Assembly: GCF_023015765.1 (NCBI RefSeq)
Contig: NZ_JALKAL010000005.1
Location: 1-64,000, forward strand
Length of the DNA stretch: 64,000 nt
From: Ornithinimicrobium sp. F0845
GTDB taxonomy: Bacteria > Actinomycetota > Actinomycetes > Actinomycetales > Dermatophilaceae
Direction: 5' to 3'
A program made the translations under genes and the position numbers. This document shows, piece by piece, positions 1-64,000 of the stretch. The notes beneath the pieces were generated by a model. The model worked only from the letters and a program-made list of their open reading frames with translations. It did not search any database and was not told where the DNA came from. The first letter of the stretch is position 1. Every line of letters begins with the position of its first letter.

Positions 1-925
1 TGTCCAGGTCGGCGCAGGCGCGGTGGTAGCGGCGCACCAGCGTCCAGCCCGCTTCCCCGGCGGCCATCGCACGCTCGACCGGGCCGGTCACCGCGGCCGG
101 GGCGGTGGCCAGGGACACCAGGTCGGTGATCTCGCCGGTGGCCCGCCCGGTCGCAGCCATCAACTCGGCCCGGGTGCGGGACTTGGCCTTGGCCCTCCAC
201 TCCTCCCGGGCGGTGGCCGACAGCTCCTGGGGGTCGGCCACGCCCTTGTCGACCAGCAGCACCCGCCCCACCGCCATCGTCAACAACGTCGTCCCGGCCA
301 CCGCGACCGCCTCCAGCTTCGCGGTCGCGGCCAGCAGTGTCTCCACACTGGACAGCAGCACCCGGCCCCGGGCCACCGCGGCACCGACCTCACCGGGCCC
401 CTCCTCCTCCTCGTCGGCCGGCGCCCCGGACTGACCGCTGGAACTGTCCCTGCCGGCCTCCAGGTCGGTCCCCGTGACCTCGTGCGCGGCCCGTGCCGCC
501 CGGACCTGCGGGTTGGTCACCGTCGCACACGCGAGAGCGACCTGGCTCAGTGCCTCGACCATCCCCTCGGCCACACCGACCTCGGCCAGGACCGCCCGCA
601 ACCGGGCCGCCACGTCCCGCTCGTCCACGGGAGAGTCAGCGGCGCAGGGACCGGTGCCGCAGGAGTCGGTGCCAGCAGGGTCGTTGGCTTGGGCGTCGGT
701 GGCGGCGGCGTCCTGGCCCCGGGCGGTGGCGCCGGGCCCGTCCAGGACCACCCGGACCGGGACCTCGGGAGAGTACCGGTGCACCCGGACCCAACGGGCC
801 ACGTCCTGACCAGGGGCCGGCACGATCCGCCCCGAAGGAGCCACGTTCGGGTCGGAAATCCCCAGAGAGGCCAGGTGGTGGCTCAACCGGGTCTCCAGAC
901 CACGCTCCAGCGCCCGAACGGTCAT
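1..925 (-). CDS. DUF222/13E12-family protein, probable HNH endonuclease (3' part missing)
   Basis: The reading frame opens with ATG at 925 on the minus strand and runs off the left edge after 308 codons, so only the N-terminal part is visible. That part is helical and Ala/Arg/Val-rich, with an acidic Ser/Gly linker near residues 160-180. It ends in a stretch (GWTLVRRYHRACADLD) of the kind seen in actinobacterial DUF222 (13E12 repeat) proteins, which normally carry a C-terminal HNH nuclease domain; that domain would lie outside the window. Upstream is a TAGACT -10 element (988-993, minus) that abuts a LexA-like palindrome. Family members are multicopy in actinobacteria and several mycobacterial ones are DNA-damage inducible. 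The assignment to DUF222 is by eye, and the nuclease domain is assumed, not seen. Confidence 0.75.
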   Translation of the reverse strand, partial: MTVRALERGLETRLSHHLASLGISDPNVAPSGRIVPAPGQDVARWVRVHRYSPEVPVRVVLDGPGATARGQDAAATDAQANDPAGTDSCGTGPCAADSPVDERDVAARLRAVLAEVGVAEGMVEALSQVALACATVTNPQVRAARAAHEVTGTDLEAGRDSSSGQSGAPADEEEEGPGEVGAAVARGRVLLSSVETLLAATAKLEAVAVAGTTLLTMAVGRVLLVDKGVADPQELSATAREEWRAKAKSRTRAELMAATGRATGEITDLVSLATAPAAVTGPVERAMAAGEAGWTLVRRYHRACADLD

Positions 926-991
926 TGACCCCACACCCCTTCCCCGGTGTTGTCCCTTCGTTGTCGGTCTCGCTGACCAACAACCCCAGTC

Positions 992-1007
992 TAGAACAGA
1001 TGTACGA
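992..1007 (-). promoter_or_regulatory. Candidate LexA (SOS) box overlapping the -10 of the DUF222 gene
   Basis: On the plus strand the 16-mer reads TAGAACAGATGTACGA. It matches the actinobacterial SOS consensus TCGAAC-N4-GTTCGA at 10 of 12 fixed positions. It lies 67-82 bases upstream of the start codon at 925, and its first two bases overlap a TAGACT -10 (988-993, minus strand). That geometry fits repression by LexA. Two mismatches make it a candidate only. Confidence 0.5.
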
Positions 1008-1143
1008 CAATCGGCGGGCGACACGCCCACCACTGTGGAAAAGCCACTGCTCTCAACCAGTGGTCCCCACCCTGACACCCACCGCCGACAGCGGGTTCGC
1101 GCTGTCCACAGAGCAGCGAGCCGAGAGCAGGACTGGCCGACCC

Positions 1144-1154
1144 GGCATACTGCC
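1144..1154 (+). repeat. Exact copy of GGCATACTGCC word (intergenic)
   Basis: An intergenic copy, 11 bases before the terminator hairpin of the thiolase gene. It belongs to the dispersed GGCA-GTA-TGCC family described in the findings. Confidence 0.7.
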
Positions 1155-1165
1155 CGAGACAGCGA

Positions 1166-1196
1166 AGCGCCGGCACCCACCCGGGGTGCCGGCGCT
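1166..1196 (-). terminator. Strong hairpin downstream of the thiolase gene
   Basis: A perfect 13-bp inverted repeat (1166-1178 with 1184-1196, loop ACCCG) begins 18 bases after the thiolase stop codon. There is no T-run, as is usual for high-GC actinobacterial terminators. It separates the thiolase from the divergent control region of the DUF222 gene. Confidence 0.75.
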
Positions 1197-1214
1197 CGTC
1201 GCGTCAGGAGAGCG

Positions 1215-2438
1215 TCAGCTGAGACGCTCCAGGATGACGGCCATGCCCTGGCCGCCGCCCACGCACATCGTCTCCAGGCCGAACTGGCCGTCCCGGGTCT
1301 GCAGCGCGTTGATCAGCGTGGTGCTGATGCGGGCGCCGGTGGAGCCGAACGGGTGGCCCAGGGCGATCGCGCCGCCGTGGACGTTGAGCTTGTCGAAGTC
1401 CATGCCGAGGTCGTCGGCGCTGGGCAGCACCTGCGCGGCGAAGGCCTCGTTGATCTCATACAGGTCCATGTCCCCGATCGACATGCCCGCCCGGGCCAGC
1501 GCCTGGCGCGATGCCTCGACCGGCCCCAGGCCCATGACCTCGGGGGAGAGCGCGGAGACGCCGGTGGACACGACACGGGCCAGCGGGGTCAACCCCAGCT
1601 CCTTGGCCTTTGTGTCGCTCATGATCACCAGGGCAGCGGCCCCATCATTGAGGGCGCAGCAGTTGCCGGCGGTGATGGTGCCGTCCTCGCGGAAGACCGG
1701 CTGCAGCTGGGAGACCTTCTCCAGCGTCACACCGGGGCGGGGACCGTCGTCGGTGCTCACGACCGTGCCGTCGGCCAGGGTGACCGGGGCGATCTCCCGC
1801 TCGAAGACCCCGGATGCGATGGCGGCCTCGGCGCGGTTCTGGCTGGTGACACCCCACTCGTCCTGGCGCTCCCGGGAGACCCCGCGGGACGTGGCGACGT
1901 TCTCGGCGGTCTGGCCCATCGCGAGATAGATGTCGGGCAGCAGCCCCTCCTCGCGCGGGTCGGTCCAGGTCTGGTTGGTCTCGGCGATCTTCGCGCTGCG
2001 CTCGATCGCGTCGGCGAACTTCGGGTTCTGCCACTCCGCCTTGCTGCCGCCGGCTCCGGAGAAGTCGGCATAGCGCGACACCGCCTCGACACCCGCGCTG
2101 ACGAAGATGTCGCCCTCACCGGCGCGGATCGCGTGCAGGGCCATCCGGGTGGTCTGCACGGAGGAGGCGCAGAACCGGTTGATGGTGGAGCCGGGCAGGG
2201 TGTCATAACCGAGGAGCACCGACACCACGCGGGCCATGTTGCTGCCGTGCTCGCCCCACGGCTCGGCGCACCCCAGGTAGAGGTCGTCGATGGTGGTCGG
2301 GTCGAGCGCGGGCACCTGGTCCAGGGCCGCGCGGATCACGCCGGCGGCGAGGTCGTCGGGACGCACGGTGGTCAGGGACCCCTTGAAGGCGCGGCCGATC
2401 GGGGTGCGGGCGGCTGCGACGATGACGGCCTCGGGCAT
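1215..2438 (-). CDS. Acetyl-CoA C-acyltransferase (thiolase)
   Basis: This 407-residue protein has the full thiolase set: the nucleophile Cys90 in NRFCASSVQT, the NEAF motif near 330, His362 in GHPFGSTGAR and the proton-transfer Cys392 in CVGGGQG. The length is normal for the FadA/AtoB family. It catalyses reversible Claisen condensation or thiolysis of 3-ketoacyl-CoA in the cytosol and so serves beta-oxidation or acetoacetyl-CoA formation. ATG at 2438 follows an AGGAGG Shine-Dalgarno sequence, and a TAGACT -10 lies at 2466-2471 (minus strand). It appears to be transcribed alone, between a nucleotidyltransferase gene and its own terminator. Chain-length preference cannot be read from the sequence. 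Confidence 0.93.
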   Translation of the reverse strand: MPEAVIVAAARTPIGRAFKGSLTTVRPDDLAAGVIRAALDQVPALDPTTIDDLYLGCAEPWGEHGSNMARVVSVLLGYDTLPGSTINRFCASSVQTTRMALHAIRAGEGDIFVSAGVEAVSRYADFSGAGGSKAEWQNPKFADAIERSAKIAETNQTWTDPREEGLLPDIYLAMGQTAENVATSRGVSRERQDEWGVTSQNRAEAAIASGVFEREIAPVTLADGTVVSTDDGPRPGVTLEKVSQLQPVFREDGTITAGNCCALNDGAAALVIMSDTKAKELGLTPLARVVSTGVSALSPEVMGLGPVEASRQALARAGMSIGDMDLYEINEAFAAQVLPSADDLGMDFDKLNVHGGAIALGHPFGSTGARISTTLINALQTRDGQFGLETMCVGGGQGMAVILERLS

Positions 2439-2515
2439 GTTTCCTCCTGTGGTTCGGTGTCACCGAGTCTAGGAGCACCGCCCGACCAGATCACCGTCGG
2501 TGTCCCCCGTGACGC

Positions 2516-3169
2516 TCAGCGCGCCAGCCGTGCCAGCCACGGATGGGCGGGCTCGGTGGTGAGTATGGCCTGCGCCAGCCAGTCCCGCTGGGGTCCGGAG
2601 AGGTGGGGGAGAGCGACCTCGAGATCCTGCTCGTCCTTGGGTCGCCGGCCGCTGGCCTTGTAGAACAGCTGCACCTCCGGCGCGAGGAAGGGGATACCGT
2701 CGGCGGCAGTATGCCGGAGCTCACCGAGCGGACGCCTCACCTGAGAGTTGCGCCGGGAGACCCAGGTCTGGCAGTCGGCCTCGTCCAGCATGAACTGCAC
2801 CCGCCACGGCTCGTCGGCGGACGGTCGGCACCAGATGTCGTGCACGCCGGCGGGCAGGGTTTCGCCGGCCAGCCAGGTCCGCAGGTGACCGGGTGGGTCC
2901 GCGGCGTAGATCTCCCACCCCGGGAGGGACTCGTGGACCACCTGCTGGTCCCGGCGCAGGAGGAAGACGTCGAGGTCGGCGTGCTCCCGGGTCCGTCGAC
3001 CCACGAACAGGTCGATGGCGAAGCCGCCGGCGATCAGCCACGGACGGCCGGTCGCGTCCAGCAGGGGTGCCACCTGCTCCGGCTCCCAGGGTCTCCACGG
3101 ATGGCTGAGCAGGCCACCTTGGTCCAGATCCTGCGGGGCCGGGTCTCCCGCCGCGCGCTCCCTCGTCAT
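2516..3169 (-). CDS. Nucleotidyltransferase-fold protein, aminoglycoside adenylyltransferase-like
   Basis: A 217-residue protein with a nucleotidyltransferase core near residues 45-75: a GG motif (AGGFAIDLFVG), then an arrangement (REHADLDVFL) in which the aspartates of DLD would bind metal and nucleotide. The layout resembles the Aminoglyc_resit / ANT(2'') group (PF10706), common in actinobacteria and mostly untested. ATG at 3169 overlaps the stop of the upstream SGNH hydrolase gene by four bases (ATGA), which suggests translational coupling. The gene contains an exact GGCATACTGCC word at 2705-2715. Substrate is unknown; resistance function should not be assumed. Confidence 0.72.
   Translation of the reverse strand: MTRERAAGDPAPQDLDQGGLLSHPWRPWEPEQVAPLLDATGRPWLIAGGFAIDLFVGRRTREHADLDVFLLRRDQQVVHESLPGWEIYAADPPGHLRTWLAGETLPAGVHDIWCRPSADEPWRVQFMLDEADCQTWVSRRNSQVRRPLGELRHTAADGIPFLAPEVQLFYKASGRRPKDEQDLEVALPHLSGPQRDWLAQAILTTEPAHPWLARLAR
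2705..2715 (-). repeat. Exact copy of GGCATACTGCC word inside the nucleotidyltransferase gene
   Basis: On the coding strand the word is read as xGG-CAT-ACT-GCC (Arg-His-Thr-Ala). This is one of at least three codon phases in which it occurs across the window. Confidence 0.7.
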
Positions 3170-4365
3170 CCGGAGCCGTGCTCCGCTGCACCTGCGTCCA
3201 CGTCATCTGAGGTGGGTGTGTCTGCCCTGACTTGCCCAGATGCGTTGGCATCGCTCGCGCCCGGTCTGGCTGCCCCGGAATCGTCGGCATCGATCGCGCC
3301 CGGTCTGGCTGCCCCGGAATCGTCGGCGTCGCTCGAGTCGTGGCTAGCTGTGTCGGCGCTCCCGGGGCTGTCGTCCGCGGTCTCGTCAGGTGCCGGATGG
3401 CGATGGCGTCGCAGCAGTTGTGCCCAGCGGCCCCGCTCGCCGCGCGACCGCCCGTCCACGTCGACCGCGCTGACCTCGCTGCCGGGGTCGAGGACCGCGC
3501 GCTGGGCGGCCTCCGGGAGCGGCTCGACGTGCTCGCCTCGCCGGTGGTCCGGGATGCGCCCGGTGTCCAGGGTGTGGAGGCCGAGGGCGTCCACGACGCT
3601 GGGCAGCAGGGCCGCTGCGGCCCGGGCGTAGCCGGCCGACGAGGGGTGCAGACCGTCGGCGCTGAACATCTGGGTGGGGGACTCCCGGAAGGTCGGGCCC
3701 AGCAGGTCGCCGGTCGACACGGTGCGCCCGCCGGCCTCGACCACGGCCACCGTCTGTGCCGCGGCCAGGTCGCGGCTCCACCGCTGGACCAGGGCCCGTA
3801 GCGGCTGGGGGATGGGTCGGACGGTGCCCAGGTCGGGGCAGGTGCCGACGACGACCCCGACGCCCAACTCCACCAGCCGGGTCACTGTCTCGCTCAGGGC
3901 GCGGACCGACGCGGCACGGTCGAGTCGTTCCTTGACGTCGTTGGCCCCGATCATGATGATCGCCACATCCGGCTCGGGCATCTGGGTCAGGCCGTGCTCC
4001 AGCTGGCCGAGCAGCTGCGGTGAGGTGGCTCCGCTGCGCGAGGCGTTGCAGAGCTCGACCGGGTGACCGGTCAGGGCGGCGACGCCCGTGGCGACGATCG
4101 CGCCGATGGTCTCCTCGGACCGGGTGGCGCCCACCCCGGCGGCGGTGCTGTCGCCGAGCATCAGGATCCGGTGGGCCTCCCCGAAGCCCGCGCCGTAGGT
4201 GCCGTCCGCTGGTCGGGGTGTCCCCGCACCCTCACCGATGATTCGCTTGGCGATCAGCACCTCGGCGCGCAATAGGGCGAGACCGGCCAGGCCGGCTGCG
4301 GCCATGCCTCCGCCGCCGTACGCCGCGGCAGCGGCCACCCGGCGCGCTCGTGATGCCCTACTCAT
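3166..4365 (-). CDS. SGNH/GDSL-family hydrolase with low-complexity acidic tail
   Basis: A 399-residue protein. Residues 10-45 form an Ala/Gly-rich hydrophobic segment, probably a membrane anchor. Block I is LMLGDSTAAGVG with the nucleophile Ser73. Block III is IGANDV, and block V is ADGLHPSSAGY with the catalytic Asp and His. These define an SGNH esterase or lipase, often acting on envelope lipids or sugars. The last 80 or so residues are a disordered Asp/Ser/Ala/Gly tail produced partly by a 39-bp tandem repeat. It lies downstream of oleD on the same strand with a gap of about 100 bases, and its stop overlaps the nucleotidyltransferase start. Substrate is unknown. Confidence 0.82.
   Translation of the reverse strand: MSRASRARRVAAAAAYGGGGMAAAGLAGLALLRAEVLIAKRIIGEGAGTPRPADGTYGAGFGEAHRILMLGDSTAAGVGATRSEETIGAIVATGVAALTGHPVELCNASRSGATSPQLLGQLEHGLTQMPEPDVAIIMIGANDVKERLDRAASVRALSETVTRLVELGVGVVVGTCPDLGTVRPIPQPLRALVQRWSRDLAAAQTVAVVEAGGRTVSTGDLLGPTFRESPTQMFSADGLHPSSAGYARAAAALLPSVVDALGLHTLDTGRIPDHRRGEHVEPLPEAAQRAVLDPGSEVSAVDVDGRSRGERGRWAQLLRRHRHPAPDETADDSPGSADTASHDSSDADDSGAARPGAIDADDSGAARPGASDANASGQVRADTPTSDDVDAGAAEHGSG
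3247..3324. repeat. 39-bp tandem repeat (two copies) in the SGNH hydrolase tail
   Basis: Copies at 3247-3285 and 3286-3324 are nearly identical and a third copy begins to degenerate after 3325. The unit is 13 codons, so the frame is kept; it encodes repeats of the type DADDSGAARPGA in the acidic tail. Confidence 0.85.
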
Positions 4366-4466
4366 GCTCCCTCGACCCCAGTTCCTCGTGTCCTGCGACG
4401 TCTGTCACCACGTCACGGGAGCGCCTGCGCAGTCGTCTGTGCCGACGCCCTTCGTCAGGGACAACG

Positions 4467-5462
4467 CTAGCCGTCCGCAGAGTGTGCCGCAGCCAGTTCT
4501 CTCAGTCCCTCGTCCAGGGTCACGGCCGGGGTCCAGTCCAGCACCGCGCGGGTGTGCCGCTGGTCGAACCAGTGGGCGGTCGACAACTGCTCGGCGAGGA
4601 ACCGGGTCAGCGGGGGCTCGGTGATCTCCGGTAGCCCGGGGACCGTGGTCGAGAGTGCCATCGCACCCTCGACCGCTGCGCCCGCGACCCAGGCCACACG
4701 GGCCGGGATGCGCAGCCGCGGTGGCGGCGCCCCGCCCGCCCGACAGATGTCGCCGATCAGCTCACCGATCGGTCGCGGCTCCCCGTTGGTCACGACCAGC
4801 GCCTGCCCACGCGCGACGTCGGCGCGGTCGAGCGCGGCCACCAGAGCGTCCGCGGCGTTGGTGACGTAGGTGGTGTCCACCAGGCTGGTGCCCCGCCCGA
4901 GCAGCGGCAGGCGTCCGGACCGGGCGCGTGCCAGGATGCGGCCGATCAGCTGGGTGTCGCCCGGGCCCCACACCAGGTGCGGCCGGACCGCGGTCACCGT
5001 GAGGTCGTCCCCGTCGGCGTCCAGCGCGATCAGCTCCGCGGCCGCCTTGCTCCGGGCGTAGTTGCCGCGGGCGCGCTCCGGGTCGGCCGGACCGGCGCCG
5101 ACGCCGGCCAGCGAGCTGCCGGCGTGCGCCACCGAGGGCGAGGACACCTGCACGAAGCGCGCGACGCTGCCCGCCCGGGCCGCCTCGACCAGGGTCCGGG
5201 TGCCGTCGATGTTGGTGCGGCGGTAGTCCTCCCACGCCCCGACCACGTCCACCTTGGCGGCCAGGTGGATCACCGCGTCCTGCCCGGCGAGGGCGTCCGA
5301 CACGGCCACCGGGTCGGCGACGTCCCCGAGCACCTCGCGGTGGGGGCTGCCGGAGGGGCGACGCTGGAGCACGGTCACCTCGTCGCCCCGCGCGGCCAGG
5401 GTGTCCGCGACGGCACGGCCCAGCATCCCGCTCGCTCCGGTGACGAGGACTCTGCTGCGCAT
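4467..5462 (-). CDS. oleD: OleD, 2-alkyl-3-ketoalkanoate reductase of olefin biosynthesis
   Basis: A 331-residue extended short-chain dehydrogenase. The NAD(P) fingerprint VTGASGMLG is at the N-terminus and the catalytic pair is in NYARSKAAAE (Tyr-x3-Lys). The fold matches 3-beta-HSD-like epimerases. Position directly behind oleA and oleBC identifies it as OleD, which reduces the 2-alkyl-3-ketoacid made by OleA to the 2-alkyl-3-hydroxyacid. ATG at 5462 is chosen because it overlaps a TGA and follows a GGGAG Shine-Dalgarno sequence; a TTG one codon upstream is possible. The start lies in a triplicated 17-bp unit. A TTG- or ATG-initiated protein would be the same in function. Confidence 0.88.
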   Translation of the reverse strand: MRSRVLVTGASGMLGRAVADTLAARGDEVTVLQRRPSGSPHREVLGDVADPVAVSDALAGQDAVIHLAAKVDVVGAWEDYRRTNIDGTRTLVEAARAGSVARFVQVSSPSVAHAGSSLAGVGAGPADPERARGNYARSKAAAELIALDADGDDLTVTAVRPHLVWGPGDTQLIGRILARARSGRLPLLGRGTSLVDTTYVTNAADALVAALDRADVARGQALVVTNGEPRPIGELIGDICRAGGAPPPRLRIPARVAWVAGAAVEGAMALSTTVPGLPEITEPPLTRFLAEQLSTAHWFDQRHTRAVLDWTPAVTLDEGLRELAAAHSADG

Positions 5463-5509
5463 CAACGACTCCCGCGCATCAACGACTCCCGCGCATCAAC
5501 GACTCCTGC
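5459..5509 (-). repeat. 17-bp tandem triplication of the oleBC/oleD stop-start junction
   Basis: Three head-to-tail 17-bp copies (5459-5475, 5476-5492, 5493-5509; the third has one change). On the coding strand each holds a GGGAG Shine-Dalgarno sequence, a TGA and an overlapping ATG. oleBC stops at 5498-5496. ATGs at 5496 and 5479 each open a five-codon frame (MRGSR) that stops on the next TGATG. The final ATG at 5462 starts oleD. Confidence 0.92.
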
Positions 5510-8219
5510 GGCTCGGCGCCTTCGGGTGGCGACGGAAGGCCTCCCGCGCGGCGGCCCGACCGTGCAGGAGCGCGGTCGCCCAGCGGGCGAGCTCGGTGCG
5601 GTCGACCTTGGCGGCGTGCCGGATGTCGACCGGCAGCCAGTCGCGCCGCAGCACCGCGGCGACGGGCACCCTCGCGGCGGCCCGCACCTGGCGCGCGATG
5701 TCCGGTGGCACGCTGGTGTCCGTCCGGGACGTCCTGGCCAGGCGACGGTCCGGCCGCGCGCCCTGCGGCACGACGACCGCCACGACCTGCTGCGTCCCGA
5801 CCGGCCCGACCCCGACGACGGCCGCGCGCCGCACCCCGGGGACGGACTCGATGGCCTGCTCCACGGCATACGGGGGGAGGGGGCCCTCGGGAGTGGTCAG
5901 GACGTGCGCGAGCCGCCCCTCGACCCACAGCCGGCCGCGGTCGTCCAGGTGCCCGACGTCGCCGGTGCGGTGCCAGCCCGCCGGCCGGGCGCTGGCCCGC
6001 TGGGTGGCCCACAGACGGTCGTAGCGCTCCTTGACGTGCGGCGCACGGACGACGATCTCGCCGGTCACGCCGGGATCGCCCGTGAGCTCCTCCACCGCGG
6101 TCCCGTCGGGCCGCAGGGCGGCGAGGCGCACGGTGACCCCGGGCAGGGGCAGGCCGACGCAGACGCCGCGGTCGCGGTCCGCGGGGTCGGCCGGATCGAG
6201 GGTGGTCGGGTCCAGGGTCGCCACGGGGAGGGCCTCGGTCATGCCGTAGGGCGTGTGCGTCGCCGCGCCAGGCAGGAGCTCCTTGAGGCGGCGGAGCAGC
6301 GCCGCGGGCACCGGGGCACCGGCCGACAGGATGAGGCGGGGTCGCCGCAGCTGCTCGAGCTGGGCGCGCGACAGCTGGTCGGCGGTCGCCACGACGTTGT
6401 CCAGCGCTGCGGGGGAGGCAAAGACGACCGTGGCGTCGATCGCCGCCACCGCGTCGGCCAGGGCGCCGGCGCTCAGCGTGTCCGGTGCCGTCACGTCCAT
6501 GTCGGGCACGGCCGAGGCCATCCCAAGCGCCGGGCCGTAGAGCGCGAACGGCGCGAAGGCCGCGACGAACCGTGCCCCGGGCCGGAAGCCGAAGGTGTCG
6601 CGCAGCAGCGCCACCTGGGCGCCGACCTGGCGCCGGGTGTAGACCACGCCCTTGGGTGGTCCGGTGGCGCCGGAGGTGAAGAGTACGGCGCCGTCCTGGT
6701 CGAGGGCGGAGGTGGCGCTCACCAGGTCGTGGGCGGGGACCTGGTGGGCTGCGCCCTCGGCGATGAGCGCCGCGACGTCACCCTCGCCCAGCCGGATCCA
6801 CTGCCCCGGCACCCCTGCGGCCACGACGATCGCGCGCGCTGTGGGGAAACCGATGACGTGCTCCGGGGCCGCGCCCCGCAGGGCGGCCCCGAGCCGCCGC
6901 AGACCCAGCCCCGCGTCAGCGACGACGGCGACAGCACCCAGCCGCCACACGGCATACAGCACGCTGGTCAGGTCGATGCCCGGGCGGACCAGCAGCGCGA
7001 CCCGCTGACCGGGGCGCACCCCGCGGGCGTGCAGGCCGCGGGCCAGGCCCTCCACCCGCCGGTGTAGGGCACCGAAGCTGATCTCGCCGCCGGTGCCGGT
7101 GAGCTCCACGATCGCGGTGTCGTCGGGAGCGGTCGTGTCCACCCGGATCGGCACGACCGGGGCCGGCGCGTCCGCGACCGGGGGCTGCCGGGAGGTGAGC
7201 CAGTCCCAGATCACGGCGACCCCCTCGGGCCGGTCCTCGAGCACCAGGTGCGAGGCGTCCGGGTAGGCGTGCACGTCGGCGTGCGGGAGGCGGCGCTGCA
7301 GGTCGGCCAGGTAGCGGCCGCAGAACACCGGGTCACGCATGCCCCAGACCATGAGCGTCGGCACCTCGGCCAGCGAGTCCAGGCCGCGCGCGATCCGGTC
7401 CAGCTCGGCATGGCTGGGGTGGTCCGGCGTGGTCGGGATGTCCTGCACGAAGTCGCCGATCGCCTCCCGGCGGGCCGTCGTGGAGTATGGCGCGGCGAAC
7501 GCCCGGCGCACCGGTGCCGGGAGGGCGGGGCGCACGGTGGCGGTGGCGGCGAGCACGAAGCCGGGGGTGCGGCGGCACACCAGGTCCAGCAGCGGGGGCG
7601 TGCGGACCGCGGCGATCGCCGCGGGCCACGGGGAGCCCTCGGGCTGGTGGACGGCGGTGTTGGTGAGCGCGACCTGCGTGAGCTGGTCGCGGTGGGCCAG
7701 CGCCCAGCCCAGGCTGATCGGGCCGCCCCAGTCGTGCGCGAGCGTCGCGACCGGGCCGTCGAGGCCCAGTGCGTCGGTCAGCCGGGACAGGTCCTCGACG
7801 CGCTGGGCGAGCGTGCGGGGGGCCTCGGTGCGCTCGGAGTAGCCCATGCCGAGGTGGTCCACGGCGACCACGCGCCAGCCGGGGGGAGCGGTCTGCAGGA
7901 CGCGGCGCCACAGGTAGGACCAGGTCGGGTTGCCGTGCACGCACAGCAGGGTGTGCTCGACGGGGACGCCGGTCGCCTCGAGCAGGGGCCCGTTGTCGAG
8001 CACGTGCCAGGTGCGGGTGACGCCCTCGGCGTCGGGAGCCTCGACGATGCGGGACCAGGCGGGGTCGACCCCAGGGAGAGTCTCGACGGTGCGGGACCAG
8101 GTGGGGTCGACCCCCGGGGGCGTCTCGACGGTGCGGGACCAGGCCGGGTCCACCCCCGGGAGGGCCGCGCCGGTGCGGGGGCCGGCCTGGTCCTGGGCCG
8201 GGGGCGCCCCGGCGGTCAC
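5496..8219 (-). CDS. oleBC: OleBC, fused beta-lactone decarboxylase and beta-lactone synthetase
   Basis: A 907-residue fusion. Residues about 65-345 are an alpha/beta hydrolase of the haloalkane-dehalogenase type (OleB) with HGNPTW, nucleophile Asp163 in AHDWGG and His324. Residues about 360-900 are an AMP-forming ligase (OleC): P-loop FTSGATGPPKG near 515-524, TPYGMTEA, HRTGDVGHLDDRGR and a C-terminal Lys region. OleC forms a beta-lactone from the OleD product; OleB decarboxylates it to the cis-olefin. The fusion is the arrangement known in Gram-positive olefin producers. GTG at 8219 overlaps the oleA TGA (GTGA). The frame continues upstream inside oleA, but such a start would overlap oleA extensively. 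Residues 20-60 carry a 14-residue triple repeat. Confidence 0.9.
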   Translation of the reverse strand: MTAGAPPAQDQAGPRTGAALPGVDPAWSRTVETPPGVDPTWSRTVETLPGVDPAWSRIVEAPDAEGVTRTWHVLDNGPLLEATGVPVEHTLLCVHGNPTWSYLWRRVLQTAPPGWRVVAVDHLGMGYSERTEAPRTLAQRVEDLSRLTDALGLDGPVATLAHDWGGPISLGWALAHRDQLTQVALTNTAVHQPEGSPWPAAIAAVRTPPLLDLVCRRTPGFVLAATATVRPALPAPVRRAFAAPYSTTARREAIGDFVQDIPTTPDHPSHAELDRIARGLDSLAEVPTLMVWGMRDPVFCGRYLADLQRRLPHADVHAYPDASHLVLEDRPEGVAVIWDWLTSRQPPVADAPAPVVPIRVDTTAPDDTAIVELTGTGGEISFGALHRRVEGLARGLHARGVRPGQRVALLVRPGIDLTSVLYAVWRLGAVAVVADAGLGLRRLGAALRGAAPEHVIGFPTARAIVVAAGVPGQWIRLGEGDVAALIAEGAAHQVPAHDLVSATSALDQDGAVLFTSGATGPPKGVVYTRRQVGAQVALLRDTFGFRPGARFVAAFAPFALYGPALGMASAVPDMDVTAPDTLSAGALADAVAAIDATVVFASPAALDNVVATADQLSRAQLEQLRRPRLILSAGAPVPAALLRRLKELLPGAATHTPYGMTEALPVATLDPTTLDPADPADRDRGVCVGLPLPGVTVRLAALRPDGTAVEELTGDPGVTGEIVVRAPHVKERYDRLWATQRASARPAGWHRTGDVGHLDDRGRLWVEGRLAHVLTTPEGPLPPYAVEQAIESVPGVRRAAVVGVGPVGTQQVVAVVVPQGARPDRRLARTSRTDTSVPPDIARQVRAAARVPVAAVLRRDWLPVDIRHAAKVDRTELARWATALLHGRAAAREAFRRHPKAPSRRSR
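8040..8165. repeat. 42-bp tandem repeat (three copies) in the oleBC 5' end
   Basis: Units at 8040-8081, 8082-8123 and 8124-8165 encode three versions of GVDPxWSRTVETxP before the OleB domain. The unit length is a multiple of three, so copy-number change would keep the frame. Confidence 0.9.
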
Positions 8220-9238
8220 CAGGCCAGTTCCAGGCAGGTCATGTTGAGCCCGGAGCCGATGCCCATCATCAGCACCCGGTCGCCCGGGGTCAGGTGCTCG
8301 ACCTGCTTGGCCAGCGTCACCGCCACCGCGGCCGGGCCGATGTTGCCGAACGTCGGGAAGGTCAGCGGGATGCGGTCCTCGGGCAGGCCCAGGACCCTGG
8401 CGGTGCGTCCGGTGTGGACCGTCGAGACCTGGTGCACGACGTAGCAGTCCATGTCGGCCCAGTCGAAGTCGTCGGCGGCGTCCCTCCACAGGTCGCCGGC
8501 CAGCTGCATGCCCGCGACCAGCAGCCCCTTGGTGTCGGTGCTCATCTTCTCGTAGTCGCCGATGCACAGCTCGTGGTGCTGGGTCGCGGCGCGGGAGGCA
8601 CCACCGATGATCCGGTGACCCTCCGGGTGCTCGCTGGCCCGCCCCAGGACCATCGCGGCGGCACCCGACCCGAGGGTGAGGGTGGCGAACTCGCTCTGCA
8701 GGTCCTCTGCCGTGGCCTCCGGGCTGGACAGCCGCTGCAGCGCGCTCTCCTGCGCGGGACGCGAGCCCTCTCCGTCGACGATCACGGCGTAGTCGATCTG
8801 GCCGGCGTCGATCATCGTCGCGGCCAGCTGCATCCCGTTGACGAACCCGAGGCAGGCGTTGGTCAGGTCGAAGTTGAGGCAGCTGGACGGCAGCCCCAGC
8901 TCGGCGTGGATCTTGACCGCGATCGAGGGCTCCAGGTGCTCCCGCGAGACCGAGGTGTTGATCATCAGGCCCACCCGGGCCGGGTCGACCCCGGCCTCGG
9001 CGATCGCCTTGGCGCCGGCCTCGATGGCACCGTCGACGAAGGTCGTGCCGTCGGGCCACCAGCGACGCTCACGGATCCCGGCCAGCTTGGTGAGCATGCC
9101 GGGGCGCATGTTGGTGCGCTGGTAGGTCTCCGCCAGGCGCTCGTCGAACTCGGCCGAGGTGACCACCACCGGCGCGTCGACTGCCGTGACGGACAGCACA
9201 GCGGTGTCGTGGTGCCGGAAGATGGTGTTGCCGTTCAT
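8216..9238 (-). CDS. oleA: OleA, acyl-CoA head-to-head condensing enzyme
   Basis: A 340-residue thiolase-superfamily protein of the KAS-III type. Visible are nucleophile Cys129 in LTNACLGF, His269 in YVVHQVSTVH and Asn299 in TFGNIGPA. A Glu in SREHLEPS (residue 103) is placed like the inter-subunit base of known OleA enzymes. OleA joins two fatty acyl-CoAs to a 2-alkyl-3-ketoacid, the first step to long-chain olefins. ATG at 9238 has GAGG eight to eleven bases upstream. It is the first gene of oleA-oleBC-oleD and is divergent from the lipoprotein gene. The neighbouring OleBC and OleD make the assignment firm. Confidence 0.93.
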   Translation of the reverse strand: MNGNTIFRHHDTAVLSVTAVDAPVVVTSAEFDERLAETYQRTNMRPGMLTKLAGIRERRWWPDGTTFVDGAIEAGAKAIAEAGVDPARVGLMINTSVSREHLEPSIAVKIHAELGLPSSCLNFDLTNACLGFVNGMQLAATMIDAGQIDYAVIVDGEGSRPAQESALQRLSSPEATAEDLQSEFATLTLGSGAAAMVLGRASEHPEGHRIIGGASRAATQHHELCIGDYEKMSTDTKGLLVAGMQLAGDLWRDAADDFDWADMDCYVVHQVSTVHTGRTARVLGLPEDRIPLTFPTFGNIGPAAVAVTLAKQVEHLTPGDRVLMMGIGSGLNMTCLELAW

Positions 9239-9358
9239 GGAACCTCTGGGCTCTGCGAGTCGTCTGTCAAGTGAATCAATGAGAACACAGCCCGCCTCGA
9301 GGTTGTGAAACGATGGGGTGCTGACAGCACCACGACCGCACTCAGGGAGAAGGTCATT

Positions 9359-10249
9359 ATGCGCAGGAACACCACGACGTGGGGGATGATTGCAGCGAGC
9401 GGGGCCCTTGTGCTGACGCTGGCCGCATGTGGGGATGACTCACCGGAGGTTGAGGAGCCGGAGACCACCAGCGCCGAGGACACCGGCAGCGACGAGGGGG
9501 CTGAGACCGAGGGCACCGACGAGGGCACGGACACCGGCGAGGAGACCGAGGCCGCCGACGGTGGCGAGCAGACCGAGGGTGGCGACACCGGCGGCGAGGC
9601 CGCGGCGGGTGAGGAGATCGACCCGGCCGACTTCGTCGCGCAGCTGAAGAGCCCCGGCATGGAGAACATGACCACGTTCACCATGAACATGGACATGCAG
9701 GTCGAGGGCCAGGCGGTCACCATGGCAGGCAAGGCCGACCTGAGCGGCGACGCCCCGGCTATGGACATCACCATGGAGATGCCCGGCATGGGCAATATCC
9801 ACATGATCATGGTCGACGGTAGCGCCTACATCGCGATGCCGGGCCTGACCGAGGAGGGGCAGTTCATCCAGATGCCTCTCGAGGAGGTCATGGGCGAGGA
9901 CGCCGAGGAGTTCACCAACCAGGTGGACATGACCTCGCAGTGGGACGAGTGGGAGGCGGGCGCCCAGACCGTCACCTTCGTCGGCCCGGAGGACGTCGAC
10001 GGCGAGACGCTCAACAAGTACGAGCTGCTGCTGGACACGACCGCGATCGAGACCGAGGACATGGCCGGTATGCCCTCCGAGCTCACCTACAACGTGTGGC
10101 TGGACGACCAGAACTTCATGCGTCAGGTCACCTTCGACCTCGCGGGAGCCGAGACCGTCATGAAGATGGAGGGATGGGGCGAGCCGGTGGACATCACCGC
10201 TCCGACCAACGTCATGGAGATGCCCGGCGGGATGCCGACCAGCCCGTGA
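9359..10249 (+). CDS. Secreted lipoprotein of the LppX/LprG type
   Basis: A 296-residue protein. The first 22 residues form a lipoprotein signal peptide that ends in the lipobox LTLAAC. A Glu/Thr/Gly-rich linker follows to about residue 85. The rest is a beta-rich domain with repeated Met/Thr strands and a terminal Pro tail. The layout fits the LppX_LprAFG family, whose members carry lipids or glycolipids across the envelope in mycobacteria. ATG at 9359 follows AGGGAGAAGG; an upstream in-frame start at 9305 would bury the signal peptide. It is divergent from oleA, so a link to hydrocarbon export is tempting but unproven. Confidence 0.8.
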   Translation: MRRNTTTWGMIAASGALVLTLAACGDDSPEVEEPETTSAEDTGSDEGAETEGTDEGTDTGEETEAADGGEQTEGGDTGGEAAAGEEIDPADFVAQLKSPGMENMTTFTMNMDMQVEGQAVTMAGKADLSGDAPAMDITMEMPGMGNIHMIMVDGSAYIAMPGLTEEGQFIQMPLEEVMGEDAEEFTNQVDMTSQWDEWEAGAQTVTFVGPEDVDGETLNKYELLLDTTAIETEDMAGMPSELTYNVWLDDQNFMRQVTFDLAGAETVMKMEGWGEPVDITAPTNVMEMPGGMPTSP

Positions 10250-10304
10250 CGAGCAACCTGTGACGACCAGCCTCTGACGTGAGGTCCGGGGAGACCCGGC
10301 CCGT

Positions 10305-10351
10305 CGACATACTGCCTCCGCAGCCCCCGTGGCCGCGGGGGCAGTATGTCG
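10305..10351. terminator. Palindrome built from paired CGACATACTGCC words, lipoprotein terminator
   Basis: Perfect 12-bp arms (10305-10316, 10340-10351) enclose a second, overlapping GC-rich hairpin (CCCCCG/CGGGGG). It lies 56 bases after the lipoprotein stop. The arms are a close variant of the dispersed GGCAGTATGCC word in opposed orientation. The remaining 10250-10571 gap holds no other recognised element. Confidence 0.75.
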
Positions 10352-10571
10352 TGGGGGAGGGTGCCGCGCCGCCTGCGGCCAGGCGCGGGCCCGGGTGTGC
10401 GGTGCGTGGAGGGTGCCGCGTGGCGGGCGCGGGAGTACGGTTGGCGTCCAGTGGCCACGGACCCAGTTGCCCGGTCAGCGGGGCGTCGACTAGCGAGTAG
10501 TCGCCCGGACATGGCAACGTCAGGAGGCACCCCCACCGCCGGCCCCCGCCGCACGACACAGTTGGAGACGG

Positions 10572-13500
10572 ATGTTCTCTCGTATCGCCATTGTCAACCG
10601 TGGTGAGGCCGCGGTCCGGCTGATCCACGCCGTGCGGGACCACAACGCCAGCGGCGGCCCACGGCTGCACACGATCGCTCTCTACACCGACGTCGACCGG
10701 ACCGCGATGTTCGTCCGGGAGGCGCACAGCACCTACCTGCTCGGACCCGCCTCGGCGCGCCCGTATCTCGACCTCGCCGTCCTGGAGCGGGCGCTCGTGG
10801 AGACCCGTGCCGACGCCGTGTGGGTCGGGTGGGGGTTCGTCGCCGAGGACCCGGCCTTCGTCGAGCTGTGCGACCGGTTGGGCGTGACCTTCATCGGGCC
10901 GAGCGCCGAGGCCATGCGCAAGCTCGGCGACAAGATCGGCTCCAAGCTGATCGCCGAGGAGGTCGGGGTCCCCGTCGCGCCGTGGAGCCGTGGCGGCCTG
11001 GACACCCTCGAGGACGCCGTGGCGTCCGCGGCCGACATCGGCTATCCGCTGATGCTCAAGGCCAGCGCCGGCGGGGGAGGGCGCGGCATCCGCAAGGTGG
11101 CCGACGAGGCCGAGTTGCGCGAGGTCTACCAGCGGACCCGGGACGAGGCCGAGCGGGCCTTCGGCAGCGGCGTCGTGTTCCTGGAGAGCCTGGTCACCGG
11201 TGCCCGGCACGTCGAGGTGCAGGTGATCGCGGACGGTCACGGCACGGCCTGGGCGATCGGCGTCCGGGACTGCTCGGTGCAGCGCCGCAACCAGAAGATC
11301 ATCGAGGAGTCGGCCTCGCCGCTGCTGACGCCCGAGCAGGCCGAGGACCTCAAGGCCTCGGCGGAGCGGCTCGTCCTCGCGGTCGGCTACCAGGGCGCGG
11401 GCACCGTCGAGTTCCTGTATCACCCGGGAAGCAGGCAGTTCGCCTTCCTGGAGGTCAACACGCGACTACAGGTGGAGCACCCCATCACCGAGGCCACCAC
11501 CGGCGTGGACCTGGTGCGGGCGCAGCTGCACGTCGCAGCCGGTGGCCGGCTCGAGGGGGAGCGGCCGGTCGAGACCGGGCACGCCGTCGAGGCGCGGCTC
11601 AACGCCGAGGACCCGGACCGCGACTTCGCGCCCGCCCCCGGTCGCATCACGCTGCTGGAGTTTCCGACAGGCCCGGGCATCCGTGTCGACACCGGCGTCG
11701 GGGAGGGCGACAGCATCCCGGCCGACTTCGACTCGATGATCGCCAAGATCATCGCCCACGGCCGGGACCGTGGCGAGGCCCTCGCCCGGCTGCGGCGGGC
11801 CGTGGCCGAGACGACGGTGGTCATCGAGGGCGGTGCCACCAACAAGAGCTTCGTCCTGCAGCTGCTGCGGGAGCCCGAGGTCGTCGGCCCGGATGGCGGG
11901 ACTGCCGCCCCTGAGGGTGTGAGCAGCACCCCCGAGTGGGGAGAGGTGCAGGGGGGTCTGGGGGCGGAGCCCCCAGCGGGGGTGCACGGGGGCAGCGCCA
12001 CCGTGTGGGCGGACACGGGGTGGATCGACCGGGTGCGCGCCGAGGGCCGCCTGGTCAGCCACCAGCACTCCGGGGTGGCCCTGGTCGCGGCCGGCATCGA
12101 CGCCTACGTCGACGAGCTGCAGGTCGAGGTCTCTCGCCTCATGGAGACCGCACGGGGTGGCCGCCCGCAGGTGCAGCACCAGGTCGGGCGCCCGGTCGAC
12201 CTCAAGCTGCGCGGCGTCCCGTGGCAGGTGACCACGGTGCAGACCGGGCCGCACCGCTTCCGGGTCACCGTCGCCGGTGCCGGGCAGGAGCAGACCGTCG
12301 ACGCCGAGGTCGAGCGGCTCGGTGAGTTCCACGGCCGCCTGACCGTCAACGGCCGCCGGCACCGCATCGTCAGCGCCATCCACGGCCCGACCCACCTGGT
12401 CGAGGTCGACGAGGTCATCCACCGGGTGAGCCGCGACGAGGGCGGCGTGCTGCGTGCACCGTCCCCGGCCCTGGTCGTCGCCACCCCGGTCGCCGTCGGT
12501 GACGAGGTGGCCTCCGGAGCCCAGATCCTGGTGCTCGAGGCCATGAAGATGGAGACGGTGCTGCACGCCCCGTTCGCCGGGCGCGTGCGCGAGCTGATGG
12601 TCCGCACCGGCAGCCAGGTCGAGACGGGGGCGCCGCTGGTGCGGCTGGAGCCCACCGCGGAGGCCGGGGCGGCCGAGGGCGCGGCCGCGGAGGCGGAGTC
12701 CGGTCCCGACCTGGACCTGCCCAGCGAGTCCGCGGCGGCCTCCCCGCAGAGCCGCGCGGACAGTCTGCGCGCCGCCCTCGTTTCGCGGGTGCTCGGCTAT
12801 GACCTGCCGCCGGAAGACGACCGTGACCTGCTGGCCTCCTACCTCGGGGTGCGCGCGGAGTTGCGTGCCCAGGGCGTCGACCCGCTCGAGGGCGAGATGG
12901 AGATGTTGGCGACCTTCGCCGACCTCGCCGAGCTGAGCCGTAACCGCCCGAGCGAGGCCGAGGTGCGGACCGAGCTGCGGGTGCACAGCCCCCGGGAGCA
13001 CTTCCACACCTACCTGCAGAGCCTGGACGTGGAGCGCGACGCGCTGCCCGAGGCGTTCAGCGAGCGGCTGCGCACAGTCCTGTCCCACTATGGCGTGACC
13101 GAGCTGGAGCGCACCGAGGCCCTGGAGGAGGCCGTCTTCCGGGTCTTCCTGGCGCAGCAGCGCAGCAGCAAGGACCTCCAGGTCGTCACCGCGCTCCTGC
13201 AGGCCTGGCTCGCGGACCCCCCGCCACCCAACGGCCGCGCGACCGAGGCGCGCGCTGTGCTCGAGCACCTGGTGCGGGCCACCCAGTTGCGGCACCCGGC
13301 GATCAGCGACATGGCCCGGAGCATCCGGTTCCGGTGGTTCGACGAGCAGATGGTCGACGCCGTCCGTGAGGCCGCCCTGGCGGGGCTCGCCGAGGAGGTG
13401 GCCGAGCTCGCCGCCGCGGAGGACGTCCCCGACCGACCGGCGCGGATCGAGGCCATCGTGGCGATCCCCGTGCAGATCGCCGGGATCCTGGCCGACCGCC

Positions 13501-16205
13501 TGGAGCAGGGCGTGCCGAGGTGGGAACCGCTGCTGGAGGTCCTGGTGCGTCGGCACTATCGCGAGTTCGACCTGCACGACGTGCAGCGGGTGAGCGTCGC
13601 GGACCGCGAGCTGGTGACCGCCGACTACGTCCTGGACGACCGGCCCACGCGGCTGATCACCACGGTCGGGCGGCTCGACGAGCTCCGGGACCCGGGCTCG
13701 GCCCTCGTCGCAGCCCTGACCGAGCAGGTCGCGCGAGGCCGAGAGCTGGGCGAGGTCGTCATGGACCTCTACCTGCACTGGCCGGGCATGCCGGAGAGCT
13801 CGGACCGCGCCAGCGAGGAGCTGGCCGCCGTCCTCGCCGGCCTGGGATTCCCGCCGGACTGCCGGCGCGTGGCCGTGGGCGGGTGCCCCGACGGCGGTCG
13901 CGAGGTGGACTACCTGACCTTCCGACCGGACGGCGCGGGCGGCACCCAGGAGGACACCCTGGTGCGCGGTGTCCACCCCATGGTGGGTCGCCGCCTGGAC
14001 CTGTGGCGCCTGCGCGAGTTCGACATCACCCGCATCGAGGCGCCCGACGACGTGCTCCTCTACGAGTGCGTGGCGCCCTCCAACCCGGGTGACCGGCGAC
14101 TGGTGGCGCTGGCGCAGGTCCGCCAGCTGTCCGTCATACGGGACGAGAGCGGTGCGGTCGTGAGCATCCCCCAGGGCGAGCGGGCGGTCGAGAGCTGCCT
14201 GGAGGCGATCCGCCGGGCGCGCACCGCCCGCGGCGCCGAGGGGGTCAAGCTCGACCTCAACCACGTCTGGGTGCACGTGTGGCCGGTCATCGAGGCCAAG
14301 CCGGAGGAGCTGGCCGCGCTGCAGCACAAGATCACGCCGCTGACCGAGCGCGCCGGGCTCGAGGAGGTCGTGGCCCAGGGACGGGTCGCGCGTCCCGACG
14401 GTGCCCCGGTGCCGGTCGCGATCCGGTTCCATGCCAAGTCCGGGGGTGGCGTGGTCGCCTCGTTCGAGGCCCCGCCGGAGGAGCCGCTGCAGCCGCTCGA
14501 CGACTACGCCGGCAAGGTGCTGCGGTCGCGGCGTCGCGGGCTGGTCTACCCCTACGAGCTGGCCGAGGTGATCACCGGTCCCGGCGGCAGCCTCGTCGAG
14601 CACGACCTCGACGAGACCGGTCGGCTGGTGCCGGTCGACCGGCCGCGCGGACTGAACAGCGCCGCGATCATCGTCGCCGTCGTCACGACGCCGACCGACC
14701 TGCACCCGGAGGGGATCACCCGCGTCGTGCTCTGCGGCGACCCCACCAAGGCGCTCGGGGCGCTGTCCGAGCCCGAGTGCACCCGCATCATCGCCGCGAT
14801 CGACCTGGCCGAGGAGAAGGGCGTCCCGCTCGAGTGGTTCGCCCTCTCGGCCGGGGCCCGAGTGTCGATGGACTCGGGCACGGAGAACATGGACTGGGTC
14901 GCCGAGGCGCTCAAGCGCATCGTGGAGTTCACCCAGGACGGCGGCGAGATCAACGTGGTCGTCGCCGGGATCAACGTCGGGGCCCAGCCCTATTGGAACG
15001 CCGAGGCCACGATGCTCATGCACACCAAGGGCATCCTGGTCATGACGCCGGACAGCGCGATGGTGCTCACCGGCAAGCAGTCGCTGGACTTCTCCGGCGG
15101 CGTCTCGGCCGAGGACAACCACGGTATCGGCGGCTACGACCGCGTCATGGGACCCAACGGGCAGGCGCAGTACTGGGCCCGCGACCTCGCGGGCGCCGTG
15201 GACACCCTCATGGCGCACTACGAGCACACCTACAGCGCGCCCGGCGAGGACGGCCCGCGCCGCGCCCGGACGACCGATCCCGCCGAACGGGACATCACGA
15301 CCTACCCCCACGTCCACCCGGCATCACCCGACTTCACCACCGTGGGCGACATCTTCTCGGCGGAGAAGAACCCGGACCGCAAGAAGCCGTTCGACATCCG
15401 CACGGTGATGGCTGCGCTGGTCGACCAGGACCACCAGACGCTGGAGCGGTGGGCTGGCATGGCGGACGCCGACACCGCCGTGGTGCAGGACGCCCACATC
15501 GGGGGCCATCCCGTGGCGTTGGTGGGCATCGAGTCGCGGCCGGTGCCGCGGCACGGCTTCCCGCCCACCGACGGGCCCGACACCTACACCGCAGGCACGC
15601 TCTTCCCCCGGTCGTCCAAGAAGGTGGCGCGCGCGATCAACGCGGCCAGCGGCAACCGGCCGCTGGTGGTGCTGGCCAACCTCTCCGGCTTCGACGGGTC
15701 CCCCGACTCAATGCGGCACCTGCAGCTGGAGTACGGTGCCGAGATCGGCCGGGCGATCGTCAACTTCGACGGGCCCATCGTGTTCTGCGTCATCTCCCGC
15801 TATCACGGCGGCGCGTTCGTCGTCTTCTCCAAGCGGCTCAACCCGCGCATGACGGTGCTCGCCATCGAGGGCTCGTTCGCCTCGGTCCTGGGCGGTGCCC
15901 CGGCGGCGGCGGTCGTCTTCGCCGGGGAGGTGGACAAGCGTGCCGCGGCCAGCCCCGAGGTCCGCGACCTCCAGGAGCGCATCGCGGCCGCACCGCAGGA
16001 GGAGCGCGCCGCGCTCATGGTCGAGCTCGCGGACGTACGGGCCGGGCTGAGGGCCGACAAGATCAGCGAGATCGCCGCCGAGTTCGACAGCGTGCACAGC
16101 ATCCACCGCGCCGTCGAGGTCGGCTCGGTCGATGCGGTGATCGCCGCCGCCGACCTGCGTCCGGCCGTGATCGCCACGCTGGAGGGGAGTCCCCCACGGG
16201 GTTGA
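10572..16205 (+). CDS. Single-chain biotin-dependent acyl-CoA carboxylase (BC-BCCP-central-CT)
   Basis: A 1,877-residue protein. Residues 1-450 are a biotin carboxylase with the ATP-grasp glycine loop SAGGGGRG and EVNTRLQVEHPITE near 294. Residues about 480-640 resemble the linker/BT region. Biotin attachment is EAMKMET near residue 658. Residues about 720-1380 resemble the central part of eukaryotic-type acetyl-CoA carboxylase. The carboxyltransferase runs to the end, with NLSGFDGSPDS near 1700 and VLGGAPAAAVVFAGEV near 1775. It would carboxylate an acyl-CoA, acetyl-CoA being the first guess, using ATP and bicarbonate. Start ATG has GGAGA upstream. Residues about 440-475 hold an apparent REP-like insertion. 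Substrate chain length is not readable from the sequence. Confidence 0.88.
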   Translation: MFSRIAIVNRGEAAVRLIHAVRDHNASGGPRLHTIALYTDVDRTAMFVREAHSTYLLGPASARPYLDLAVLERALVETRADAVWVGWGFVAEDPAFVELCDRLGVTFIGPSAEAMRKLGDKIGSKLIAEEVGVPVAPWSRGGLDTLEDAVASAADIGYPLMLKASAGGGGRGIRKVADEAELREVYQRTRDEAERAFGSGVVFLESLVTGARHVEVQVIADGHGTAWAIGVRDCSVQRRNQKIIEESASPLLTPEQAEDLKASAERLVLAVGYQGAGTVEFLYHPGSRQFAFLEVNTRLQVEHPITEATTGVDLVRAQLHVAAGGRLEGERPVETGHAVEARLNAEDPDRDFAPAPGRITLLEFPTGPGIRVDTGVGEGDSIPADFDSMIAKIIAHGRDRGEALARLRRAVAETTVVIEGGATNKSFVLQLLREPEVVGPDGGTAAPEGVSSTPEWGEVQGGLGAEPPAGVHGGSATVWADTGWIDRVRAEGRLVSHQHSGVALVAAGIDAYVDELQVEVSRLMETARGGRPQVQHQVGRPVDLKLRGVPWQVTTVQTGPHRFRVTVAGAGQEQTVDAEVERLGEFHGRLTVNGRRHRIVSAIHGPTHLVEVDEVIHRVSRDEGGVLRAPSPALVVATPVAVGDEVASGAQILVLEAMKMETVLHAPFAGRVRELMVRTGSQVETGAPLVRLEPTAEAGAAEGAAAEAESGPDLDLPSESAAASPQSRADSLRAALVSRVLGYDLPPEDDRDLLASYLGVRAELRAQGVDPLEGEMEMLATFADLAELSRNRPSEAEVRTELRVHSPREHFHTYLQSLDVERDALPEAFSERLRTVLSHYGVTELERTEALEEAVFRVFLAQQRSSKDLQVVTALLQAWLADPPPPNGRATEARAVLEHLVRATQLRHPAISDMARSIRFRWFDEQMVDAVREAALAGLAEEVAELAAAEDVPDRPARIEAIVAIPVQIAGILADRLEQGVPRWEPLLEVLVRRHYREFDLHDVQRVSVADRELVTADYVLDDRPTRLITTVGRLDELRDPGSALVAALTEQVARGRELGEVVMDLYLHWPGMPESSDRASEELAAVLAGLGFPPDCRRVAVGGCPDGGREVDYLTFRPDGAGGTQEDTLVRGVHPMVGRRLDLWRLREFDITRIEAPDDVLLYECVAPSNPGDRRLVALAQVRQLSVIRDESGAVVSIPQGERAVESCLEAIRRARTARGAEGVKLDLNHVWVHVWPVIEAKPEELAALQHKITPLTERAGLEEVVAQGRVARPDGAPVPVAIRFHAKSGGGVVASFEAPPEEPLQPLDDYAGKVLRSRRRGLVYPYELAEVITGPGGSLVEHDLDETGRLVPVDRPRGLNSAAIIVAVVTTPTDLHPEGITRVVLCGDPTKALGALSEPECTRIIAAIDLAEEKGVPLEWFALSAGARVSMDSGTENMDWVAEALKRIVEFTQDGGEINVVVAGINVGAQPYWNAEATMLMHTKGILVMTPDSAMVLTGKQSLDFSGGVSAEDNHGIGGYDRVMGPNGQAQYWARDLAGAVDTLMAHYEHTYSAPGEDGPRRARTTDPAERDITTYPHVHPASPDFTTVGDIFSAEKNPDRKKPFDIRTVMAALVDQDHQTLERWAGMADADTAVVQDAHIGGHPVALVGIESRPVPRHGFPPTDGPDTYTAGTLFPRSSKKVARAINAASGNRPLVVLANLSGFDGSPDSMRHLQLEYGAEIGRAIVNFDGPIVFCVISRYHGGAFVVFSKRLNPRMTVLAIEGSFASVLGGAPAAAVVFAGEVDKRAAASPEVRDLQERIAAAPQEERAALMVELADVRAGLRADKISEIAAEFDSVHSIHRAVEVGSVDAVIAAADLRPAVIATLEGSPPRG
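11958..11976. repeat. REP-like palindrome inside the carboxylase gene
   Basis: Perfect 8-bp arms CTGGGGGC and GCCCCCAG around GGA. The palindrome, within about 120 bases of Gly/Pro/Ala-coding sequence (roughly 11890-12005), interrupts the expected junction between the biotin carboxylase end (EPEVVG) and the conserved DTGWIDRV segment, without breaking the frame. Confidence 0.7.
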
Positions 16206-16303
16206 GGTAAGTCCTGGGTGCGCGGGGCTGGCCCGCCACCCATCACCGGCTCGGCCACCCACGTCCTGATGCGTCCGGTCCGGTGACCGGGCACGCCGCG
16301 GGC

Positions 16304-16350
16304 CACTGCGTGGGGTTGTGTCCACCAGAGGGAACAAGACCCACGCAGTG
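16304..16350. terminator. Bidirectional hairpin between convergent genes
   Basis: Arms CACTGCGTGGG (16304-16314) and CCCACGCAGTG (16340-16350) are perfectly complementary. The element sits between the convergent carboxylase and fructosamine-kinase-like genes, in an otherwise empty 177-base gap. Confidence 0.7.
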
Positions 16351-16382
16351 AGCGTCGCGGGCCAGCACAAGCGGTGCGTGGG

Positions 16383-17270
16383 CTAGCGGTAGCGACTGAG
16401 CGCCCGCAGCGCCGCCGCACCGTAGCCGCCGCCGAACAGGATGGCGTGCACGAGCAGCGGCGCCAGCTGGTACCACGCCACCCGGTCGCGCCAGCCGTCG
16501 GCCAGCGGGCTGACGTCCTGGTAGGCGTCGAGGCACTCCGGCCCGAAGCCGCCGAAGAGCTGCATCATTGCCAGGTCCACCTCCGGGTGCCCCCAGAAGC
16601 AGGCCGGGTCGATGAGCCAGTTGCGACCGTCGGTGTCCACGAGCCGGTTGCCGGCCCATAGGTCGCCGTGGAGCAGGGCCGGGTGGGAGATCGGGCCGCA
16701 CAGCTCTGCTGCGCGAGGCTCGAGCTCGGACAGTATGCCGATCGCCGCCGGGTCCAGACGTCCCTCACCAGCAGCTCGGATCACCAGGGGCTCAAGACGC
16801 CGGTGCAGGTAGAACTCCGGCCAGTCCTGCGTCGGGGTGAGGTCGACGGCGCCCGAGCCGAGGTAGCCATGAGTGGCGCCGTCCGCGTCGCCCTCGAGCC
16901 CGCCGTAGTGGGTGCGGCCGGTGCGCGAACCGGCCCCGTGGAGGTGAGCCAGGGCTGCGCCGAGGGCGACCTCGGTCCGGCCTGACGGCATACTGCCCTC
17001 GTCGACCCACTCCAGGACCAGGCCGCGGCAGGACTCACGGAGCACCTCCGGGACCCCGAGCTCGGCGGGGGTGTGCTCGCGCAGGGCACGTAGGCCTGCG
17101 GCCTCGCGCTCGAACATGCCGGGGGAGGGGGTCGGGTGGGTCTTGGCGAACAGCGGGCCGTCCGGCGTCTCGAGGCGGTAGGCGTGGGCGATGTCGCCAC
17201 CGCTGACGGGCGTGGCCCGCTGGACGTCGAGGCCCGCGACCAGGTCCGCGGGGAGCGTGCCGTCATCCAT
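16383..17270 (-). CDS. Fructosamine kinase family protein (aminoglycoside phosphotransferase fold)
   Basis: A 295-residue APH-fold kinase. Visible are an ATP-binding Lys in GPLFAKTHPTP, the catalytic loop LLHGDLWAGNRL (HGDxxxxN) and a metal-binding Asp in WLIDPACFWG. The length and the spacing of these motifs match bacterial fructosamine-3-kinase-like proteins, which phosphorylate sugars attached to amino groups and so help remove glycated adducts. ATG at 17270 is divergent from the squalene-cyclase-like gene. Two copies of the GTATGCC-type word lie inside it (16730 and 16987). The in vivo substrate is an inference from family membership. Confidence 0.85.
   Translation of the reverse strand: MDDGTLPADLVAGLDVQRATPVSGGDIAHAYRLETPDGPLFAKTHPTPSPGMFEREAAGLRALREHTPAELGVPEVLRESCRGLVLEWVDEGSMPSGRTEVALGAALAHLHGAGSRTGRTHYGGLEGDADGATHGYLGSGAVDLTPTQDWPEFYLHRRLEPLVIRAAGEGRLDPAAIGILSELEPRAAELCGPISHPALLHGDLWAGNRLVDTDGRNWLIDPACFWGHPEVDLAMMQLFGGFGPECLDAYQDVSPLADGWRDRVAWYQLAPLLVHAILFGGGYGAAALRALSRYR
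16987..16997 (-). repeat. Exact copy of GGCAGTATGCC word inside the kinase gene
   Basis: On the coding strand it is read GGC-AGT-ATG-CC (Gly-Ser-Met-Pro), a different codon phase from the copies at 2705 and 20605. A one-mismatch copy follows at 16730-16739. Confidence 0.7.
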
Positions 17271-17394
17271 CGTGGTCCCTTCGTCGCGCTCGGCTGTCTG
17301 GCACCACCCTGTCAGCCGCTCGGCGATCCGGGAGCGTGAGGAGCAGGTCTAAACCTGAAGCCTTCTGTCCTCATTGCGTCCTACCGTCCCGTCC

Positions 17395-18384
17395 ATGGAC
17401 GACAACGAGGTGATGGACTGGCTCCTGGCAGGTGACCCGGCGATCCGCTGGCAGGTGCTGCGCGACCTGAGTGGCTCTCCGACCCAGGAGGTCGCGGTGG
17501 AGCGTGCCGGGGTGGCCCGCAGCGGGTGGGGCAGGCGGCTGCTCGACCTGCAGAGCGAGGGGCAGTGGGCCGGGGGTGCGTGCTTCCCCGGCCAGGGCTG
17601 GCGTCCGCCGGGGCCGGTGGTCGGTGACCCGGACGGGCAGCCCTGGGTGGCGACCCTGCCGACGCTGCGGCTGCTGCGGGAGTGCGGGGTCGATCCTGCC
17701 GACCCCGAGGTGCGCGCCGCGATCGACGGGGTCCGAGAGCACTGCCGCTGGGAGTATGCCGGCGAGCCCTTCTTCGAGGGCGAGGTCGAGCCCTGCATCA
17801 ACGGGGGCACCGTCGCCATCGGTTCCTACTTCGGGCAGGACGTGGAGGGCGTCGTGGCGCGCCTCCTCGGGGAGCAGCTGGAGGACGGCGGGTGGAACTG
17901 CGAGGCGGAGAACGGCTCGACCCGCTCCTCCTTCCACACCACCATCTGTGTCCTGGAGGGACTGCTGGAGTGGGAGCGGGCGCAGACCGGGCCTCCCTCC
18001 GACCGTGCCCGGCAGGTGGCCGAGGCGCGACGGCGCGGTGAGGAGTACCTCCTGGCGCGCCGGCTGTGCCGCCGGTTGAGCACCGGCGAGGTCGTCGACC
18101 CGCGCTGGCTGGAGTTCTCGTTCCCGCCGCAGTGGCACTATGACGTGCTGCGCGGGTTCGACTACTTCCGTGCCGTGGGAGGCACACCGGACCAGCGGCT
18201 GGCGGAGGCCGCCGACCACGTCCGGGGCCGACGCCAACCCGACGGGACATGGCTGCAGGAGAACACCCACCCCGGCCTCGTGCACTTCGAGCTGGAGTAC
18301 GGGGACGGCGCACCGAGCCGGTGGAACACGCTGCGTGCCCTGCGGTCGCTGCGCTGGCACGACGCCGGACTAGGCACGCCCTGA
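17395..18384 (+). CDS. Squalene-cyclase/prenyltransferase-like alpha-toroid repeat protein
   Basis: A 329-residue protein with repeated QW-like segments (for example LEDGGWNCE near 165 and RRQPDGTWLQE near 285), typical of the alpha/alpha-toroid fold shared by terpene cyclases and prenyltransferases. It lacks a visible DXDD or DXDDTA cyclase motif and is about half the length of squalene-hopene cyclase, so it is probably not a classical cyclase. ATG at 17395 is chosen; a start seven codons upstream is possible. It is divergent from the kinase gene and is followed 12 bases later by a methyltransferase gene, so the two may be cotranscribed. Function is unknown. Confidence 0.7.
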   Translation: MDDNEVMDWLLAGDPAIRWQVLRDLSGSPTQEVAVERAGVARSGWGRRLLDLQSEGQWAGGACFPGQGWRPPGPVVGDPDGQPWVATLPTLRLLRECGVDPADPEVRAAIDGVREHCRWEYAGEPFFEGEVEPCINGGTVAIGSYFGQDVEGVVARLLGEQLEDGGWNCEAENGSTRSSFHTTICVLEGLLEWERAQTGPPSDRARQVAEARRRGEEYLLARRLCRRLSTGEVVDPRWLEFSFPPQWHYDVLRGFDYFRAVGGTPDQRLAEAADHVRGRRQPDGTWLQENTHPGLVHFELEYGDGAPSRWNTLRALRSLRWHDAGLGTP

Positions 18385-18396
18385 CACACTGGGCGC

Positions 18397-19026
18397 GTGG
18401 GATGGTGGAGCGAGCGGGTGGTGCCTCGGCTGACGCACGCCACCCTGGACAACCCGGAGGTGGCGCGCTACAGGGCACGGGTGTGTGCCGGACTGAGCGG
18501 TGACGTCCTCGAGATCGGGTTCGGCAGTGGCCTCAACCTGGCGCACCTGCCTGACCCGGTGCGGTCGGTGACCGCCGTGGAGCCCTCGGACCTGGCCTGG
18601 GAGATGGCGCAGCACGCGGTGGCCGCCTCGCGGGTCCCGGTGACTCGTGGAGGGCTCGAGGCCGAGTCGCTGGCGCAGCCCGATGACCGCGTGGACGCGG
18701 TGCTGGTGACCTTCTCGTTGTGCACGGTGCGGGACCCGGCGGCCGTCCTGAGCGAGGCGCGCCGGGTGCTGCGCCCCGCTGGGCGGTTGCACTTCCTGGA
18801 GCACGGGTTGTCGCCGGACGAGGGGGTGCGTCGTTGGCAGCACCGGCTGAACTCGCTCCAGGGACGAGTCGCCGGTGGGTGTCATCTGACGCGTTCTGCC
18901 CCCGCTCTCGTGGAGTCGGCAGGGTTCGAGCTCACGGAGGTCGAGCACTGGTATGTCCCCGGGCCCGCGGTGTCCAGGCCGTGGGGCTACCTGTCTCTCG
19001 GGGTGGCGCAGCCCCGTCCGGCGTGA
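18397..19026 (+). CDS. Class I SAM-dependent methyltransferase
   Basis: A 209-residue protein with motif I VLEIGFGSGLNL near 36-47, an acidic Glu after strand 2 (TAVEPS), and a conserved post-motif segment RRVLRPAGRLHFLEHG. It resembles the small METTL7/UbiE-like methyltransferases. GTG at 18397 follows CACACT by six bases, the same spacing as the leaderless promoters in this window, so it may also have its own promoter. Its TGA overlaps the GTG of the helicase gene (GTGA). The methyl acceptor cannot be predicted. Confidence 0.82.
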   Translation: MGWWSERVVPRLTHATLDNPEVARYRARVCAGLSGDVLEIGFGSGLNLAHLPDPVRSVTAVEPSDLAWEMAQHAVAASRVPVTRGGLEAESLAQPDDRVDAVLVTFSLCTVRDPAAVLSEARRVLRPAGRLHFLEHGLSPDEGVRRWQHRLNSLQGRVAGGCHLTRSAPALVESAGFELTEVEHWYVPGPAVSRPWGYLSLGVAQPRPA

Positions 19027-21728
19027 GCGTCGACCTAGCCCGGATCGGCCGGGGGCTGCCGTTCGCCGAGGCACTCGACGACCTGAGTTTCGCGGTCCGG
19101 GCGCGCGGCGTGGCGGTGGTGCAGGCCCCGCCGGGGACTGGCAAGACGACCCTCGCGCCGCCGACCGTGGCGGAGGAGATCGGCCGGGCAGAGGCGTCGG
19201 TGTCCGCTGGTCGGGGAACGGTGTCGGCGTCGCGTGGTCGGGTCGTCGTGGTCCAGCCGCGTCGGATCGCCGCGCGGGCGGCCGCGCGACGCCTCGCCGC
19301 CCTGACGGGGACGCCGCTGGGTGGCTACGCGGGGTTCACCGTGCGTGGGGAGCGGCGGGTCTCGGGCGACACACGGGTGGAGTTCTGCACCCCCGGGATC
19401 CTGTTACGCCGCCTGCTGGCCGACCCCGGCCTGCCGGGCACGGGCGCCGTGGTCCTGGACGAGGTGCACGAGCGCGGGCTGGAGACCGACCTTCTGGTGG
19501 GAATGCTGGCCGAGGTCCGCGAACTGCGGGAGGACCTCGTGCTCGTCGCGATGTCCGCCACGTTGGACGCCACGCGGTTCGCGGCGCTGCTCGGCGACGA
19601 GCAGGGACCGGCGCCGGTCGTGGACTGCCCCTCCGCACTGCACCCGTTGGAGGTCCGGTGGGTGCCGCCGGTCGGCCCGCGCACGGATGCCCGTGGGGTG
19701 GCGGACGCCTTCCTGGAGCATGTCGCGCGCGTCGTGGCGGACGTGCACGGGGAAGCGGCGGACGCGCTGGGACTGGCCTCGACCCCGGACACGCTGGTCT
19801 TCCTGCCGGGGGTTCGCGAGGTGGATCGGGTCGCCCACCGGTTGCGGGCGCTGCTGGCGCGCGTCGAGGTGCTGGAGCTGCACGGGCGGCTCGACGCTCG
19901 CGCGCAGGACCGCGTGACGGCGGGGTCCGGTCCCGACGATCCGCCGCGCATCGTCGTCTCCACCGCGTTGGCGGAGTCCTCCCTCACCGTGCCCGGCGTG
20001 CGCGTCGTGGTGGATGCCGGCCTGGCGCGGGAGCCGCGCCGCGACGCCGCGCGCGACATGTCCGGGCTGGTGACCGTCGCGGCCTCGCGGGACGCGGCCG
20101 TGCAGCGGGCAGGACGGGCTGCGCGTCAGGGGCCTGGGCTCGCGATCCGCTGCTACGACGAGACGACCTACGCAGCGATGCCCGCCCACGTCACGCCGGA
20201 GATCGCCGTGGCCGATCTGGTCGGTCCCGCACTCACCCTGGCGTGTTGGGGAGCCCCGCGCGGCGAGGGTCTCGCGCTGCCCCAGTCGCCACCGTCTGCG
20301 GCGATCGCCGACGCGGAGGCGGTCCTGCGTCGGCTCGGAGCCTTCGACGAGGAGGGCCGCGCGACGACACTGGGACGACGGCTGGCCGAGGTGCCCGCGG
20401 ACCCGCGCCTGGCTCGCGCGCTGCTCGACGGGGCCGCCCTGGTGGGTGGTCGGACCGCGGCCGAGGTGGTGGCCGCGCTCTCCGACGACCACCGGCCGGA
20501 CGGGGCCGATCTCACGGCACTGCTACGAGCACTGCGCCGGGGCCAGGCACCGGCGGCTGGCCGCTGGAAGGAGGAGGTGAGGCGGCTGGAGAGCCTGGCC
20601 TCACGGCATACTGCCGCCCCTGATGCTGGTGTCGGGGCCGCACCCGCCGGGGCCGCATCTGCCGAGAGCGCTCCCGCCTCGGCTGCTGCCGCCGCCGAGA
20701 GCGCTGCGGCCGCCACCGCCGAGATTGCTGCCGCCACCGCTGTCGTCTCCGGCGCCGACGCGACCGGCCTGGTCGTCGCGCTCGCCCACCCGGACCGCGT
20801 CGCCCGACGGGTCGGTGGAGCATACCTGCTGGCCTCCGGCACCCGGGCCGCCATTCCGCCGGGTGGTCTGCAGGGCCACGAGTGGCTGGCGATCGCGGAC
20901 GTCGCGCGGGCCGAGGGACGGGTGGCAGCGGGCACCGGCGCGGTGATCCGCTCGGCCGCACCGCTGAGTGTGGAGGCGGCCGAGGTCGCGGCGGCCGGCC
21001 TGCTGACGGACACCACCAGCGCGACCTTCCGCGACGGCCGGGTCCTCGCGCGTCGCGTGCGGGCGCTCGGGGCGATCGAGCTGTCCTCCGTCGCGGTGCG
21101 CGCGGCACCCGAGGACGCACGCCGGGCCGTTGAGCAGGCTCTGGGCGAGCGCGGGCTGGGGATCTTCAGCTGGTCGGTGGCGGCGGACGGGCTCCGTCGT
21201 CGGCTGGCGCTCCTGCACCGGCGGCTGGGTGACCCCTGGCCCGACGTGGGTGACGCGGCGCTCGCGGCACGGTGGCCGGAGTGGCTCGGCCCGGAGGTGG
21301 ACCGCCTCGCGGACGGAGGACGGGCGGACCGGATCGACCTGGTGGACCCGTTGCGACGACTGCTGCCGTGGCCCGAGGCGAGCAGGCTGGGGGAGTTGGC
21401 GCCGGAGCGGCTGGCCGTGCCCAGCGGGCGTGACGTGCGGATCGACTATCCGGCCGTCGACGACCCGGACGGCCGGCCGGTCGTGGCCGTGAAGCTCCAG
21501 GAGTGCTTCGGCTGGGCGCAGACACCGCAGGTCGCGGGGGTGCCGGTGCTCTTCCACCTGCTCTCGCCGGCCGGCCGCCCGCTGGCGGTCACCGACGACC
21601 TGGCCTCGTTCTGGTCCGGGCCCTACGCGCAGGTGCGGGCCGAGATGCGCGGGCGCTATCCCAAGCACCCGTGGCCGGAGGACCCGTGGTCCGCCACCGC
21701 AACCGCGCGGACCCGCGGTCGCACGTAG
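19023..21728 (+). CDS. hrpB: ATP-dependent helicase HrpB
   Basis: A 901-residue DEAH/RHA helicase. Walker A is APPGTGKTT near residue 37, the Walker B box is DEVHERG near 147, motif III is SATLD near 180, and motif VI has the QRAGRAARQGPG run near 360. The C-terminal HrpB domain follows. GTG at 19023 overlaps the preceding stop by four bases; the frame stays open upstream inside the methyltransferase gene but that start would overlap it. An Ala/Ser/Glu-rich insertion of about 45 residues lies near 530-580. HrpB proteins are presumed RNA helicases with no firmly known cellular role. Confidence 0.9.
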   Translation: MSVDLARIGRGLPFAEALDDLSFAVRARGVAVVQAPPGTGKTTLAPPTVAEEIGRAEASVSAGRGTVSASRGRVVVVQPRRIAARAAARRLAALTGTPLGGYAGFTVRGERRVSGDTRVEFCTPGILLRRLLADPGLPGTGAVVLDEVHERGLETDLLVGMLAEVRELREDLVLVAMSATLDATRFAALLGDEQGPAPVVDCPSALHPLEVRWVPPVGPRTDARGVADAFLEHVARVVADVHGEAADALGLASTPDTLVFLPGVREVDRVAHRLRALLARVEVLELHGRLDARAQDRVTAGSGPDDPPRIVVSTALAESSLTVPGVRVVVDAGLAREPRRDAARDMSGLVTVAASRDAAVQRAGRAARQGPGLAIRCYDETTYAAMPAHVTPEIAVADLVGPALTLACWGAPRGEGLALPQSPPSAAIADAEAVLRRLGAFDEEGRATTLGRRLAEVPADPRLARALLDGAALVGGRTAAEVVAALSDDHRPDGADLTALLRALRRGQAPAAGRWKEEVRRLESLASRHTAAPDAGVGAAPAGAASAESAPASAAAAAESAAAATAEIAAATAVVSGADATGLVVALAHPDRVARRVGGAYLLASGTRAAIPPGGLQGHEWLAIADVARAEGRVAAGTGAVIRSAAPLSVEAAEVAAAGLLTDTTSATFRDGRVLARRVRALGAIELSSVAVRAAPEDARRAVEQALGERGLGIFSWSVAADGLRRRLALLHRRLGDPWPDVGDAALAARWPEWLGPEVDRLADGGRADRIDLVDPLRRLLPWPEASRLGELAPERLAVPSGRDVRIDYPAVDDPDGRPVVAVKLQECFGWAQTPQVAGVPVLFHLLSPAGRPLAVTDDLASFWSGPYAQVRAEMRGRYPKHPWPEDPWSATATARTRGRT
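20605..20615 (+). repeat. Exact copy of GGCATACTGCC word at the edge of the HrpB Ala-rich insert
   Basis: It is read CGG-CAT-ACT-GCC (Arg-His-Thr-Ala) and marks the beginning of the low-complexity linker in hrpB. Confidence 0.7.
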
Positions 21729-21746
21729 ATGGCCCCTCCGGACGCG

Positions 21747-22433
21747 TCACTCCCGGCCGAGCACCGACTCCTGGCTCGGCAGCTGGTCCTGGCGCAGCAG
21801 CCCGACCGGACAGGTCATGCCGTTGGGTCCGTGGTTGCAGTAGCCCATCGGGTTCTTGTGCAGATACTGCTGGTGGAAGCGCTCGGCGTAGTAGAACGGG
21901 CCGACCTGCGAGGCGGGCGCCAGCTCGGTCGTGATCGTGCCGTAGCCGTTGTCGGTGAGCACCTCCTGGAACGCGTCGTGGGTGGCCAGCGCGGCCGCCT
22001 CCTGCTCCTGCGTGGTCCAGTAGATCGCCGAGCGGTACTGCGTGCCCCGGTCATTGCCCTGCCGGTCCTGGGTCGTCGAGTCGTGGTTCTCCCAGAACTC
22101 CTTCAGCAGCGTTTCCGGGTCGGTCTGGGAGCGGTCGTAGACGACCATGACGGCCTCGGTGTGTCCGGTGCGACCCGTGCAGACCTCCTCGTAGGTGGCG
22201 TTCGGCGTCAGCCCGCCCATGTATCCCGCAGCCGTGGTGATCACGCCCGGCTGCCGCCAGAAGATCCGCTCGGTGCCCCAGAAGCAACCCATCCCGACAT
22301 ACAGGATCTCGGCATGGTCGCCCCAGGGGCCGTGCAGGGACGTGCCGAGCACCTCGTGGGTCTCGGGGATGTCCGGCAGCACATCAGGCCGGCCGGGCAG
22401 CGGACGGTGGACCTCGGGACGTGAAGTGCGCAT
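21747..22433 (-). CDS. msrA: Peptide-methionine (S)-S-oxide reductase
   Basis: A 228-residue MsrA with the catalytic GCFWG motif near residue 50, the [13 protein letters not shown] segment, and the conserved [10 protein letters not shown] and [12 protein letters not shown] blocks. It reduces the S-epimer of methionine sulfoxide in proteins and free methionine. ATG at 22433 has GGAGG only a few bases upstream; a longer in-frame extension to 22619 has no similarity to the family. The gene is convergent with hrpB (18 bases between stops) and divergent from a small membrane protein gene. Confidence 0.95.
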
Positions 22434-22507
22434 GCCTCCAGTATGCGCCGGAGGCTCCTCACGAACAGCCTGGGATCGGTGCTCGGGTCGGCGTGGTGAC
22501 CGGCGGC

Positions 22508-22518
22508 GGCAGTATGCC
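22508..22518 (+). repeat. Exact copy of GGCAGTATGCC word (intergenic)
   Basis: It lies in the 139-bp divergent gap between msrA and the small membrane protein gene, preceded by repeated GGC triplets. Nothing else is recognised in that gap. Confidence 0.7.
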
Positions 22519-22572
22519 GTGTGCTCAGCCGTCGGGTGGCGACCGGTCAGTGGTTGTGGCAGGTTCCTCCCC

Positions 22573-22863
22573 ATGGATGTTGCGCTGCGGTTCGGGTTGC
22601 CCGTGCTCCTGATCCTCATCGGGGTGGCCCTGTGGCTGTGGGGGCGCCGTGAGCAGGATGCCGCGCGTGCTCAGATCGGGCAGAAGGGGGGCTTCGGTGG
22701 ACCGCCCGGCACGCTCGACATCGGCACGGAGATCGGGTTCGGCGTCGAGGGGCCCGGGCCGAACCCCGCGGCTGCGCGCCCCAAGATCGTCGGTGGCCTG
22801 GTGCTCGTGGCGGTCGGGGTGCTGCTGCTCATCATCATGACGATCATGCAACTGGTGGGCTGA
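22573..22863 (+). CDS. Small two-helix membrane protein of unknown function
   Basis: A 96-residue protein. Residues about 7-23 and 72-92 are hydrophobic helices; the polar Gly-rich loop between them contains [18 protein letters not shown] at 22573 follows a short AGG-containing leader. It is followed 20 bases after its stop by a strong terminator, so it is likely a single-gene transcript. No family is recognised. Confidence 0.65.
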
Positions 22864-22883
22864 GCGGTCACTGGAGTGGAGAA

Positions 22884-22921
22884 GGTGATCCGGTGGCTCC
22901 CCGAGGGGCCACCGGATCACC
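22884..22921 (+). terminator. Long perfect hairpin after the small membrane protein gene
   Basis: Arms of 14 bp (22884-22897 with 22908-22921) around a ten-base loop that can itself pair. Part of an AT-poor, T-run-free terminator class typical of this genome. Confidence 0.85.
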
Positions 22922-23449
22922 AGATCGCGTGGACCGGCAGGTCGGCCGCTCCAGACCTTGACGTCGAGTCCGACATCCGCCAAGGGGTGAAGGGGACGAG
23001 CAGCGTTCCCCTCCTTCACACGAGTCCTGCAATGGAGGTCTCCGGAGAAGTCGCTCCCGCCAAGATGCAGTCAACGTAAGGCAAAGAGTTCACAAAAGAA
23101 AGAGGGAACTTCGACGAGTCTGCGTCGCCTTCGCAGACTCTTCTCAGCAGCGTCGCAGGCGTCTGATAGGGCAGGCTGAGGCGGCAGAGAATGGCGGGAA
23201 CCGTTCGGAGCCAAGCATTCTCGGTGTTGCTTCGCGGTGCTCATCCGTGCTCAGTCCGCCCGTGGGCAGCTGACGGCGACTCCCTTGGGTAGCAGGTGTG
23301 TGATAAGAGTCACATCAATGCCGCACGTTTGAACTATTTGGAGCACCTTAATGCTGCAGCGCAAGAACCGCTTGGTGTGAACCCCCGGACGTGGCCACGG
23401 ACTTGCGGGCTATTTCGAACCCAGTGAAATTACTGACGAAGATGATGCG
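22922..23449. other. 528-base gene-poor, lower-GC island
   Basis: No convincing gene is seen. Base composition drops well below the flanks, with A-rich runs near 23080-23110. It contains a 9-bp hairpin (GAGTCTGCG/CGCAGACTC, 23116-23124 with 23132-23140), an imperfect hairpin near 22985-23020, the CRP-type box at 23299, and a nine-codon frame (MLQRKNRLV, ATG at 23351) with GGAG eight to eleven bases before it. A low-GC coding-like stretch in the plus frame near 23411-23490 overlaps the end of ramB antisense and has no start codon. It may be a gene remnant or a small RNA locus. Confidence 0.5.
23299..23314. promoter_or_regulatory. Perfect CRP/GlxR-type palindrome
   Basis: TGTGATAAGAGTCACA matches TGTGA-N6-TCACA at every fixed position. 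It lies 136 bases beyond the ramB stop codon and upstream, on the plus strand, of only a nine-codon frame. In Corynebacterium, GlxR controls the glyoxylate genes, so proximity to ramB/aceA is suggestive, but no promoter for a known gene is adjacent. Confidence 0.65.
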
Positions 23450-24889
23450 CTATACCTGGGCCTCAAGGAAATTCAGGACTTCCGTGTCGTCGACGCCGGG
23501 AAAGACGCCAGGAGGCATGGCAGCGAGCAGGTGCGAGTGGACGCGGGCGCTCGGCCAGGCCTGGCCGGCCCACCGGGCGGCGAGCTCTGCGGGCGGCTGT
23601 GCACAGCACGCGGGGTCCGGGCAACGGGACCTCGACCGGGCCGTCGTCTCGCGACCGCGCATCCACTTCACCTGGGCGAAGGGCACCCCGACGCTGACCG
23701 AGAAGGTGCCGTTGGCGGTCCGGTCCACCATGGCCGTGCACCAGTAGGTGCCGGACTTGGTGTCGGTGTACTGCTGATAGGCGCTGGAGCGGTCCGGCTG
23801 CTCGAAGACGACCCGAGCCGTCCAGTGCTTGCAGACCCGCTGCCCCTCGATCGCTCCGGTCGCGTCGCTGGGGAAGCGGACCCCGTCGTTCTCGTAGGCC
23901 TTGTAGATCAGGCCCGCCTCGGAGATGCGCATGAAGTGCACCTGCAGGTCCAGGTGGCGGGTGGCCAGGTTGGTGAACCGGTGGGCCGCGGTCTCGTACG
24001 ACACGGCATACGCATCGCGCAGGTCCTCGATGGCGATGTCCTTGGCCGACTTGGCCCGGCTCAGCAGCGGCACGGCGCTGCTCTCGGGGATGAGGAGCGC
24101 GGCGGAGAAGTAGTTGATCTGCACCCGCTGGGACAGGAACTCGGCATAGTCGGCCGGCACCTCGTGACCGAGGACCACGTGACCCAGGGCCTGCAGCGCC
24201 AGCCAGCGTGAGTCGCTCTGACCGGCGTCCGGCTGCGGCAGGTAGATCCGGCGGTTGGCCAGGTCGGTGACCGACCGGGTCGAAGTGGGCAGGTCGTTGG
24301 TGTGGACCAGGGAGAAGCCGAGGTGGCCGGCGAGCTTGTCGACGGCGGTGCGGGTGATCGGTCCGCCGCGGTGGTCGATGGCGTTGAGGAGCTGCGCAGC
24401 GGTCTCCTCGATATCCGGGAAGTAGTTGTCCGCCGCGCGCATCTGGGTGCGGAGCTCGGCGTTGGCCCGCCGAGCGTGCTCCGGCGTGGCGGCCCGCTCC
24501 GCCTGCACAGCGGCGAGCGCCTCGTGCATGCCGACCAGCGCCTCGAGGGCCTCGGTGGGCAGTCGCGGTCCGATCTTGACCGCAGGGAGACCGAGAGCCT
24601 CGAAGGAGTCGGCGCGCTGCGCCTTCTCCAGCGCGATCTCCAGGGCCGCCCGACGGCTCGGCGGGCGGGCCTGCAGGAGCTCGGACAGGTCCGTGCCCAG
24701 GGCGGCGGCGAGGGCGGCCAGCGTGGAGAGCTTGGCCTCGCGCTTGCCGTTCTCCAGCAGCGAGAGCGCAGACCCGGAGATGCCCGCCTGGCCCGCGACG
24801 TCATCCAGGGTGCGCCCCGTGGAGCGGCGGATGTGCCGCAGCTGCCTGCCGATGGTGATCGGGTCGGGAGCGGTCGCGAGATCGGTCAT
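23450..24889 (-). CDS. ramB: RamB, HTH/ImmA-IrrE regulator of acetate metabolism
   Basis: A 479-residue regulator. Residues about 10-65 are a helix-turn-helix of the XRE type (GRTLDDVAGQAGISGSALSLLENG). The middle part is IrrE-like with ALGHVVLGHE in place of a HExxH zinc site, suggesting a sensor and not a protease. The C-terminal part, with KHWTARVVFEQPDRSS and later Cys residues in RCPDPACC, fits the DUF2083 short-chain acyl-CoA sensing domain. It is divergent from aceA, the arrangement in which RamB represses glyoxylate bypass genes. ATG at 24889 is chosen over an upstream alternative start at 24907. The gene ends within the low-GC island. Confidence 0.88.
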   Translation of the reverse strand: MTDLATAPDPITIGRQLRHIRRSTGRTLDDVAGQAGISGSALSLLENGKREAKLSTLAALAAALGTDLSELLQARPPSRRAALEIALEKAQRADSFEALGLPAVKIGPRLPTEALEALVGMHEALAAVQAERAATPEHARRANAELRTQMRAADNYFPDIEETAAQLLNAIDHRGGPITRTAVDKLAGHLGFSLVHTNDLPTSTRSVTDLANRRIYLPQPDAGQSDSRWLALQALGHVVLGHEVPADYAEFLSQRVQINYFSAALLIPESSAVPLLSRAKSAKDIAIEDLRDAYAVSYETAAHRFTNLATRHLDLQVHFMRISEAGLIYKAYENDGVRFPSDATGAIEGQRVCKHWTARVVFEQPDRSSAYQQYTDTKSGTYWCTAMVDRTANGTFSVSVGVPFAQVKWMRGRETTARSRSRCPDPACCAQPPAELAARWAGQAWPSARVHSHLLAAMPPGVFPGVDDTEVLNFLEAQV

Positions 24890-24902
24890 TGCGCCACGAT
24901 AG

Positions 24903-24997
24903 CGCAAGAAGTGCAGAAATTGACCACGCCAATCGCCTCAAAGCAGTGCCTTCTTGACCCAATGATGGGTCATCGCACCAGAACGGCACTTCTTGCG
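24903..24997. promoter_or_regulatory. ramB-aceA control region with paired inverted boxes
   Basis: CGCAAGAAGTGC (24903-24914) and its exact reverse complement GCACTTCTTGCG (24986-24997) lie at the two ends of the 137-base divergent gap. A related half (GTGCCTTCTTGAC) is near 24946. Between them is a second palindrome, TGACCCA-N4-TGGGTCA (24955-24972). The paired 12-mers are the best candidates for RamB operators, one next to each gene; they differ from the corynebacterial RamB site. Confidence 0.65.
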
Positions 24998-25026
24998 GAG
25001 GGCCCACCGAACCGAAGGGACGTCTC

Positions 25027-26346
25027 ATGACCGTCACGCTGAACAACCCCGACGCCACCACCACCGAGCCTGGCACCCAGCTCTCCGCCGCAGAGGCGCT
25101 GCGCACCGAGTGGGCAGCCAACCCGCGCTGGTCCGGCATCGAGCGCACCTACTCCGCCGAGGACGTCGTGCGGCTGCAGGGCAGCGTGGTGGAGGAGCAC
25201 ACCCTGGCCCGCCGCGGCGCCGAGAAGCTCTGGGAGCAGCTGCAGACCAAGCCGTTCACCCGCGCCCTCGGCGCCCTGACCGGCAACCAGGCCGTCCAGC
25301 AGGTCCGCGCCGGCCTCGAGGCGATCTACCTCTCCGGCTGGCAGGTCGCCGCGGACGCCAACCTGTCCGGCCAGACCTACCCCGACCAGAGCCTCTACCC
25401 GGCCAACTCCGTGCCCGCCGTGGTCCGCCGGATCAACAACGCGCTGATGCGCGCCGACCAGATCGACTGGTCCAACGGGGAGAACGGCACCGACTACCTC
25501 GTGCCGATCGTCGCCGACGCCGAGGCCGGCTTCGGCGGCCCACTCAACGCCTTCGAGCTCATGAAGTCGATGATCATCTCCGGCGCTGCCGGCGTGCACT
25601 GGGAGGACCAGCTCGCCTCGGAGAAGAAGTGCGGCCACCTCGGCGGCAAGGTGCTGGTCCCCACGGCCCAGCACATCCGCACCCTCAACGCGGCCCGTCT
25701 GGCCGCCGACACCCTCAACGTGCCCAGCCTGGTGATCGCCCGCACCGACGCCCTGGCCGCCGACCTGCTGACCAGCGACGTCGACCCGATCGACCAGGAG
25801 TTCACCACCGGTGAGCGCACCAGCGAGGGCTTCTTCCGGGTGCGCAACGGCATCGAGCCGGTGCTGGCCCGCGCCAAGGCCTACGCCCCCTACTGCGACC
25901 TGATCTGGGTCGAGACCGGCACCCCGGACCTGGGCCTGGCCCGCGAGTTCGCCACCGAGCTCCACCGGGAGTTCCCGGGCAAGATGCTGGCCTACAACTG
26001 CTCGCCGTCCTTCAACTGGAAGGCCGCGCTGTCCGACAGCGAGATCGCCGCGTTCCAGGACGAGCTCGGCGCCCTCGGCTACAAGTTCCAGTTCATCACC
26101 CTGGCTGGCTTCCACGCCCTGAACCACTCGATGTTCAACCTGGCCCACGGTTACGCCCGCACCGGCATGAGCGCCTACGTCGAGCTCCAGGAGGCGGAGT
26201 TCGCCGACGCCGGGCGCGGCTACACCGCCGTGAAGCACCAGGCGGAGGTCGGCACCGGCTACTTCGACAAGGTCTCCACCGCGATCAACCCGGCCAGCGG
26301 CACCCTCGCCCTGACCGGCTCCACCGAGGAAGAGCAGTTCCACTAA
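25027..26346 (+). CDS. aceA: Isocitrate lyase
   Basis: A 439-residue enzyme with the catalytic loop [10 protein letters not shown], the substrate-binding block [11 protein letters not shown] and YNCSPSFNW. It splits isocitrate to glyoxylate and succinate in the cytosol, the first step of the glyoxylate bypass. Length is typical of the short bacterial ICL1 class. ATG at 25027 follows CGAAGGGACG. Together with aceB, 118 bases downstream on the same strand, and divergent ramB, it forms a complete regulated bypass module. Confidence 0.97.
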
Positions 26347-26464
26347 GAAACGCCCCGGCCCAGCAGAGCTGGTTCACCTCGGCAGGGCAGTGACTCCCAC
26401 CAGAGGTCCGCCCACCGGGGTGAATCGGCCGACCGGCCACACGACATACGAGAAGGAGATTGAC

Positions 26465-28168
26465 ATGACCACCACACACACCCGGGGCACCAACGGCGCC
26501 GTCCAGGTCCGCGGCCCCGAGCACCCCCGGTTCGAGCAGATCCTCACCCCCGAGGCGCTGGACTTCGTGCGTCAGCTGGACGGTGCGTTCGCCGGCCGCC
26601 GCGCCGAGCTGCTGCAGGCCCGTCGCGCCCGACAGCACCAGATCAGCGCCGGGCGCGAGGAGCTGGGCTTCCTCCCCGAGACCCGCGGGATCCGCGAGCA
26701 CAAGTCCTGGCGCGTCGCCGAGCCGGCGCCGGGCCTGACCGACCGCCGCACGGAGATGACCGGGCCGGCCAGCCGCAAGCTGACCATCAACGCACTCAAC
26801 TCCGGTGCCCGGGTGTGGATGGCCGACCTCGAGGACGCGACCGCGCCCACCTGGTTCAACGTCATCGACGGCCAGATCAACCTGTATGACGCGATCCGCG
26901 GCCAGATCGACTTCACCGACGAGAACGGCAAGGAGTATGCCGTGGGGCAGGAGACCCCGACCATCGTCCTGCGGCCGCGTGGCTGGCACCTGTGCGAGAA
27001 GCACCTGTCCGTTGACGGCCGGCCGCTGCCGGCCTCGCTGGTGGACTTCGGGCTCTACCTCTTCCACAACGCCCAGGAGCTCATCGACCGCGGCGCGGGG
27101 CCGTACTTCTACCTGCCCAAGCTGGAGTCGCACCTGGAGGCGCGCCTCTGGAACGACGTCTTCGTCCTGGCGCAGGACCTGCTGGGCATCCCGCAGGGGA
27201 CCATCCGGGCCACCGTGCTCATCGAGACGGTGACCGCAGCGTTCGAGATGGAGGAGATCCTGTATGAGCTGCGCGACCACTCCTCGGGTCTGAACGCCGG
27301 TCGCTGGGACTACATCTTCAGCTACATCCGCACCTTCGCCCAGCGCGGCCCGGAGTTCGTCCTGCCCGAGCGTGCCCAGGTCACGATGACCACGCCGTTC
27401 ATGCGGGCCTACACCGAGCTGCTGGTGAAGACGTGTCACAAGCGGGGCGCGCACGCGATCGGCGGCATGGCGGCCTTCGTGCCCGACCGCACCGACGAGG
27501 CGGCGACCGCTGCCGCGCTGGAGAAGATCCGCGCGGACAAGGAGAGGGAGGCCGGCGACGGCTTCGACGGCTCCTGGGTGGCGCACCCCGCGCTGGTGCC
27601 CACGTGCACCGAGGTGTTCGACCAGGTGCTGGGCGAGCGCCCGGACCAGCGGGACCGTCAGCGGCACGACGTCGAGATCACCGTGGACGACCTGCTCACC
27701 GGCGTGCCGGACCCCACGGTCACCGAGGCGGGTGTCCGCACCAACATCACGGTGTCGCTGCGCTATCTCGCGGCCTGGACCTCAGGCACGGGCGCCGTGG
27801 CCATCGACAACCTGATGGAGGACGCGGCGACCGTCGAGATCTCGCGCGCCCAGCTGTGGCAGTGGATCCGCAACCGCACACCGCTGGAGGACCTCCGGGT
27901 CGTCACCCGCCAGCTGGTCGGTGACCTCATCGAGGAAGAGGCCGGACGGCTGGCCGCCGAGCTCGGGCCCGACGCCTCCGAGCCGCTGGCCCGGGCGCGC
28001 GAGGTGCTGGAGTACGTCGCGCTCGGTGAGTACCTGCCCGGGTTCTTCACCAACTACGCCTACGTCCGCTACCTCATCGACAAGCCGATGACCGGTCCGC
28101 TGGACAAGGAGGACCTGCGGATGTCCGAGCGCGTCCCCGGTGCCGGCCAGTCCGAGGACGCGGCCTGA
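26465..28168 (+). CDS. aceB: Malate synthase A
   Basis: A 567-residue malate synthase of the A isoform. Visible are [14 protein letters not shown], catalytic Arg in IVLRPRGWH, the metal-binding Glu/Asp region ([15 protein letters not shown] ... [10 protein letters not shown]) and the C-terminal catalytic-base region [13 protein letters not shown]. It condenses glyoxylate with acetyl-CoA to malate. ATG at 26465 is preceded by GAGAAGGAG; an in-frame start 25 codons upstream lacks a ribosome-binding site. A long hairpin 41 bases after the stop ends the aceA-aceB unit. Confidence 0.96.
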
Positions 28169-28209
28169 CCTGAGCGCGGCGCCCCGCCGGCCCGAGCCGT
28201 GCGACCAGA

Positions 28210-28248
28210 TGTGCGCGGTGCGACGCCCAAGACGTCGCACCGCGCACA
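28210..28248 (+). terminator. 16-bp perfect hairpin ending the aceA-aceB unit
   Basis: Arms 28210-28225 and 28233-28248 around CCCAAGA. It is the longest uninterrupted stem seen in the window. Confidence 0.88.
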
Positions 28249-28367
28249 GTCCGTCGCATGGCCCGCTGCGTGTGATCGCACAGCACGCCGTACGGCACAC
28301 AGCCGCGGACCAGCCGCACGCGAGCGCACGGCGCGACCGCACGGCATACTGCACCTGCCGTCGCGAC

Positions 28368-28373
28368 TAGGGT
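28368..28373 (+). promoter_or_regulatory. Leaderless -10 element of ilvA
   Basis: TAGGGT followed by seven bases and GTG at 28381. The spacing puts the transcription start at the start codon, and no Shine-Dalgarno sequence is present. Confidence 0.65.
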
Positions 28374-28380
28374 GACCCCT

Positions 28381-29625
28381 GTGCCAACGACGCCATCCGT
28401 GACCCCCGCCGACATCGACGCCGCCCGGGAGCTCCTGGCCGGGGTGATCAGCCCCACGCCGATGGAGTTCAGCCAGGCGCTGAGCACGCTCGCCGGCGTC
28501 CCCGTTCACCTGAAGTGCGAGAACATGGGCCGTGCCGGCTCCTTCAAGATCCGCGGCGCCTACACCCGCATGGCTGCGCTGTCCGAGGAGGAGCGGGCCC
28601 GCGGTGTGGTGGCAGCCAGCGCCGGCAACCACGCCCAGGGCGTCGCGCTCGCCGCCCAGCTGCTCGGCATCGAGGCGACGGTCTTCATGCCCAACGGTGC
28701 CTCGATGCCCAAGCTGCGGGCGACCCGTGGCTACGGCGCCACGGTCGAGCAGGTCGGCAGCACCATCGACGACTGCATCGAGCGGGCGCGCGCCTTCGAG
28801 CAGGAGACCGGGGCGGTCTTCATCCCGCCGTTCGACCACCCGGGCATCGTCGCAGGCCAGGGCACCTGCGGGCTGGAGATCCTCGAGGAGGTCCCCGACG
28901 TCGGGACCATCCTGGTGTGCCTCGGCGGCGGCGGGCTCCTGGCGGGGATCGCGACCGCTGTGAAGGCCGTCCGTCCCGACGTGCGGGTGATCGGCGTCCA
29001 GGCCGAGGAGGCCGCAGCCTGGCCGGGGTCGCTGGCCGCGGGCCACCCCGTGCCGGTCGAGCGGATGAGCACGATGGCCGACGGCATCGCGGTCGGCCGT
29101 CCCGGGGACGTGCCGTTCGAGCTCGTGCGCGACCTGGTCGACGGCGTCGAGACGGTGGGGGAGGACTCCATCGCCCGGGCGATGCTCTTCCTGCTCGAGC
29201 GCGCCAAGCTGGTCGTCGAGCCCGCGGGGGCGGCCGCGGTCGCACACCTGATGGACCGGGCCGCGGCAGGCCAGGGGGAGCCGGCCTTCGACCTGGACCG
29301 GCCAGTGGTCGCGGTGCTCTCCGGCGGCAACATCGACACGCTCCTGATGCTGCGGATCATCCAGAGCGGGCTCGGCATCGCCGGCCGCTACCTGCAGTTC
29401 CGGGTGACGGTGCCTGACCGGCCGGGCTCGTTGTCGACCCTGCTGGCCCACCTGGCCGAGCAGCGGGCGAACGTCCTGGAGGTGCAGCACGGCCGCACGA
29501 CCGCGTCGCTGCACGTGCACGAGGTGCAGATCGGGATCACCGTGGAGACCGACGGCCCGGAGCACTCCGCGTCGGTCATCGAGGCCCTCCACGAACACGG
29601 ATACCGCCCCGTGCTGGCCGGCTGA
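28381..29625 (+). CDS. ilvA: Threonine ammonia-lyase with C-terminal ACT domain
   Basis: A 414-residue PLP enzyme. The PLP lysine is in SFKIRGAY near residue 52, with NHAQG after it and the phosphate-binding loop GGGGLLAG near 180. Residues about 335-414 form a single ACT domain (VTVPDRPGSLSTLL). It converts threonine to 2-oxobutyrate, feeding isoleucine synthesis or catabolism; the one-ACT layout resembles the TdcB-like and short actinobacterial IlvA enzymes. The GTG at 28381 is preferred to the GTG at 28372 because of the leaderless promoter spacing. Confidence 0.93.
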   Translation: MPTTPSVTPADIDAARELLAGVISPTPMEFSQALSTLAGVPVHLKCENMGRAGSFKIRGAYTRMAALSEEERARGVVAASAGNHAQGVALAAQLLGIEATVFMPNGASMPKLRATRGYGATVEQVGSTIDDCIERARAFEQETGAVFIPPFDHPGIVAGQGTCGLEILEEVPDVGTILVCLGGGGLLAGIATAVKAVRPDVRVIGVQAEEAAAWPGSLAAGHPVPVERMSTMADGIAVGRPGDVPFELVRDLVDGVETVGEDSIARAMLFLLERAKLVVEPAGAAAVAHLMDRAAAGQGEPAFDLDRPVVAVLSGGNIDTLLMLRIIQSGLGIAGRYLQFRVTVPDRPGSLSTLLAHLAEQRANVLEVQHGRTTASLHVHEVQIGITVETDGPEHSASVIEALHEHGYRPVLAG

Positions 29626-29693
29626 GCCGAGCGCACGGGGCGGCATCGTGGTGCTGCTGAGGTCCGGTCACCCCCGGACATGGGGCGTCCGGG

Positions 29694-30194
29694 TCAGGAC
29701 GAGTACGGGGTTGCGGAGAGGACCTTGACCTCGATGGACTTCCCGTTGGGGGCGTTGAACGTGGTCACGTCGCCGGGCACGTGGCCCAGGATGGCCGCAC
29801 CCATCGGGGACTTCTCGCTGTAGACCGTCAGGTCCTCGTCGTCACCGATGATCTCGCGGCTGCCGAGCAGGAACTTCTCCTCCTCGCCGAACATCTCGAT
29901 GGTGACGATCATGCCGGGCTCGACCACGCCGTCGTCGGCCGGCGCGTCGCCGATCGTGACGTTCTGGAGCAGCTGCTCGAGCTGGCGGATGCGGGCCTCC
30001 ATCTTGCCCTGCTCCTCCTTGGCCGCGTGGTAGCCGCCGTTCTCCTTGAGGTCACCCTCCTCGCGAGCCTCCTCGATGCGCTGCGAGATCTCGGTGCGAC
30101 CCTCGCCCTTGAGGTGAGCAAGCTCCGCCTGCAGGCGGGCGTGCGCCTCAGGCGTCAGGTAGGTCGCCGTCTGCTTCGTGGTGGTGTCGGTCAC
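29694..30194 (-). CDS. greA: Transcription elongation factor GreA
   Basis: A 166-residue factor. The N-terminal coiled coil (ELAHLKGEGRTEISQRIEEA through KMEARIRQLEQLL) carries the acidic tip motif REEGDLKENGGYHAAKE. The C-terminal FKBP-like domain has SPMGAAILGHVPGD. It stimulates RNA cleavage by backtracked RNA polymerase. The GTG at 30194 sits eight bases after GAGGAG, which rules against the two in-frame starts further up. It is convergent with ilvA and downstream of DUF4307, as in mycobacteria. Confidence 0.95.
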   Translation of the reverse strand: MTDTTTKQTATYLTPEAHARLQAELAHLKGEGRTEISQRIEEAREEGDLKENGGYHAAKEEQGKMEARIRQLEQLLQNVTIGDAPADDGVVEPGMIVTIEMFGEEEKFLLGSREIIGDDEDLTVYSEKSPMGAAILGHVPGDVTTFNAPNGKSIEVKVLSATPYSS

Positions 30195-30430
30195 TTCAGT
30201 CACTCCTCGGGTCACGCGTCAGCGCACCGCAACTCTCACGGATGCGTCCCTGACACGATCAAACAATGAGGCCCGGGCGGTGGGAACTGCCTGAGCTTTC
30301 GGGTGCTCAGCGCTGTCCGGCCCGGACCTTCGCGATATGCAAGTTTAACAAGGAAAGCGCGAGTGGTCACATGTCAAGGTCACGATCAGGTCACGAGTAT
30401 GCCGGGTGCTCGCCTGGGCCGGAGAGGTTC

Positions 30431-30473
30431 AGTCCGCGTAGGTGCAGTTGATCAGTCCGCGTAGGTGCAGTTG
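30431..30473 (-). repeat. 23-bp tandem duplication over the DUF4307 stop codon
   Basis: A 20-base sequence is identical at 30431-30450 and 30454-30473 (period 23). The copy encodes the C-terminal residues NCTYAD and the stop; the second copy lies just past the stop and out of frame. The remaining gap to greA (30195-30430) holds a short CTGAGC/GCTCAG hairpin and a GTATGCC word. Confidence 0.9.
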
Positions 30474-30823
30474 TCGACGTAGCCCGTCGTCGCCCGGGCG
30501 ACCGTGCGCAGCGACTCCACATGCCGGCTCGGGGACGATTCCGCGGGCCCCACCGTCACCCGGCCCGTGCCGACCCGGGCGTGGTGGGTGTCCAGCGCGT
30601 GCAGGTCGCACACGACGGTGCGGGTCGGGTCCCGGCGCAGGTCGAAGCGGATGTCGACCTGCTCGTCGGAGACGATGTCGAAGCCACCGTTGTACCAGTG
30701 CACCTTGCCGGCGGTCGCCGCGATCCCGAACCAGATCGCCAGGGCGGTCATCGCGACCACGCCGAGGGTCCCGACGATCCACCAGGTGCGCTTGCTCACC
30801 GTGGTCGGTGCGGGGCTGCTCAC
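30452..30823 (-). CDS. DUF4307 family membrane-anchored protein
   Basis: A 123-residue protein with a single transmembrane helix at residues about 14-38 and an extracytoplasmic beta-rich domain ending in DNCTYAD with two Cys (residues 72 and 119). It matches the actinobacterial DUF4307 family (Rv1081c-like). The GTG at 30823 is chosen because the helix and the family length fit; frames starting further up overlap mca antisense. It is divergent from mca. Its 3' end is duplicated in tandem. The family has no known function. Confidence 0.82.
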   Translation of the reverse strand: MSSPAPTTVSKRTWWIVGTLGVVAMTALAIWFGIAATAGKVHWYNGGFDIVSDEQVDIRFDLRRDPTRTVVCDLHALDTHHARVGTGRVTVGPAESSPSRHVESLRTVARATTGYVDNCTYAD

Positions 30824-30937
30824 GGGTGGTACTCCGTCCAGGGTCGGGTCTGTCCTCGGGAGGTGAGAGGATAGGGGGCGCTGTCGCGCCGGGGTGCGAC
30901 ACCATTGTCCGTCACACCAGATCACGAGGAGCGCAGG

Positions 30938-31996
30938 GTGTCCCAGGAGCTTCGCCTCATGGCCGTCCACGCACACCCGGACGACGAGTCCAGCAAGGGT
31001 GCCGCCACCACCGCCAAGTATGTCGCCGAGGGGATCCAGGTGATGGTCGTCTCGTGCACCGGGGGCGAGCGCGGGGACGTCCTCAACGAGAAGCTCAAGG
31101 GTGACCCCCACATCGAGCGGGACCTGACGCAGGTCCGCCGCGACGAGATGGCCCGCGCCGTCGAGATCCTCGGCATCCAGCACACCTGGCTCGGCTTCGT
31201 CGACTCCGGTCTGCCGGAGGGCGACCCCCTGCCGCCGCTGCCCGAGGGGTGCTTCGCGCTCGAGCCGGTCGAGGTGACCGCCGAGGCGCTGGTGCGGGTG
31301 ATCCGCGAGTTCCGCCCCCACGTGCTCACCACCTACGACGAGAACGGCGGCTACCCCCACCCCGACCACATCATGACCCACGTGGTGTCGATGGCGGCCT
31401 TCCGCGCCGCCGGCGACCCCACGGCATACCCCCACGCAGGTGAGCCGTGGCAGCCGCAGAAGGTCTACTACTCGGGTTGGTCCATCAAGCGGATCCGGGC
31501 CATCCACGAGGCGATGCTGGCCGAGGGGCTGGAGTCGCCCTACGAGGACTGGGTCAAGGGGCTGCGGACCCGGGCGGAGCGCGACATCCAGACCCATGTC
31601 GAGTGCGCCGAGTTCTTCCCGGTCCGCGACGACGCCCTGCGTGCCCACGCGACGCAGGTCGACCCCGACGGCTTCTGGTTCCAGGTGCCGATGGAGCTGC
31701 AGCAGCGGGTGCACCCGACCGAGGACTGGGAGCTGGCGGTCTCGCTGGTCGAGCCGTCCTTCCCCGAGGACGACCTGTTCGCCGGGCTGCGGGAGCTGGA
31801 TCTGGAGGCAGTATGCCGTCGCGCCCCTGAGCGCGACGCCGACGGTGAGATCGTGGCCGCCTACCGCTCCGTCCCGCCGCCCCCGGTGGACGCCGACGCC
31901 GACGGCGTGGACGACGCCCGGCAGACCGAGGACCTTGACGACGAGATCACCGAGCTCGAGGGTCACCACGACCGTGAGGATGACCAGGCGTCGTGA
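30938..31996 (+). CDS. mca: Mycothiol S-conjugate amidase
   Basis: A 352-residue LmbE-fold metalloenzyme with the zinc motif HAHPDDESSKGA near residue 10 and the second site YPHPDHIMTH near residue 145. Mca hydrolyses mycothiol S-conjugates, releasing a mercapturic acid for export, so the organism should make mycothiol. GTG at 30938 follows GAGGAGCGCAGG; an upstream start at 30905 lacks this. The C-terminal 40 residues are very acidic. Its stop overlaps the GTG of the next gene. Confidence 0.93.
   Translation: MSQELRLMAVHAHPDDESSKGAATTAKYVAEGIQVMVVSCTGGERGDVLNEKLKGDPHIERDLTQVRRDEMARAVEILGIQHTWLGFVDSGLPEGDPLPPLPEGCFALEPVEVTAEALVRVIREFRPHVLTTYDENGGYPHPDHIMTHVVSMAAFRAAGDPTAYPHAGEPWQPQKVYYSGWSIKRIRAIHEAMLAEGLESPYEDWVKGLRTRAERDIQTHVECAEFFPVRDDALRAHATQVDPDGFWFQVPMELQQRVHPTEDWELAVSLVEPSFPEDDLFAGLRELDLEAVCRRAPERDADGEIVAAYRSVPPPPVDADADGVDDARQTEDLDDEITELEGHHDREDDQAS
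31807..31817 (+). repeat. Exact copy of GGCAGTATGCC word inside mca
   Basis: It is read G-GCA-GTA-TGC-C (Ala-Val-Cys), the third codon phase in which the word appears. Confidence 0.7.
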
Positions 31997-32241
31997 ACAG
32001 CACCGGCGTCGAGATCACCGCGGGCCTGGGCGGGTTCCTGGTCCTCTTCTTCCTGGCCGTCGCGCTCATCCTGCTCGGCATGGACCTCAACAAACGGCTC
32101 CGCCGGCTCAAGCACCAGGAGGAGCTGCGCCTGGCGGAGGAGCGGCTCAAGCAGGAGCGCCGTGCGCAGGAGTCCGGCGAGGGCCCCAGTGAGGGCCTGG
32201 GTGAGGACAAGGGCAACCCGGACGACGAGCCGACGCCCTGA
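31993..32241 (+). CDS. Small membrane protein downstream of mca (Rv1083-like position)
   Basis: An 82-residue protein with one N-terminal transmembrane helix (residues about 10-30), then a basic Lys/Arg/Glu helix and a disordered acidic tail. GTG at 31993 overlaps the mca stop (GTGA), so it is translationally coupled to mca. A small membrane protein occupies the same place after mca in mycobacteria. Function unknown. Confidence 0.75.
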   Translation: MNSTGVEITAGLGGFLVLFFLAVALILLGMDLNKRLRRLKHQEELRLAEERLKQERRAQESGEGPSEGLGEDKGNPDDEPTP

Positions 32242-32272
32242 CCGGGCGGTGGACGGGCGACGTCTCGACGGG

Positions 32273-33049
32273 TCAGCCTGACCCAGGCACCGCGCCGTAG
32301 ACCGAGAAGGAGACGGCCACGTAGTGCGCCGCGAAGGCGAGGATCGTGAACGCGTGGAAGATCTCGTGGAACCCGAACCATCGCGGCGAGGGGTTGGGCC
32401 GCTTGGTGCCGTAGACCAGGGCCCCCAGGGTGTAGAGCAGCCCGCCCGCGGCGATGAGGATGACCACGGCGGCACCGCCGTTGCGCCAGAAGCCCGGCAG
32501 GTAGAAGACCGCCACCCAGCCGAGCGCGACGTAGACGGGGGTGTAGAGCCAGCGGGGCGCGCCGACCCACAGCACCCGGAAGAGCACGCCCGCGACAGCG
32601 CCGCCCCAGACGAGCCAGAGCAGGGTGCGGGCCTGGCCCGGGGGCAGCAGCAGCACGGCGAACGGTGTGTAGGTGCCGGCGATGATCAGGAAGATGTTGG
32701 CGTGATCAAGTCGCTTGAGGACCCGACTGGTCCGTTCGCTGAAGTGGCCGGTGCCGCGGTGATAGATGGCCGACGTGCCGAACAGCAGGACAGCGGTGAC
32801 CGCGAAGATCGCGGCGGCGATGCGCGCCGGGGTCGTCGGTGCCAGGGCGACCAGCACGATGCCGGCGGCCAGCGCCAGGGGGGTGGTGCCCAGGTGCAGC
32901 CAGCCACGCAACTTCGGCTTGATGACCGCGACGGCCTCCCGGGCAGCGTCCTTGACCTCGCCTGCGGTCTCCCGGACCTCGTGCACTGCCGACTGCGTGG
33001 CTCGCTGGACGCGGGCGCGGCTCGCGGACTGCGGCACGTTCGGTTCCAT
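32273..33049 (-). CDS. Hemolysin III / PAQR-family membrane protein
   Basis: A 258-residue protein with seven predicted transmembrane helices after a polar N-terminal 45 residues. Family residues visible are TSAIYHRGTGH, RLDHANIFLIIAGTYTPF and FHEIFHAFTILAFAAHY, which provide the conserved Asp and three His of the putative metal site. Proteins of this family are called hemolysin III but are probably membrane hydrolases or stress proteins. The ATG at 33049 is chosen. It is divergent from the cis-prenyltransferase gene, with a nested palindrome just upstream, the same pairing as Rv1085c/Rv1086. Confidence 0.9.
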   Translation of the reverse strand: MEPNVPQSASRARVQRATQSAVHEVRETAGEVKDAAREAVAVIKPKLRGWLHLGTTPLALAAGIVLVALAPTTPARIAAAIFAVTAVLLFGTSAIYHRGTGHFSERTSRVLKRLDHANIFLIIAGTYTPFAVLLLPPGQARTLLWLVWGGAVAGVLFRVLWVGAPRWLYTPVYVALGWVAVFYLPGFWRNGGAAVVILIAAGGLLYTLGALVYGTKRPNPSPRWFGFHEIFHAFTILAFAAHYVAVSFSVYGAVPGSG

Positions 33050-33051
33050 GG

Positions 33052-33083
33052 GGTAACGATAACCTACGGAGGCGTAGGTTACC
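33052..33083. promoter_or_regulatory. Nested palindrome upstream of the hemolysin III gene
   Basis: TAACCTACG-N4-CGTAGGTTA (33060-33068 with 33073-33081) is perfect, and GGTAAC (33052-33057) with GTTACC (33078-33083) forms an overlapping second dyad. It begins three bases upstream of the start codon of the minus-strand gene. Size and form suit a TetR-type repressor dimer; the regulator is not in the window. Confidence 0.65.
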
Positions 33084-33140
33084 AACTAGTAACGATGAAC
33101 TCTCGGCAAAGGTACCCCGACTCCTGGGTGTTGCGGCGAG

Positions 33141-33146
33141 TAGGTT
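33141..33146 (+). promoter_or_regulatory. Leaderless -10 element of the cis-prenyltransferase gene
   Basis: TAGGTT, then seven bases, then ATG at 33154, with no Shine-Dalgarno sequence between. Confidence 0.65.
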
Positions 33147-33153
33147 AGGCGCT

Positions 33154-33918
33154 ATGCGTTCTCCCCGTGACCTGCTCTATCGGGTGTACAACCGGTCGCT
33201 GACCAGGCACCTCCCGGCCGAGCGGATGCCACGTCATGTGGGTGTCATGCTCGACGGCAACCGGCGGTGGGCCAGGCAACGCGGTGCGGACACGGCGCAC
33301 GGACACCGAGCCGGCGCCGACAACATCGCACCGCTCCTCGACTGGTGCGAGGAGGCCGGCGTCGAGGTGGTCACGCTCTGGCTGCTCTCGACCGACAACC
33401 TGCGGCGCGACGCGCGTGAGGTCGAGCCGTTGCTGCGGATCATCCAGGACGTCGTCACCCAGTTGGCGCAGGCCCGGCACTGGCGGATCAACCTGGTGGG
33501 CGCCGCGCACCTGCTGCCCGAGGAGACCGTCCAGGTGCTGCGTGCCGCCGTCGAGCGCACGGCCGACGTCGAGGGCATGGTGGTCAACGCTGCCATCGGT
33601 TACGGCGGCCGCCAGGAGATCGCCGATGCCGTCCGGTCGCTGCTGGCCGAGGCCGCCGAGCAGGGGACGCCCATCGAGGAGCTCGCCACCACGGTGCAGG
33701 TGGAGGACATTGCCGAGCACCTCTACACCAAGGGCCAGCCGGACCCGGACCTGGTGATCCGCACCAGCGGGGAGCAGCGGCTGGGTGGCTTCCTGCTCTG
33801 GCAGAGCGCGCACAGCGAGTTCTACTTCTGCGAGGCGTACTGGCCCGACTTCCGCAAGGTGGACTTCCTGCGGGCACTGCGGGCGTATGCCGAGCGCGAA
33901 CGGCGCTTCGGCAGCTGA
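33154..33918 (+). CDS. uppS: Cis-prenyl diphosphate synthase (UppS family)
   Basis: A 254-residue enzyme. Conserved region I is HVGVMLDGNRRWA with the catalytic Asp, region III has WLLSTDNLRR, and the C-terminus has DLVIRTSGEQRLGGFLLWQ and the metal-binding Glu region EFYFCEAYWPDF. It extends an allylic diphosphate with isopentenyl units in cis. Its partner across the promoter, hemolysin III, matches the mycobacterial Rv1086 locus, whose product makes short-chain (C15) Z-isoprenoid, so product length could be short instead of C50/C55. The symbol uppS is therefore provisional. Confidence 0.88.
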   Translation: MRSPRDLLYRVYNRSLTRHLPAERMPRHVGVMLDGNRRWARQRGADTAHGHRAGADNIAPLLDWCEEAGVEVVTLWLLSTDNLRRDAREVEPLLRIIQDVVTQLAQARHWRINLVGAAHLLPEETVQVLRAAVERTADVEGMVVNAAIGYGGRQEIADAVRSLLAEAAEQGTPIEELATTVQVEDIAEHLYTKGQPDPDLVIRTSGEQRLGGFLLWQSAHSEFYFCEAYWPDFRKVDFLRALRAYAERERRFGS

Positions 33919-34271
33919 CGGGCGTCTCTGGTCGCCACTGCGCGCGCTCGGTGGTCCTGAGAGTCAGCACCCGTGCGCTCGGTGGGCCTGACGTCGCCAT
34001 CCCGTGCGCCGGGTAGCCGGGGAGTGAATCCTGCGTGACGACCAGACGGACCTTCGCGCCACGCCACGGCCAATACCGCACAGTCGGCGGTTCTGGTCCT
34101 ACGGTCGGAAGTGACGCAGGACACCCGTCCTCGTTCGGGAGGCCCACCAGATGGAGCGACAGCTCTGGGCGGGGGGCCGGCACCGGCACCTCGGCCACCT
34201 GGTCAGGGTCCGGTCCCGGTCAGCCCACCGCCACCACGCGTAGCGTCAGCGCGCGTGCAGGGAGAGTCGAC
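33919..34271. other. 353-base gap upstream of phoH2
   Basis: No gene is convincing. Two imperfect direct repeats around TGCGCTCGGTGG lie near 33940-34000. The lowest-GC part, near 34070-34110, could hold a phoH2 promoter (TACGGT as a possible -10 near 34100), but no clear operator is visible. Confidence 0.4.
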
Positions 34272-35630
34272 ATGGCATCAACCACCAGCCGATCCGCTAC
34301 CCGTTCCACGCGCGCCCGTGCCGCACAGCCCGTGCAGACCAAGACCTACGTCCTGGACACCTCGGTCCTGCTGTCCGACCCGCGGGCCCTGCTGCGATTC
34401 GCCGAGCACCAGGTGGTGCTGCCGATCGTCGTGATCACCGAGCTGGAGGGCAAGCGGCACCACCCGGAGCTGGGCTACTTCGCCCGGGAGGCGCTGCGGC
34501 AGCTGGACGACCTGCGTGTCAAGCACGGTGGACTGAGCGAGCCGGTGCCGGTCGGTGCGGCCGGGGGCACGCTGCGGGTCGAGCTCAACCACACCGACCC
34601 CGCCTCCCTGCCGGCCGGCTTCCGCCTCGGCGACAACGACTCCCGGATCCTGGCCGTGGCCTGCAACTTCGCCAGCGAGGGTCACGACGTGACGGTGGTG
34701 AGCAAGGACCTGCCGATGCGGGTCAAGGCCTCCGCGTGCGGCCTCGACGCCCAGGAGTACCGCGCCGAGCTGGCCGTCGAGTCGGGCTGGACCGGCATGG
34801 CCGAGTTCGAGGTGGACGACACCCAGATGTCCACGCTCTATGAGACCGGGCGGCTGGAGCACGACGGCGCCAAGGACCTCATGGTGCACACCGGGCTGAC
34901 CGTGCTCGGGCCCTCCGGCAGCGCCCTGGGTCGCGTCGGACCCGACCACGCGATCAAGCTCGTCCGCGGCGACCGTGATGCCTTCGGGTTGCACGGGCGG
35001 TCCGCGGAGCAGCGCATCGCACTAGACCTGTTGCTCGACCCGGACGTCGGCATCATCAGCCTCGGCGGCCGGGCCGGCACCGGCAAGTCGGCCCTGGCCC
35101 TGTGCGCCGGTCTGGAGGCCGTGATGGAGCGGCGCCAGCACCGCAAGGTGATCGTCTTCCGACCCCTGTATGCCGTGGGAGGCCAAGAGCTCGGCTACCT
35201 CCCGGGCACCGAGAACGAGAAGATGGGGCCCTGGGCCCAGGCGGTCTTCGACACCCTCGGCGCGGTGGTCTCCCGGGAGGTCGTCGAGGAGATCATCGAC
35301 CGCGACATGCTCGAGGTGCTGCCGCTGACGCACATCCGCGGCCGGTCGCTGCACGACGCGTTCGTGATCGTCGACGAGGCACAGTCGCTGGAGCGCAACG
35401 TGCTGCTCACCGTGCTGTCCCGGATCGGCCAGAGCTCCCGCGTCGTCCTCACCCACGACGTCGCCCAGCGGGACAACCTGCGGGTGGGCCGCCACGACGG
35501 CGTCGCCGCGGTGATCGAGACGCTCAAGGGGCACCCGCTGTTCGCGCACGTCACGCTGCACCGCAGCGAACGCAGCCCGATCGCGGCACTGGTGACCGAC
35601 CTGCTCGAGGGCGGGGAGGCTCTCGTCTGA
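34272..35630 (+). CDS. phoH2: PhoH2: PIN domain fused to PhoH ATPase/helicase
   Basis: A 452-residue protein. Residues about 20-150 are a PIN nuclease with [11 protein letters not shown], an acidic TELEGKRH and the [10 protein letters not shown] motif. Residues about 240-450 are PhoH: Walker [11 protein letters not shown] near 270, Walker [10 protein letters not shown] near 367, and a sensor [12 protein letters not shown]-PhoH proteins are RNA helicase-ribonucleases. ATG at 34272 follows GGAGAGTCGAC; the longer frame to 34035 has no homologous look. It corresponds to Rv1095 in the mycobacterial block. Confidence 0.93.
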
Positions 35631-35930
35631 CGGGCGGGCGGTCCGCGCGATGTCCGGGAGGCACGCGCGGACTCGGCCTGCACGGTCAACTGGGCACGGG
35701 TCGCGGGGCTCGGCCGTCCCGCCGACCCATGACCCACTCCTGTCACAGCAGCCCCAGAACGACGCCTCGCCGGTGATGTGACGTTCACCACGGAACAGGT
35801 GGTTGAATTTGCGATCTTGTGATGTGGCCTGTCACGGTAGACCGAGTCAGATCACGAATTGATAACGCTCGTGACCGTTGCCCCCGCTGCGCATCGCAGC
35901 TGACGGTGCCCCGGGCGTGGAGGAACTCCC
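35631..35930. other. 300-base upstream region of the transglycosylase-like gene
   Basis: The distal half is GC-rich and featureless. Between 35790 and 35880 the composition becomes AT-richer, with TTGAAT, repeated GTGA/TCAC motifs and GATAAC, probably a promoter. I looked for a ydaO-type (cyclic di-AMP) riboswitch and did not see its conserved core. Confidence 0.4.
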
Positions 35931-36812
35931 TTGTCCAATGCCCCTGAGATTTCCGTGCTGCCCAGCAGCGAGGAGGCCGACTCCGGCCGCCACCGTCCCG
36001 GTCGTCGGTTGCACCGCGGCGCGACCGCGCTGACCGCGGTCATCGCCGCCGGCGCCATGGCCATGGCCGCCTATGCCGCGGTCCCGTCGTCCACCACCCC
36101 CACGATGGACGCCGACGGCCTGGCCAACTCCATCGCCGAGACCAGCCCCTTCGTGGGCGACGCCGCGCTGCGCAACGTCGCGGACGGGACGCAGTCCCCG
36201 CTGGCTGAGGCGGTCGCCAAGGTGGAGGAGCAGATCTCCGCCTCGTCGCTGCACTTCTCCACCTGGAGCGCCCGCAAGGCCGGCGACGTCGCCACCGAGA
36301 AGTCGGAGGAGATCGCCGCCGAGCGCGCCGCGGCCGAGCGCCGTGCCGCCGAGGAGGCTGCCGCTGCTGAGGCCGCCGAGCGCGCCGCCGCCGAGGAGCG
36401 CGCTGCCGAGGAGGAGGCCCAGCAGGCCGCCGCCCGGTCCCAGGAGCGCGCCGAGGCCCCCGCCGAGGAGGCCGCCCCGGCCCCCGCCCCCGAGCCCGCC
36501 CCGGCACCGTCTGGTGACCCCCGGTCCATTGCCCGCAACATGCTCGGCAACTACGGCTGGAGCCAGGACCAGTTCGGCTGCCTCGACTCCCTGTGGATGC
36601 GCGAGAGCGGCTGGAGCCACACCGCGACCAACCCGTCCTCCGGCGCCTACGGCATCCCGCAGTCGCTGCCGGCCAGCAAGATGGCCAGCGCCGGAGCCGA
36701 CTACCGCACCAACCCGGCGACCCAGATCCGCTGGGGCCTGGGCTACATCCAGGGCCGCTACGGCAGCCCCTGCGCCGCCTGGGCGCACTCGCAGTCCGTC
36801 GGCTGGTACTGA
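35931..36812 (+). CDS. Secreted lytic-transglycosylase-like protein with coiled-coil stalk
   Basis: A 293-residue protein. A hydrophobic segment at about residues 30-52 (LTAVIAAGAMAMAAYAA) is a signal anchor or signal peptide. Residues about 125-175 are an Ala/Glu/Arg coiled coil, then an Ala/Pro linker. Residues about 200-293 are a compact SLT-like domain with CLDSLWMRESGWSH (catalytic Glu), SGAYGIPQSLP and RWGLGYIQGRYG, the form seen in actinobacterial resuscitation/transglycosylase proteins. It would cut peptidoglycan outside the membrane. The TTG at 35931 is supported by GGAGGAAC at the proper distance. A terminator follows. Confidence 0.85.
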   Translation: MSNAPEISVLPSSEEADSGRHRPGRRLHRGATALTAVIAAGAMAMAAYAAVPSSTTPTMDADGLANSIAETSPFVGDAALRNVADGTQSPLAEAVAKVEEQISASSLHFSTWSARKAGDVATEKSEEIAAERAAAERRAAEEAAAAEAAERAAAEERAAEEEAQQAAARSQERAEAPAEEAAPAPAPEPAPAPSGDPRSIARNMLGNYGWSQDQFGCLDSLWMRESGWSHTATNPSSGAYGIPQSLPASKMASAGADYRTNPATQIRWGLGYIQGRYGSPCAAWAHSQSVGWY

Positions 36813-36875
36813 GCCGCACGTACTGAGCCGCACGCCACGCGAGCACCGGCCCGCCGGTGACGCATCTCCTCAGAG

Positions 36876-36914
36876 CAGACCCCGGTCCGCCCCTCACGGG
36901 CAGGCCGGGGTCTG
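36876..36914 (+). terminator. Hairpin after the transglycosylase-like gene
   Basis: Arms CAGACCCCGG (36876-36885) and CCGGGGTCTG (36905-36914) with inner pairing of the GCC/GGC loop. It lies 64 bases after the stop. Confidence 0.8.
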
Positions 36915-36998
36915 TCGCGTCAGCCCGGCAGGTCGGGGGCTGTCGTGTCCGCCGGGGGCGCCTGGCGATCCCCCGGGCCGCGGGGGAGACTGGGGGGC

Positions 36999-38429
36999 AT
37001 GACCGACGAGCCCAGCACCCCGGCAGGATCCACCGTCCCGATGCGCACCGAGCGTGACTCCATGGGGGAGGTGCAGGTCCCGGCGGACGCGCTCTATGCC
37101 GCACAGACGGCACGGGCCGTGGAGAACTTCCCCATCTCGGGTCAGCCGGTGCCGGCCGCCATCGTGCACGCGCTCGCACTGATCAAGTCGGCCGCTGCCC
37201 AGGTGAACTCCCAGCTCGGTGTCATCGACTCCGCCCGTGCCGACGCGATCACCGCGGCCGCGGACGAGGTCGTGGCGGGGCGGCACGACGCCCACTTCCC
37301 GATCGACGTCTACCAGACCGGATCGGGCACCTCGACCAACATGAACGTCAACGAGGTGGTGGCGACGCTGGCCAACCAGGCCACGGGCGGTGAGCCGACG
37401 GTGCACCCCAACGACCACGTCAACGCCGGCCAGTCCAGCAACGACACCTTCCCCTCCGCCATCCGGGTCGCGGCCGGGCGTCTCGTGCACGACGAGCTGC
37501 AGCCCGCCCTGGAGCATCTCGAGCAGGCACTGTCCGCCAAGGCGGAGGAGTTCGCCGATGTCGTCAAGGCGGGCCGCACTCACTTGATGGACGCAGTCCC
37601 CGTGACGCTCGGCCAGGAGTTCGGCGGTTACGCCCGCCAGATCGCCCTCGGCCGTCAGCGGGTCGCCGAGTCCGCTGTCGCCGCGGCCGAGCTGCCGCTG
37701 GGCGGCACCGCCGCAGGCACGGGCCTCAACGCCCAGCCCGGCTTCGCGGCCGCCGTGATCGCGGAGGTGTCCCGCCGCACGGGCGTGGACTTCGTCGAGG
37801 CCGAGGACCACTTCGAGGCGCAGTCCACCCAGGACGCGCTGGTAGCTCTGAGCGGCTCCCTGCGGGTGGTCGCGGTGTCGCTGACCAAGATCTGCAACGA
37901 CCTGCGGTGGATGGGCTCGGGCCCGCGCGCGGGTCTGCAGGAGGTCCAGCTGCCCGACCTGCAGCCGGGCTCCTCGATCATGCCCGGCAAGGTCAACCCG
38001 GTGCTGCCGGAGGCGGCGCTGATGGTGTGCGCACGCGTGATCGGCAACGACGCCACCATGACGGTCGGCGGAGCGAGCGGGACCTTCGAGCTCAACGTGA
38101 TGCTCCCGGTGATGGGACAGGCCCTGGTCGAGTCGATCACCCTGCTGGCGAATGTCTCCCGGGTCCTCGCCGACCGCTGCATCACCGGGATCACCGCCAA
38201 CGTGGAGCACAACCGCGAGCTCGCGGAGAGCTCGAGTGCGATCGTCACCCCCCTCAACAAGTACATCGGCTACGAGGCCGCGGCCGCCGTCGCCAAGCAG
38301 TCGCTGGCCAACCGACAGACCATCCGGGACGTGGTGATCGAGCGTGGGCACGTGGAGCGCGGCGAGCTCACCGAGGAGCAGCTCGACGCCGCCCTCGACG
38401 TTCTGGCGATGACCCGCCCCAACGCCTGA
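36999..38429 (+). CDS. fumC: Class II fumarate hydratase
   Basis: A 476-residue protein of the fumarase/aspartase superfamily. It has the [14 protein letters not shown] block, [26 protein letters not shown] with the catalytic His, and the signature [15 protein letters not shown]. It interconverts fumarate and malate. ATG at 36999 is seven bases after GAGACT, compatible with a leaderless start. An in-frame start 18 codons upstream is less likely. It closes the mycobacteria-like block (Rv1098c), though its strand relative to coaA differs. Confidence 0.95.
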
Positions 38430-38465
38430 GGGATCCGGGCTGGGAATCCCGCGGGAGGCGCGCCG

Positions 38466-38538
38466 TACAAAACCACTACAAAGTGAGGGCCTACAAAACC
38501 ACTACAAAGTTGCGTAGAGGGCCTACAAAACCACTACA
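38466..38538. repeat. Three direct copies of TACAAAACCACTACA
   Basis: Exact 15-mers at 38466-38480, 38492-38506 and 38524-38538. Flanks are partly conserved (GGGCC before copies 2 and 3, AAGT after copies 1 and 2). Periods are 26 and 32. They are strikingly AT-rich for this genome, lie in the same orientation and fill the 117-base gap between convergent fumC and coaA. They are not palindromes, so they are not hairpin terminators. Confidence 0.9.
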
Positions 38539-38546
38539 TTTTTGGG

Positions 38547-39500
38547 TCAGAGACGGCGCAGCCGCACCCGGTTCACCGCGTGGTCCTCGCCCTTGCTCAG
38601 CACCAGGGTCGCGCGGCCGCGGGTCGGCAGGATGTTCTCCACCAGGTTGGGCGCGTTGATCGCGTCCCAGATGCTCTCGGCCATGTCCACCGCCGCCTCG
38701 TCGTCCAGGTTGGCGTAGCGGCGGAAGAAGGACTCGGGCTGGCTGAAGGCCGTATGCCGTAGCTCCTGGAAGCGGTCGACGTACCACTTCTTGATCAGGT
38801 CCTGCTTGGCGTCCACGTAGACCGAGAAGTCGAAGAAGTCCGAGACGGACAGGCCGGAGCGGCCGTCGCTGTGCTGGCGTGGCGCCTGCAGCACGTTGAG
38901 CCCTTCGACGATCAGCACGTCCGGTCGCCGGACCACGATCTCCTCACCGGGGACGATGTCGTAGGTCAGGTGGGAGTAGACCGGTGCCCGCACCTCGGCC
39001 TTGCCCGACTTGACCTCCATGACGAAGCGCAGCAGGGACCGGCGGTCATAGCTCTCCGGGTAGCCCTTGCGCGCCATCAGGTTGCGGTCGGTCAGGACCT
39101 TGTTGGGGAAGAGGAACCCGTCCGTGGTGACCAGCTCGACCGTCGGCTCGGACTCCCAGCGCTGGATGAGGGCCTGCAGGATGCGGGCGGTGGTCGACTT
39201 GCCGACCGCCACCGACCCGGCGACCCCGATGACGAAGGGGGTCCGCTCGTGGCGCTCGCCGAGGAAGTCGCTGGTCACCTGGTGCAGCTGCTCGACCTCG
39301 CGCTCGTAGAAGGACAGCAGCCGGGACAACGGCAGGTAGACCTCCTCGATCTCGCGCATGTCGAGGCGCTCGCCCAGGCCGCGTAGACGGGTGACGTCCT
39401 CCTGCGACAGGAGCATCGGGTGCTGGTCGCGCAGGGCAGCCCACCCGGCGCGGTCCAGCTCCACGTAGGGCGAGGTCAGGCTGGCGCCGTTGGATGCCAT
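38547..39500 (-). CDS. coaA: Type I pantothenate kinase
   Basis: A 317-residue enzyme with the P-loop [12 protein letters not shown] near residue 95, [17 protein letters not shown] and [11 protein letters not shown], all typical of bacterial CoaA. It phosphorylates pantothenate, the controlled first step to CoA, and would use the product of panB/panC encoded 4-6 kb away. ATG at 39500 is preferred to one at 39509 because CAGAAT stands seven bases before it. It is divergent from glmS. Confidence 0.95.
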
Positions 39501-39562
39501 GGGGGCCATTCTGCCCAACGCGGACACCGACGGCGCATGCGGCTCCCGACCCCGGCACGGAT

Positions 39563-39568
39563 TAGGCT
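39563..39568 (+). promoter_or_regulatory. Leaderless -10 element of glmS
   Basis: TAGGCT, seven bases, then ATG at 39576. The start is certain because GlmS needs Cys2 exposed after Met removal, so this validates the spacing rule. Confidence 0.7.
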
Positions 39569-39575
39569 GCCTGGC

Positions 39576-41432
39576 ATGTGTGGAATCGTGGGATACGTCG
39601 GCCCGGACGCCAGCGGCAAGGCACTCGACGTCGTCATGGAGGGCCTGACCCGCCTGGAGTACCGCGGCTACGACTCGGCCGGCGTCGCGCTGGTCGGTGA
39701 CGGCGAGGTCGTGGGCGCCAAGCGGGCCGGCAAGCTGACCAACCTGGTGCAGGCGCTGGAGGACCAGACGCTCCCGGAGACCGCGACCGCGATCGGGCAC
39801 ACCCGGTGGGCCACGCACGGCGGCCCGACCGACCAGAACGCCCACCCGCACCGCGGTGGCACCGACCGCAAGCTGGCGCTGGTCCACAACGGCATCATCG
39901 AGAACTTCCACGCGCTGAAGAAGCAGCTGCTCGCCGAGGGGGTCGAGTTCACGTCCGAGACCGACACCGAGGTGGTGGCCCACCTCGTGTCCCGGGCCTT
40001 CGCACAGACCCACGACCTGACCCAGGCGATGCGCGAGGTGGTCAACACCCTGGAGGGCGCGTTCACCCTGCTCGCGGTGCACGCCGACCAGCCGGACGTG
40101 GTCGTCGGGGCACGCCGCAACTCCCCCCTCGTGGTGGGTCTGGGCGAGGGGGAGAACTACCTGGGCTCGGACGTCGCCGCCTTCATCGGCTACACCCGGC
40201 ACGCGCTGGAGCTGGGACAGGACCAGATCGTCACGATCACCCCCGACAGCTACTCCGTCATCAACTTCGACGGCACCCCCAGCGACGGCAAGGCCTACGA
40301 GGTCACCTGGGACGCGGCAGCCGCGGAGAAGGGCGGCTACGACACCTTCATGGAGAAGGAGATTAACGAGCAGCCGCACGCGGTCGCCGACACCCTGCTC
40401 GGGCGCACCGACGAGACGGGCCGCCTGGTCCTGGACGAGATGGGCATGTCCGAGGAGGACCTGAAGGCCATCAACAAGATGGTCATCGTGGCCTGCGGCA
40501 CCGCCGCGTATGCCGGGATGGTCGCCAAGTACGCCATCGAGCGCTGGGCGCGCATCCCGGTCGAGGTCGAGCTGGCCCACGAGTTCCGCTACCGCGACCC
40601 GGTGATCGACGAGCAGACCCTCGTCGTCTCGATCAGCCAGTCAGGCGAGACGATGGACACGCTGATGGCGGTGCGTCACGCCAAGGAGCTCGGCGCCCGC
40701 ACGATCTCGATCTGCAACACGCACGGCTCGACGATCCCGCGCGAGTCCGACGGCGTCCTCTACACCCACGCCGGCCCGGAGATCGCGGTCGCCTCCACCA
40801 AGGCCTTCCTGGCGCAGATCACCGCCAGCTACATCCTCGGCCTCTACCTGGTCCAGGTCCGCGGTGGCCACGACGAGGGCGTCGTGCAGGTCATGCAGGA
40901 GCTGCACCGCATCCCGGAGAAGATCCAGGAGGTCCTGGACGGCATGGACCGGGTCAAGGAGATCGCGCGGTTCATGGCCGACACCCGGGCGGTGCTCTTC
41001 CTCGGCCGCCACGTCGGCTACCCGGTCGCCATGGAGGGGGCGCTCAAGCTCAAGGAGCTGGCCTACATCCACGCCGAGGGATTCGCTGCCGGCGAGCTCA
41101 AGCACGGCCCGATCGCGCTGATCGAGCCCGGTCAGCCGGTCTTCATCGTGGTGCCCTCGCCCGACTCCGAGCACGGCCTGCACGGCAAGGTGGTCTCCAA
41201 CATCCAGGAGATCCGGGCGCGCGGCGCCAGGACCCTGGTGATCGCCGAGGAGGGCGACGAGGACGTCGTGCCCTTCGCCGACGAGGTGATCAGGATCCCG
41301 CAGAGTCCCGCACTGCTGGCGCCGCTGCTCTCTGTCGTGCCGCTGCAGGTCTTCGCCCTCGAGCTGTCCTCGGCCAAGGGGCTGGACGTCGACCAGCCGC
41401 GCAACCTGGCCAAGTCGGTCACGGTTGAGTAG
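39576..41432 (+). CDS. glmS: Glutamine-fructose-6-phosphate aminotransferase
   Basis: A 618-residue enzyme. It begins MCGIVGYVG with the N-terminal nucleophile Cys2, followed by the class II glutaminase blocks ([18 protein letters not shown]). Two SIS domains follow, with [21 protein letters not shown] and [25 protein letters not shown]. It makes glucosamine-6-phosphate for peptidoglycan and mycothiol. It leads glmS-acpS-nnr. No glmS ribozyme is expected in actinobacteria and the leaderless start leaves no room for one. Confidence 0.97.
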
Positions 41433-41465
41433 GTCCGGCGTGGGTACGCCCGGAGCAGGACGAGC

Positions 41466-41816
41466 ATGATCATCGGCGTCGGCATCGATGTCGTGGACAT
41501 CCCGCGCTTCGGCGCCACGCTGGAGCGCACCCCGCGACTGCTGGACCGGCTCTTCACCGCCGAGGAGAGGACGCTGCGGCTGCCGTCGCTGGCGGCCCGC
41601 TTCGCGGCTAAGGAGGCCCTGGCCAAGAGCCTGGGAGGCCCGGTCGGCCTCAGCTGGCAGGACGCCAACGTGGTCAAGGACGAGTGGGGCCGACCCGAGT
41701 TCGTGATCCGCGGCAGCGTGCAGGCCCGTGCCGACGAGCTGGGGGTCACCACGATCCACGTGTCGTTGTCGCACGACGCGGGGATCGCCTCGGCGATGGT
41801 GGTCGCGGAGGGATGA
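41466..41816 (+). CDS. acpS: Holo-[acyl-carrier-protein] synthase
   Basis: A 116-residue AcpS with the metal-binding [10 protein letters not shown] at the N-terminus and [12 protein letters not shown]. It transfers 4'-phosphopantetheine from CoA to acyl carrier protein. It lies 33 bases after glmS and overlaps nnr by four bases (ATGA), so the three are one operon. Confidence 0.95.
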
Positions 41817-43288
41817 TCCGCGCCTTCAGCGTCCCCGACGTGCGCTCGGCTGAGGCCGCGGCCATGGCCGACCTCGAGCCCGGCATACTCATGCAGCGCG
41901 CGGCAGCGGGTCTTGCCGAGGTCACCCTCGCCCGGGCCCGGGAGCGGGCTGTCGAGTCCCTGGTCGTGCTGGTCGGTCCCGGTGACAACGGCGGGGATGC
42001 CCTGTATGCCGCAGCGCACCTCAGCGAGCACCTCGCCGTGGTTGTCGTGCAGGTCGGTGACGTCGTCCACGAGGGCGGACTGCAGGCGGTCCTCGACGCA
42101 GGCGTGCCCAGGCTCCGCGTGGCCAGGACACGACGCGCCCTCACCGCACCGATCCACGATGCGCTCGCGGGGGCCGAGATGGTCGTCGACGGGCTGCTGG
42201 GGATCGGTGGGCGCCCAGGGCTCACGGGTGCGATGGCGGGTCTGGCTGAGTCACTGCCCGAGTCGGCCTGGGTCATCGCCGTCGACCTGCCCAGCGGTGC
42301 CGACCCGGCGGGGGTGACGCCGCTCGCCGCCAGCGTGCGCGCGGACGAGACGGTGACCTTCAGCCTGGCCAAGCCGGTGCACCTGCTGCCGGCCACGTCA
42401 CCGGCGGTCGGGTGGCTGACGGTCACGGACATCGGGGTGCCCGAGCCGCAGGACGCAGCGGTCGAACGGCTCACCGTGGACGACGTGCCGGCGCTGTGGC
42501 CCGTCCCTGGACCGTCGGACGACAAGTACTCCCGCGGGGTGCTCGGCGTCGTGGCCGGCAGCGCCCGCTACCCCGGTGCCGCGGTGCTCGCGGTCAGCGC
42601 CGCCGCCGAGTCCGGTGCGGGCATGGTCCGTTATGTCGGACCCGACGCCGCGTCCCAGCAGGTGCTCAAGGCCGTGCCCGAGGCCGTCCCGGGGCAGGGG
42701 CAGGTCCAGGCCTGGCTCGTCGGGCCCGGCATCCCGGTCGACGAGACCACCCCGGACGTCCGTCGTCAGCTGGACGCCTGCCGCAGTGCCCTGGCCAGCG
42801 ACCTGCCCTGCGTCGTGGACGCCGGCGCGCTGGACCTCATCGAGGGACCCCGGGAGGCACCGACGCTGCTCACCCCGCACGCGGGAGAGCTGGCCCGGAT
42901 GCTGAGCCGGCTGGAGGAGGGGCGGGTCTTCCACCGCAACCAGATCAGCGCCGCACCCCTGGGGCACGCGAGGCGAGTGGCCGAGCTGACCGGTGCGGTC
43001 GTCATACTCAAGGGAGCGACCACCCTGGTCGTCGCACCGGAGGCCGACCGTTCGGTGCGCTCCCAGGCGGACGCGCCGCCCTGGCTGGCGACGGCTGGCG
43101 CAGGCGACGTCCTCGCGGGACTGGTCGGTGCCCTGGTGGCCTCCGGACTGGACCTGCTCGACGCGGGCTCGCTGGCCGCACTGGTCCACGGCCTGGCGGC
43201 ACACCGGGCGAACCCCGGCGGGCCGGTGCGTGCCCTCGCCGTGGCCCAGGCGATCCCGGGCACCGTCGCGGATCTGCTGCGGTCCTGA
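41813..43288 (+). CDS. nnr: Bifunctional NAD(P)H-hydrate epimerase/dehydratase
   Basis: A 491-residue fusion. The N-terminal YjeF epimerase domain has [16 protein letters not shown] near 50 and [10 protein letters not shown]. The C-terminal ribokinase-like dehydratase has [24 protein letters not shown] and the ATP/ADP site [15 protein letters not shown]. Together they repair hydrated NAD(P)H. ATG at 41813 overlaps the acpS stop. In many actinobacteria alr follows directly; here alr is 14 kb away. Confidence 0.94.
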
Positions 43289-43328
43289 CGCGCGGACGAC
43301 CGGGAACGGGTCGCCCGCGCGGGGCCGA

Positions 43329-43334
43329 TAGTGT
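43329..43334 (+). promoter_or_regulatory. Leaderless -10 element of the VOC gene
   Basis: TAGTGT, six bases, then ATG at 43341. Confidence 0.6.
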
Positions 43335-43340
43335 GCCGGT

Positions 43341-43769
43341 ATGGATCAGAGAGTGAGTGTCGTGACGCTCGGCGTGCGCGACCTGGACCGGGCCGTGGCG
43401 TTCTATCAGGCCGTGGGGTGGGAGCCGGCCGCCTCGCCCGAAGGGGTGGTCTTCTTCCAGGCGGGTGGCCTCGTCGTCGCGCTCTGGGACCGGGCGGCGC
43501 TCGAGGTCGACTCGTGCGCCGAGGACTCCGGTGGGTGGGGCGGTGTCACCCTCGCCTACAACGTCAACAGCCGTGAGGAGGTCGACGACGTCCTCGACGA
43601 GGCGGAGGCCGCCGGGGCGACGATCGGCCGCCGCGGCGGCGGGACGTTCTGGGGCGGCTACTCCGGGGTCTTCACCGACCCCGAGGGGCACCCGTGGGAG
43701 GTGGCGCACAACCCGTTCTGGAGTGTCACCGAGGACGGCCAGACGATGCTGGGCGACGGTCGCGGCTGA
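43341..43769 (+). CDS. VOC-superfamily (glyoxalase/dioxygenase-like) protein
   Basis: A 142-residue protein with two beta-alpha-beta-beta-beta modules. Visible are LGVRDLDRAVAFYQAVGWE and the second-module GYSGVFTDPEGHPWEVAHNP. The fold is shared by glyoxalase I, fosfomycin-resistance and bleomycin-binding proteins; this subgroup has no assigned substrate. It seems monocistronic. The 95-base gap to panB holds only a near copy of GGCATACTGC at 43846. Confidence 0.85.
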   Translation: MDQRVSVVTLGVRDLDRAVAFYQAVGWEPAASPEGVVFFQAGGLVVALWDRAALEVDSCAEDSGGWGGVTLAYNVNSREEVDDVLDEAEAAGATIGRRGGGTFWGGYSGVFTDPEGHPWEVAHNPFWSVTEDGQTMLGDGRG

Positions 43770-43864
43770 GGTGCCCTGCTCACGGCGGAACGCCGTGGCG
43801 CCGGTGCGCCGCCCTGGGTGAGGGGCGCGCCGGTGGTGCGCGCTCGGCATACTGCAGCCCGGGC

Positions 43865-44749
43865 TCACCGACCCGAGCGGAACTCCGCGAGCTCCTCGTC
43901 GCTGATGCCGTAGCAGTGCTCCGGGGCCGGGTAGCTGCCGTCCCGCACCTCGGCGGTGTAGGCGCTCAGGCCCGCGACGACCTGGGTGCCGATCTCGGCA
44001 TAGCGCTTGACGAATCGGGCGCCGCCGCCAGAGGTCATCCCGAGCAGGTCGTGGAAGACCAGGACCTGGCCGTCGGTCGCCGGGCCTGCGCCGATGCCGA
44101 TGACGACGGCCTCCATCGAGGGCATGATCTCCTCCGCGAGCTGTGCGGGGATCGCCTCGAAGACGATGGCGAAGCACCCGGCGTCCTGGAGCGCTCGCGC
44201 CTCGGCAGCGACCTTGTGGGCCGCTGCCGCGGTCCGGCCCTGGGCCTTGAAGCCGCCCAGGGCGGTGGCCGTCTGGGGGGTCAGGCCGACGTGGCCCATG
44301 ACGGGGATGCCAGCGTTGACGATGGCCGTGGCGCGGGCCACCGAGGTTGGCCCGCCACCCTCCAGCTTGACCGCCTCACAGCCGGCCTCCTTGACGAAGC
44401 GGAACGCGGTCGCCACGGCCTGCTCGTCGCTCACCTCGTAGGAGCCGAAGGGCAGGTCGCCGACCAGCAGCGGTGTGCGCAGCCCGCGCCGGACGGCCTT
44501 GGTCAGGACCAGCATCTCCTCGACCGACACCGGGACCGTGCCGTCATAGCCGAGCACGGTCATCGCCGCCGAGTCGCCCACGAGCACCAGGTCCACCCCG
44601 GCCTCCTCGGCGGCCAGGGCACCGGGGTAGTCGTAGGCGGTGACCATGACGATCTTCTGGCCGTCGCGCTTCATGGTCGCCAGGCCGGGGAGGGTCACCG
44701 GGGATCGCGTCGTCGCGGTCTCGGCCTCGGGGCGGGGACGGGAGGACAT
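43865..44749 (-). CDS. panB: 3-methyl-2-oxobutanoate hydroxymethyltransferase
   Basis: A 294-residue TIM-barrel enzyme with MVTAYDYPGALAAEEAG, LVGDSAAM (metal-binding Asp), AVKLEGG, GHVGLTPQ and VIGIGAGPATDGQVLVFHDLLG. It makes ketopantoate from 2-oxoisovalerate. ATG at 44749 follows AGAGGAA. It is the last gene of DUF2520-panC-panB, with 16 bases after panC. Confidence 0.96.
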   Translation of the reverse strand: MSSRPRPEAETATTRSPVTLPGLATMKRDGQKIVMVTAYDYPGALAAEEAGVDLVLVGDSAAMTVLGYDGTVPVSVEEMLVLTKAVRRGLRTPLLVGDLPFGSYEVSDEQAVATAFRFVKEAGCEAVKLEGGGPTSVARATAIVNAGIPVMGHVGLTPQTATALGGFKAQGRTAAAAHKVAAEARALQDAGCFAIVFEAIPAQLAEEIMPSMEAVVIGIGAGPATDGQVLVFHDLLGMTSGGGARFVKRYAEIGTQVVAGLSAYTAEVRDGSYPAPEHCYGISDEELAEFRSGR

Positions 44750-44765
44750 CGTCGGTCAGTTCCTC

Positions 44766-45635
44766 TCAGGGGTGATCGGTGCGACCTGCGTCCCGGGGTG
44801 GGATCGGCAGGTTGTCGATGAGCCGGACGTCGCCGACCGGGGCCGCGACGACGGCCAGGGCCGGCTTGGTGAGGTCCTCGGCGGGCAGGAAGGTCGCGGG
44901 GTCGACGACGGCGAGGTACTCCGGCTCCACCCCGAGCGTCATCATCGTGGCCGTGCCCTGACGCTCCGCCTCCCGGGGGGCCGAGCCGGCGGTGATGGCC
45001 GCGGCCGCCCGGTCCAGGCCCACCTTGAGCGCGAGGGCACGCTGCCGGTCTGCAGGGTGGAGGCGCACGTTGCGGCTGGACATCGCCAGGCCGTCGGGCT
45101 CCCGCACCGTGGGGCAGACCTCGATGGTGACCGGCAGGGCGAGGTCGGCCACGAGCCGCTGCACGACCGCCACCTGCTGGGCGTCCTTCTGCCCGAAGTA
45201 GGCGACGTCCGGACCCACCGCGATGAACAGCTTGGTGACGACCGTGGCGACGCCGTCGAAGTGCCCGACGCCGCGCTGTGCGCCCTCCAGCGGCTCGCTG
45301 ACCCCGCGCACGCTGACGGTGGTCGAGTCACCCGGTGGATACATCTGGTCGACGTCGGGCACGAAGAGCAGGTCCGCGCCAGCCCGGGACGCCAGGTGTG
45401 CGTCACGCTCCTCGTCGCGGGGGTATGCCGCGAGGTCGCCCTGGTCGTTGAACTGCGTCGGGTTGACGAAGACCGAGACCACGACGACGTCGCAGTCGCG
45501 TCTGGCGGCCCTGATGAGCGAGAGGTGCCCCTCGTGGAGAGCTCCCATCGTGGGCACAAGACCGATCCGCCGGCCAGCGTGATCGGGTGTGGTCAGCGCC
45601 TCCCGGATGCCCTCGATCGTGCGGACCCGGTGCAT
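44766..45635 (-). CDS. panC: Pantothenate synthetase
   Basis: A 289-residue ligase with LVPTMGALHEGHLSLIR (HIGH-like site), VFVNPTQFN, DYFGQKD-like AYFGQKDAQQ and the KMSKS-like AMSSRNVRL. It joins pantoate and beta-alanine with ATP. The ATG at 45635 shares its A with the TGA of the upstream DUF2520 gene. A GTG one codon earlier is also possible. Confidence 0.95.
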   Translation of the reverse strand: MHRVRTIEGIREALTTPDHAGRRIGLVPTMGALHEGHLSLIRAARRDCDVVVVSVFVNPTQFNDQGDLAAYPRDEERDAHLASRAGADLLFVPDVDQMYPPGDSTTVSVRGVSEPLEGAQRGVGHFDGVATVVTKLFIAVGPDVAYFGQKDAQQVAVVQRLVADLALPVTIEVCPTVREPDGLAMSSRNVRLHPADRQRALALKVGLDRAAAAITAGSAPREAERQGTATMMTLGVEPEYLAVVDPATFLPAEDLTKPALAVVAAPVGDVRLIDNLPIPPRDAGRTDHP

Positions 45636-46390
45636 CACGGGGTGTCTCCTGCGCCGTGCTCCCGGCCGGACCGGCGTGCCAGGTGCTGGGTCGCTGTCAC
45701 CAGCGCGTCGAACAGGGGGAGGTCGTCGGGGATGGCCTCGCTGACGGCGGCGCGCTGCCGGGCCACCGTGTCGTGGTCGCCGCGGGCGATCGGTCCGGTC
45801 AGGGCGACCGCGGACCCGGTGGCCACCCAGTTGTCGACGGCCGCCTGCACGATCGGCACCAGCTGGGCCCGCTCGAGCCCGACGGTGGCACCGAGCCGCT
45901 CCGCGAAGTCGGTGATGGTGAGCAGGAAGTTCGAGGCGACCGTCGCCGAGGCGTGGTAGGCGGCCCGGAGGTCGTCGCGGACCTCGACCGGCGACATACT
46001 GAGGCCGGTTGCGAGGGCCGTGGAGGTGGCGAGCGCACGGGGGGACGAGCCGGCGACCGCGGCGGTCGCGCCCGTCAGATCGGCCCCGGCCTCGGGGACG
46101 GTCATGAACGGGTGCAGGCTGAAGGCCTCGTGCTCGCCGAGCACGCCCAGACCGGTGGCCCCGGAGCAGTGGCCCACGAGCTGACCCGGGCGGACGGTCA
46201 CGGCGGAGGCCGCAGCAGGGATCTCCCGGTCGGGCACGCACAGCAGCACGATGTCGCCGTCGGGGTCGGCCCCGCGGCCCAGCGGTCCCTCCACGTCGAG
46301 TCCGATGTCGCGCAGAGCGGTCGCCAGGGCGGTGCCGACGCGGCCCCGCCCGATCACGGCGATGCGGGCGTGGGCCAGCGAGTCATCCAC
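45635..46390 (-). CDS. Rossmann-like protein with DUF2520 domain
   Basis: A 251-residue protein. The N-terminal NAD(P) fold begins IAVIGRGRVGTALA. The C-terminal half is helical with HPFMTVPEAGADL and AAYHASATVASNFLL, the DUF2520 signature region. Such genes are regularly next to panC in actinobacteria; a ketopantoate reductase-like role has been suggested because panE is often missing, but that is not shown here. GTG at 46390 is the only in-frame start; GGGAG stands upstream. Confidence 0.82.
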   Translation of the reverse strand: MDDSLAHARIAVIGRGRVGTALATALRDIGLDVEGPLGRGADPDGDIVLLCVPDREIPAAASAVTVRPGQLVGHCSGATGLGVLGEHEAFSLHPFMTVPEAGADLTGATAAVAGSSPRALATSTALATGLSMSPVEVRDDLRAAYHASATVASNFLLTITDFAERLGATVGLERAQLVPIVQAAVDNWVATGSAVALTGPIARGDHDTVARQRAAVSEAIPDDLPLFDALVTATQHLARRSGREHGAGDTP

Positions 46391-46505
46391 GGGCGGCTCC
46401 CTTGCTGCGTGCGAGGCCGGACGACGCTAGCCTCTCACGGCGGCCGAGTGTCGTGCGGGCGGCACGGTTCGCCTCAGGGCGCTGGAACCGCCTCCGGCTG
46501 GCGCT

Positions 46506-46569
46506 GTGGCGCCCGGGGGATCATCAGCGAGAGCACCGTGGCACCCGGGGGACCATCAGCGAGAGCACC
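46506..46569 (-). repeat. 32-bp tandem duplication at the 3' end of the MFS gene
   Basis: Copies 46506-46537 and 46538-46569 match at 30 of 32 bases. The stop codon (46524-46526) falls inside the distal copy only because the duplication shifts the frame by two; in the unshifted frame that copy continues LMIPRAPQRQPEAVPAP. Confidence 0.9.
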
Positions 46570-47828
46570 GTTGCCCCCAGGCACAGCGCCCCGGCGGTCA
46601 GCCAGGCGTAGGTGTAGGAACCTTGCGTGTCCCGGATCAGGCCGGCGCCGGTGGCCGCGACCGCGGCACCTACCTGGTGGGAGGCGAAGACCCAGCCGAA
46701 GACCATCGGTGCCCGCTCCCCGAAGTGCTGCTGGCACAGCGCCACGGTCGGCGGCACCGTGGCCACCCAGTCCAGGCCGTAGAAGATGATGAACGCCCAC
46801 ATGCTCGGGTGCACGTCAGGACCGAAGAGCGCGGGCAGCGCCATCAGCGACAGCCCGCGCAGGGTGTAGTAGACGGCCAGCAGGATCCGCGGGTCGACCT
46901 TGTCGGTCAGGTAGCCGCTGCCGATCGTCCCCACGATGTCGACGAGGCCGATCACGGCCAGCAGGCTCGCCGCCGCCGTCAAGGGCATCCCGTGGTCGTG
47001 GGCCGCCGGCACGAAGTGGGTGCCGACCAGGCCGTTCGTGGAGGCGCCGCAGATCGCGAAACCGCCCGCAAACAGCCAGAAGGTGCGCGACCGGGCGGCC
47101 TCGCGCAGGCTGGTCAGCGCCAGCGCGGCCGCGTTGCCGGTGCGCTCGACGGGAGCGGTCGTCGGGTGCTCGGCGTCCGCTCCGTAGGCCTCGAGCCCCA
47201 CGTCGTGCGGATGGTCGCGCACGACGAGGAGCACGAGGGGGAGCACGGCCATCGCGCTGACGCTGACCAGGATCGCCGGTGTCCGCCAGCCGTGGTGCGT
47301 CGCGAGCCACGCAACGGCCGGGAGGAAGATGAGCTGACCGGTGGCCCCTGCCGCGGTGAGGACACCGCTCACCAGGCCGCGGCGCGCGACGAACCACCGG
47401 GTCACCAGGGTGGCCATGAAGGCCATCGAGATGGAGCCCGCGCCGACCCCCACGACCACGCCCCAGAGTAGCCAGAGCTGCCAGACCTGCGTCATCAGGA
47501 CGGTGAGGCCGCTGCCGGTGGAGAGCAGGGGCAGCGCCACGGCCAGCACGGGTCGGATCCCGAAGCGGTCCATGAGTGCCGCGGCGAACGGGGAGAACAG
47601 GCCGAAGAGCACCAGGTTGATGGAGACCGCCACCCCGATGGTGCCGTGCGACCACCCGAACTCGGTGTGCAGCGGGTCGATGAGCACTCCGGGCACGGAC
47701 CGGAAGCCGGCGGCGCCGACCATCGAGACGAAGCCGGCGAGGGCGACCCACCAGGCGCGGTGCACCCGCGGTCGCCGAGGTGAGTCAGGGCCGCGGCGAG
47801 GGGCTCGCAGGTCGGGAGCGATCGTCAT
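46524..47828 (-). CDS. MFS transporter, monocarboxylate/oxalate-formate antiporter-like
   Basis: A 434-residue protein with twelve predicted membrane helices, the loop motif DRFGIRP after helix 2 and GYLTDKVDPR after helix 8. The form resembles MCT/OxlT-type major facilitators. The ATG at 47828 stands six bases after CACACT and is preferred to an upstream start. It is divergent from the GlxA-type regulator, which may control it. The last residues (VPRVPRCSR) come from a frameshifting 32-bp duplication and replace an apparent older tail. Substrate is unknown. Confidence 0.85.
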   Translation of the reverse strand: MTIAPDLRAPRRGPDSPRRPRVHRAWWVALAGFVSMVGAAGFRSVPGVLIDPLHTEFGWSHGTIGVAVSINLVLFGLFSPFAAALMDRFGIRPVLAVALPLLSTGSGLTVLMTQVWQLWLLWGVVVGVGAGSISMAFMATLVTRWFVARRGLVSGVLTAAGATGQLIFLPAVAWLATHHGWRTPAILVSVSAMAVLPLVLLVVRDHPHDVGLEAYGADAEHPTTAPVERTGNAAALALTSLREAARSRTFWLFAGGFAICGASTNGLVGTHFVPAAHDHGMPLTAAASLLAVIGLVDIVGTIGSGYLTDKVDPRILLAVYYTLRGLSLMALPALFGPDVHPSMWAFIIFYGLDWVATVPPTVALCQQHFGERAPMVFGWVFASHQVGAAVAATGAGLIRDTQGSYTYAWLTAGALCLGATVLSLMVPRVPRCSR

Positions 47829-47899
47829 ACTGGAAGTGTGTGGTGCCGGACCCACGCAGGACGAGTGGCGAATAAGCCACTATGTGTAAACTTTCGGCC
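47829..47899. promoter_or_regulatory. Divergent MFS/GlxA control region with leaderless promoters both ways
   Basis: The 71-base gap holds CACACT six bases from the MFS ATG (47835-47840, minus), TAAACT seven bases from the regulator GTG (47887-47892), and a palindrome AGTGGC-N6-GCCACT (47864-47881) just upstream of TAAACT. The palindrome is a candidate autoregulatory operator. Confidence 0.6.
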
Positions 47900-48890
47900 G
47901 TGTCTCACCGCCGCCGTCCCCACCGGGTCGTCGTCCTGTGCGTCGACCCGCTCGTCGGCTTCGACATGACCATCGCCCCGCAGGTCCTCGAGGCGGCGCG
48001 GGATGCCGAGGGCGAGCGGCTGTATGACGTGCGGGTCGCCTCCCTCGACGGGGGACCGGTGCGCACCCACAAGGGCTATGCCGTGCTGCCCGACCACGGT
48101 CCGGAGGCGCTGTCCTGGGCGCAGACGGTGATCGTCCCGGGCATGAAGGACCCGACCATCCGTGAGGAAGGGCGGGCCACGCCCGAGCTCGAGGCCGCGT
48201 GGGCGCGGCTGCGGCCGGGGACCCGGCAGGTCTCGGTGTGCACCGGCGCCTTCGTGCTGGGTGCGCTCGGGGTGCTCGACGGCCTGCGCGCGACCACGCA
48301 CTGGGAGTATGTCGACGACTTCCGCCGCCTGTTCCCTCGCGTGCGGCTGGACCCCGACGTGCTCTTCGTCGACGAGGGCGACGTGCTCACCTCGGCCGGG
48401 CTGGGGGCGGGGGTGGACCTGTGTCTGCACCTGATCCGGCGGGACTTCGGCGTCCGGGCGGCCAACCACGCGGCCCGGGGCTGTGTGGTGCCGCCGTGGC
48501 GGGAGGGCGGGCAGGCCCAGTTCATCGAGCACCCCGTCCCTCGCCGGTCGGACCAGTCGACCTCGGCGACCCGCGTGTGGGCGCGCGCCAACCTGCGGAC
48601 GGTCGCGCGGGTCGAGGACCTGGTCAGGCACGCGCGGATGAGCGAGCGCACCCTCAGCCGACGGTTCCGCGAGGAGACCGGGATGTCCCCGCAGCAGTGG
48701 CTGCTGCAGGCGCGGCTCGACCGCGCGCTGGAGCTGCTCGAGCGGAGCGACCTGCCGGTCGACCGGGTCGCTGAAGAAGCCGGCTTCGGCACCGCCGCGG
48801 CCTTCCGGCAGCGGATGCGCGCCAGCCTGGGCACGACACCGCAGGCCTACCGGCGGACCTTCGCCGGGCCCGGTCACCAGGCCGAGCGGC

Positions 48891-51844
<2,954 letters not shown>

Positions 51845-51857
51845 TCAAGCGGCCGTC

Positions 51858-51965
51858 CTCCCAGCACCGCGCGCCTCCCGTCCGCCCGCCTCGCCTCCGG
51901 CCCGCCTCGCCTCCCGCCCGCCTCGCCTCCCGTCCGCCCGCGCGCCTCCCGCCCGCCTCGCCCCG
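51858..51965 (+). repeat. C-rich degenerate tandem tract left of the AbiEi/DUF559-like gene
   Basis: About 108 bases made of variants of CCGCCTCGCCTCCCG. It has almost no A and ends at the left palindrome. A tract of comparable, complementary bias lies beyond the right palindrome. Confidence 0.75.
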
Positions 51966-52015
51966 CTTATGTCCTGCATCTGCAGGCCCCTGGCCCTGGG
52001 GATGCAGGACACAAG
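51966..52015. repeat. Left flanking palindrome (TGTCCTGCATC core)
   Basis: Fifteen-base arms 51966-51980 and 52001-52015 pair with one mismatch. The core TGTCCTGCATC/GATGCAGGACA is shared with the palindrome on the other side of the gene. It lies between two divergent genes, where a terminator would make little sense. Confidence 0.85.
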
Positions 52016-52095
52016 ATCGCGCCCTCGTCCGGGGTCGGCCCCGTGCTGACGCTCTGTCCACAGGGCGTCAGCGCTATAGGCGCGAATGAGCAACG

Positions 52096-53058
52096 ATGGC
52101 GGCCATGCGCGACCCACAGCAGGAGGTCAGGGCACTCGCTCCTGCCGAGCGGCGGGAGATGGTGGCGCGCGAACTCGGTGCCCGGCACCACGGGGTCGCG
52201 CGTCTTGACGAGTTGTATGACCTCGGACTGACCTACGACCAGGTGCTCGCGGAGACCTCAGCCGGACGCTGGCACCGCCTGGGTCGACGATCCATCAGCC
52301 TCTCCGGACCCGAGCCAGGCCGAGAGGCGTCATGGTCCGTTGCCGTCTGGGAGTCCGGGTCGGGAGCTGTGCTCGACGGACCATCGTCGCTGCTCGCCGC
52401 CGGGCTGCGGTCCTGGGAGGAGCGCGTGGTGCATATCAGCATGCCGCGCGGCGCTCGGACGTATCCGCGTGACGGGGTGCGCGTCCATGAGCAGCGTCGG
52501 ATGGGCCGGACCCTTACCACCGACCCGCCTCGCACCGCCCCGGAGGTCGCGGTCGTGCGCGCGGCGGGGTGGGCGACGTCGGACCGGCAGGCGCTGACCG
52601 TCCTGGCGATGTCGGTGCAACAGCGCATCGTGCTGCCACGTCGCCTCCTCGGGGAGTGGGAGTCGACCCAGCGGCACCGGCGCGGTGCGCTGTTGGCCGA
52701 GGCCATTCCCCTGGTCTGCGACGGCGCGCATGCACTCGGTGAGCTGGACTTCGCCCGGGCATGCCGACGGCACGGGCTGCCGGAGCCATCACGCCAGACG
52801 CCGCGGCGCACCTCCCAGGGGCTGATCTACCTGGACGTCTGGTTCGACGACTACGACGTCCACGCCGAGATCAACGGTGCACAGCATTACGCAGGCCTCG
52901 GCCCCGTCGCCGACGCGCGACGCCGCAACGACCGCACGCTGGCCAGCGATCTGACGATCGAGATTCCCGTGCTCGGCCTGCTGGTCGATGAGGCCGCGTT
53001 CCTCGCGCAGATAGCCGAGGCTCTGCGCCAACGCGGCTGGGGCGGACGCACCGCGTGA
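52096..53058 (+). CDS. Solitary AbiEi-like/DUF559-like protein
   Basis: A 320-residue protein. Residues about 15-75 look like the winged-helix N-terminal domain of type IV AbiEi antitoxins (ARLDELYDLGLTYDQVLAETSAGRWHRLG is the region; key GRWxRLG). The C-terminal 70 residues resemble the Vsr-like DUF559 nuclease fold: YLDVWFDDYDVHAEINGAQHY supplies the Asp and Glu-x-Asn pattern. No AbiEii-type toxin gene is adjacent. Upstream TATAGG may serve as -10; no Shine-Dalgarno sequence is clear, and an ATG at 52105 is possible. Palindromes with a shared core flank it. Such proteins are common and untested in actinobacteria. Confidence 0.7.
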   Translation: MAAMRDPQQEVRALAPAERREMVARELGARHHGVARLDELYDLGLTYDQVLAETSAGRWHRLGRRSISLSGPEPGREASWSVAVWESGSGAVLDGPSSLLAAGLRSWEERVVHISMPRGARTYPRDGVRVHEQRRMGRTLTTDPPRTAPEVAVVRAAGWATSDRQALTVLAMSVQQRIVLPRRLLGEWESTQRHRRGALLAEAIPLVCDGAHALGELDFARACRRHGLPEPSRQTPRRTSQGLIYLDVWFDDYDVHAEINGAQHYAGLGPVADARRRNDRTLASDLTIEIPVLGLLVDEAAFLAQIAEALRQRGWGGRTA

Positions 53059-53081
53059 TGTCGCCGTCCGCGGTCACGCAC

Positions 53082-53127
53082 TATGTCCTGCATCCCCAGG
53101 GTCAGAGCCCCGAGGATGCAGGACATA
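53082..53127. repeat. Right flanking palindrome (TGTCCTGCATC core)
   Basis: Perfect 14-bp arms 53082-53095 and 53114-53127. It could also end transcription of the flanked gene and of convergent leuD. The arms match those of the left palindrome over at least 11 bases on each side. Confidence 0.88.
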
Positions 53128-53250
53128 AGCAGCGGGACGCGACGGGCGGGCGGCGGCGGGACGCGACGGGCGGCGACGGGCGGCGAGCAGCGGGCAGGGA
53201 CGCGGCAGCGGGCGGCGGCGAGGCTGCTGGAGGCAACCCGCCGCCCCCGG
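53128..53250 (+). repeat. G-rich degenerate tandem tract right of the AbiEi/DUF559-like gene
   Basis: About 120 bases of variants of GGGACGCGACGGGCGGCG, running from the right palindrome almost to the leuD stop codon. It mirrors the C-rich tract on the left, as if the whole segment had inverted ends. Confidence 0.7.
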
Positions 53251-53253
53251 GCC

Positions 53254-53853
53254 TCAGTCGGTCGCGGCGGTGACGACCGGCTTGTAGGCCGGCCGGCCCG
53301 CCTCGAAGGCGGTGATGTCGTCCTCGTGCTGCAGCGTGAGGGAGATGTCGTCCAGGCCGTTGAGCAGGCGCCAGGCGACGTAGTCGTCGACCTGGAAGGT
53401 GGTGACGATGTCGCCGGCGGTGACGGTGCGCGCCTCCAGGTCGACGGTGACGCTCGCGCCGGGCTCGTTCTCCAGGTACTTCAGGATGAGCTCGACGTCG
53501 GGCTGGGCGACCTGGGCGGTCAGCAGGCCGCCCTTGCCGCTGTTGCCGCGGAAGATGTCGCCGAACCGGGAGGCGATCACGACGCGGAAGCCGAACTGCT
53601 GCAGCGCCCAGACGGCGTGCTCGCGGCTGGACCCCGTGCCGAAGTCGGGGCCGGTCACCAGGACCGAGCCCCCGGCATACTGCTCCTGGTTGAGCACGAA
53701 CGAGGGGTCCTCGCGCCAGCGGCTGAACAGGCCCTCCTCGAAGCCGGTGCGGCTGACCCGCTTGAGCCAGTGGGCCGGGATGATCTGGTCGGTGTCCACG
53801 TTGCTGCGGCGCAGCGGCACGCCGACGCCGGTGTGGGTGGTGAACTTCTCCAT
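53254..53853 (-). CDS. leuD: 3-isopropylmalate dehydratase small subunit
   Basis: A 199-residue swivel-domain subunit with [18 protein letters not shown] and [17 protein letters not shown]. With LeuC it isomerises 2- to 3-isopropylmalate. ATG at 53853 shares its A with the leuC TGA, so the two are coupled. A GGCATACTGC near copy at 53674 is read in the phase CAG-TAT-GCC. Confidence 0.96.
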
Positions 53854-55319
53854 CAGGCCGACACCCCCTCGTGCGTGGAGGGAGTATGCCGGGCGCGCCG
53901 GTCAGCGGTGCCGCTCGGGTCCGCGGGGGGCAGGTCCGTGGGGGAGGACAGGTGACCGGTGATGGCGGTGGCCGCCGCGACGGAGGGGCTGACCAGGTGG
54001 GTGCGTGAGCGGGCGCCCTGCCGGCCCTCGAAGTTGCGGTTGGACGTCGAGGCGCAGCGCTCCTGCGGGGCGAGCTGGTCGGGGTTCATGCCCAGGCACA
54101 TCGAGCAGCCCGCCAGGCGCCACTCGGCGCCGGCGTCGAGGAAGACCTGGTCCAGGCCCTCGGCCTCGGCCTGCAGCTTGACGGCGTGGGAGCCCGGGAC
54201 GACCATCATCCGCAGGCTGTCGGCGATGGTCCGTCCGCGCAGCACGTCGGCCGCGGCGCGCAGGTCCTCGATGCGGCCGTTGGTGCAGGACCCGAGGAAG
54301 ACCGCATCCACCGAGATGTCGCGCATCCGCGTGCCAGGGGCTAAGTCCATATACTCCAGCGCCCGCTGCGCGTTGCCGCGGGCGTCGTCGTCGCCGAGGG
54401 CGGCCGGGTCGGGCACGACGTCGTCGAGGGTGACGGACTGACCCGGGTTGGTGCCCCAGGTCACGTAGGGCGTCAGCGTGGCGGCGTCGATGACGATCTC
54501 CTCGTCGAAGACCGCGTCGTCGTCGGTGCGCAGCTGCCGCCACGCCTCCACCGCGGCGTCCCAGTCGGCGCCGGTGGGGGCGTGCGGGCGGCCCTTGACG
54601 TAGGCGAAGGTCGTCTCGTCCGGGGCGACCATGCCGGCGCGCGCCCCGGCCTCGATCGACATGTTGCAGATCGTCATGCGGCCCTCCATGGAGAGCGCCT
54701 CGATCGCCTCACCGCGGTACTCCAGCACGTAGCCCTGCCCGCCGCCGGTCCCGATCCGGTTGATCACCGCCAGGATGATGTCCTTGGCCGTGGCGCCCTC
54801 GGCCAGCTGGCCGTTGACCGTGATCGCCATCGTCCGGAACGGCTTGAGCGGCAGCGTCTGGGTGGCCAGCACGTGCTCCACCTCGGAGGTGCCGATGCCG
54901 AACGCCAGCGCCCCGAACGCGCCGTGGGTCGAGGTGTGGGAGTCGCCGCACACGATCGTCATCCCCGGCTGGGTCAGCCCCAGCTCCGGGCCGATCACGT
55001 GCACGATGCCCTGCCCGAGACGCCCCCGGCGGTGGTGCACGATGCCGAACTCGGCGCAGTTGGCGGTCAGCGCCTCCAGCTGGGTCTTGCTGATCAGGTC
55101 CAGCACCGGACCCGGCGTCGTGGGCACGTTGTGGTCCTCGGTGGCGACCGTCAGGTCGGGGCGGCGCACCGTCCGGCCGGCGGCCTTCAGCCCCTCGAAC
55201 GCCTGCGGGCTGGTCACCTCGTGCACCAGGTGCAGGTCGATGTAAAGGAGGTCTGGTTCACCCTCCGCCTGTCGCACCACGTGCGAACGCCAGACCTTCT
55301 CAGCCAGCGTGTGTCCCAT
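53853..55319 (-). CDS. leuC: 3-isopropylmalate dehydratase large subunit
   Basis: A 488-residue aconitase-family subunit. The cluster-binding cysteines are in FLGSCTNGR and [32 protein letters not shown] and TEDHNVPT are also conserved. ATG at 55319 has GGAGGAG directly before it. It heads leuC-leuD. In many actinobacteria an IclR gene (ndgR) is divergent from leuC; here an M15-like gene takes that place. The last 25 residues are a variable Pro/Ser tail. Confidence 0.96.
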
Positions 55320-55380
55320 TGCTCCTCCTCCACAAACAGATCACGGCCGTGCACCCCTGTCGGTGCCGGCCCTCGTGGGT

Positions 55381-55386
55381 CACACT
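55381..55386 (+). promoter_or_regulatory. Leaderless -10 element of the M15-like gene
   Basis: CACACT, six bases, then ATG at 55393. The same hexamer and spacing precede the MFS gene. Confidence 0.5.
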
Positions 55387-55392
55387 GTATCC

Positions 55393-56325
55393 ATGCCACC
55401 TGACGTGGCGGAAAGCGCTCCTCGGAAAGGGGTCGTCGTGGCGACTGCGAAGTCCTTCAACGGCCTGGCGGTGCTGGCGGACTATCCAGAGGCCAGCTTC
55501 ACGGCGCCGGGCTGGAAGGTGGTCTACGGCCGCTCGCGTGCGGTCTGCGTGATCCTCGAGGCCTGGGCCCGGCGCTGGCACGAGGAGGTCGAGCCCATCG
55601 CCACCTCGCACCGGGACAACTGGTTCAAACCCCGGGAGCGTCGGTCGAAGACCAAGTCGGGGGCCTTCGACCTCATCGGGATCCACGCCTACCGGCCACC
55701 CGGCACCACCGTCGGCACGGGCGACCAGAGCAACCGCCGATCCGGCTCGGCGATCGACATCAACGGTCACCTGCACCCCTACGAGGCGACTCACAACGGC
55801 CCCTACAGCGACGGGTTCACCCAGGCCGAGCGTGACCGGGTGCGGGCCATCGCGGACTCGGCCCGCGACGCGGAGGGACGCAGCATCGGGCGCTCCGGCC
55901 TCGACTTCGCCCGGGGCAAGCGGGACGGTATGCACCTGGAGATCGCCCCGGGGAGCACCACGGCGCAGATCACCCAGGCCGCCGCGGCCTTCGAGGAGGA
56001 GATCGGGCGCTCCTCGACCGCTGCCGTGTGGTTCCGCAACGCCTTCGGGCACGACGTCGCCCGGTTCCAGCAGTTCCTCGCCGACGGCGGCTTTGCGGTC
56101 GGGACCGTCGACGGCAAGGCGGGCAGGAACACGATCGCTGCCGTGGAGGCCTTCCAGACCGCCCGCGGCCTGGAGGTCGACGGGCGCGTCGGGCCCGACA
56201 CCCGCGGGGCCGCCGGGCTGGACGGCGCGCTGATCGCCGGCGGCGTCGATCTGCCCGACCCGGGCCCCACGGACGCGGCCGCCCAGGGGCTCGAGGGACC
56301 CATCGTGCAGACTGACGAGGAATAG
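55393..56325 (+). CDS. M15-peptidase-like protein with C-terminal peptidoglycan-binding domain; zinc His missing
   Basis: A 310-residue protein. The M15/VanY-like domain spans about residues 15-195 with GIHAYRPPG, SNRRSGSAIDINGHLHP and DGMHLEI. In the family the third residue of the SNH-x-SGTAID motif is a zinc-binding His; here it is Arg. The Asp (AID) and the last His (MHLE) remain. A PG_binding_1 domain (FQQFLADGGFAVGTVDGKAG and on) covers about 215-275. There is no signal peptide. Start is set by the leaderless promoter; a GTG 15 codons later is possible. It could be a phage-derived lysin or an inactive wall-binding protein. Confidence 0.75.
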   Translation: MPPDVAESAPRKGVVVATAKSFNGLAVLADYPEASFTAPGWKVVYGRSRAVCVILEAWARRWHEEVEPIATSHRDNWFKPRERRSKTKSGAFDLIGIHAYRPPGTTVGTGDQSNRRSGSAIDINGHLHPYEATHNGPYSDGFTQAERDRVRAIADSARDAEGRSIGRSGLDFARGKRDGMHLEIAPGSTTAQITQAAAAFEEEIGRSSTAAVWFRNAFGHDVARFQQFLADGGFAVGTVDGKAGRNTIAAVEAFQTARGLEVDGRVGPDTRGAAGLDGALIAGGVDLPDPGPTDAAAQGLEGPIVQTDEE

Positions 56326-56349
56326 GTCGGTGATTCCCAGGAGGACGAT

Positions 56350-57519
56350 GTGTCGCAGTCAGTCGCGCCGAGTGCAGCCGCAGGGACCGGGACGGTGCGC
56401 TCGCACCGGCTTGCCGTCATCGGCGGGGACGGGATCGGGCCGGAGGTCACGCAGGCCGCGCTGACCGTCCTCGACGCGGCGCAGGGACGCTTCGGGTTCA
56501 CGACCGAGCGCACCGAGGTCCCCCTGGGCGCCGACACCTATCTGGCCACCGGCGACCTGCTCACCCCGGACGCGGTCGAGCAGCTCCGTGCGCACGACGC
56601 CATCCTGTTCGGGGCGATCGGCAGCCCGCGGGTCACCCCGGGGATCCTCGAGCGGGGCATCATCCTGGCGCTGCGCGCCGAGCTGCACCAGGCCATCAAC
56701 CTGCGGCCGGTCCGTCTCTACCCCGGCGTCCCGACCCCGGTCGCCGGCCTGACCCCGGACCGGTGCGACCTGGTGGTCGTCCGCGAGAACTCCGAGGGCA
56801 GCTACGTCGGCGGCGGCAGCACCGTGCACCGCGGGACTCGCGCCGCCGTCGCCACCCAGGGGTCGACCAACACCTGGTATGCCGTGCACCGGGCCGTGGA
56901 CTTCGCCTTCCGTCTCGCAGAGCAGCGGCGGGGCCGGGTCACCCTCTGCCACAAGACCAACGTGCTGACCGAGGCCGGGGCCCTCTGGCTGGCGGTCGTC
57001 GACGAGGTGGCCGACCGGTTCCCGTCCGTCGAGCACGACTACGTGCACGTCGATGCCATGTGCATGCACCTGCCGGTCTCACCGGAGCGCTTCGACGTGG
57101 TGGTGACGGACAACCTGTTCGGCGACATCATCACCGACCTGGGGGCGGTGCTGCAGGGCGGTCTCGGAGTCGCCGCGAGTGGCAACCTCAACATCGAGGG
57201 GTCGGCGCCGAGCATGTTCGAGCCGGTGCACGGTTCGGCACCCGACATCCAGGGCAGGGGGTGGGCCAACCCGGCCGGCGCGGCGCTCTCCCTGGCGCTC
57301 TGCCTGGCCAGCCTCGGGGAGGGGGCGGCCGCGGCCGCCGTCGAGTCCGTCACCGCGGGCGTCCTCGCCGAGCTGCCGGCGCTCTCCGGCGAGGCGATGG
57401 GGGCCTCGACCACAGAGCTGGGCGAGCGGATCGCCGCAGGCGTGGCTCAGGACACCGGGGACGTCGAGAGCAGCCTGATGACACAGCTGGCGGCGGTGCA
57501 GGCGGGGCTCGCGGACTGA
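56350..57519 (+). CDS. leuB: 3-isopropylmalate dehydrogenase
   Basis: A 389-residue beta-decarboxylating dehydrogenase. It has VIGGDGIGPEV, the substrate-binding ILALRAELHQAINLRPVRLYPG, KTNVLT, VDAMCMHL and the NAD site FEPVHGSAPDIQGRG. It completes the leucine route from leuA, leuC and leuD in this window. GTG at 56350 follows AGGAGG. It lies 24 bases after the M15-like gene, so may be cotranscribed with it, an odd pairing. The N-terminal 18 residues are a variable extension. Confidence 0.95.
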   Translation: MSQSVAPSAAAGTGTVRSHRLAVIGGDGIGPEVTQAALTVLDAAQGRFGFTTERTEVPLGADTYLATGDLLTPDAVEQLRAHDAILFGAIGSPRVTPGILERGIILALRAELHQAINLRPVRLYPGVPTPVAGLTPDRCDLVVVRENSEGSYVGGGSTVHRGTRAAVATQGSTNTWYAVHRAVDFAFRLAEQRRGRVTLCHKTNVLTEAGALWLAVVDEVADRFPSVEHDYVHVDAMCMHLPVSPERFDVVVTDNLFGDIITDLGAVLQGGLGVAASGNLNIEGSAPSMFEPVHGSAPDIQGRGWANPAGAALSLALCLASLGEGAAAAAVESVTAGVLAELPALSGEAMGASTTELGERIAAGVAQDTGDVESSLMTQLAAVQAGLAD

Positions 57520-57565
57520 GGTCCTGTCAGGTTGACGGCCGACCCGCTGGCAGACTGTCCCCACC

Positions 57566-58768
57566 ATGACTGAGCAGCACACCACGGCACCGGTGCCGTT
57601 CCCCGCACGGGTCGTCGTCGACCTGGCCGCGATCGCCAGCAACGTCGGGGCCCTCCGGGAGCGGTCCGGCGCGGCCGGCGTGATGGCCGTGGTCAAGGCC
57701 GATGCCTACGGTCACGGCCTGGTCCCCGCCGCCCGCGCGGCGCTGGCCGGCGGCGCCTCCTGGCTGGGCGTCGCCCAGCTCCCCGAGGCGATCGCCCTGC
57801 GGGCCGCCGGCATCACCGCGCCGGTCCTGTCCTGGCTGCACGCCCCCGGGGCCGGCTTCGCCGAGGCGATCCGCGCCGACATCGACCTCGGGCTGTCGGC
57901 CGTCTGGATGCTCGACGAGGTCGCCGCCGCGGCCCGCACGACCGGCCGCACCGCACGGGTGCAGCTCAAGGTCGACACCGGGCTCGGGCGCAACGGGGCC
58001 TATCTGTTCCCCGCCTCGACGGGTGCTGCGACCGACTGGTCGGCCCTGGTCGACCTGGCCCGTCGGCTCGAGGCCGAGGAGGCCATTCGCGTCACCGGCC
58101 TGTTCACGCACTTCGCCTATGCCGATGCCCCGGACCACCCGACGGTCCGGGCGCAGCAGGAGGCCTTCGCCGAGGCGGTGGCGGAGGCAGAGCGGGCTGG
58201 GCTGCGCCCCGAGGTGCGGCACATGTCCAACTCGGCGGCCACGCTCACCACGCCGGCGGCTGCGTGGGACCTGGTCCGCCCGGGCCTGGCCGTCTACGGT
58301 CTCACCCCCGCGCCGGAGATCGGCAGCTCGAGCGACTTCGGGCTGGTCCCGGCCATGACCGCCCTGGCGCAGGTGTCGGTCGTCAAGCGGGTCCCCGGCG
58401 GGCAGGGCGTCTCCTACGGCCACACCTACACCACGACCGGGCCGACCACCCTCGTCGACATCCCGCTCGGCTACGCCGACGGCGTCCCGCGCCACGCCTC
58501 GGGCCTGGCGGAGGTCTTCGTCGGCGGGCAACGGCACCGCATCGCGGGCCGCGTGTGCATGGACCAGTTCGTCGTCGACGTCGGCGACCTCCCGGTCCGG
58601 GCCGGGCAGGAGGTCGTGCTCTTCGGGCCCGGCACCCGCGGAGAACCCACGGCCCAGGACTGGGCCGAGGCAGTCGGCACCATCAACTACGAGATCGTCA
58701 CCCGCTTCGGTCCCCGGGTTCCCCGGGAGTATGTCGGCGGGCCGGGTGGCGGGCAGGAGGCCCGGTGA
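57566..58768 (+). CDS. alr: Alanine racemase
   Basis: A 400-residue PLP enzyme. The PLP lysine is Lys44 in VVKADAYGHG, and the catalytic Tyr lies in GVSYGHTYTT of the C-terminal half. It supplies D-alanine for peptidoglycan. A possible -35 TTGACG is at 57532-57537. Its TGA overlaps the GTG of the hydrolase gene. alr-hydrolase-tsaE is the usual actinobacterial order. Confidence 0.96.
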   Translation: MTEQHTTAPVPFPARVVVDLAAIASNVGALRERSGAAGVMAVVKADAYGHGLVPAARAALAGGASWLGVAQLPEAIALRAAGITAPVLSWLHAPGAGFAEAIRADIDLGLSAVWMLDEVAAAARTTGRTARVQLKVDTGLGRNGAYLFPASTGAATDWSALVDLARRLEAEEAIRVTGLFTHFAYADAPDHPTVRAQQEAFAEAVAEAERAGLRPEVRHMSNSAATLTTPAAAWDLVRPGLAVYGLTPAPEIGSSSDFGLVPAMTALAQVSVVKRVPGGQGVSYGHTYTTTGPTTLVDIPLGYADGVPRHASGLAEVFVGGQRHRIAGRVCMDQFVVDVGDLPVRAGQEVVLFGPGTRGEPTAQDWAEAVGTINYEIVTRFGPRVPREYVGGPGGGQEAR

Positions 58769-59943
58769 GTCAGGACCGCACGAACGCCCTGGTCGGTGTG
58801 GGGGCCGGCATCGCCGCAGCCGGCCTGGCCGTGGTCGGCGCGGTCGCTGTCGACCGACTCTGGCGCGACCGCAGGCACGCGATCGCCCTGGGCGCCGACG
58901 ACGACTTCACCGTCGTGCCGGACGAGACGCGGGTCGTCGTGGCGGACGACGGGGTGCCGCTCCACGTCGAGATCAACGTGCCGACCGACTGGGACGAGAG
59001 CAGGCCCACGGTGGTCCTCAACCACGGGTTCACCCTCGACCTGCGGTGCTGGGTCTATCAGCGTCGTGCCCTGGTCGAGGCCGGCTACCGGGTCGTCGTG
59101 TGGGACCTGCGCGGCCACGGGAGCTCCGGCGAGGGCCCGGAGGAGTCCTACACCATCGAGCAGCTGGGCACGGACCTGGCCCACGTCCTGGCCGAGGTCG
59201 TCCCGACCGGAGACCTCGTCCTGGCCGGTCACTCGATGGGCGGCATGACGATCATGGCGCTCGCGGAGGCGGACCCCGGTCTGTTCCGCGAGCGGGTGCT
59301 GGGCGTGGGGCTGATCAGCACCAGCGCCGGAGGGCTGCACCGGATCACCTGGGGCCTGGGGTCCCTGCTGGGCGGGGCCGTCACCCGCGTCGGACCGAAG
59401 GTGCTGGGCGAGATCTCGCCCCACCAGGACTTTGTGGACTCGGTGCTGCGCGGCGGGCGGGAGCTGCAGGAGTTCTTCGTGGCCCGCGGTTCCTTCGGGT
59501 CGCCGGTGCCGCTGTCGGTGGTCCGGCTCACCGCCGACATGATCTTCGGCACGCCCCTGTCGGTCATGTCGGCGTTCAGCCACACACTGGACGACCACGA
59601 CAAGCGCGAGGCGCTGGCGAACATGGCCGACCAGGAGGTCCTGGTGTTCAACGGGGACAAGGACGCGGTGACCGCCGCGGTGCACAGCACGGAGATCGTC
59701 GCGGCGATCCCCGGCGCCGAGCACGTCTTCGTCAAGGACGCCGGGCACATCATCATGCTCGAGCACCACGAGCTGCTCAACCGTGAGCTCCTGGACCTGA
59801 TCACGCGGGCGGAGCGCTGCCGCGACGCTGGCCCGCGTGCTGCACCACGGACCGGCTCACGGCACACGGTGACCGACCTCAGCAAGCGTCGCAGGGACGT
59901 GCGGACACGGCCGGTGCGGGGTCGCCCGCGGCAACGGGCATGA
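58765..59943 (+). CDS. Alpha/beta hydrolase of the alr-tsaE locus
   Basis: A 392-residue protein with an N-terminal membrane anchor (residues about 8-30), oxyanion segment LNHGFTLDLRCW, nucleophile Ser in LAGHSMGGMT, Asp in VFNGDKDAV and His in KDAGHIIMLE. GTG at 58765 overlaps the alr stop and its own stop overlaps tsaE. A hydrolase of this type is conserved between alr and tsaE in actinobacteria, with no known substrate. The C-terminal 50 residues are basic and variable. Confidence 0.87.
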   Translation: MSQDRTNALVGVGAGIAAAGLAVVGAVAVDRLWRDRRHAIALGADDDFTVVPDETRVVVADDGVPLHVEINVPTDWDESRPTVVLNHGFTLDLRCWVYQRRALVEAGYRVVVWDLRGHGSSGEGPEESYTIEQLGTDLAHVLAEVVPTGDLVLAGHSMGGMTIMALAEADPGLFRERVLGVGLISTSAGGLHRITWGLGSLLGGAVTRVGPKVLGEISPHQDFVDSVLRGGRELQEFFVARGSFGSPVPLSVVRLTADMIFGTPLSVMSAFSHTLDDHDKREALANMADQEVLVFNGDKDAVTAAVHSTEIVAAIPGAEHVFVKDAGHIIMLEHHELLNRELLDLITRAERCRDAGPRAAPRTGSRHTVTDLSKRRRDVRTRPVRGRPRQRA

Positions 59944-60446
59944 GCACCGGGATGTTGGCCACCGCACTGCGGGGCGGGGTCGTGGAGCTGGCCACCGCCG
60001 CGGACACGCACGCCCTGGGCGTGGAGCTCGGTCGGGGGCTGGGGGCCGGCGACCTGGTGCTGCTCACCGGTGACCTGGCCGCCGGCAAGACCACCCTGAC
60101 CCAGGGGATCGGCGCCGGCCTCGGCGTGCGGGGACCAATTACCTCGCCGACCTTCGTCATCGCCCGCGTCCACCCCAGCCTGGGGTCCGGCCCCGACCTG
60201 GTCCACGTGGACGCCTACCGCCTCGGAGGGGTCGGCGAGCTCGACGACCTCGACCTCGACGCAGATCTCGAGGCCGTGGTCACCGTCGTCGAGTGGGGCC
60301 ACGGGATGGCCGAGGCGCTCGCCGAGGACTGGCTCGAGATCGTGCTGACGCGGCGCGAGGAGGGCCGGACCGACACGATCGAGGGTGACGAGCCACGCTG
60401 GGCGCGGGTGCTCGGGCACGGCCCCCGCTGGGCCGGGGAGGACTGA
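59940..60446 (+). CDS. tsaE: tRNA threonylcarbamoyladenosine biosynthesis ATPase TsaE
   Basis: A 168-residue ATPase with Walker A LTGDLAAGKTTLTQGI near residue 45, SPTFVIARVHP, HVDAYRL and VVEWGHGMAEAL. It is needed for the t6A37 modification of tRNA. ATG at 59940 overlaps the hydrolase stop (ATGA). tsaB, rimI and tsaD, which usually follow, are absent. Confidence 0.95.
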   Translation: MSTGMLATALRGGVVELATAADTHALGVELGRGLGAGDLVLLTGDLAAGKTTLTQGIGAGLGVRGPITSPTFVIARVHPSLGSGPDLVHVDAYRLGGVGELDDLDLDADLEAVVTVVEWGHGMAEALAEDWLEIVLTRREEGRTDTIEGDEPRWARVLGHGPRWAGED

Positions 60447-60448
60447 GT

Positions 60449-61057
60449 ATGTCGGACCTGAGCATGTCGGACCCGTCACCTGACACCGGCGCCCGCCCCG
60501 CCCGCCTGCTGACCGTGTGCACCGGCAACGTGTGCCGGTCGCCGTTGCTGGAGCGGGTGCTGCAGCGCCGGCTGGACCAGCGCTGGGGCACCGGACGCTA
60601 CGAGGTCTCCAGCGCCGGGACGCACGCCCTGGTGGGACAGGCCATGGACGAGCGGTCGGCCGACCTGCTGCAGTCCTTCGGCGGGTCACCGGACGGCTTC
60701 GTCGCCCGCCGGCTCACCGCGCGGCTGATCGCCGACGCCGACCTGGTGCTGGTCGCGACCACGGCCCACCGGGGACTGGTGATCCGGGAGCACCCGCCCG
60801 CGCTACGGCATACTTTCACCTTCCGCGAGCTCGGGGCGCTCACGGACACGCTGACCGCGGACCCGGTCGTGGCCGGGGACCTGCCGCCGGCCGAGCGCCT
60901 GCGCGCGCTGGCGGCCACGCTGATCGGCAGACGTGGCCCCGGCGTGGTCCGCGAGCCGGACATCGTCGATCCCTACCGACGTGACGACCGGGTCTACCGG
61001 CAGATGGCGGAGGAGATCCGGGGGGCCCTCCCCTCGGTGTTCCGCGCGCTGGGCTGA
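60449..61057 (+). CDS. Low-molecular-weight protein-tyrosine phosphatase
   Basis: A 202-residue phosphatase with the P-loop VCTGNVCRSPLLE and the general acid Asp in DIVDPYRR. The length exceeds the usual 150-160 because of a region near residues 130-165. Such enzymes control bacterial tyrosine kinases of capsule export, and a sugar transferase gene follows. ATG at 60449 is two bases after the tsaE stop, so it is probably in the alr-tsaE transcript. Confidence 0.88.
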   Translation: MSDLSMSDPSPDTGARPARLLTVCTGNVCRSPLLERVLQRRLDQRWGTGRYEVSSAGTHALVGQAMDERSADLLQSFGGSPDGFVARRLTARLIADADLVLVATTAHRGLVIREHPPALRHTFTFRELGALTDTLTADPVVAGDLPPAERLRALAATLIGRRGPGVVREPDIVDPYRRDDRVYRQMAEEIRGALPSVFRALG

Positions 61058-61328
61058 GGGCCGGGTCCGTCAGGAGCCCGTCCTTGCGCAGTGGAGGGCA
61101 GAAGGTTCTCGTGCCGTGACGGCGTGGCGTCCTTGCGTCGCGGCGGCGTGTGACTCGCGCCGTGGAGGGCGTGACGACTCTGGAAGGCGCGGTATGGTCG
61201 GAGGGTCCTTGCGGGCGGCTGCTACCAGTGGGTAATTCTGGGGGTAGCGCGCAAACGAGTATAGAACTACTATGCCGAAGGTAATGCGCAAGTAAAGTTC
61301 ACGACGATTTCGCAACGACGGGGTTCGG
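61058..61328 (+). other. 271-base promoter region of the sugar transferase gene
   Basis: The right half (61230-61320) is clearly AT-richer than the flanks, with TATAGAACTACTATG near 61260 and two ATGCGCAAG/GCGCAAA-like motifs. A promoter is likely, though I cannot fix its hexamers. The left half shows nothing. Confidence 0.45.
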
Positions 61329-62906
61329 ATGACGGCACCACAGCAGGTGGAGGTGATCGCCTCTGCGCTGAGCCGCACCGCCGGGAGGGGTGGAGCCGAC
61401 CGCGGGTCACGATCGACACCGCTGATCGTCGTCCCGGACTCCTGGGCCGAGGCCGGGGGGCAGCGGCCCCGTCGGGCGACGGGCCACCCTCGTGCCAGGC
61501 GCTACCTCGGGGGCTACCTGCGCTGGCTGCGCATCTCCGACCTGCTGGTCATCGTGATCGCCCTGGGTCTGACCACCATCACCCGGTTCGGGTTCACGCA
61601 GGCCGATCTGGCCGCCACGGGCGTCGGGTACACCGAGGTCAGTCTGGGACTGGCGGTCGCGTGGGTCCTGATGCTCAACCTGCACTCGGCCTATGACGGT
61701 CGGTTCACCGGCCACGGGGTCCAGGAGTATCGCCAGGTCTTCCACGCCTCGCTGATGCTCTTCGCCGTGCTGGCGATCGGGGCCTACGCGCTGAAGGTGG
61801 ACGTGGCCCGGGGTTACGTCCTGCTGGCCTTCCCGCTGGGCACGCTGTTGCTGCTGGCCTCCCGCTACGCCGCGCGCCGCTGGCTGGTGCGGCAGCGCCG
61901 GGCAGGTCAGCTGTCCGACCGGGTGCTGCTCGTCGGGGACCGCGACAATGTCGAGCAGCTCGTCGTGGCGCTTCGACGGACCCCGGACGCCGGCTACAAC
62001 GTGCTCGGTGCCTGTGTGGACGACGCCCCGGCGGCGACCGAGGTCGCGGGGGTTCCCGTGGTCGGTTCCGAGGGGGACGTCCTCGTCCGGGCCGTCGATC
62101 TGAACGTCGACGTGATCGCCGTGTCCTCCTCCGCGGGCCTCGGTTCCTCCGGGTTGCGGCGGCTCGGCTGGGCCCTGGAGGGCACCGACATCGACCTGGT
62201 GGTCGCCCCGGGGATCATGGACGTGGCCGGCCCTCGCGTGCGGACGCGTCCGGTGCAGGGACTGCCGCTCATCCATGTGGAGGCACCCACCTTTGACGGG
62301 CCCGCCCTGGTCGTGAAGAACCTCATGGACCGGGCCGTTGCAGCCCTGGGCCTGGCGCTGCTGTCGCCGGTCTTCCTGTGCCTGGCCGCGATGATCGCCT
62401 TCCACGACCGCGGACCGGTCTTCTTCCGCCAGGAGCGGGTGGGCCGCGACGGTCGCACCTTCCGGATGCTGAAGTTCCGCACCATGCACACGGAGGCCGA
62501 GGCGGCCCTGCCATCGCTGATGGCCGCCAATGACGGGGCCGGGCCGCTGTTCAAGATCAAGGACGACCCCCGCGTCACCCGGCTCGGCCGGGTGCTTCGG
62601 CGCTACAGCGTGGATGAGCTGCCGCAGCTGATCAACGTGCTCCGCGGAGAGATGAGCCTGGTGGGGCCCCGTCCGCCGCTGCCGCGCGAGGTCCTCGCCT
62701 ACGAGGCCGACACCCGGCGCCGGCTGCTGGTCAAGCCCGGCATGACCGGCATGTGGCAGATCGGCGGGCGCAGCAACCTGTCCTGGACCGAGTCGGTCCG
62801 CCTCGACCTGTACTACGTCGAGAACTGGACACCGCTGCTGGACCTGATGATCCTGTGGCGCACGGTGCGCGTCGTGACGCGACCGGACGACACCGGGGCC
62901 TTCTGA
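61329..62906 (+). CDS. Polyprenyl glycosylphosphotransferase (WcaJ/CpsE type)
   Basis: A 525-residue membrane protein. Residues about 65-185 hold four transmembrane helices, then a CoA-binding-like domain (VLLVGDRDNVEQLVVALRR). After a fifth helix near 340 comes the catalytic bacterial sugar transferase domain: FRMLKFRTMHTEAE, RLGRVLRRYSVDELPQLINV and SLVGPRPPLPRE. It moves a sugar-1-phosphate onto undecaprenyl phosphate and starts exopolysaccharide synthesis. It probably opens or belongs to a surface polysaccharide region to the right, and the preceding phosphatase fits that theme. Confidence 0.9.
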   Translation: MTAPQQVEVIASALSRTAGRGGADRGSRSTPLIVVPDSWAEAGGQRPRRATGHPRARRYLGGYLRWLRISDLLVIVIALGLTTITRFGFTQADLAATGVGYTEVSLGLAVAWVLMLNLHSAYDGRFTGHGVQEYRQVFHASLMLFAVLAIGAYALKVDVARGYVLLAFPLGTLLLLASRYAARRWLVRQRRAGQLSDRVLLVGDRDNVEQLVVALRRTPDAGYNVLGACVDDAPAATEVAGVPVVGSEGDVLVRAVDLNVDVIAVSSSAGLGSSGLRRLGWALEGTDIDLVVAPGIMDVAGPRVRTRPVQGLPLIHVEAPTFDGPALVVKNLMDRAVAALGLALLSPVFLCLAAMIAFHDRGPVFFRQERVGRDGRTFRMLKFRTMHTEAEAALPSLMAANDGAGPLFKIKDDPRVTRLGRVLRRYSVDELPQLINVLRGEMSLVGPRPPLPREVLAYEADTRRRLLVKPGMTGMWQIGGRSNLSWTESVRLDLYYVENWTPLLDLMILWRTVRVVTRPDDTGAF

Positions 62907-62943
62907 GTCCCGCACCGCCCGCGCCGCGCGACAGCCCGGCCGA

Positions 62944-62949
62944 TACGCT
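62944..62949 (+). promoter_or_regulatory. Leaderless -10 element of the MDR oxidoreductase gene
   Basis: TACGCT, six bases, then GTG at 62956; no Shine-Dalgarno sequence. Confidence 0.6.
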
Positions 62950-62955
62950 GACCGT

Positions 62956-63921
62956 GTGCTAGCCGCCTACGTCGCTGAGATCACTCCGGACGACCCCCTA
63001 GCGGGGCTGGTCGTGGGCGAGCGCCCAGAGCCGGAGGTGCCGGACGGCTGGGTCAGGGTCGACGTGCGAGCCGCCGCGCTGAACCACCACGACCTGTGGT
63101 CGCTGCGCGGGGTCGGTCTGCGGCCTGACCGGTTGCCGATGATCCTGGGCTGCGACGCCGCGGGGGTGGACCAGGACGGCCGGGAGGTGGTCGTGCACTC
63201 GGTCGTCTCCAGCCCCGGCTGGACCGGCGAGCAGACCCTCGACCCGCGCCGCTCCCTTCTGTCTGAGCTGCACCAGGGCACGCTGGCCGAGCAGGTGGTC
63301 GTGCCCGCGGGCAACCTGGTGCCCAAGCCGGCCGGCCTCTCCTTCGAGGAGGCCGCCTGTCTGCCGACCGCCTGGCTCACGGCCTACAAGATGCTGTGCG
63401 TCAACGGGGGCCCGCCGGGATCCACGGTCCTGGTCCAGGGCGCCGGCGGCGGTGTCGCGTCCGCGGCCATCGCGCTCGGTGCCGCGACCGGCTATCGCGT
63501 CTGGGCCACCAGCCGGGACGAGACCCGACGGCAGCGTGCCCTGGAGCTCGGGGCCGAGGCGGTGTTCGAGCCCGGTCAGCGGCTGCCCGAACGCGTCGAC
63601 ATCGTGCTCGAGACGGTCGGGGCCGCGACCTGGTCCCACTCGGTGTCCAGCCTGCGCCCAGGCGGCACGGTGGTCATCGCGGGAGCCACGTCCGGCGACG
63701 CTCCGGCCAAGGCGGAGCTGACCCGGATCTTCTTCCAGCAGATGCGGATCCAGGGATCGACGATGGGCAACCTGGAGCAGCTGCGCCAGGTCGTCCGGGT
63801 CGTCGAGCAGACCGGCGTCCGTCCGCTGATCGACCGCGTGATCCCGCTCGCCGAGGCGGCCGACGGCCTGGCGGCCCTGGACGCGGGCGAGGTCTTCGGC
63901 AAGGTGGTGCTGACTCCGTGA
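62956..63921 (+). CDS. MDR-family zinc-type alcohol dehydrogenase / quinone oxidoreductase-like
   Basis: A 321-residue medium-chain reductase. The GroES-like N-terminal domain has AAALNHHDLWSLRG and GCDAAG; the Rossmann part has VLVQGAGGGVASAAI. The catalytic-zinc Cys and His of classical alcohol dehydrogenases are not evident, so a quinone oxidoreductase or enoyl reductase role is more likely. GTG at 62956 is set by the promoter spacing. Its TGA overlaps the GTG of a further frame. Confidence 0.85.
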   Translation: MLAAYVAEITPDDPLAGLVVGERPEPEVPDGWVRVDVRAAALNHHDLWSLRGVGLRPDRLPMILGCDAAGVDQDGREVVVHSVVSSPGWTGEQTLDPRRSLLSELHQGTLAEQVVVPAGNLVPKPAGLSFEEAACLPTAWLTAYKMLCVNGGPPGSTVLVQGAGGGVASAAIALGAATGYRVWATSRDETRRQRALELGAEAVFEPGQRLPERVDIVLETVGAATWSHSVSSLRPGGTVVIAGATSGDAPAKAELTRIFFQQMRIQGSTMGNLEQLRQVVRVVEQTGVRPLIDRVIPLAEAADGLAALDAGEVFGKVVLTP

Positions 63922-64000
63922 GCAGCGGGACGGGCGCCGTGGCCGGGGCGACAGACGCCGTGGCTGGGAGGACCGACGCCGGGTCGAGCGGAGGCATGGG
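63918..64000 (+). CDS. Possible next gene, 5' end only
   Basis: GTG at 63918 overlaps the preceding TGA and the frame stays open for 27 codons to the window edge. The peptide is Gly/Ala/Thr/Ser-rich and gives no clue to function. The overlap is the pattern seen for other coupled genes here, but this remains weak. Confidence 0.4.
   Translation, partial: MSSGTGAVAGATDAVAGRTDAGSSGGM

Follow-up and report, generated by a model that had tools for sequence, protein, structure and literature searches.

Sequence and positions of the repeated word

The stretch of DNA analyzed here, a window of 64,000 nt from Ornithinimicrobium sp. F0845 (Dermatophilaceae; positions 1 to 64,000 of NZ_JALKAL010000005.1, assembly GCF_023015765.1), raises the question of which short word is repeated along it, and why. 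The initial annotation described a hyphenated palindrome of 11 bases, GGCAGTATGCC, and all six of its exact copies were confirmed at their positions, against 0.02 expected in the window (100 shuffles; largest, 1). Each of the six is followed by G (GGCAGTATGCCG), at 1143..1154 (- strand, intergenic), 2705..2716 (+, antisense within CDS 2516-3169), 16986..16997 (-, in the fructosamine-kinase-family gene 16383-17270), 20604..20615 (-), 22508..22519 (+, intergenic), and 31807..31818 (+, in a PIG-L-family gene). The heptamer GTATGCC, estimated by eye at about 29, was counted at exactly 29 in the window (shuffles: mean, 2.47; largest, 7), and 28 of these are followed by G; the sole exception, at 10068..10074 (+), is followed by C and is a weak match.

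The core GTATGCCG occurs in CDS 5496-8219 at 5864..5871 (-) and 6950..6957 (-), and further at 24004..24011 (-), 31422..31429 (-, PIG-L-family gene), 33885..33892 (+), 35168..35175 (+, PhoH-family gene), 38752..38759 (+), 40508..40515 (+, SIS/GATase gene), 42004..42011 (+), 45423..45430 (+), 50887..50894 (-, isopropylmalate-synthase-type gene), and 56877..56884 (+). It is preceded by A at 16733..16740 (+, in the same fructosamine-kinase-family gene), 17754..17761 (+), 26935..26942 (+, malate synthase gene), 30397..30404 (+, intergenic), 41881..41888 (-), 53884..53891 (+, aconitase-family gene), and 60806..60813 (-, low-molecular-weight phosphatase gene), and by GCA at 28342..28349 (-, intergenic), 43845..43852 (-, intergenic), and 53673..53680 (-). 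The four near copies of the palindrome reported earlier are present as matches of 10 of 11 bases. Variants of the core are GTATGGCG at 7485..7492 (+, CDS 5496-8219); GTATGACG at 14132..14139 (-), 26884..26891 (+, malate synthase gene), 43000..43007 (-), 47823..47830 (-, intergenic), 48022..48029 (+), and 49226..49233 (-); and GTATGTCG at 22295..22302 (-), 26442..26449 (-, malate synthase gene), 31018..31025 (+, PIG-L-family gene), 45992..45999 (-), 48307..48314 (+), 58729..58736 (+), and 60447..60454 (+, at a gene start).

The 4.2-Mb genome contains 182 exact copies of GGCAGTATGCC (reversed-word control, 4) and 1,692 copies of GTATGCCG (reversed-word control, 112). In a 464-kb sample, consisting of the window and 20 further genome stretches, all 35 copies of GGCAGTATGCC are followed by G. 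The left arm of the palindrome is only weakly conserved; the palindrome is therefore incidental and is ruled out as the unit for which it had been taken. The true unit is an asymmetric word with the core GTATGCCG, which in the host has the form [C/G]AGTATGNCGT. Position 6 of the word is degenerate in both Ornithinimicrobium-type genomes tested (n = 2).

Enrichment, codon phase, and orientation

The enrichment tests, all performed on the 464-kb sample, bore out an excess over both the third-order Markov and the codon-shuffled expectation, the comparison by which the initial annotation had proposed to judge its idea. AGTATGCCG was observed 124 times against 2.6 expected under the third-order Markov model. 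Inside genes, within-gene synonymous shuffles gave 0.8 copies of GGCAGTATGCC (largest, 3) against 26 observed and 19.1 copies of GTATGCCG (largest, 24) against 156 observed, i.e., an approximately 8-fold excess of the core. Predicted genes hold 156 of the 196 copies. The commonest codon phase of the word is TAT-GCC (Tyr-Ala); the excess over synonymous shuffles is nevertheless seen in all six phase and strand settings, in agreement with the earlier statement that the word falls in all codon phases and that protein sequence does not explain it. Codon or protein bias as the main cause is excluded by these shuffles.

The mixed orientation noted earlier also stood, with 84 forward and 98 reverse exact copies of GGCAGTATGCC in the genome and, in the 464-kb sample, enrichment in all phases on both strands. 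Each of 109 carrier genomes proved strand-symmetric (largest |z|, 2.3; total, 100,679 versus 101,046 copies). With the G-rich strand of each sampled stretch as a proxy for replication direction, bias toward this strand was absent from the stretches of three one-contig genomes (127/124, 150/154, and 86/73), and no obvious concentration toward ori or ter was found in the 20 stretches sampled from each of the three. The density of the word is higher in intergenic than in genic DNA in three of four carrier genomes, the exception being G006 (0.35 intergenic versus 0.41 genic copies per kb). Spacing in G000 was tighter than expected at random, with 3.7% of the simulations giving so low a value; it was weakly even in G006 (7.7%), and even spacing was not seen for G135 or G188; regular spacing as a general property was rejected because it fails in these two of the four genomes tested.

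Inverted pairs

The opposed variants to which a terminator had been assigned at 10305..10351, downstream of CDS 9410-10249, do form a predicted hairpin of two GGCAGTATGTCG copies with a folding energy of -38.6 kcal/mol, which is terminator-like and is followed by no T-run. Among close pairs of the word, 34 of 41 are inverted, and of these inverted pairs 21 are intergenic and 12 lie near a gene end. In form, such pairs are terminator-like hairpins.

Distribution and exchange of the word in the family

By a carrier threshold for the core that was chosen in this analysis, 110 of the 186 genomes of the host's family carry GTATGCCG, in 322 to 4,724 copies each, and the carriers are spread over 31 genera. 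Elsewhere in the order, none of 184 sampled genomes exceeded 167 copies, and genomes sampled outside the family showed no enrichment. In two Janibacter-like genera, all 19 genomes are without GTATGCCG and have instead CGAAGGGGG, in 797 to 1,939 copies, a word present in at most 80 copies in the remaining genomes of the family. The genera bearing CGAAGGGGG form one clade in a ComEC tree built from 38 of 39 rows, G095 having been left out for want of a usable frame. Two named Serinicoccus loci of 21 kb each hold both words (6 and 4 copies of GTATGCCG, 3 and 4 of CGAAGGGGG), so that the exclusiveness of the two is blurred locally. The word is near the background level in many sister genomes.

Competence genes and RecC

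A search for the competence genes suggested in the initial annotation recovered ComEA and ComEC in the host genome, both showing the domains typical of these proteins, together with TadE and T2SSF genes. ComEC is present in 180 of the 186 family genomes and TadE is above its cut-off in 181, word-less genomes included in both cases; the machinery thus does not track the word. The six genomes without a ComEC match (G019, G023, G072, G107, G191, and G204) are all word carriers, and their assemblies are 58 to 95% complete, so ComEC may be absent from the assembly only. PilT reaches its curated cut-off in just 2 of the 186 genomes, which makes a ComP-type receptor of T4a pili unlikely. The number of Tad pilins was likewise set aside as a determinant because TadE is nearly universal and shows no clear link with the word. 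No receptor gene for the word was found. RecC is present in G000. By class, it was found in 47 of the 109 carriers, 38 of the 60 word-lacking genomes, and 3 of the 16 intermediate genomes, and in none of the nine g55 genomes, which hold 1,971 to 3,277 copies of the word.

Possible origin of the word

The word probably serves naturally transforming bacteria as a self-tag for DNA uptake, with natural competence, a receptor, and a bias of uptake as the presumed cause. A DNA receptor of the envelope or surface would prefer DNA bearing GTATGCCG, or [C/G]AGTATGNCGT in the present Ornithinimicrobium-like species, and would probably belong to the Tad/Flp pilus or to the ComEA step. Fragments with the word would enter via ComEC and then recombine; as alleles containing it spread, the word would build up all over the chromosome that recombines, regardless of codon phase or strand. 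Drift of the receptor would give rise to dialects, and in the Janibacter-like clade the preference would have switched to CGAAGGGGG. The uptake-signal idea of the initial annotation is partly supported: it fits the copy number, strand symmetry, codon phases, inverted pairs, dialects and their swap, and com and Tad genes, and the palindrome as its unit had to be given up. We also lean toward the wider reading in which tags for the uptake of self-DNA occur across a whole actinobacterial family, as the first case beyond Neisseriaceae and Pasteurellaceae. They would be read through Tad pili in Gram-positive cells, and of the two unrelated words one would have displaced the other in just one clade, with repeated losses in other lineages.

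Other short words over-represented genome-wide are Chi and, in cyanobacteria, HIP1. A HIP1-like word that has no role in transport and is enriched through mutational bias, mismatch repair, or a process tied to a methylase would equally have copies scattered over all phases and both strands, and three of seven copies lost in either of two relatives are one base off; this explanation is unlikely since HIP1 is palindromic and the word here is not, and neither inverted pairing near gene ends nor the complete replacement of the word by an unrelated one in a clade is expected under mutational bias. A Chi-like recombination hotspot for RecBCD or AdnAB is very improbable. Chi is likewise short and asymmetric, and RecC is present in G000, but Chi is oriented with replication, whereas the word shows no such orientation and does not follow RecC in its distribution. 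For RecBCD itself, this role was rejected on the strand symmetry and on the failure to find RecC in the word-rich g55 genomes.

The binding site of a nucleoid or chromosome-organizing protein, the other option of the initial annotation, would account for the genome-wide spread; however, it is distinctly unlikely because the word is absent from or swapped between sister genera, and copies are not obviously concentrated toward ori or ter in the stretches sampled from three genomes. Extremely improbable is a by-product of codon or protein bias, to which the frequent Tyr-Ala phase could be ascribed were it not for the excess over synonymous shuffles, or a set of dispersed terminator repeats, which the close inverted pairs resemble, since most copies are single (1,058 outside any close pair versus 41 close pairs). 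REP/BIME repeats are extragenic palindromes of some 20 to 40 nt, unlike the present word of 8 to 11 nt, which lies mostly inside predicted genes.

Comparison with known uptake systems

Uptake tags are described for two Gram-negative families only in the available parts of the sources consulted (PMC5031613; PMC3630211). The DUS of Neisseriaceae is an asymmetric word of 10 to 12 nt with hundreds to thousands of copies and lineage dialects (PMC3630211; PMC5031613), and it reportedly occurs in terminators (title of a reference cited in PMC5031613). The word described here is similarly short and asymmetric, has hundreds to thousands of copies above the codon and Markov expectations, and shows lineage dialects, both orientations, and inverted terminator-like pairs. 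On the other hand, its hosts are high-GC Gram-positives in which the scarcity of PilT argues against a ComP-type pilin, two wholly unrelated words exist inside one family, and its sequence differs from DUS, the shared ATGCCG being probably due to chance. The USS of Pasteurellaceae is a genome-wide 9-nt word with two versions in different lineages (PMC3630211); it is unrelated to the present word, and its versions are alike, whereas GTATGCCG and CGAAGGGGG are not. The host resembles Micrococcus luteus, likewise an actinobacterium, which has comEA and comEC as well as Tad pili, lacks a comG cluster, and undergoes Tad-dependent natural transformation; the available text of the report mentions no sequence preference for it (PMC6370729).

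Among the matches listed, none was a report of a comparable word from actinobacteria, the subscription literature lying mostly beyond the reach of the search. Neither Janibacter and natural transformation nor Ornithinimicrobium and natural competence occurred together in one paper in this search, and the sole paper with a form of the word is, in its available part, unrelated. If the interpretation as uptake tags is true, this would be a third, independent case, in Gram-positives, and would show that specificity for self-DNA in uptake arises repeatedly in evolution. Such a case would provide a natural series for how receptors change their word and a starting point for the genetic manipulation of environmental actinobacteria, many of which would then be transformed in ways that have gone unrecognized.

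Site conservation and word-poor genomes

At orthologous sites in two relatives, the word is kept at 8 of 10 and 7 of 12 sites versus 49% and 40% for control 8-mers, a conservation that, given the few sites, is only suggestive. The stretch with the lowest count in each of three genomes, chosen post hoc and without control stretches, contains integrase, transposase, or low-GC glycosyltransferase genes, which gives these three stretches a largely acquired appearance. Low-count genomes are also nested in word-rich genera (G022, 50 copies; G065, 37; G140, 19), each with a ComEC match. No replacement word was found in small samples of G022 and G065; a possible alternative word was observed in G140.

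Abundance and shape of the word

The six exact copies of the hyphenated palindrome GGCAGTATGCC and the 29 heptamers reported in the initial annotation are present in the window, as is the hairpin at 10305-10351. The whole genome (4,198,449 bases in 59 contigs) holds 182 copies of GGCAGTATGCC, of which 84 are forward and 98 are reverse, and 4 copies of the reversed word, which served as a control. The strongest words in a 464-kb host sample, composed of the window and 20 stretches of the genome, are the asymmetric core GTATGCCG (196 copies versus 12 expected) and the longer form AGTATGCCG (124 versus 2.6 expected), and G is the next base in 35 of the 35 copies of GGCAGTATGCC in this sample. The window contains 44 copies of the core in the form GTATGNCG, 23 forward and 21 reverse.

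Single-base change counts show that position 6 of the word accepts any base in the host genome (G000) and in a second Ornithinimicrobium-type genome (G006); in G000 the substitutes are A (46 versus 5.2 expected), G (27 versus 8.3), and T (45 versus 4.7). The same test detected no such freedom in G135 and G188, two other genomes rich in the core (carriers), and no substitution as prominent at the other positions, where the largest change is C at position 1 (20 versus 7.1 in G000 and 30 versus 8.0 in G006). The favored flanks are A before and T-G after the word in G000, and C-G after it in G188.

Synonymous codons were shuffled within each of the 393 genes predicted in the host sample by our own simple GC-position model (20 shuffles). 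In this codon-preserving comparison, of a kind that the initial annotation had proposed, GTATGCCG exceeds expectation inside genes, with 156 copies versus 19.1 (largest shuffle, 24), and is raised in every phase and on both strands, including the antisense phases (13, 22, and 24 copies versus 1.1, 1.4, and 1.1). For the reversed control, 5 copies were observed and 5.0 expected. The corresponding counts are 183 versus 18.1 in G135, 210 versus 22.1 in G188, and 133 versus 23.8 in G006, and a coding artifact is ruled out as the main cause by these shuffles in all four genomes.

Distribution in the family

The search of sister genomes covered one family (label f1), which we take to be GTDB Dermatophilaceae, and found the word in 110 of its 186 genomes, namely the host and 109 of the other 185; 16 genomes are intermediate by ratio and 60 are without the word. 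To count as a carrier, a genome needed no fewer than 300 copies and a ratio to the reversed control of 2.4 or more, a threshold chosen after the counts were known. The 109 carriers belong to 31 genera and hold 100,679 forward and 101,046 reverse copies in all. In an order-wide search of 198 genomes, 14 of them from the family, the 184 outside the family all have at most 167 copies, with a ratio to the reversed word of at most about 3.6 where there are 10 copies or more; in a class-wide search, no genome outside the family exceeds 53 copies of AGTATGCCG, and G000 has 971. Five genomes of two genera (G062, G063, and G066 of g30; G097 and G098 of g43) show GTATGCCG at just 2.5- to 3.1-fold over the reversed control, since the reversed word is frequent there as well; this control is therefore not neutral in every genome.

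Of the copies aligned in window genes, 8 of 10 and 7 of 12 are retained in the two nearest named records, where control 8-mers match exactly in 49% and 40% of cases; this is only suggestive of word retention above control at orthologous sites. The PIG-L family gene at 30938-31996 has its closest named records in an Actinomycetales MAG (91% identity) and in Ornithinimicrobium cavernae (88%), which marks the host genome as Ornithinimicrobium-like.

A second word, CGAAGGGGG, is abundant in G117, a genome without GTATGCCG. It is raised in genes (63 copies versus 11.3 after shuffling; largest, 15), denser in intergenic than in genic sequence (0.98 versus 0.37 per kb), and without orientation bias in the sampled stretches (50/42). 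Across the family, 797 to 1,939 copies are found in all 16 genomes of genus g52 and all 3 of g61, which have 7 to 41 copies of GTATGCCG, and at most 80 in each of the remaining 167 genomes. Named Janibacter loci of about 20 kb are rich in CGAAGGGGG (10 copies and no GTATGCCG in J. hoylei; 9 and 1 in J. limosus), and g52 is therefore probably Janibacter. Two 21-kb loci of uncultured Serinicoccus (L012 and L013) contain both words, with 6 and 4 copies of GTATGCCG and 3 and 4 of CGAAGGGGG. In a midpoint-rooted ComEC tree of 38 genomes, which may deviate from the species tree, the CGAAGGGGG genomes fall into a single clade with full support, placed beside and among the GTATGCCG carriers, and the starred branches require GTATGCCG to have changed at least 7 times. 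An old word with many losses and one swap would fit this pattern. Irrespective of mechanism, the pattern itself is firm: the word extends across the family, has dialects, and has been swapped in one clade.

G140, also without GTATGCCG, perhaps has a third word, CGCCGTACG, which is raised in its genes (56 versus 14.0 shuffled; largest, 20; L199 to L205). Units of the form GAATCGGATTC...GAATCCGATTC, spaced about 50 bases apart, occur in its stretches L201, L203, and L205, and a wider-spaced pair in L202.

Placement and proposed function

Intergenic density exceeds genic density in G000 (0.64 versus 0.39 per kb), G135 (0.77 versus 0.59), and G188 (1.04 versus 0.68), and is slightly below it in G006 (0.35 versus 0.41). 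Among close neighbors (within 40 nt), 34 of 41 pairs are inverted when the degenerate core is used in the two Ornithinimicrobium-type genomes, and 26 of 32 with the strict core. At least partly intergenic are 21 of the 34 inverted pairs versus 215 of 1,058 copies outside close pairs, and 12 of the 34 are found close to a gene end, in the interval between 20 nt before it and 120 nt past it; such intervals cover 10% of the sequence sampled. Spacing more even than random is clear in G000 only, and copies per 10-kb bin climb weakly with GC (Spearman 0.13 to 0.38).

We regard a self-tag for DNA uptake as the best-supported mechanism and as a reasonably probable one. Uptake sequences with dialects and hundreds to thousands of copies are described for Neisseriaceae and Pasteurellaceae (PMC3630211, PMC5031613), and the excerpts of the literature searched yielded no report of such a word in actinobacteria. 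The alternative that the word is a Chi site is opposed by its strand symmetry: orientation relative to the G-rich strand, taken per 20-kb stretch, is even in G135 (127/124), G006 (86/73), and G188 (150/154), although this proxy, coherent along the chromosome in the former two, is weak in G188 because the skew sign alternates. Also against Chi of the RecBCD type, RecC was not found in any of the nine g55 genomes, which carry 1,971 to 3,277 copies; the searches detected it in 47 of the 109 carriers, in 38 of the 60 genomes without the word, and in 3 of the 16 intermediate ones.

With regard to a self-tag, comEA and comEC, which the initial annotation proposed to look for, are present in the host, where comEA (SLBB and helix-hairpin-helix) adjoins comEC; TadE-type matches lie on three contigs (that on C58 slightly under the cut-off), two of them adjoined by T2SSF genes. 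One of the host's Tad-type pilus loci (L255, contig C12 near 308000) adjoins the gene for ribosomal protein S20, a gene often near comEC-holA. Across the 186 family genomes, ComEC is found in 180, TadE above the cut-off in 181, and PilT above the cut-off in 2; the six genomes without a ComEC match, drafts of 58 to 95% completeness, are all carriers. Since word-less genomes have this machinery and these six genomes carry the word, the com/Tad machinery is compatible with the uptake reading but is not specific support for it. Natural transformation via Flp/Tad pili, comEA, and comEC is described for the actinobacterium Micrococcus luteus in a review (PMC6370729).

With regard to acquired DNA, protein scans were confined to the lowest-count stretches of G000, G135, and G188, picked by counts. 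L089 of G000 (no copies in 20 kb; GC, 63%) encodes two glycosyltransferases, an ABC transporter, a bacterial PH-domain protein, a peptide deformylase, and one protein without a match (six of seven predicted proteins scanned). A phage integrase, an IS110 transposase, an rve integrase, and Fic were found in L126 of G135 (3 copies; 4 of 12 proteins), and a Mutator transposase, glycosyltransferases, a peptidase, glnE, and glnA in L150 of G188 (2 copies; 5 of 6 proteins). Housekeeping genes are also present in two of these three stretches.

Other features of the window

The region 4467-9238 is a probable olefin biosynthesis cluster, as judged from its predicted genes: an OleD-like reductase (4467-5465), a fused alpha/beta-hydrolase and acyl-CoA ligase (5496-8219), presumably OleBC-like, and a ketosynthase III (8216-9238), which we assume to be of the OleA type; the OleD and olefin beta-lactone synthetase models score under their curated cut-offs. 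Three copies of CAAAACCACTA, with starts 26 and 32 bases apart, lie at 38468-38536 between predicted convergent genes. Elsewhere in the host genome, CAAAACCACTA occurs as pairs 32 bases apart (L095:223, L099:6119, and L099:16389) and as single copies (L099:18137 and L101:3020).
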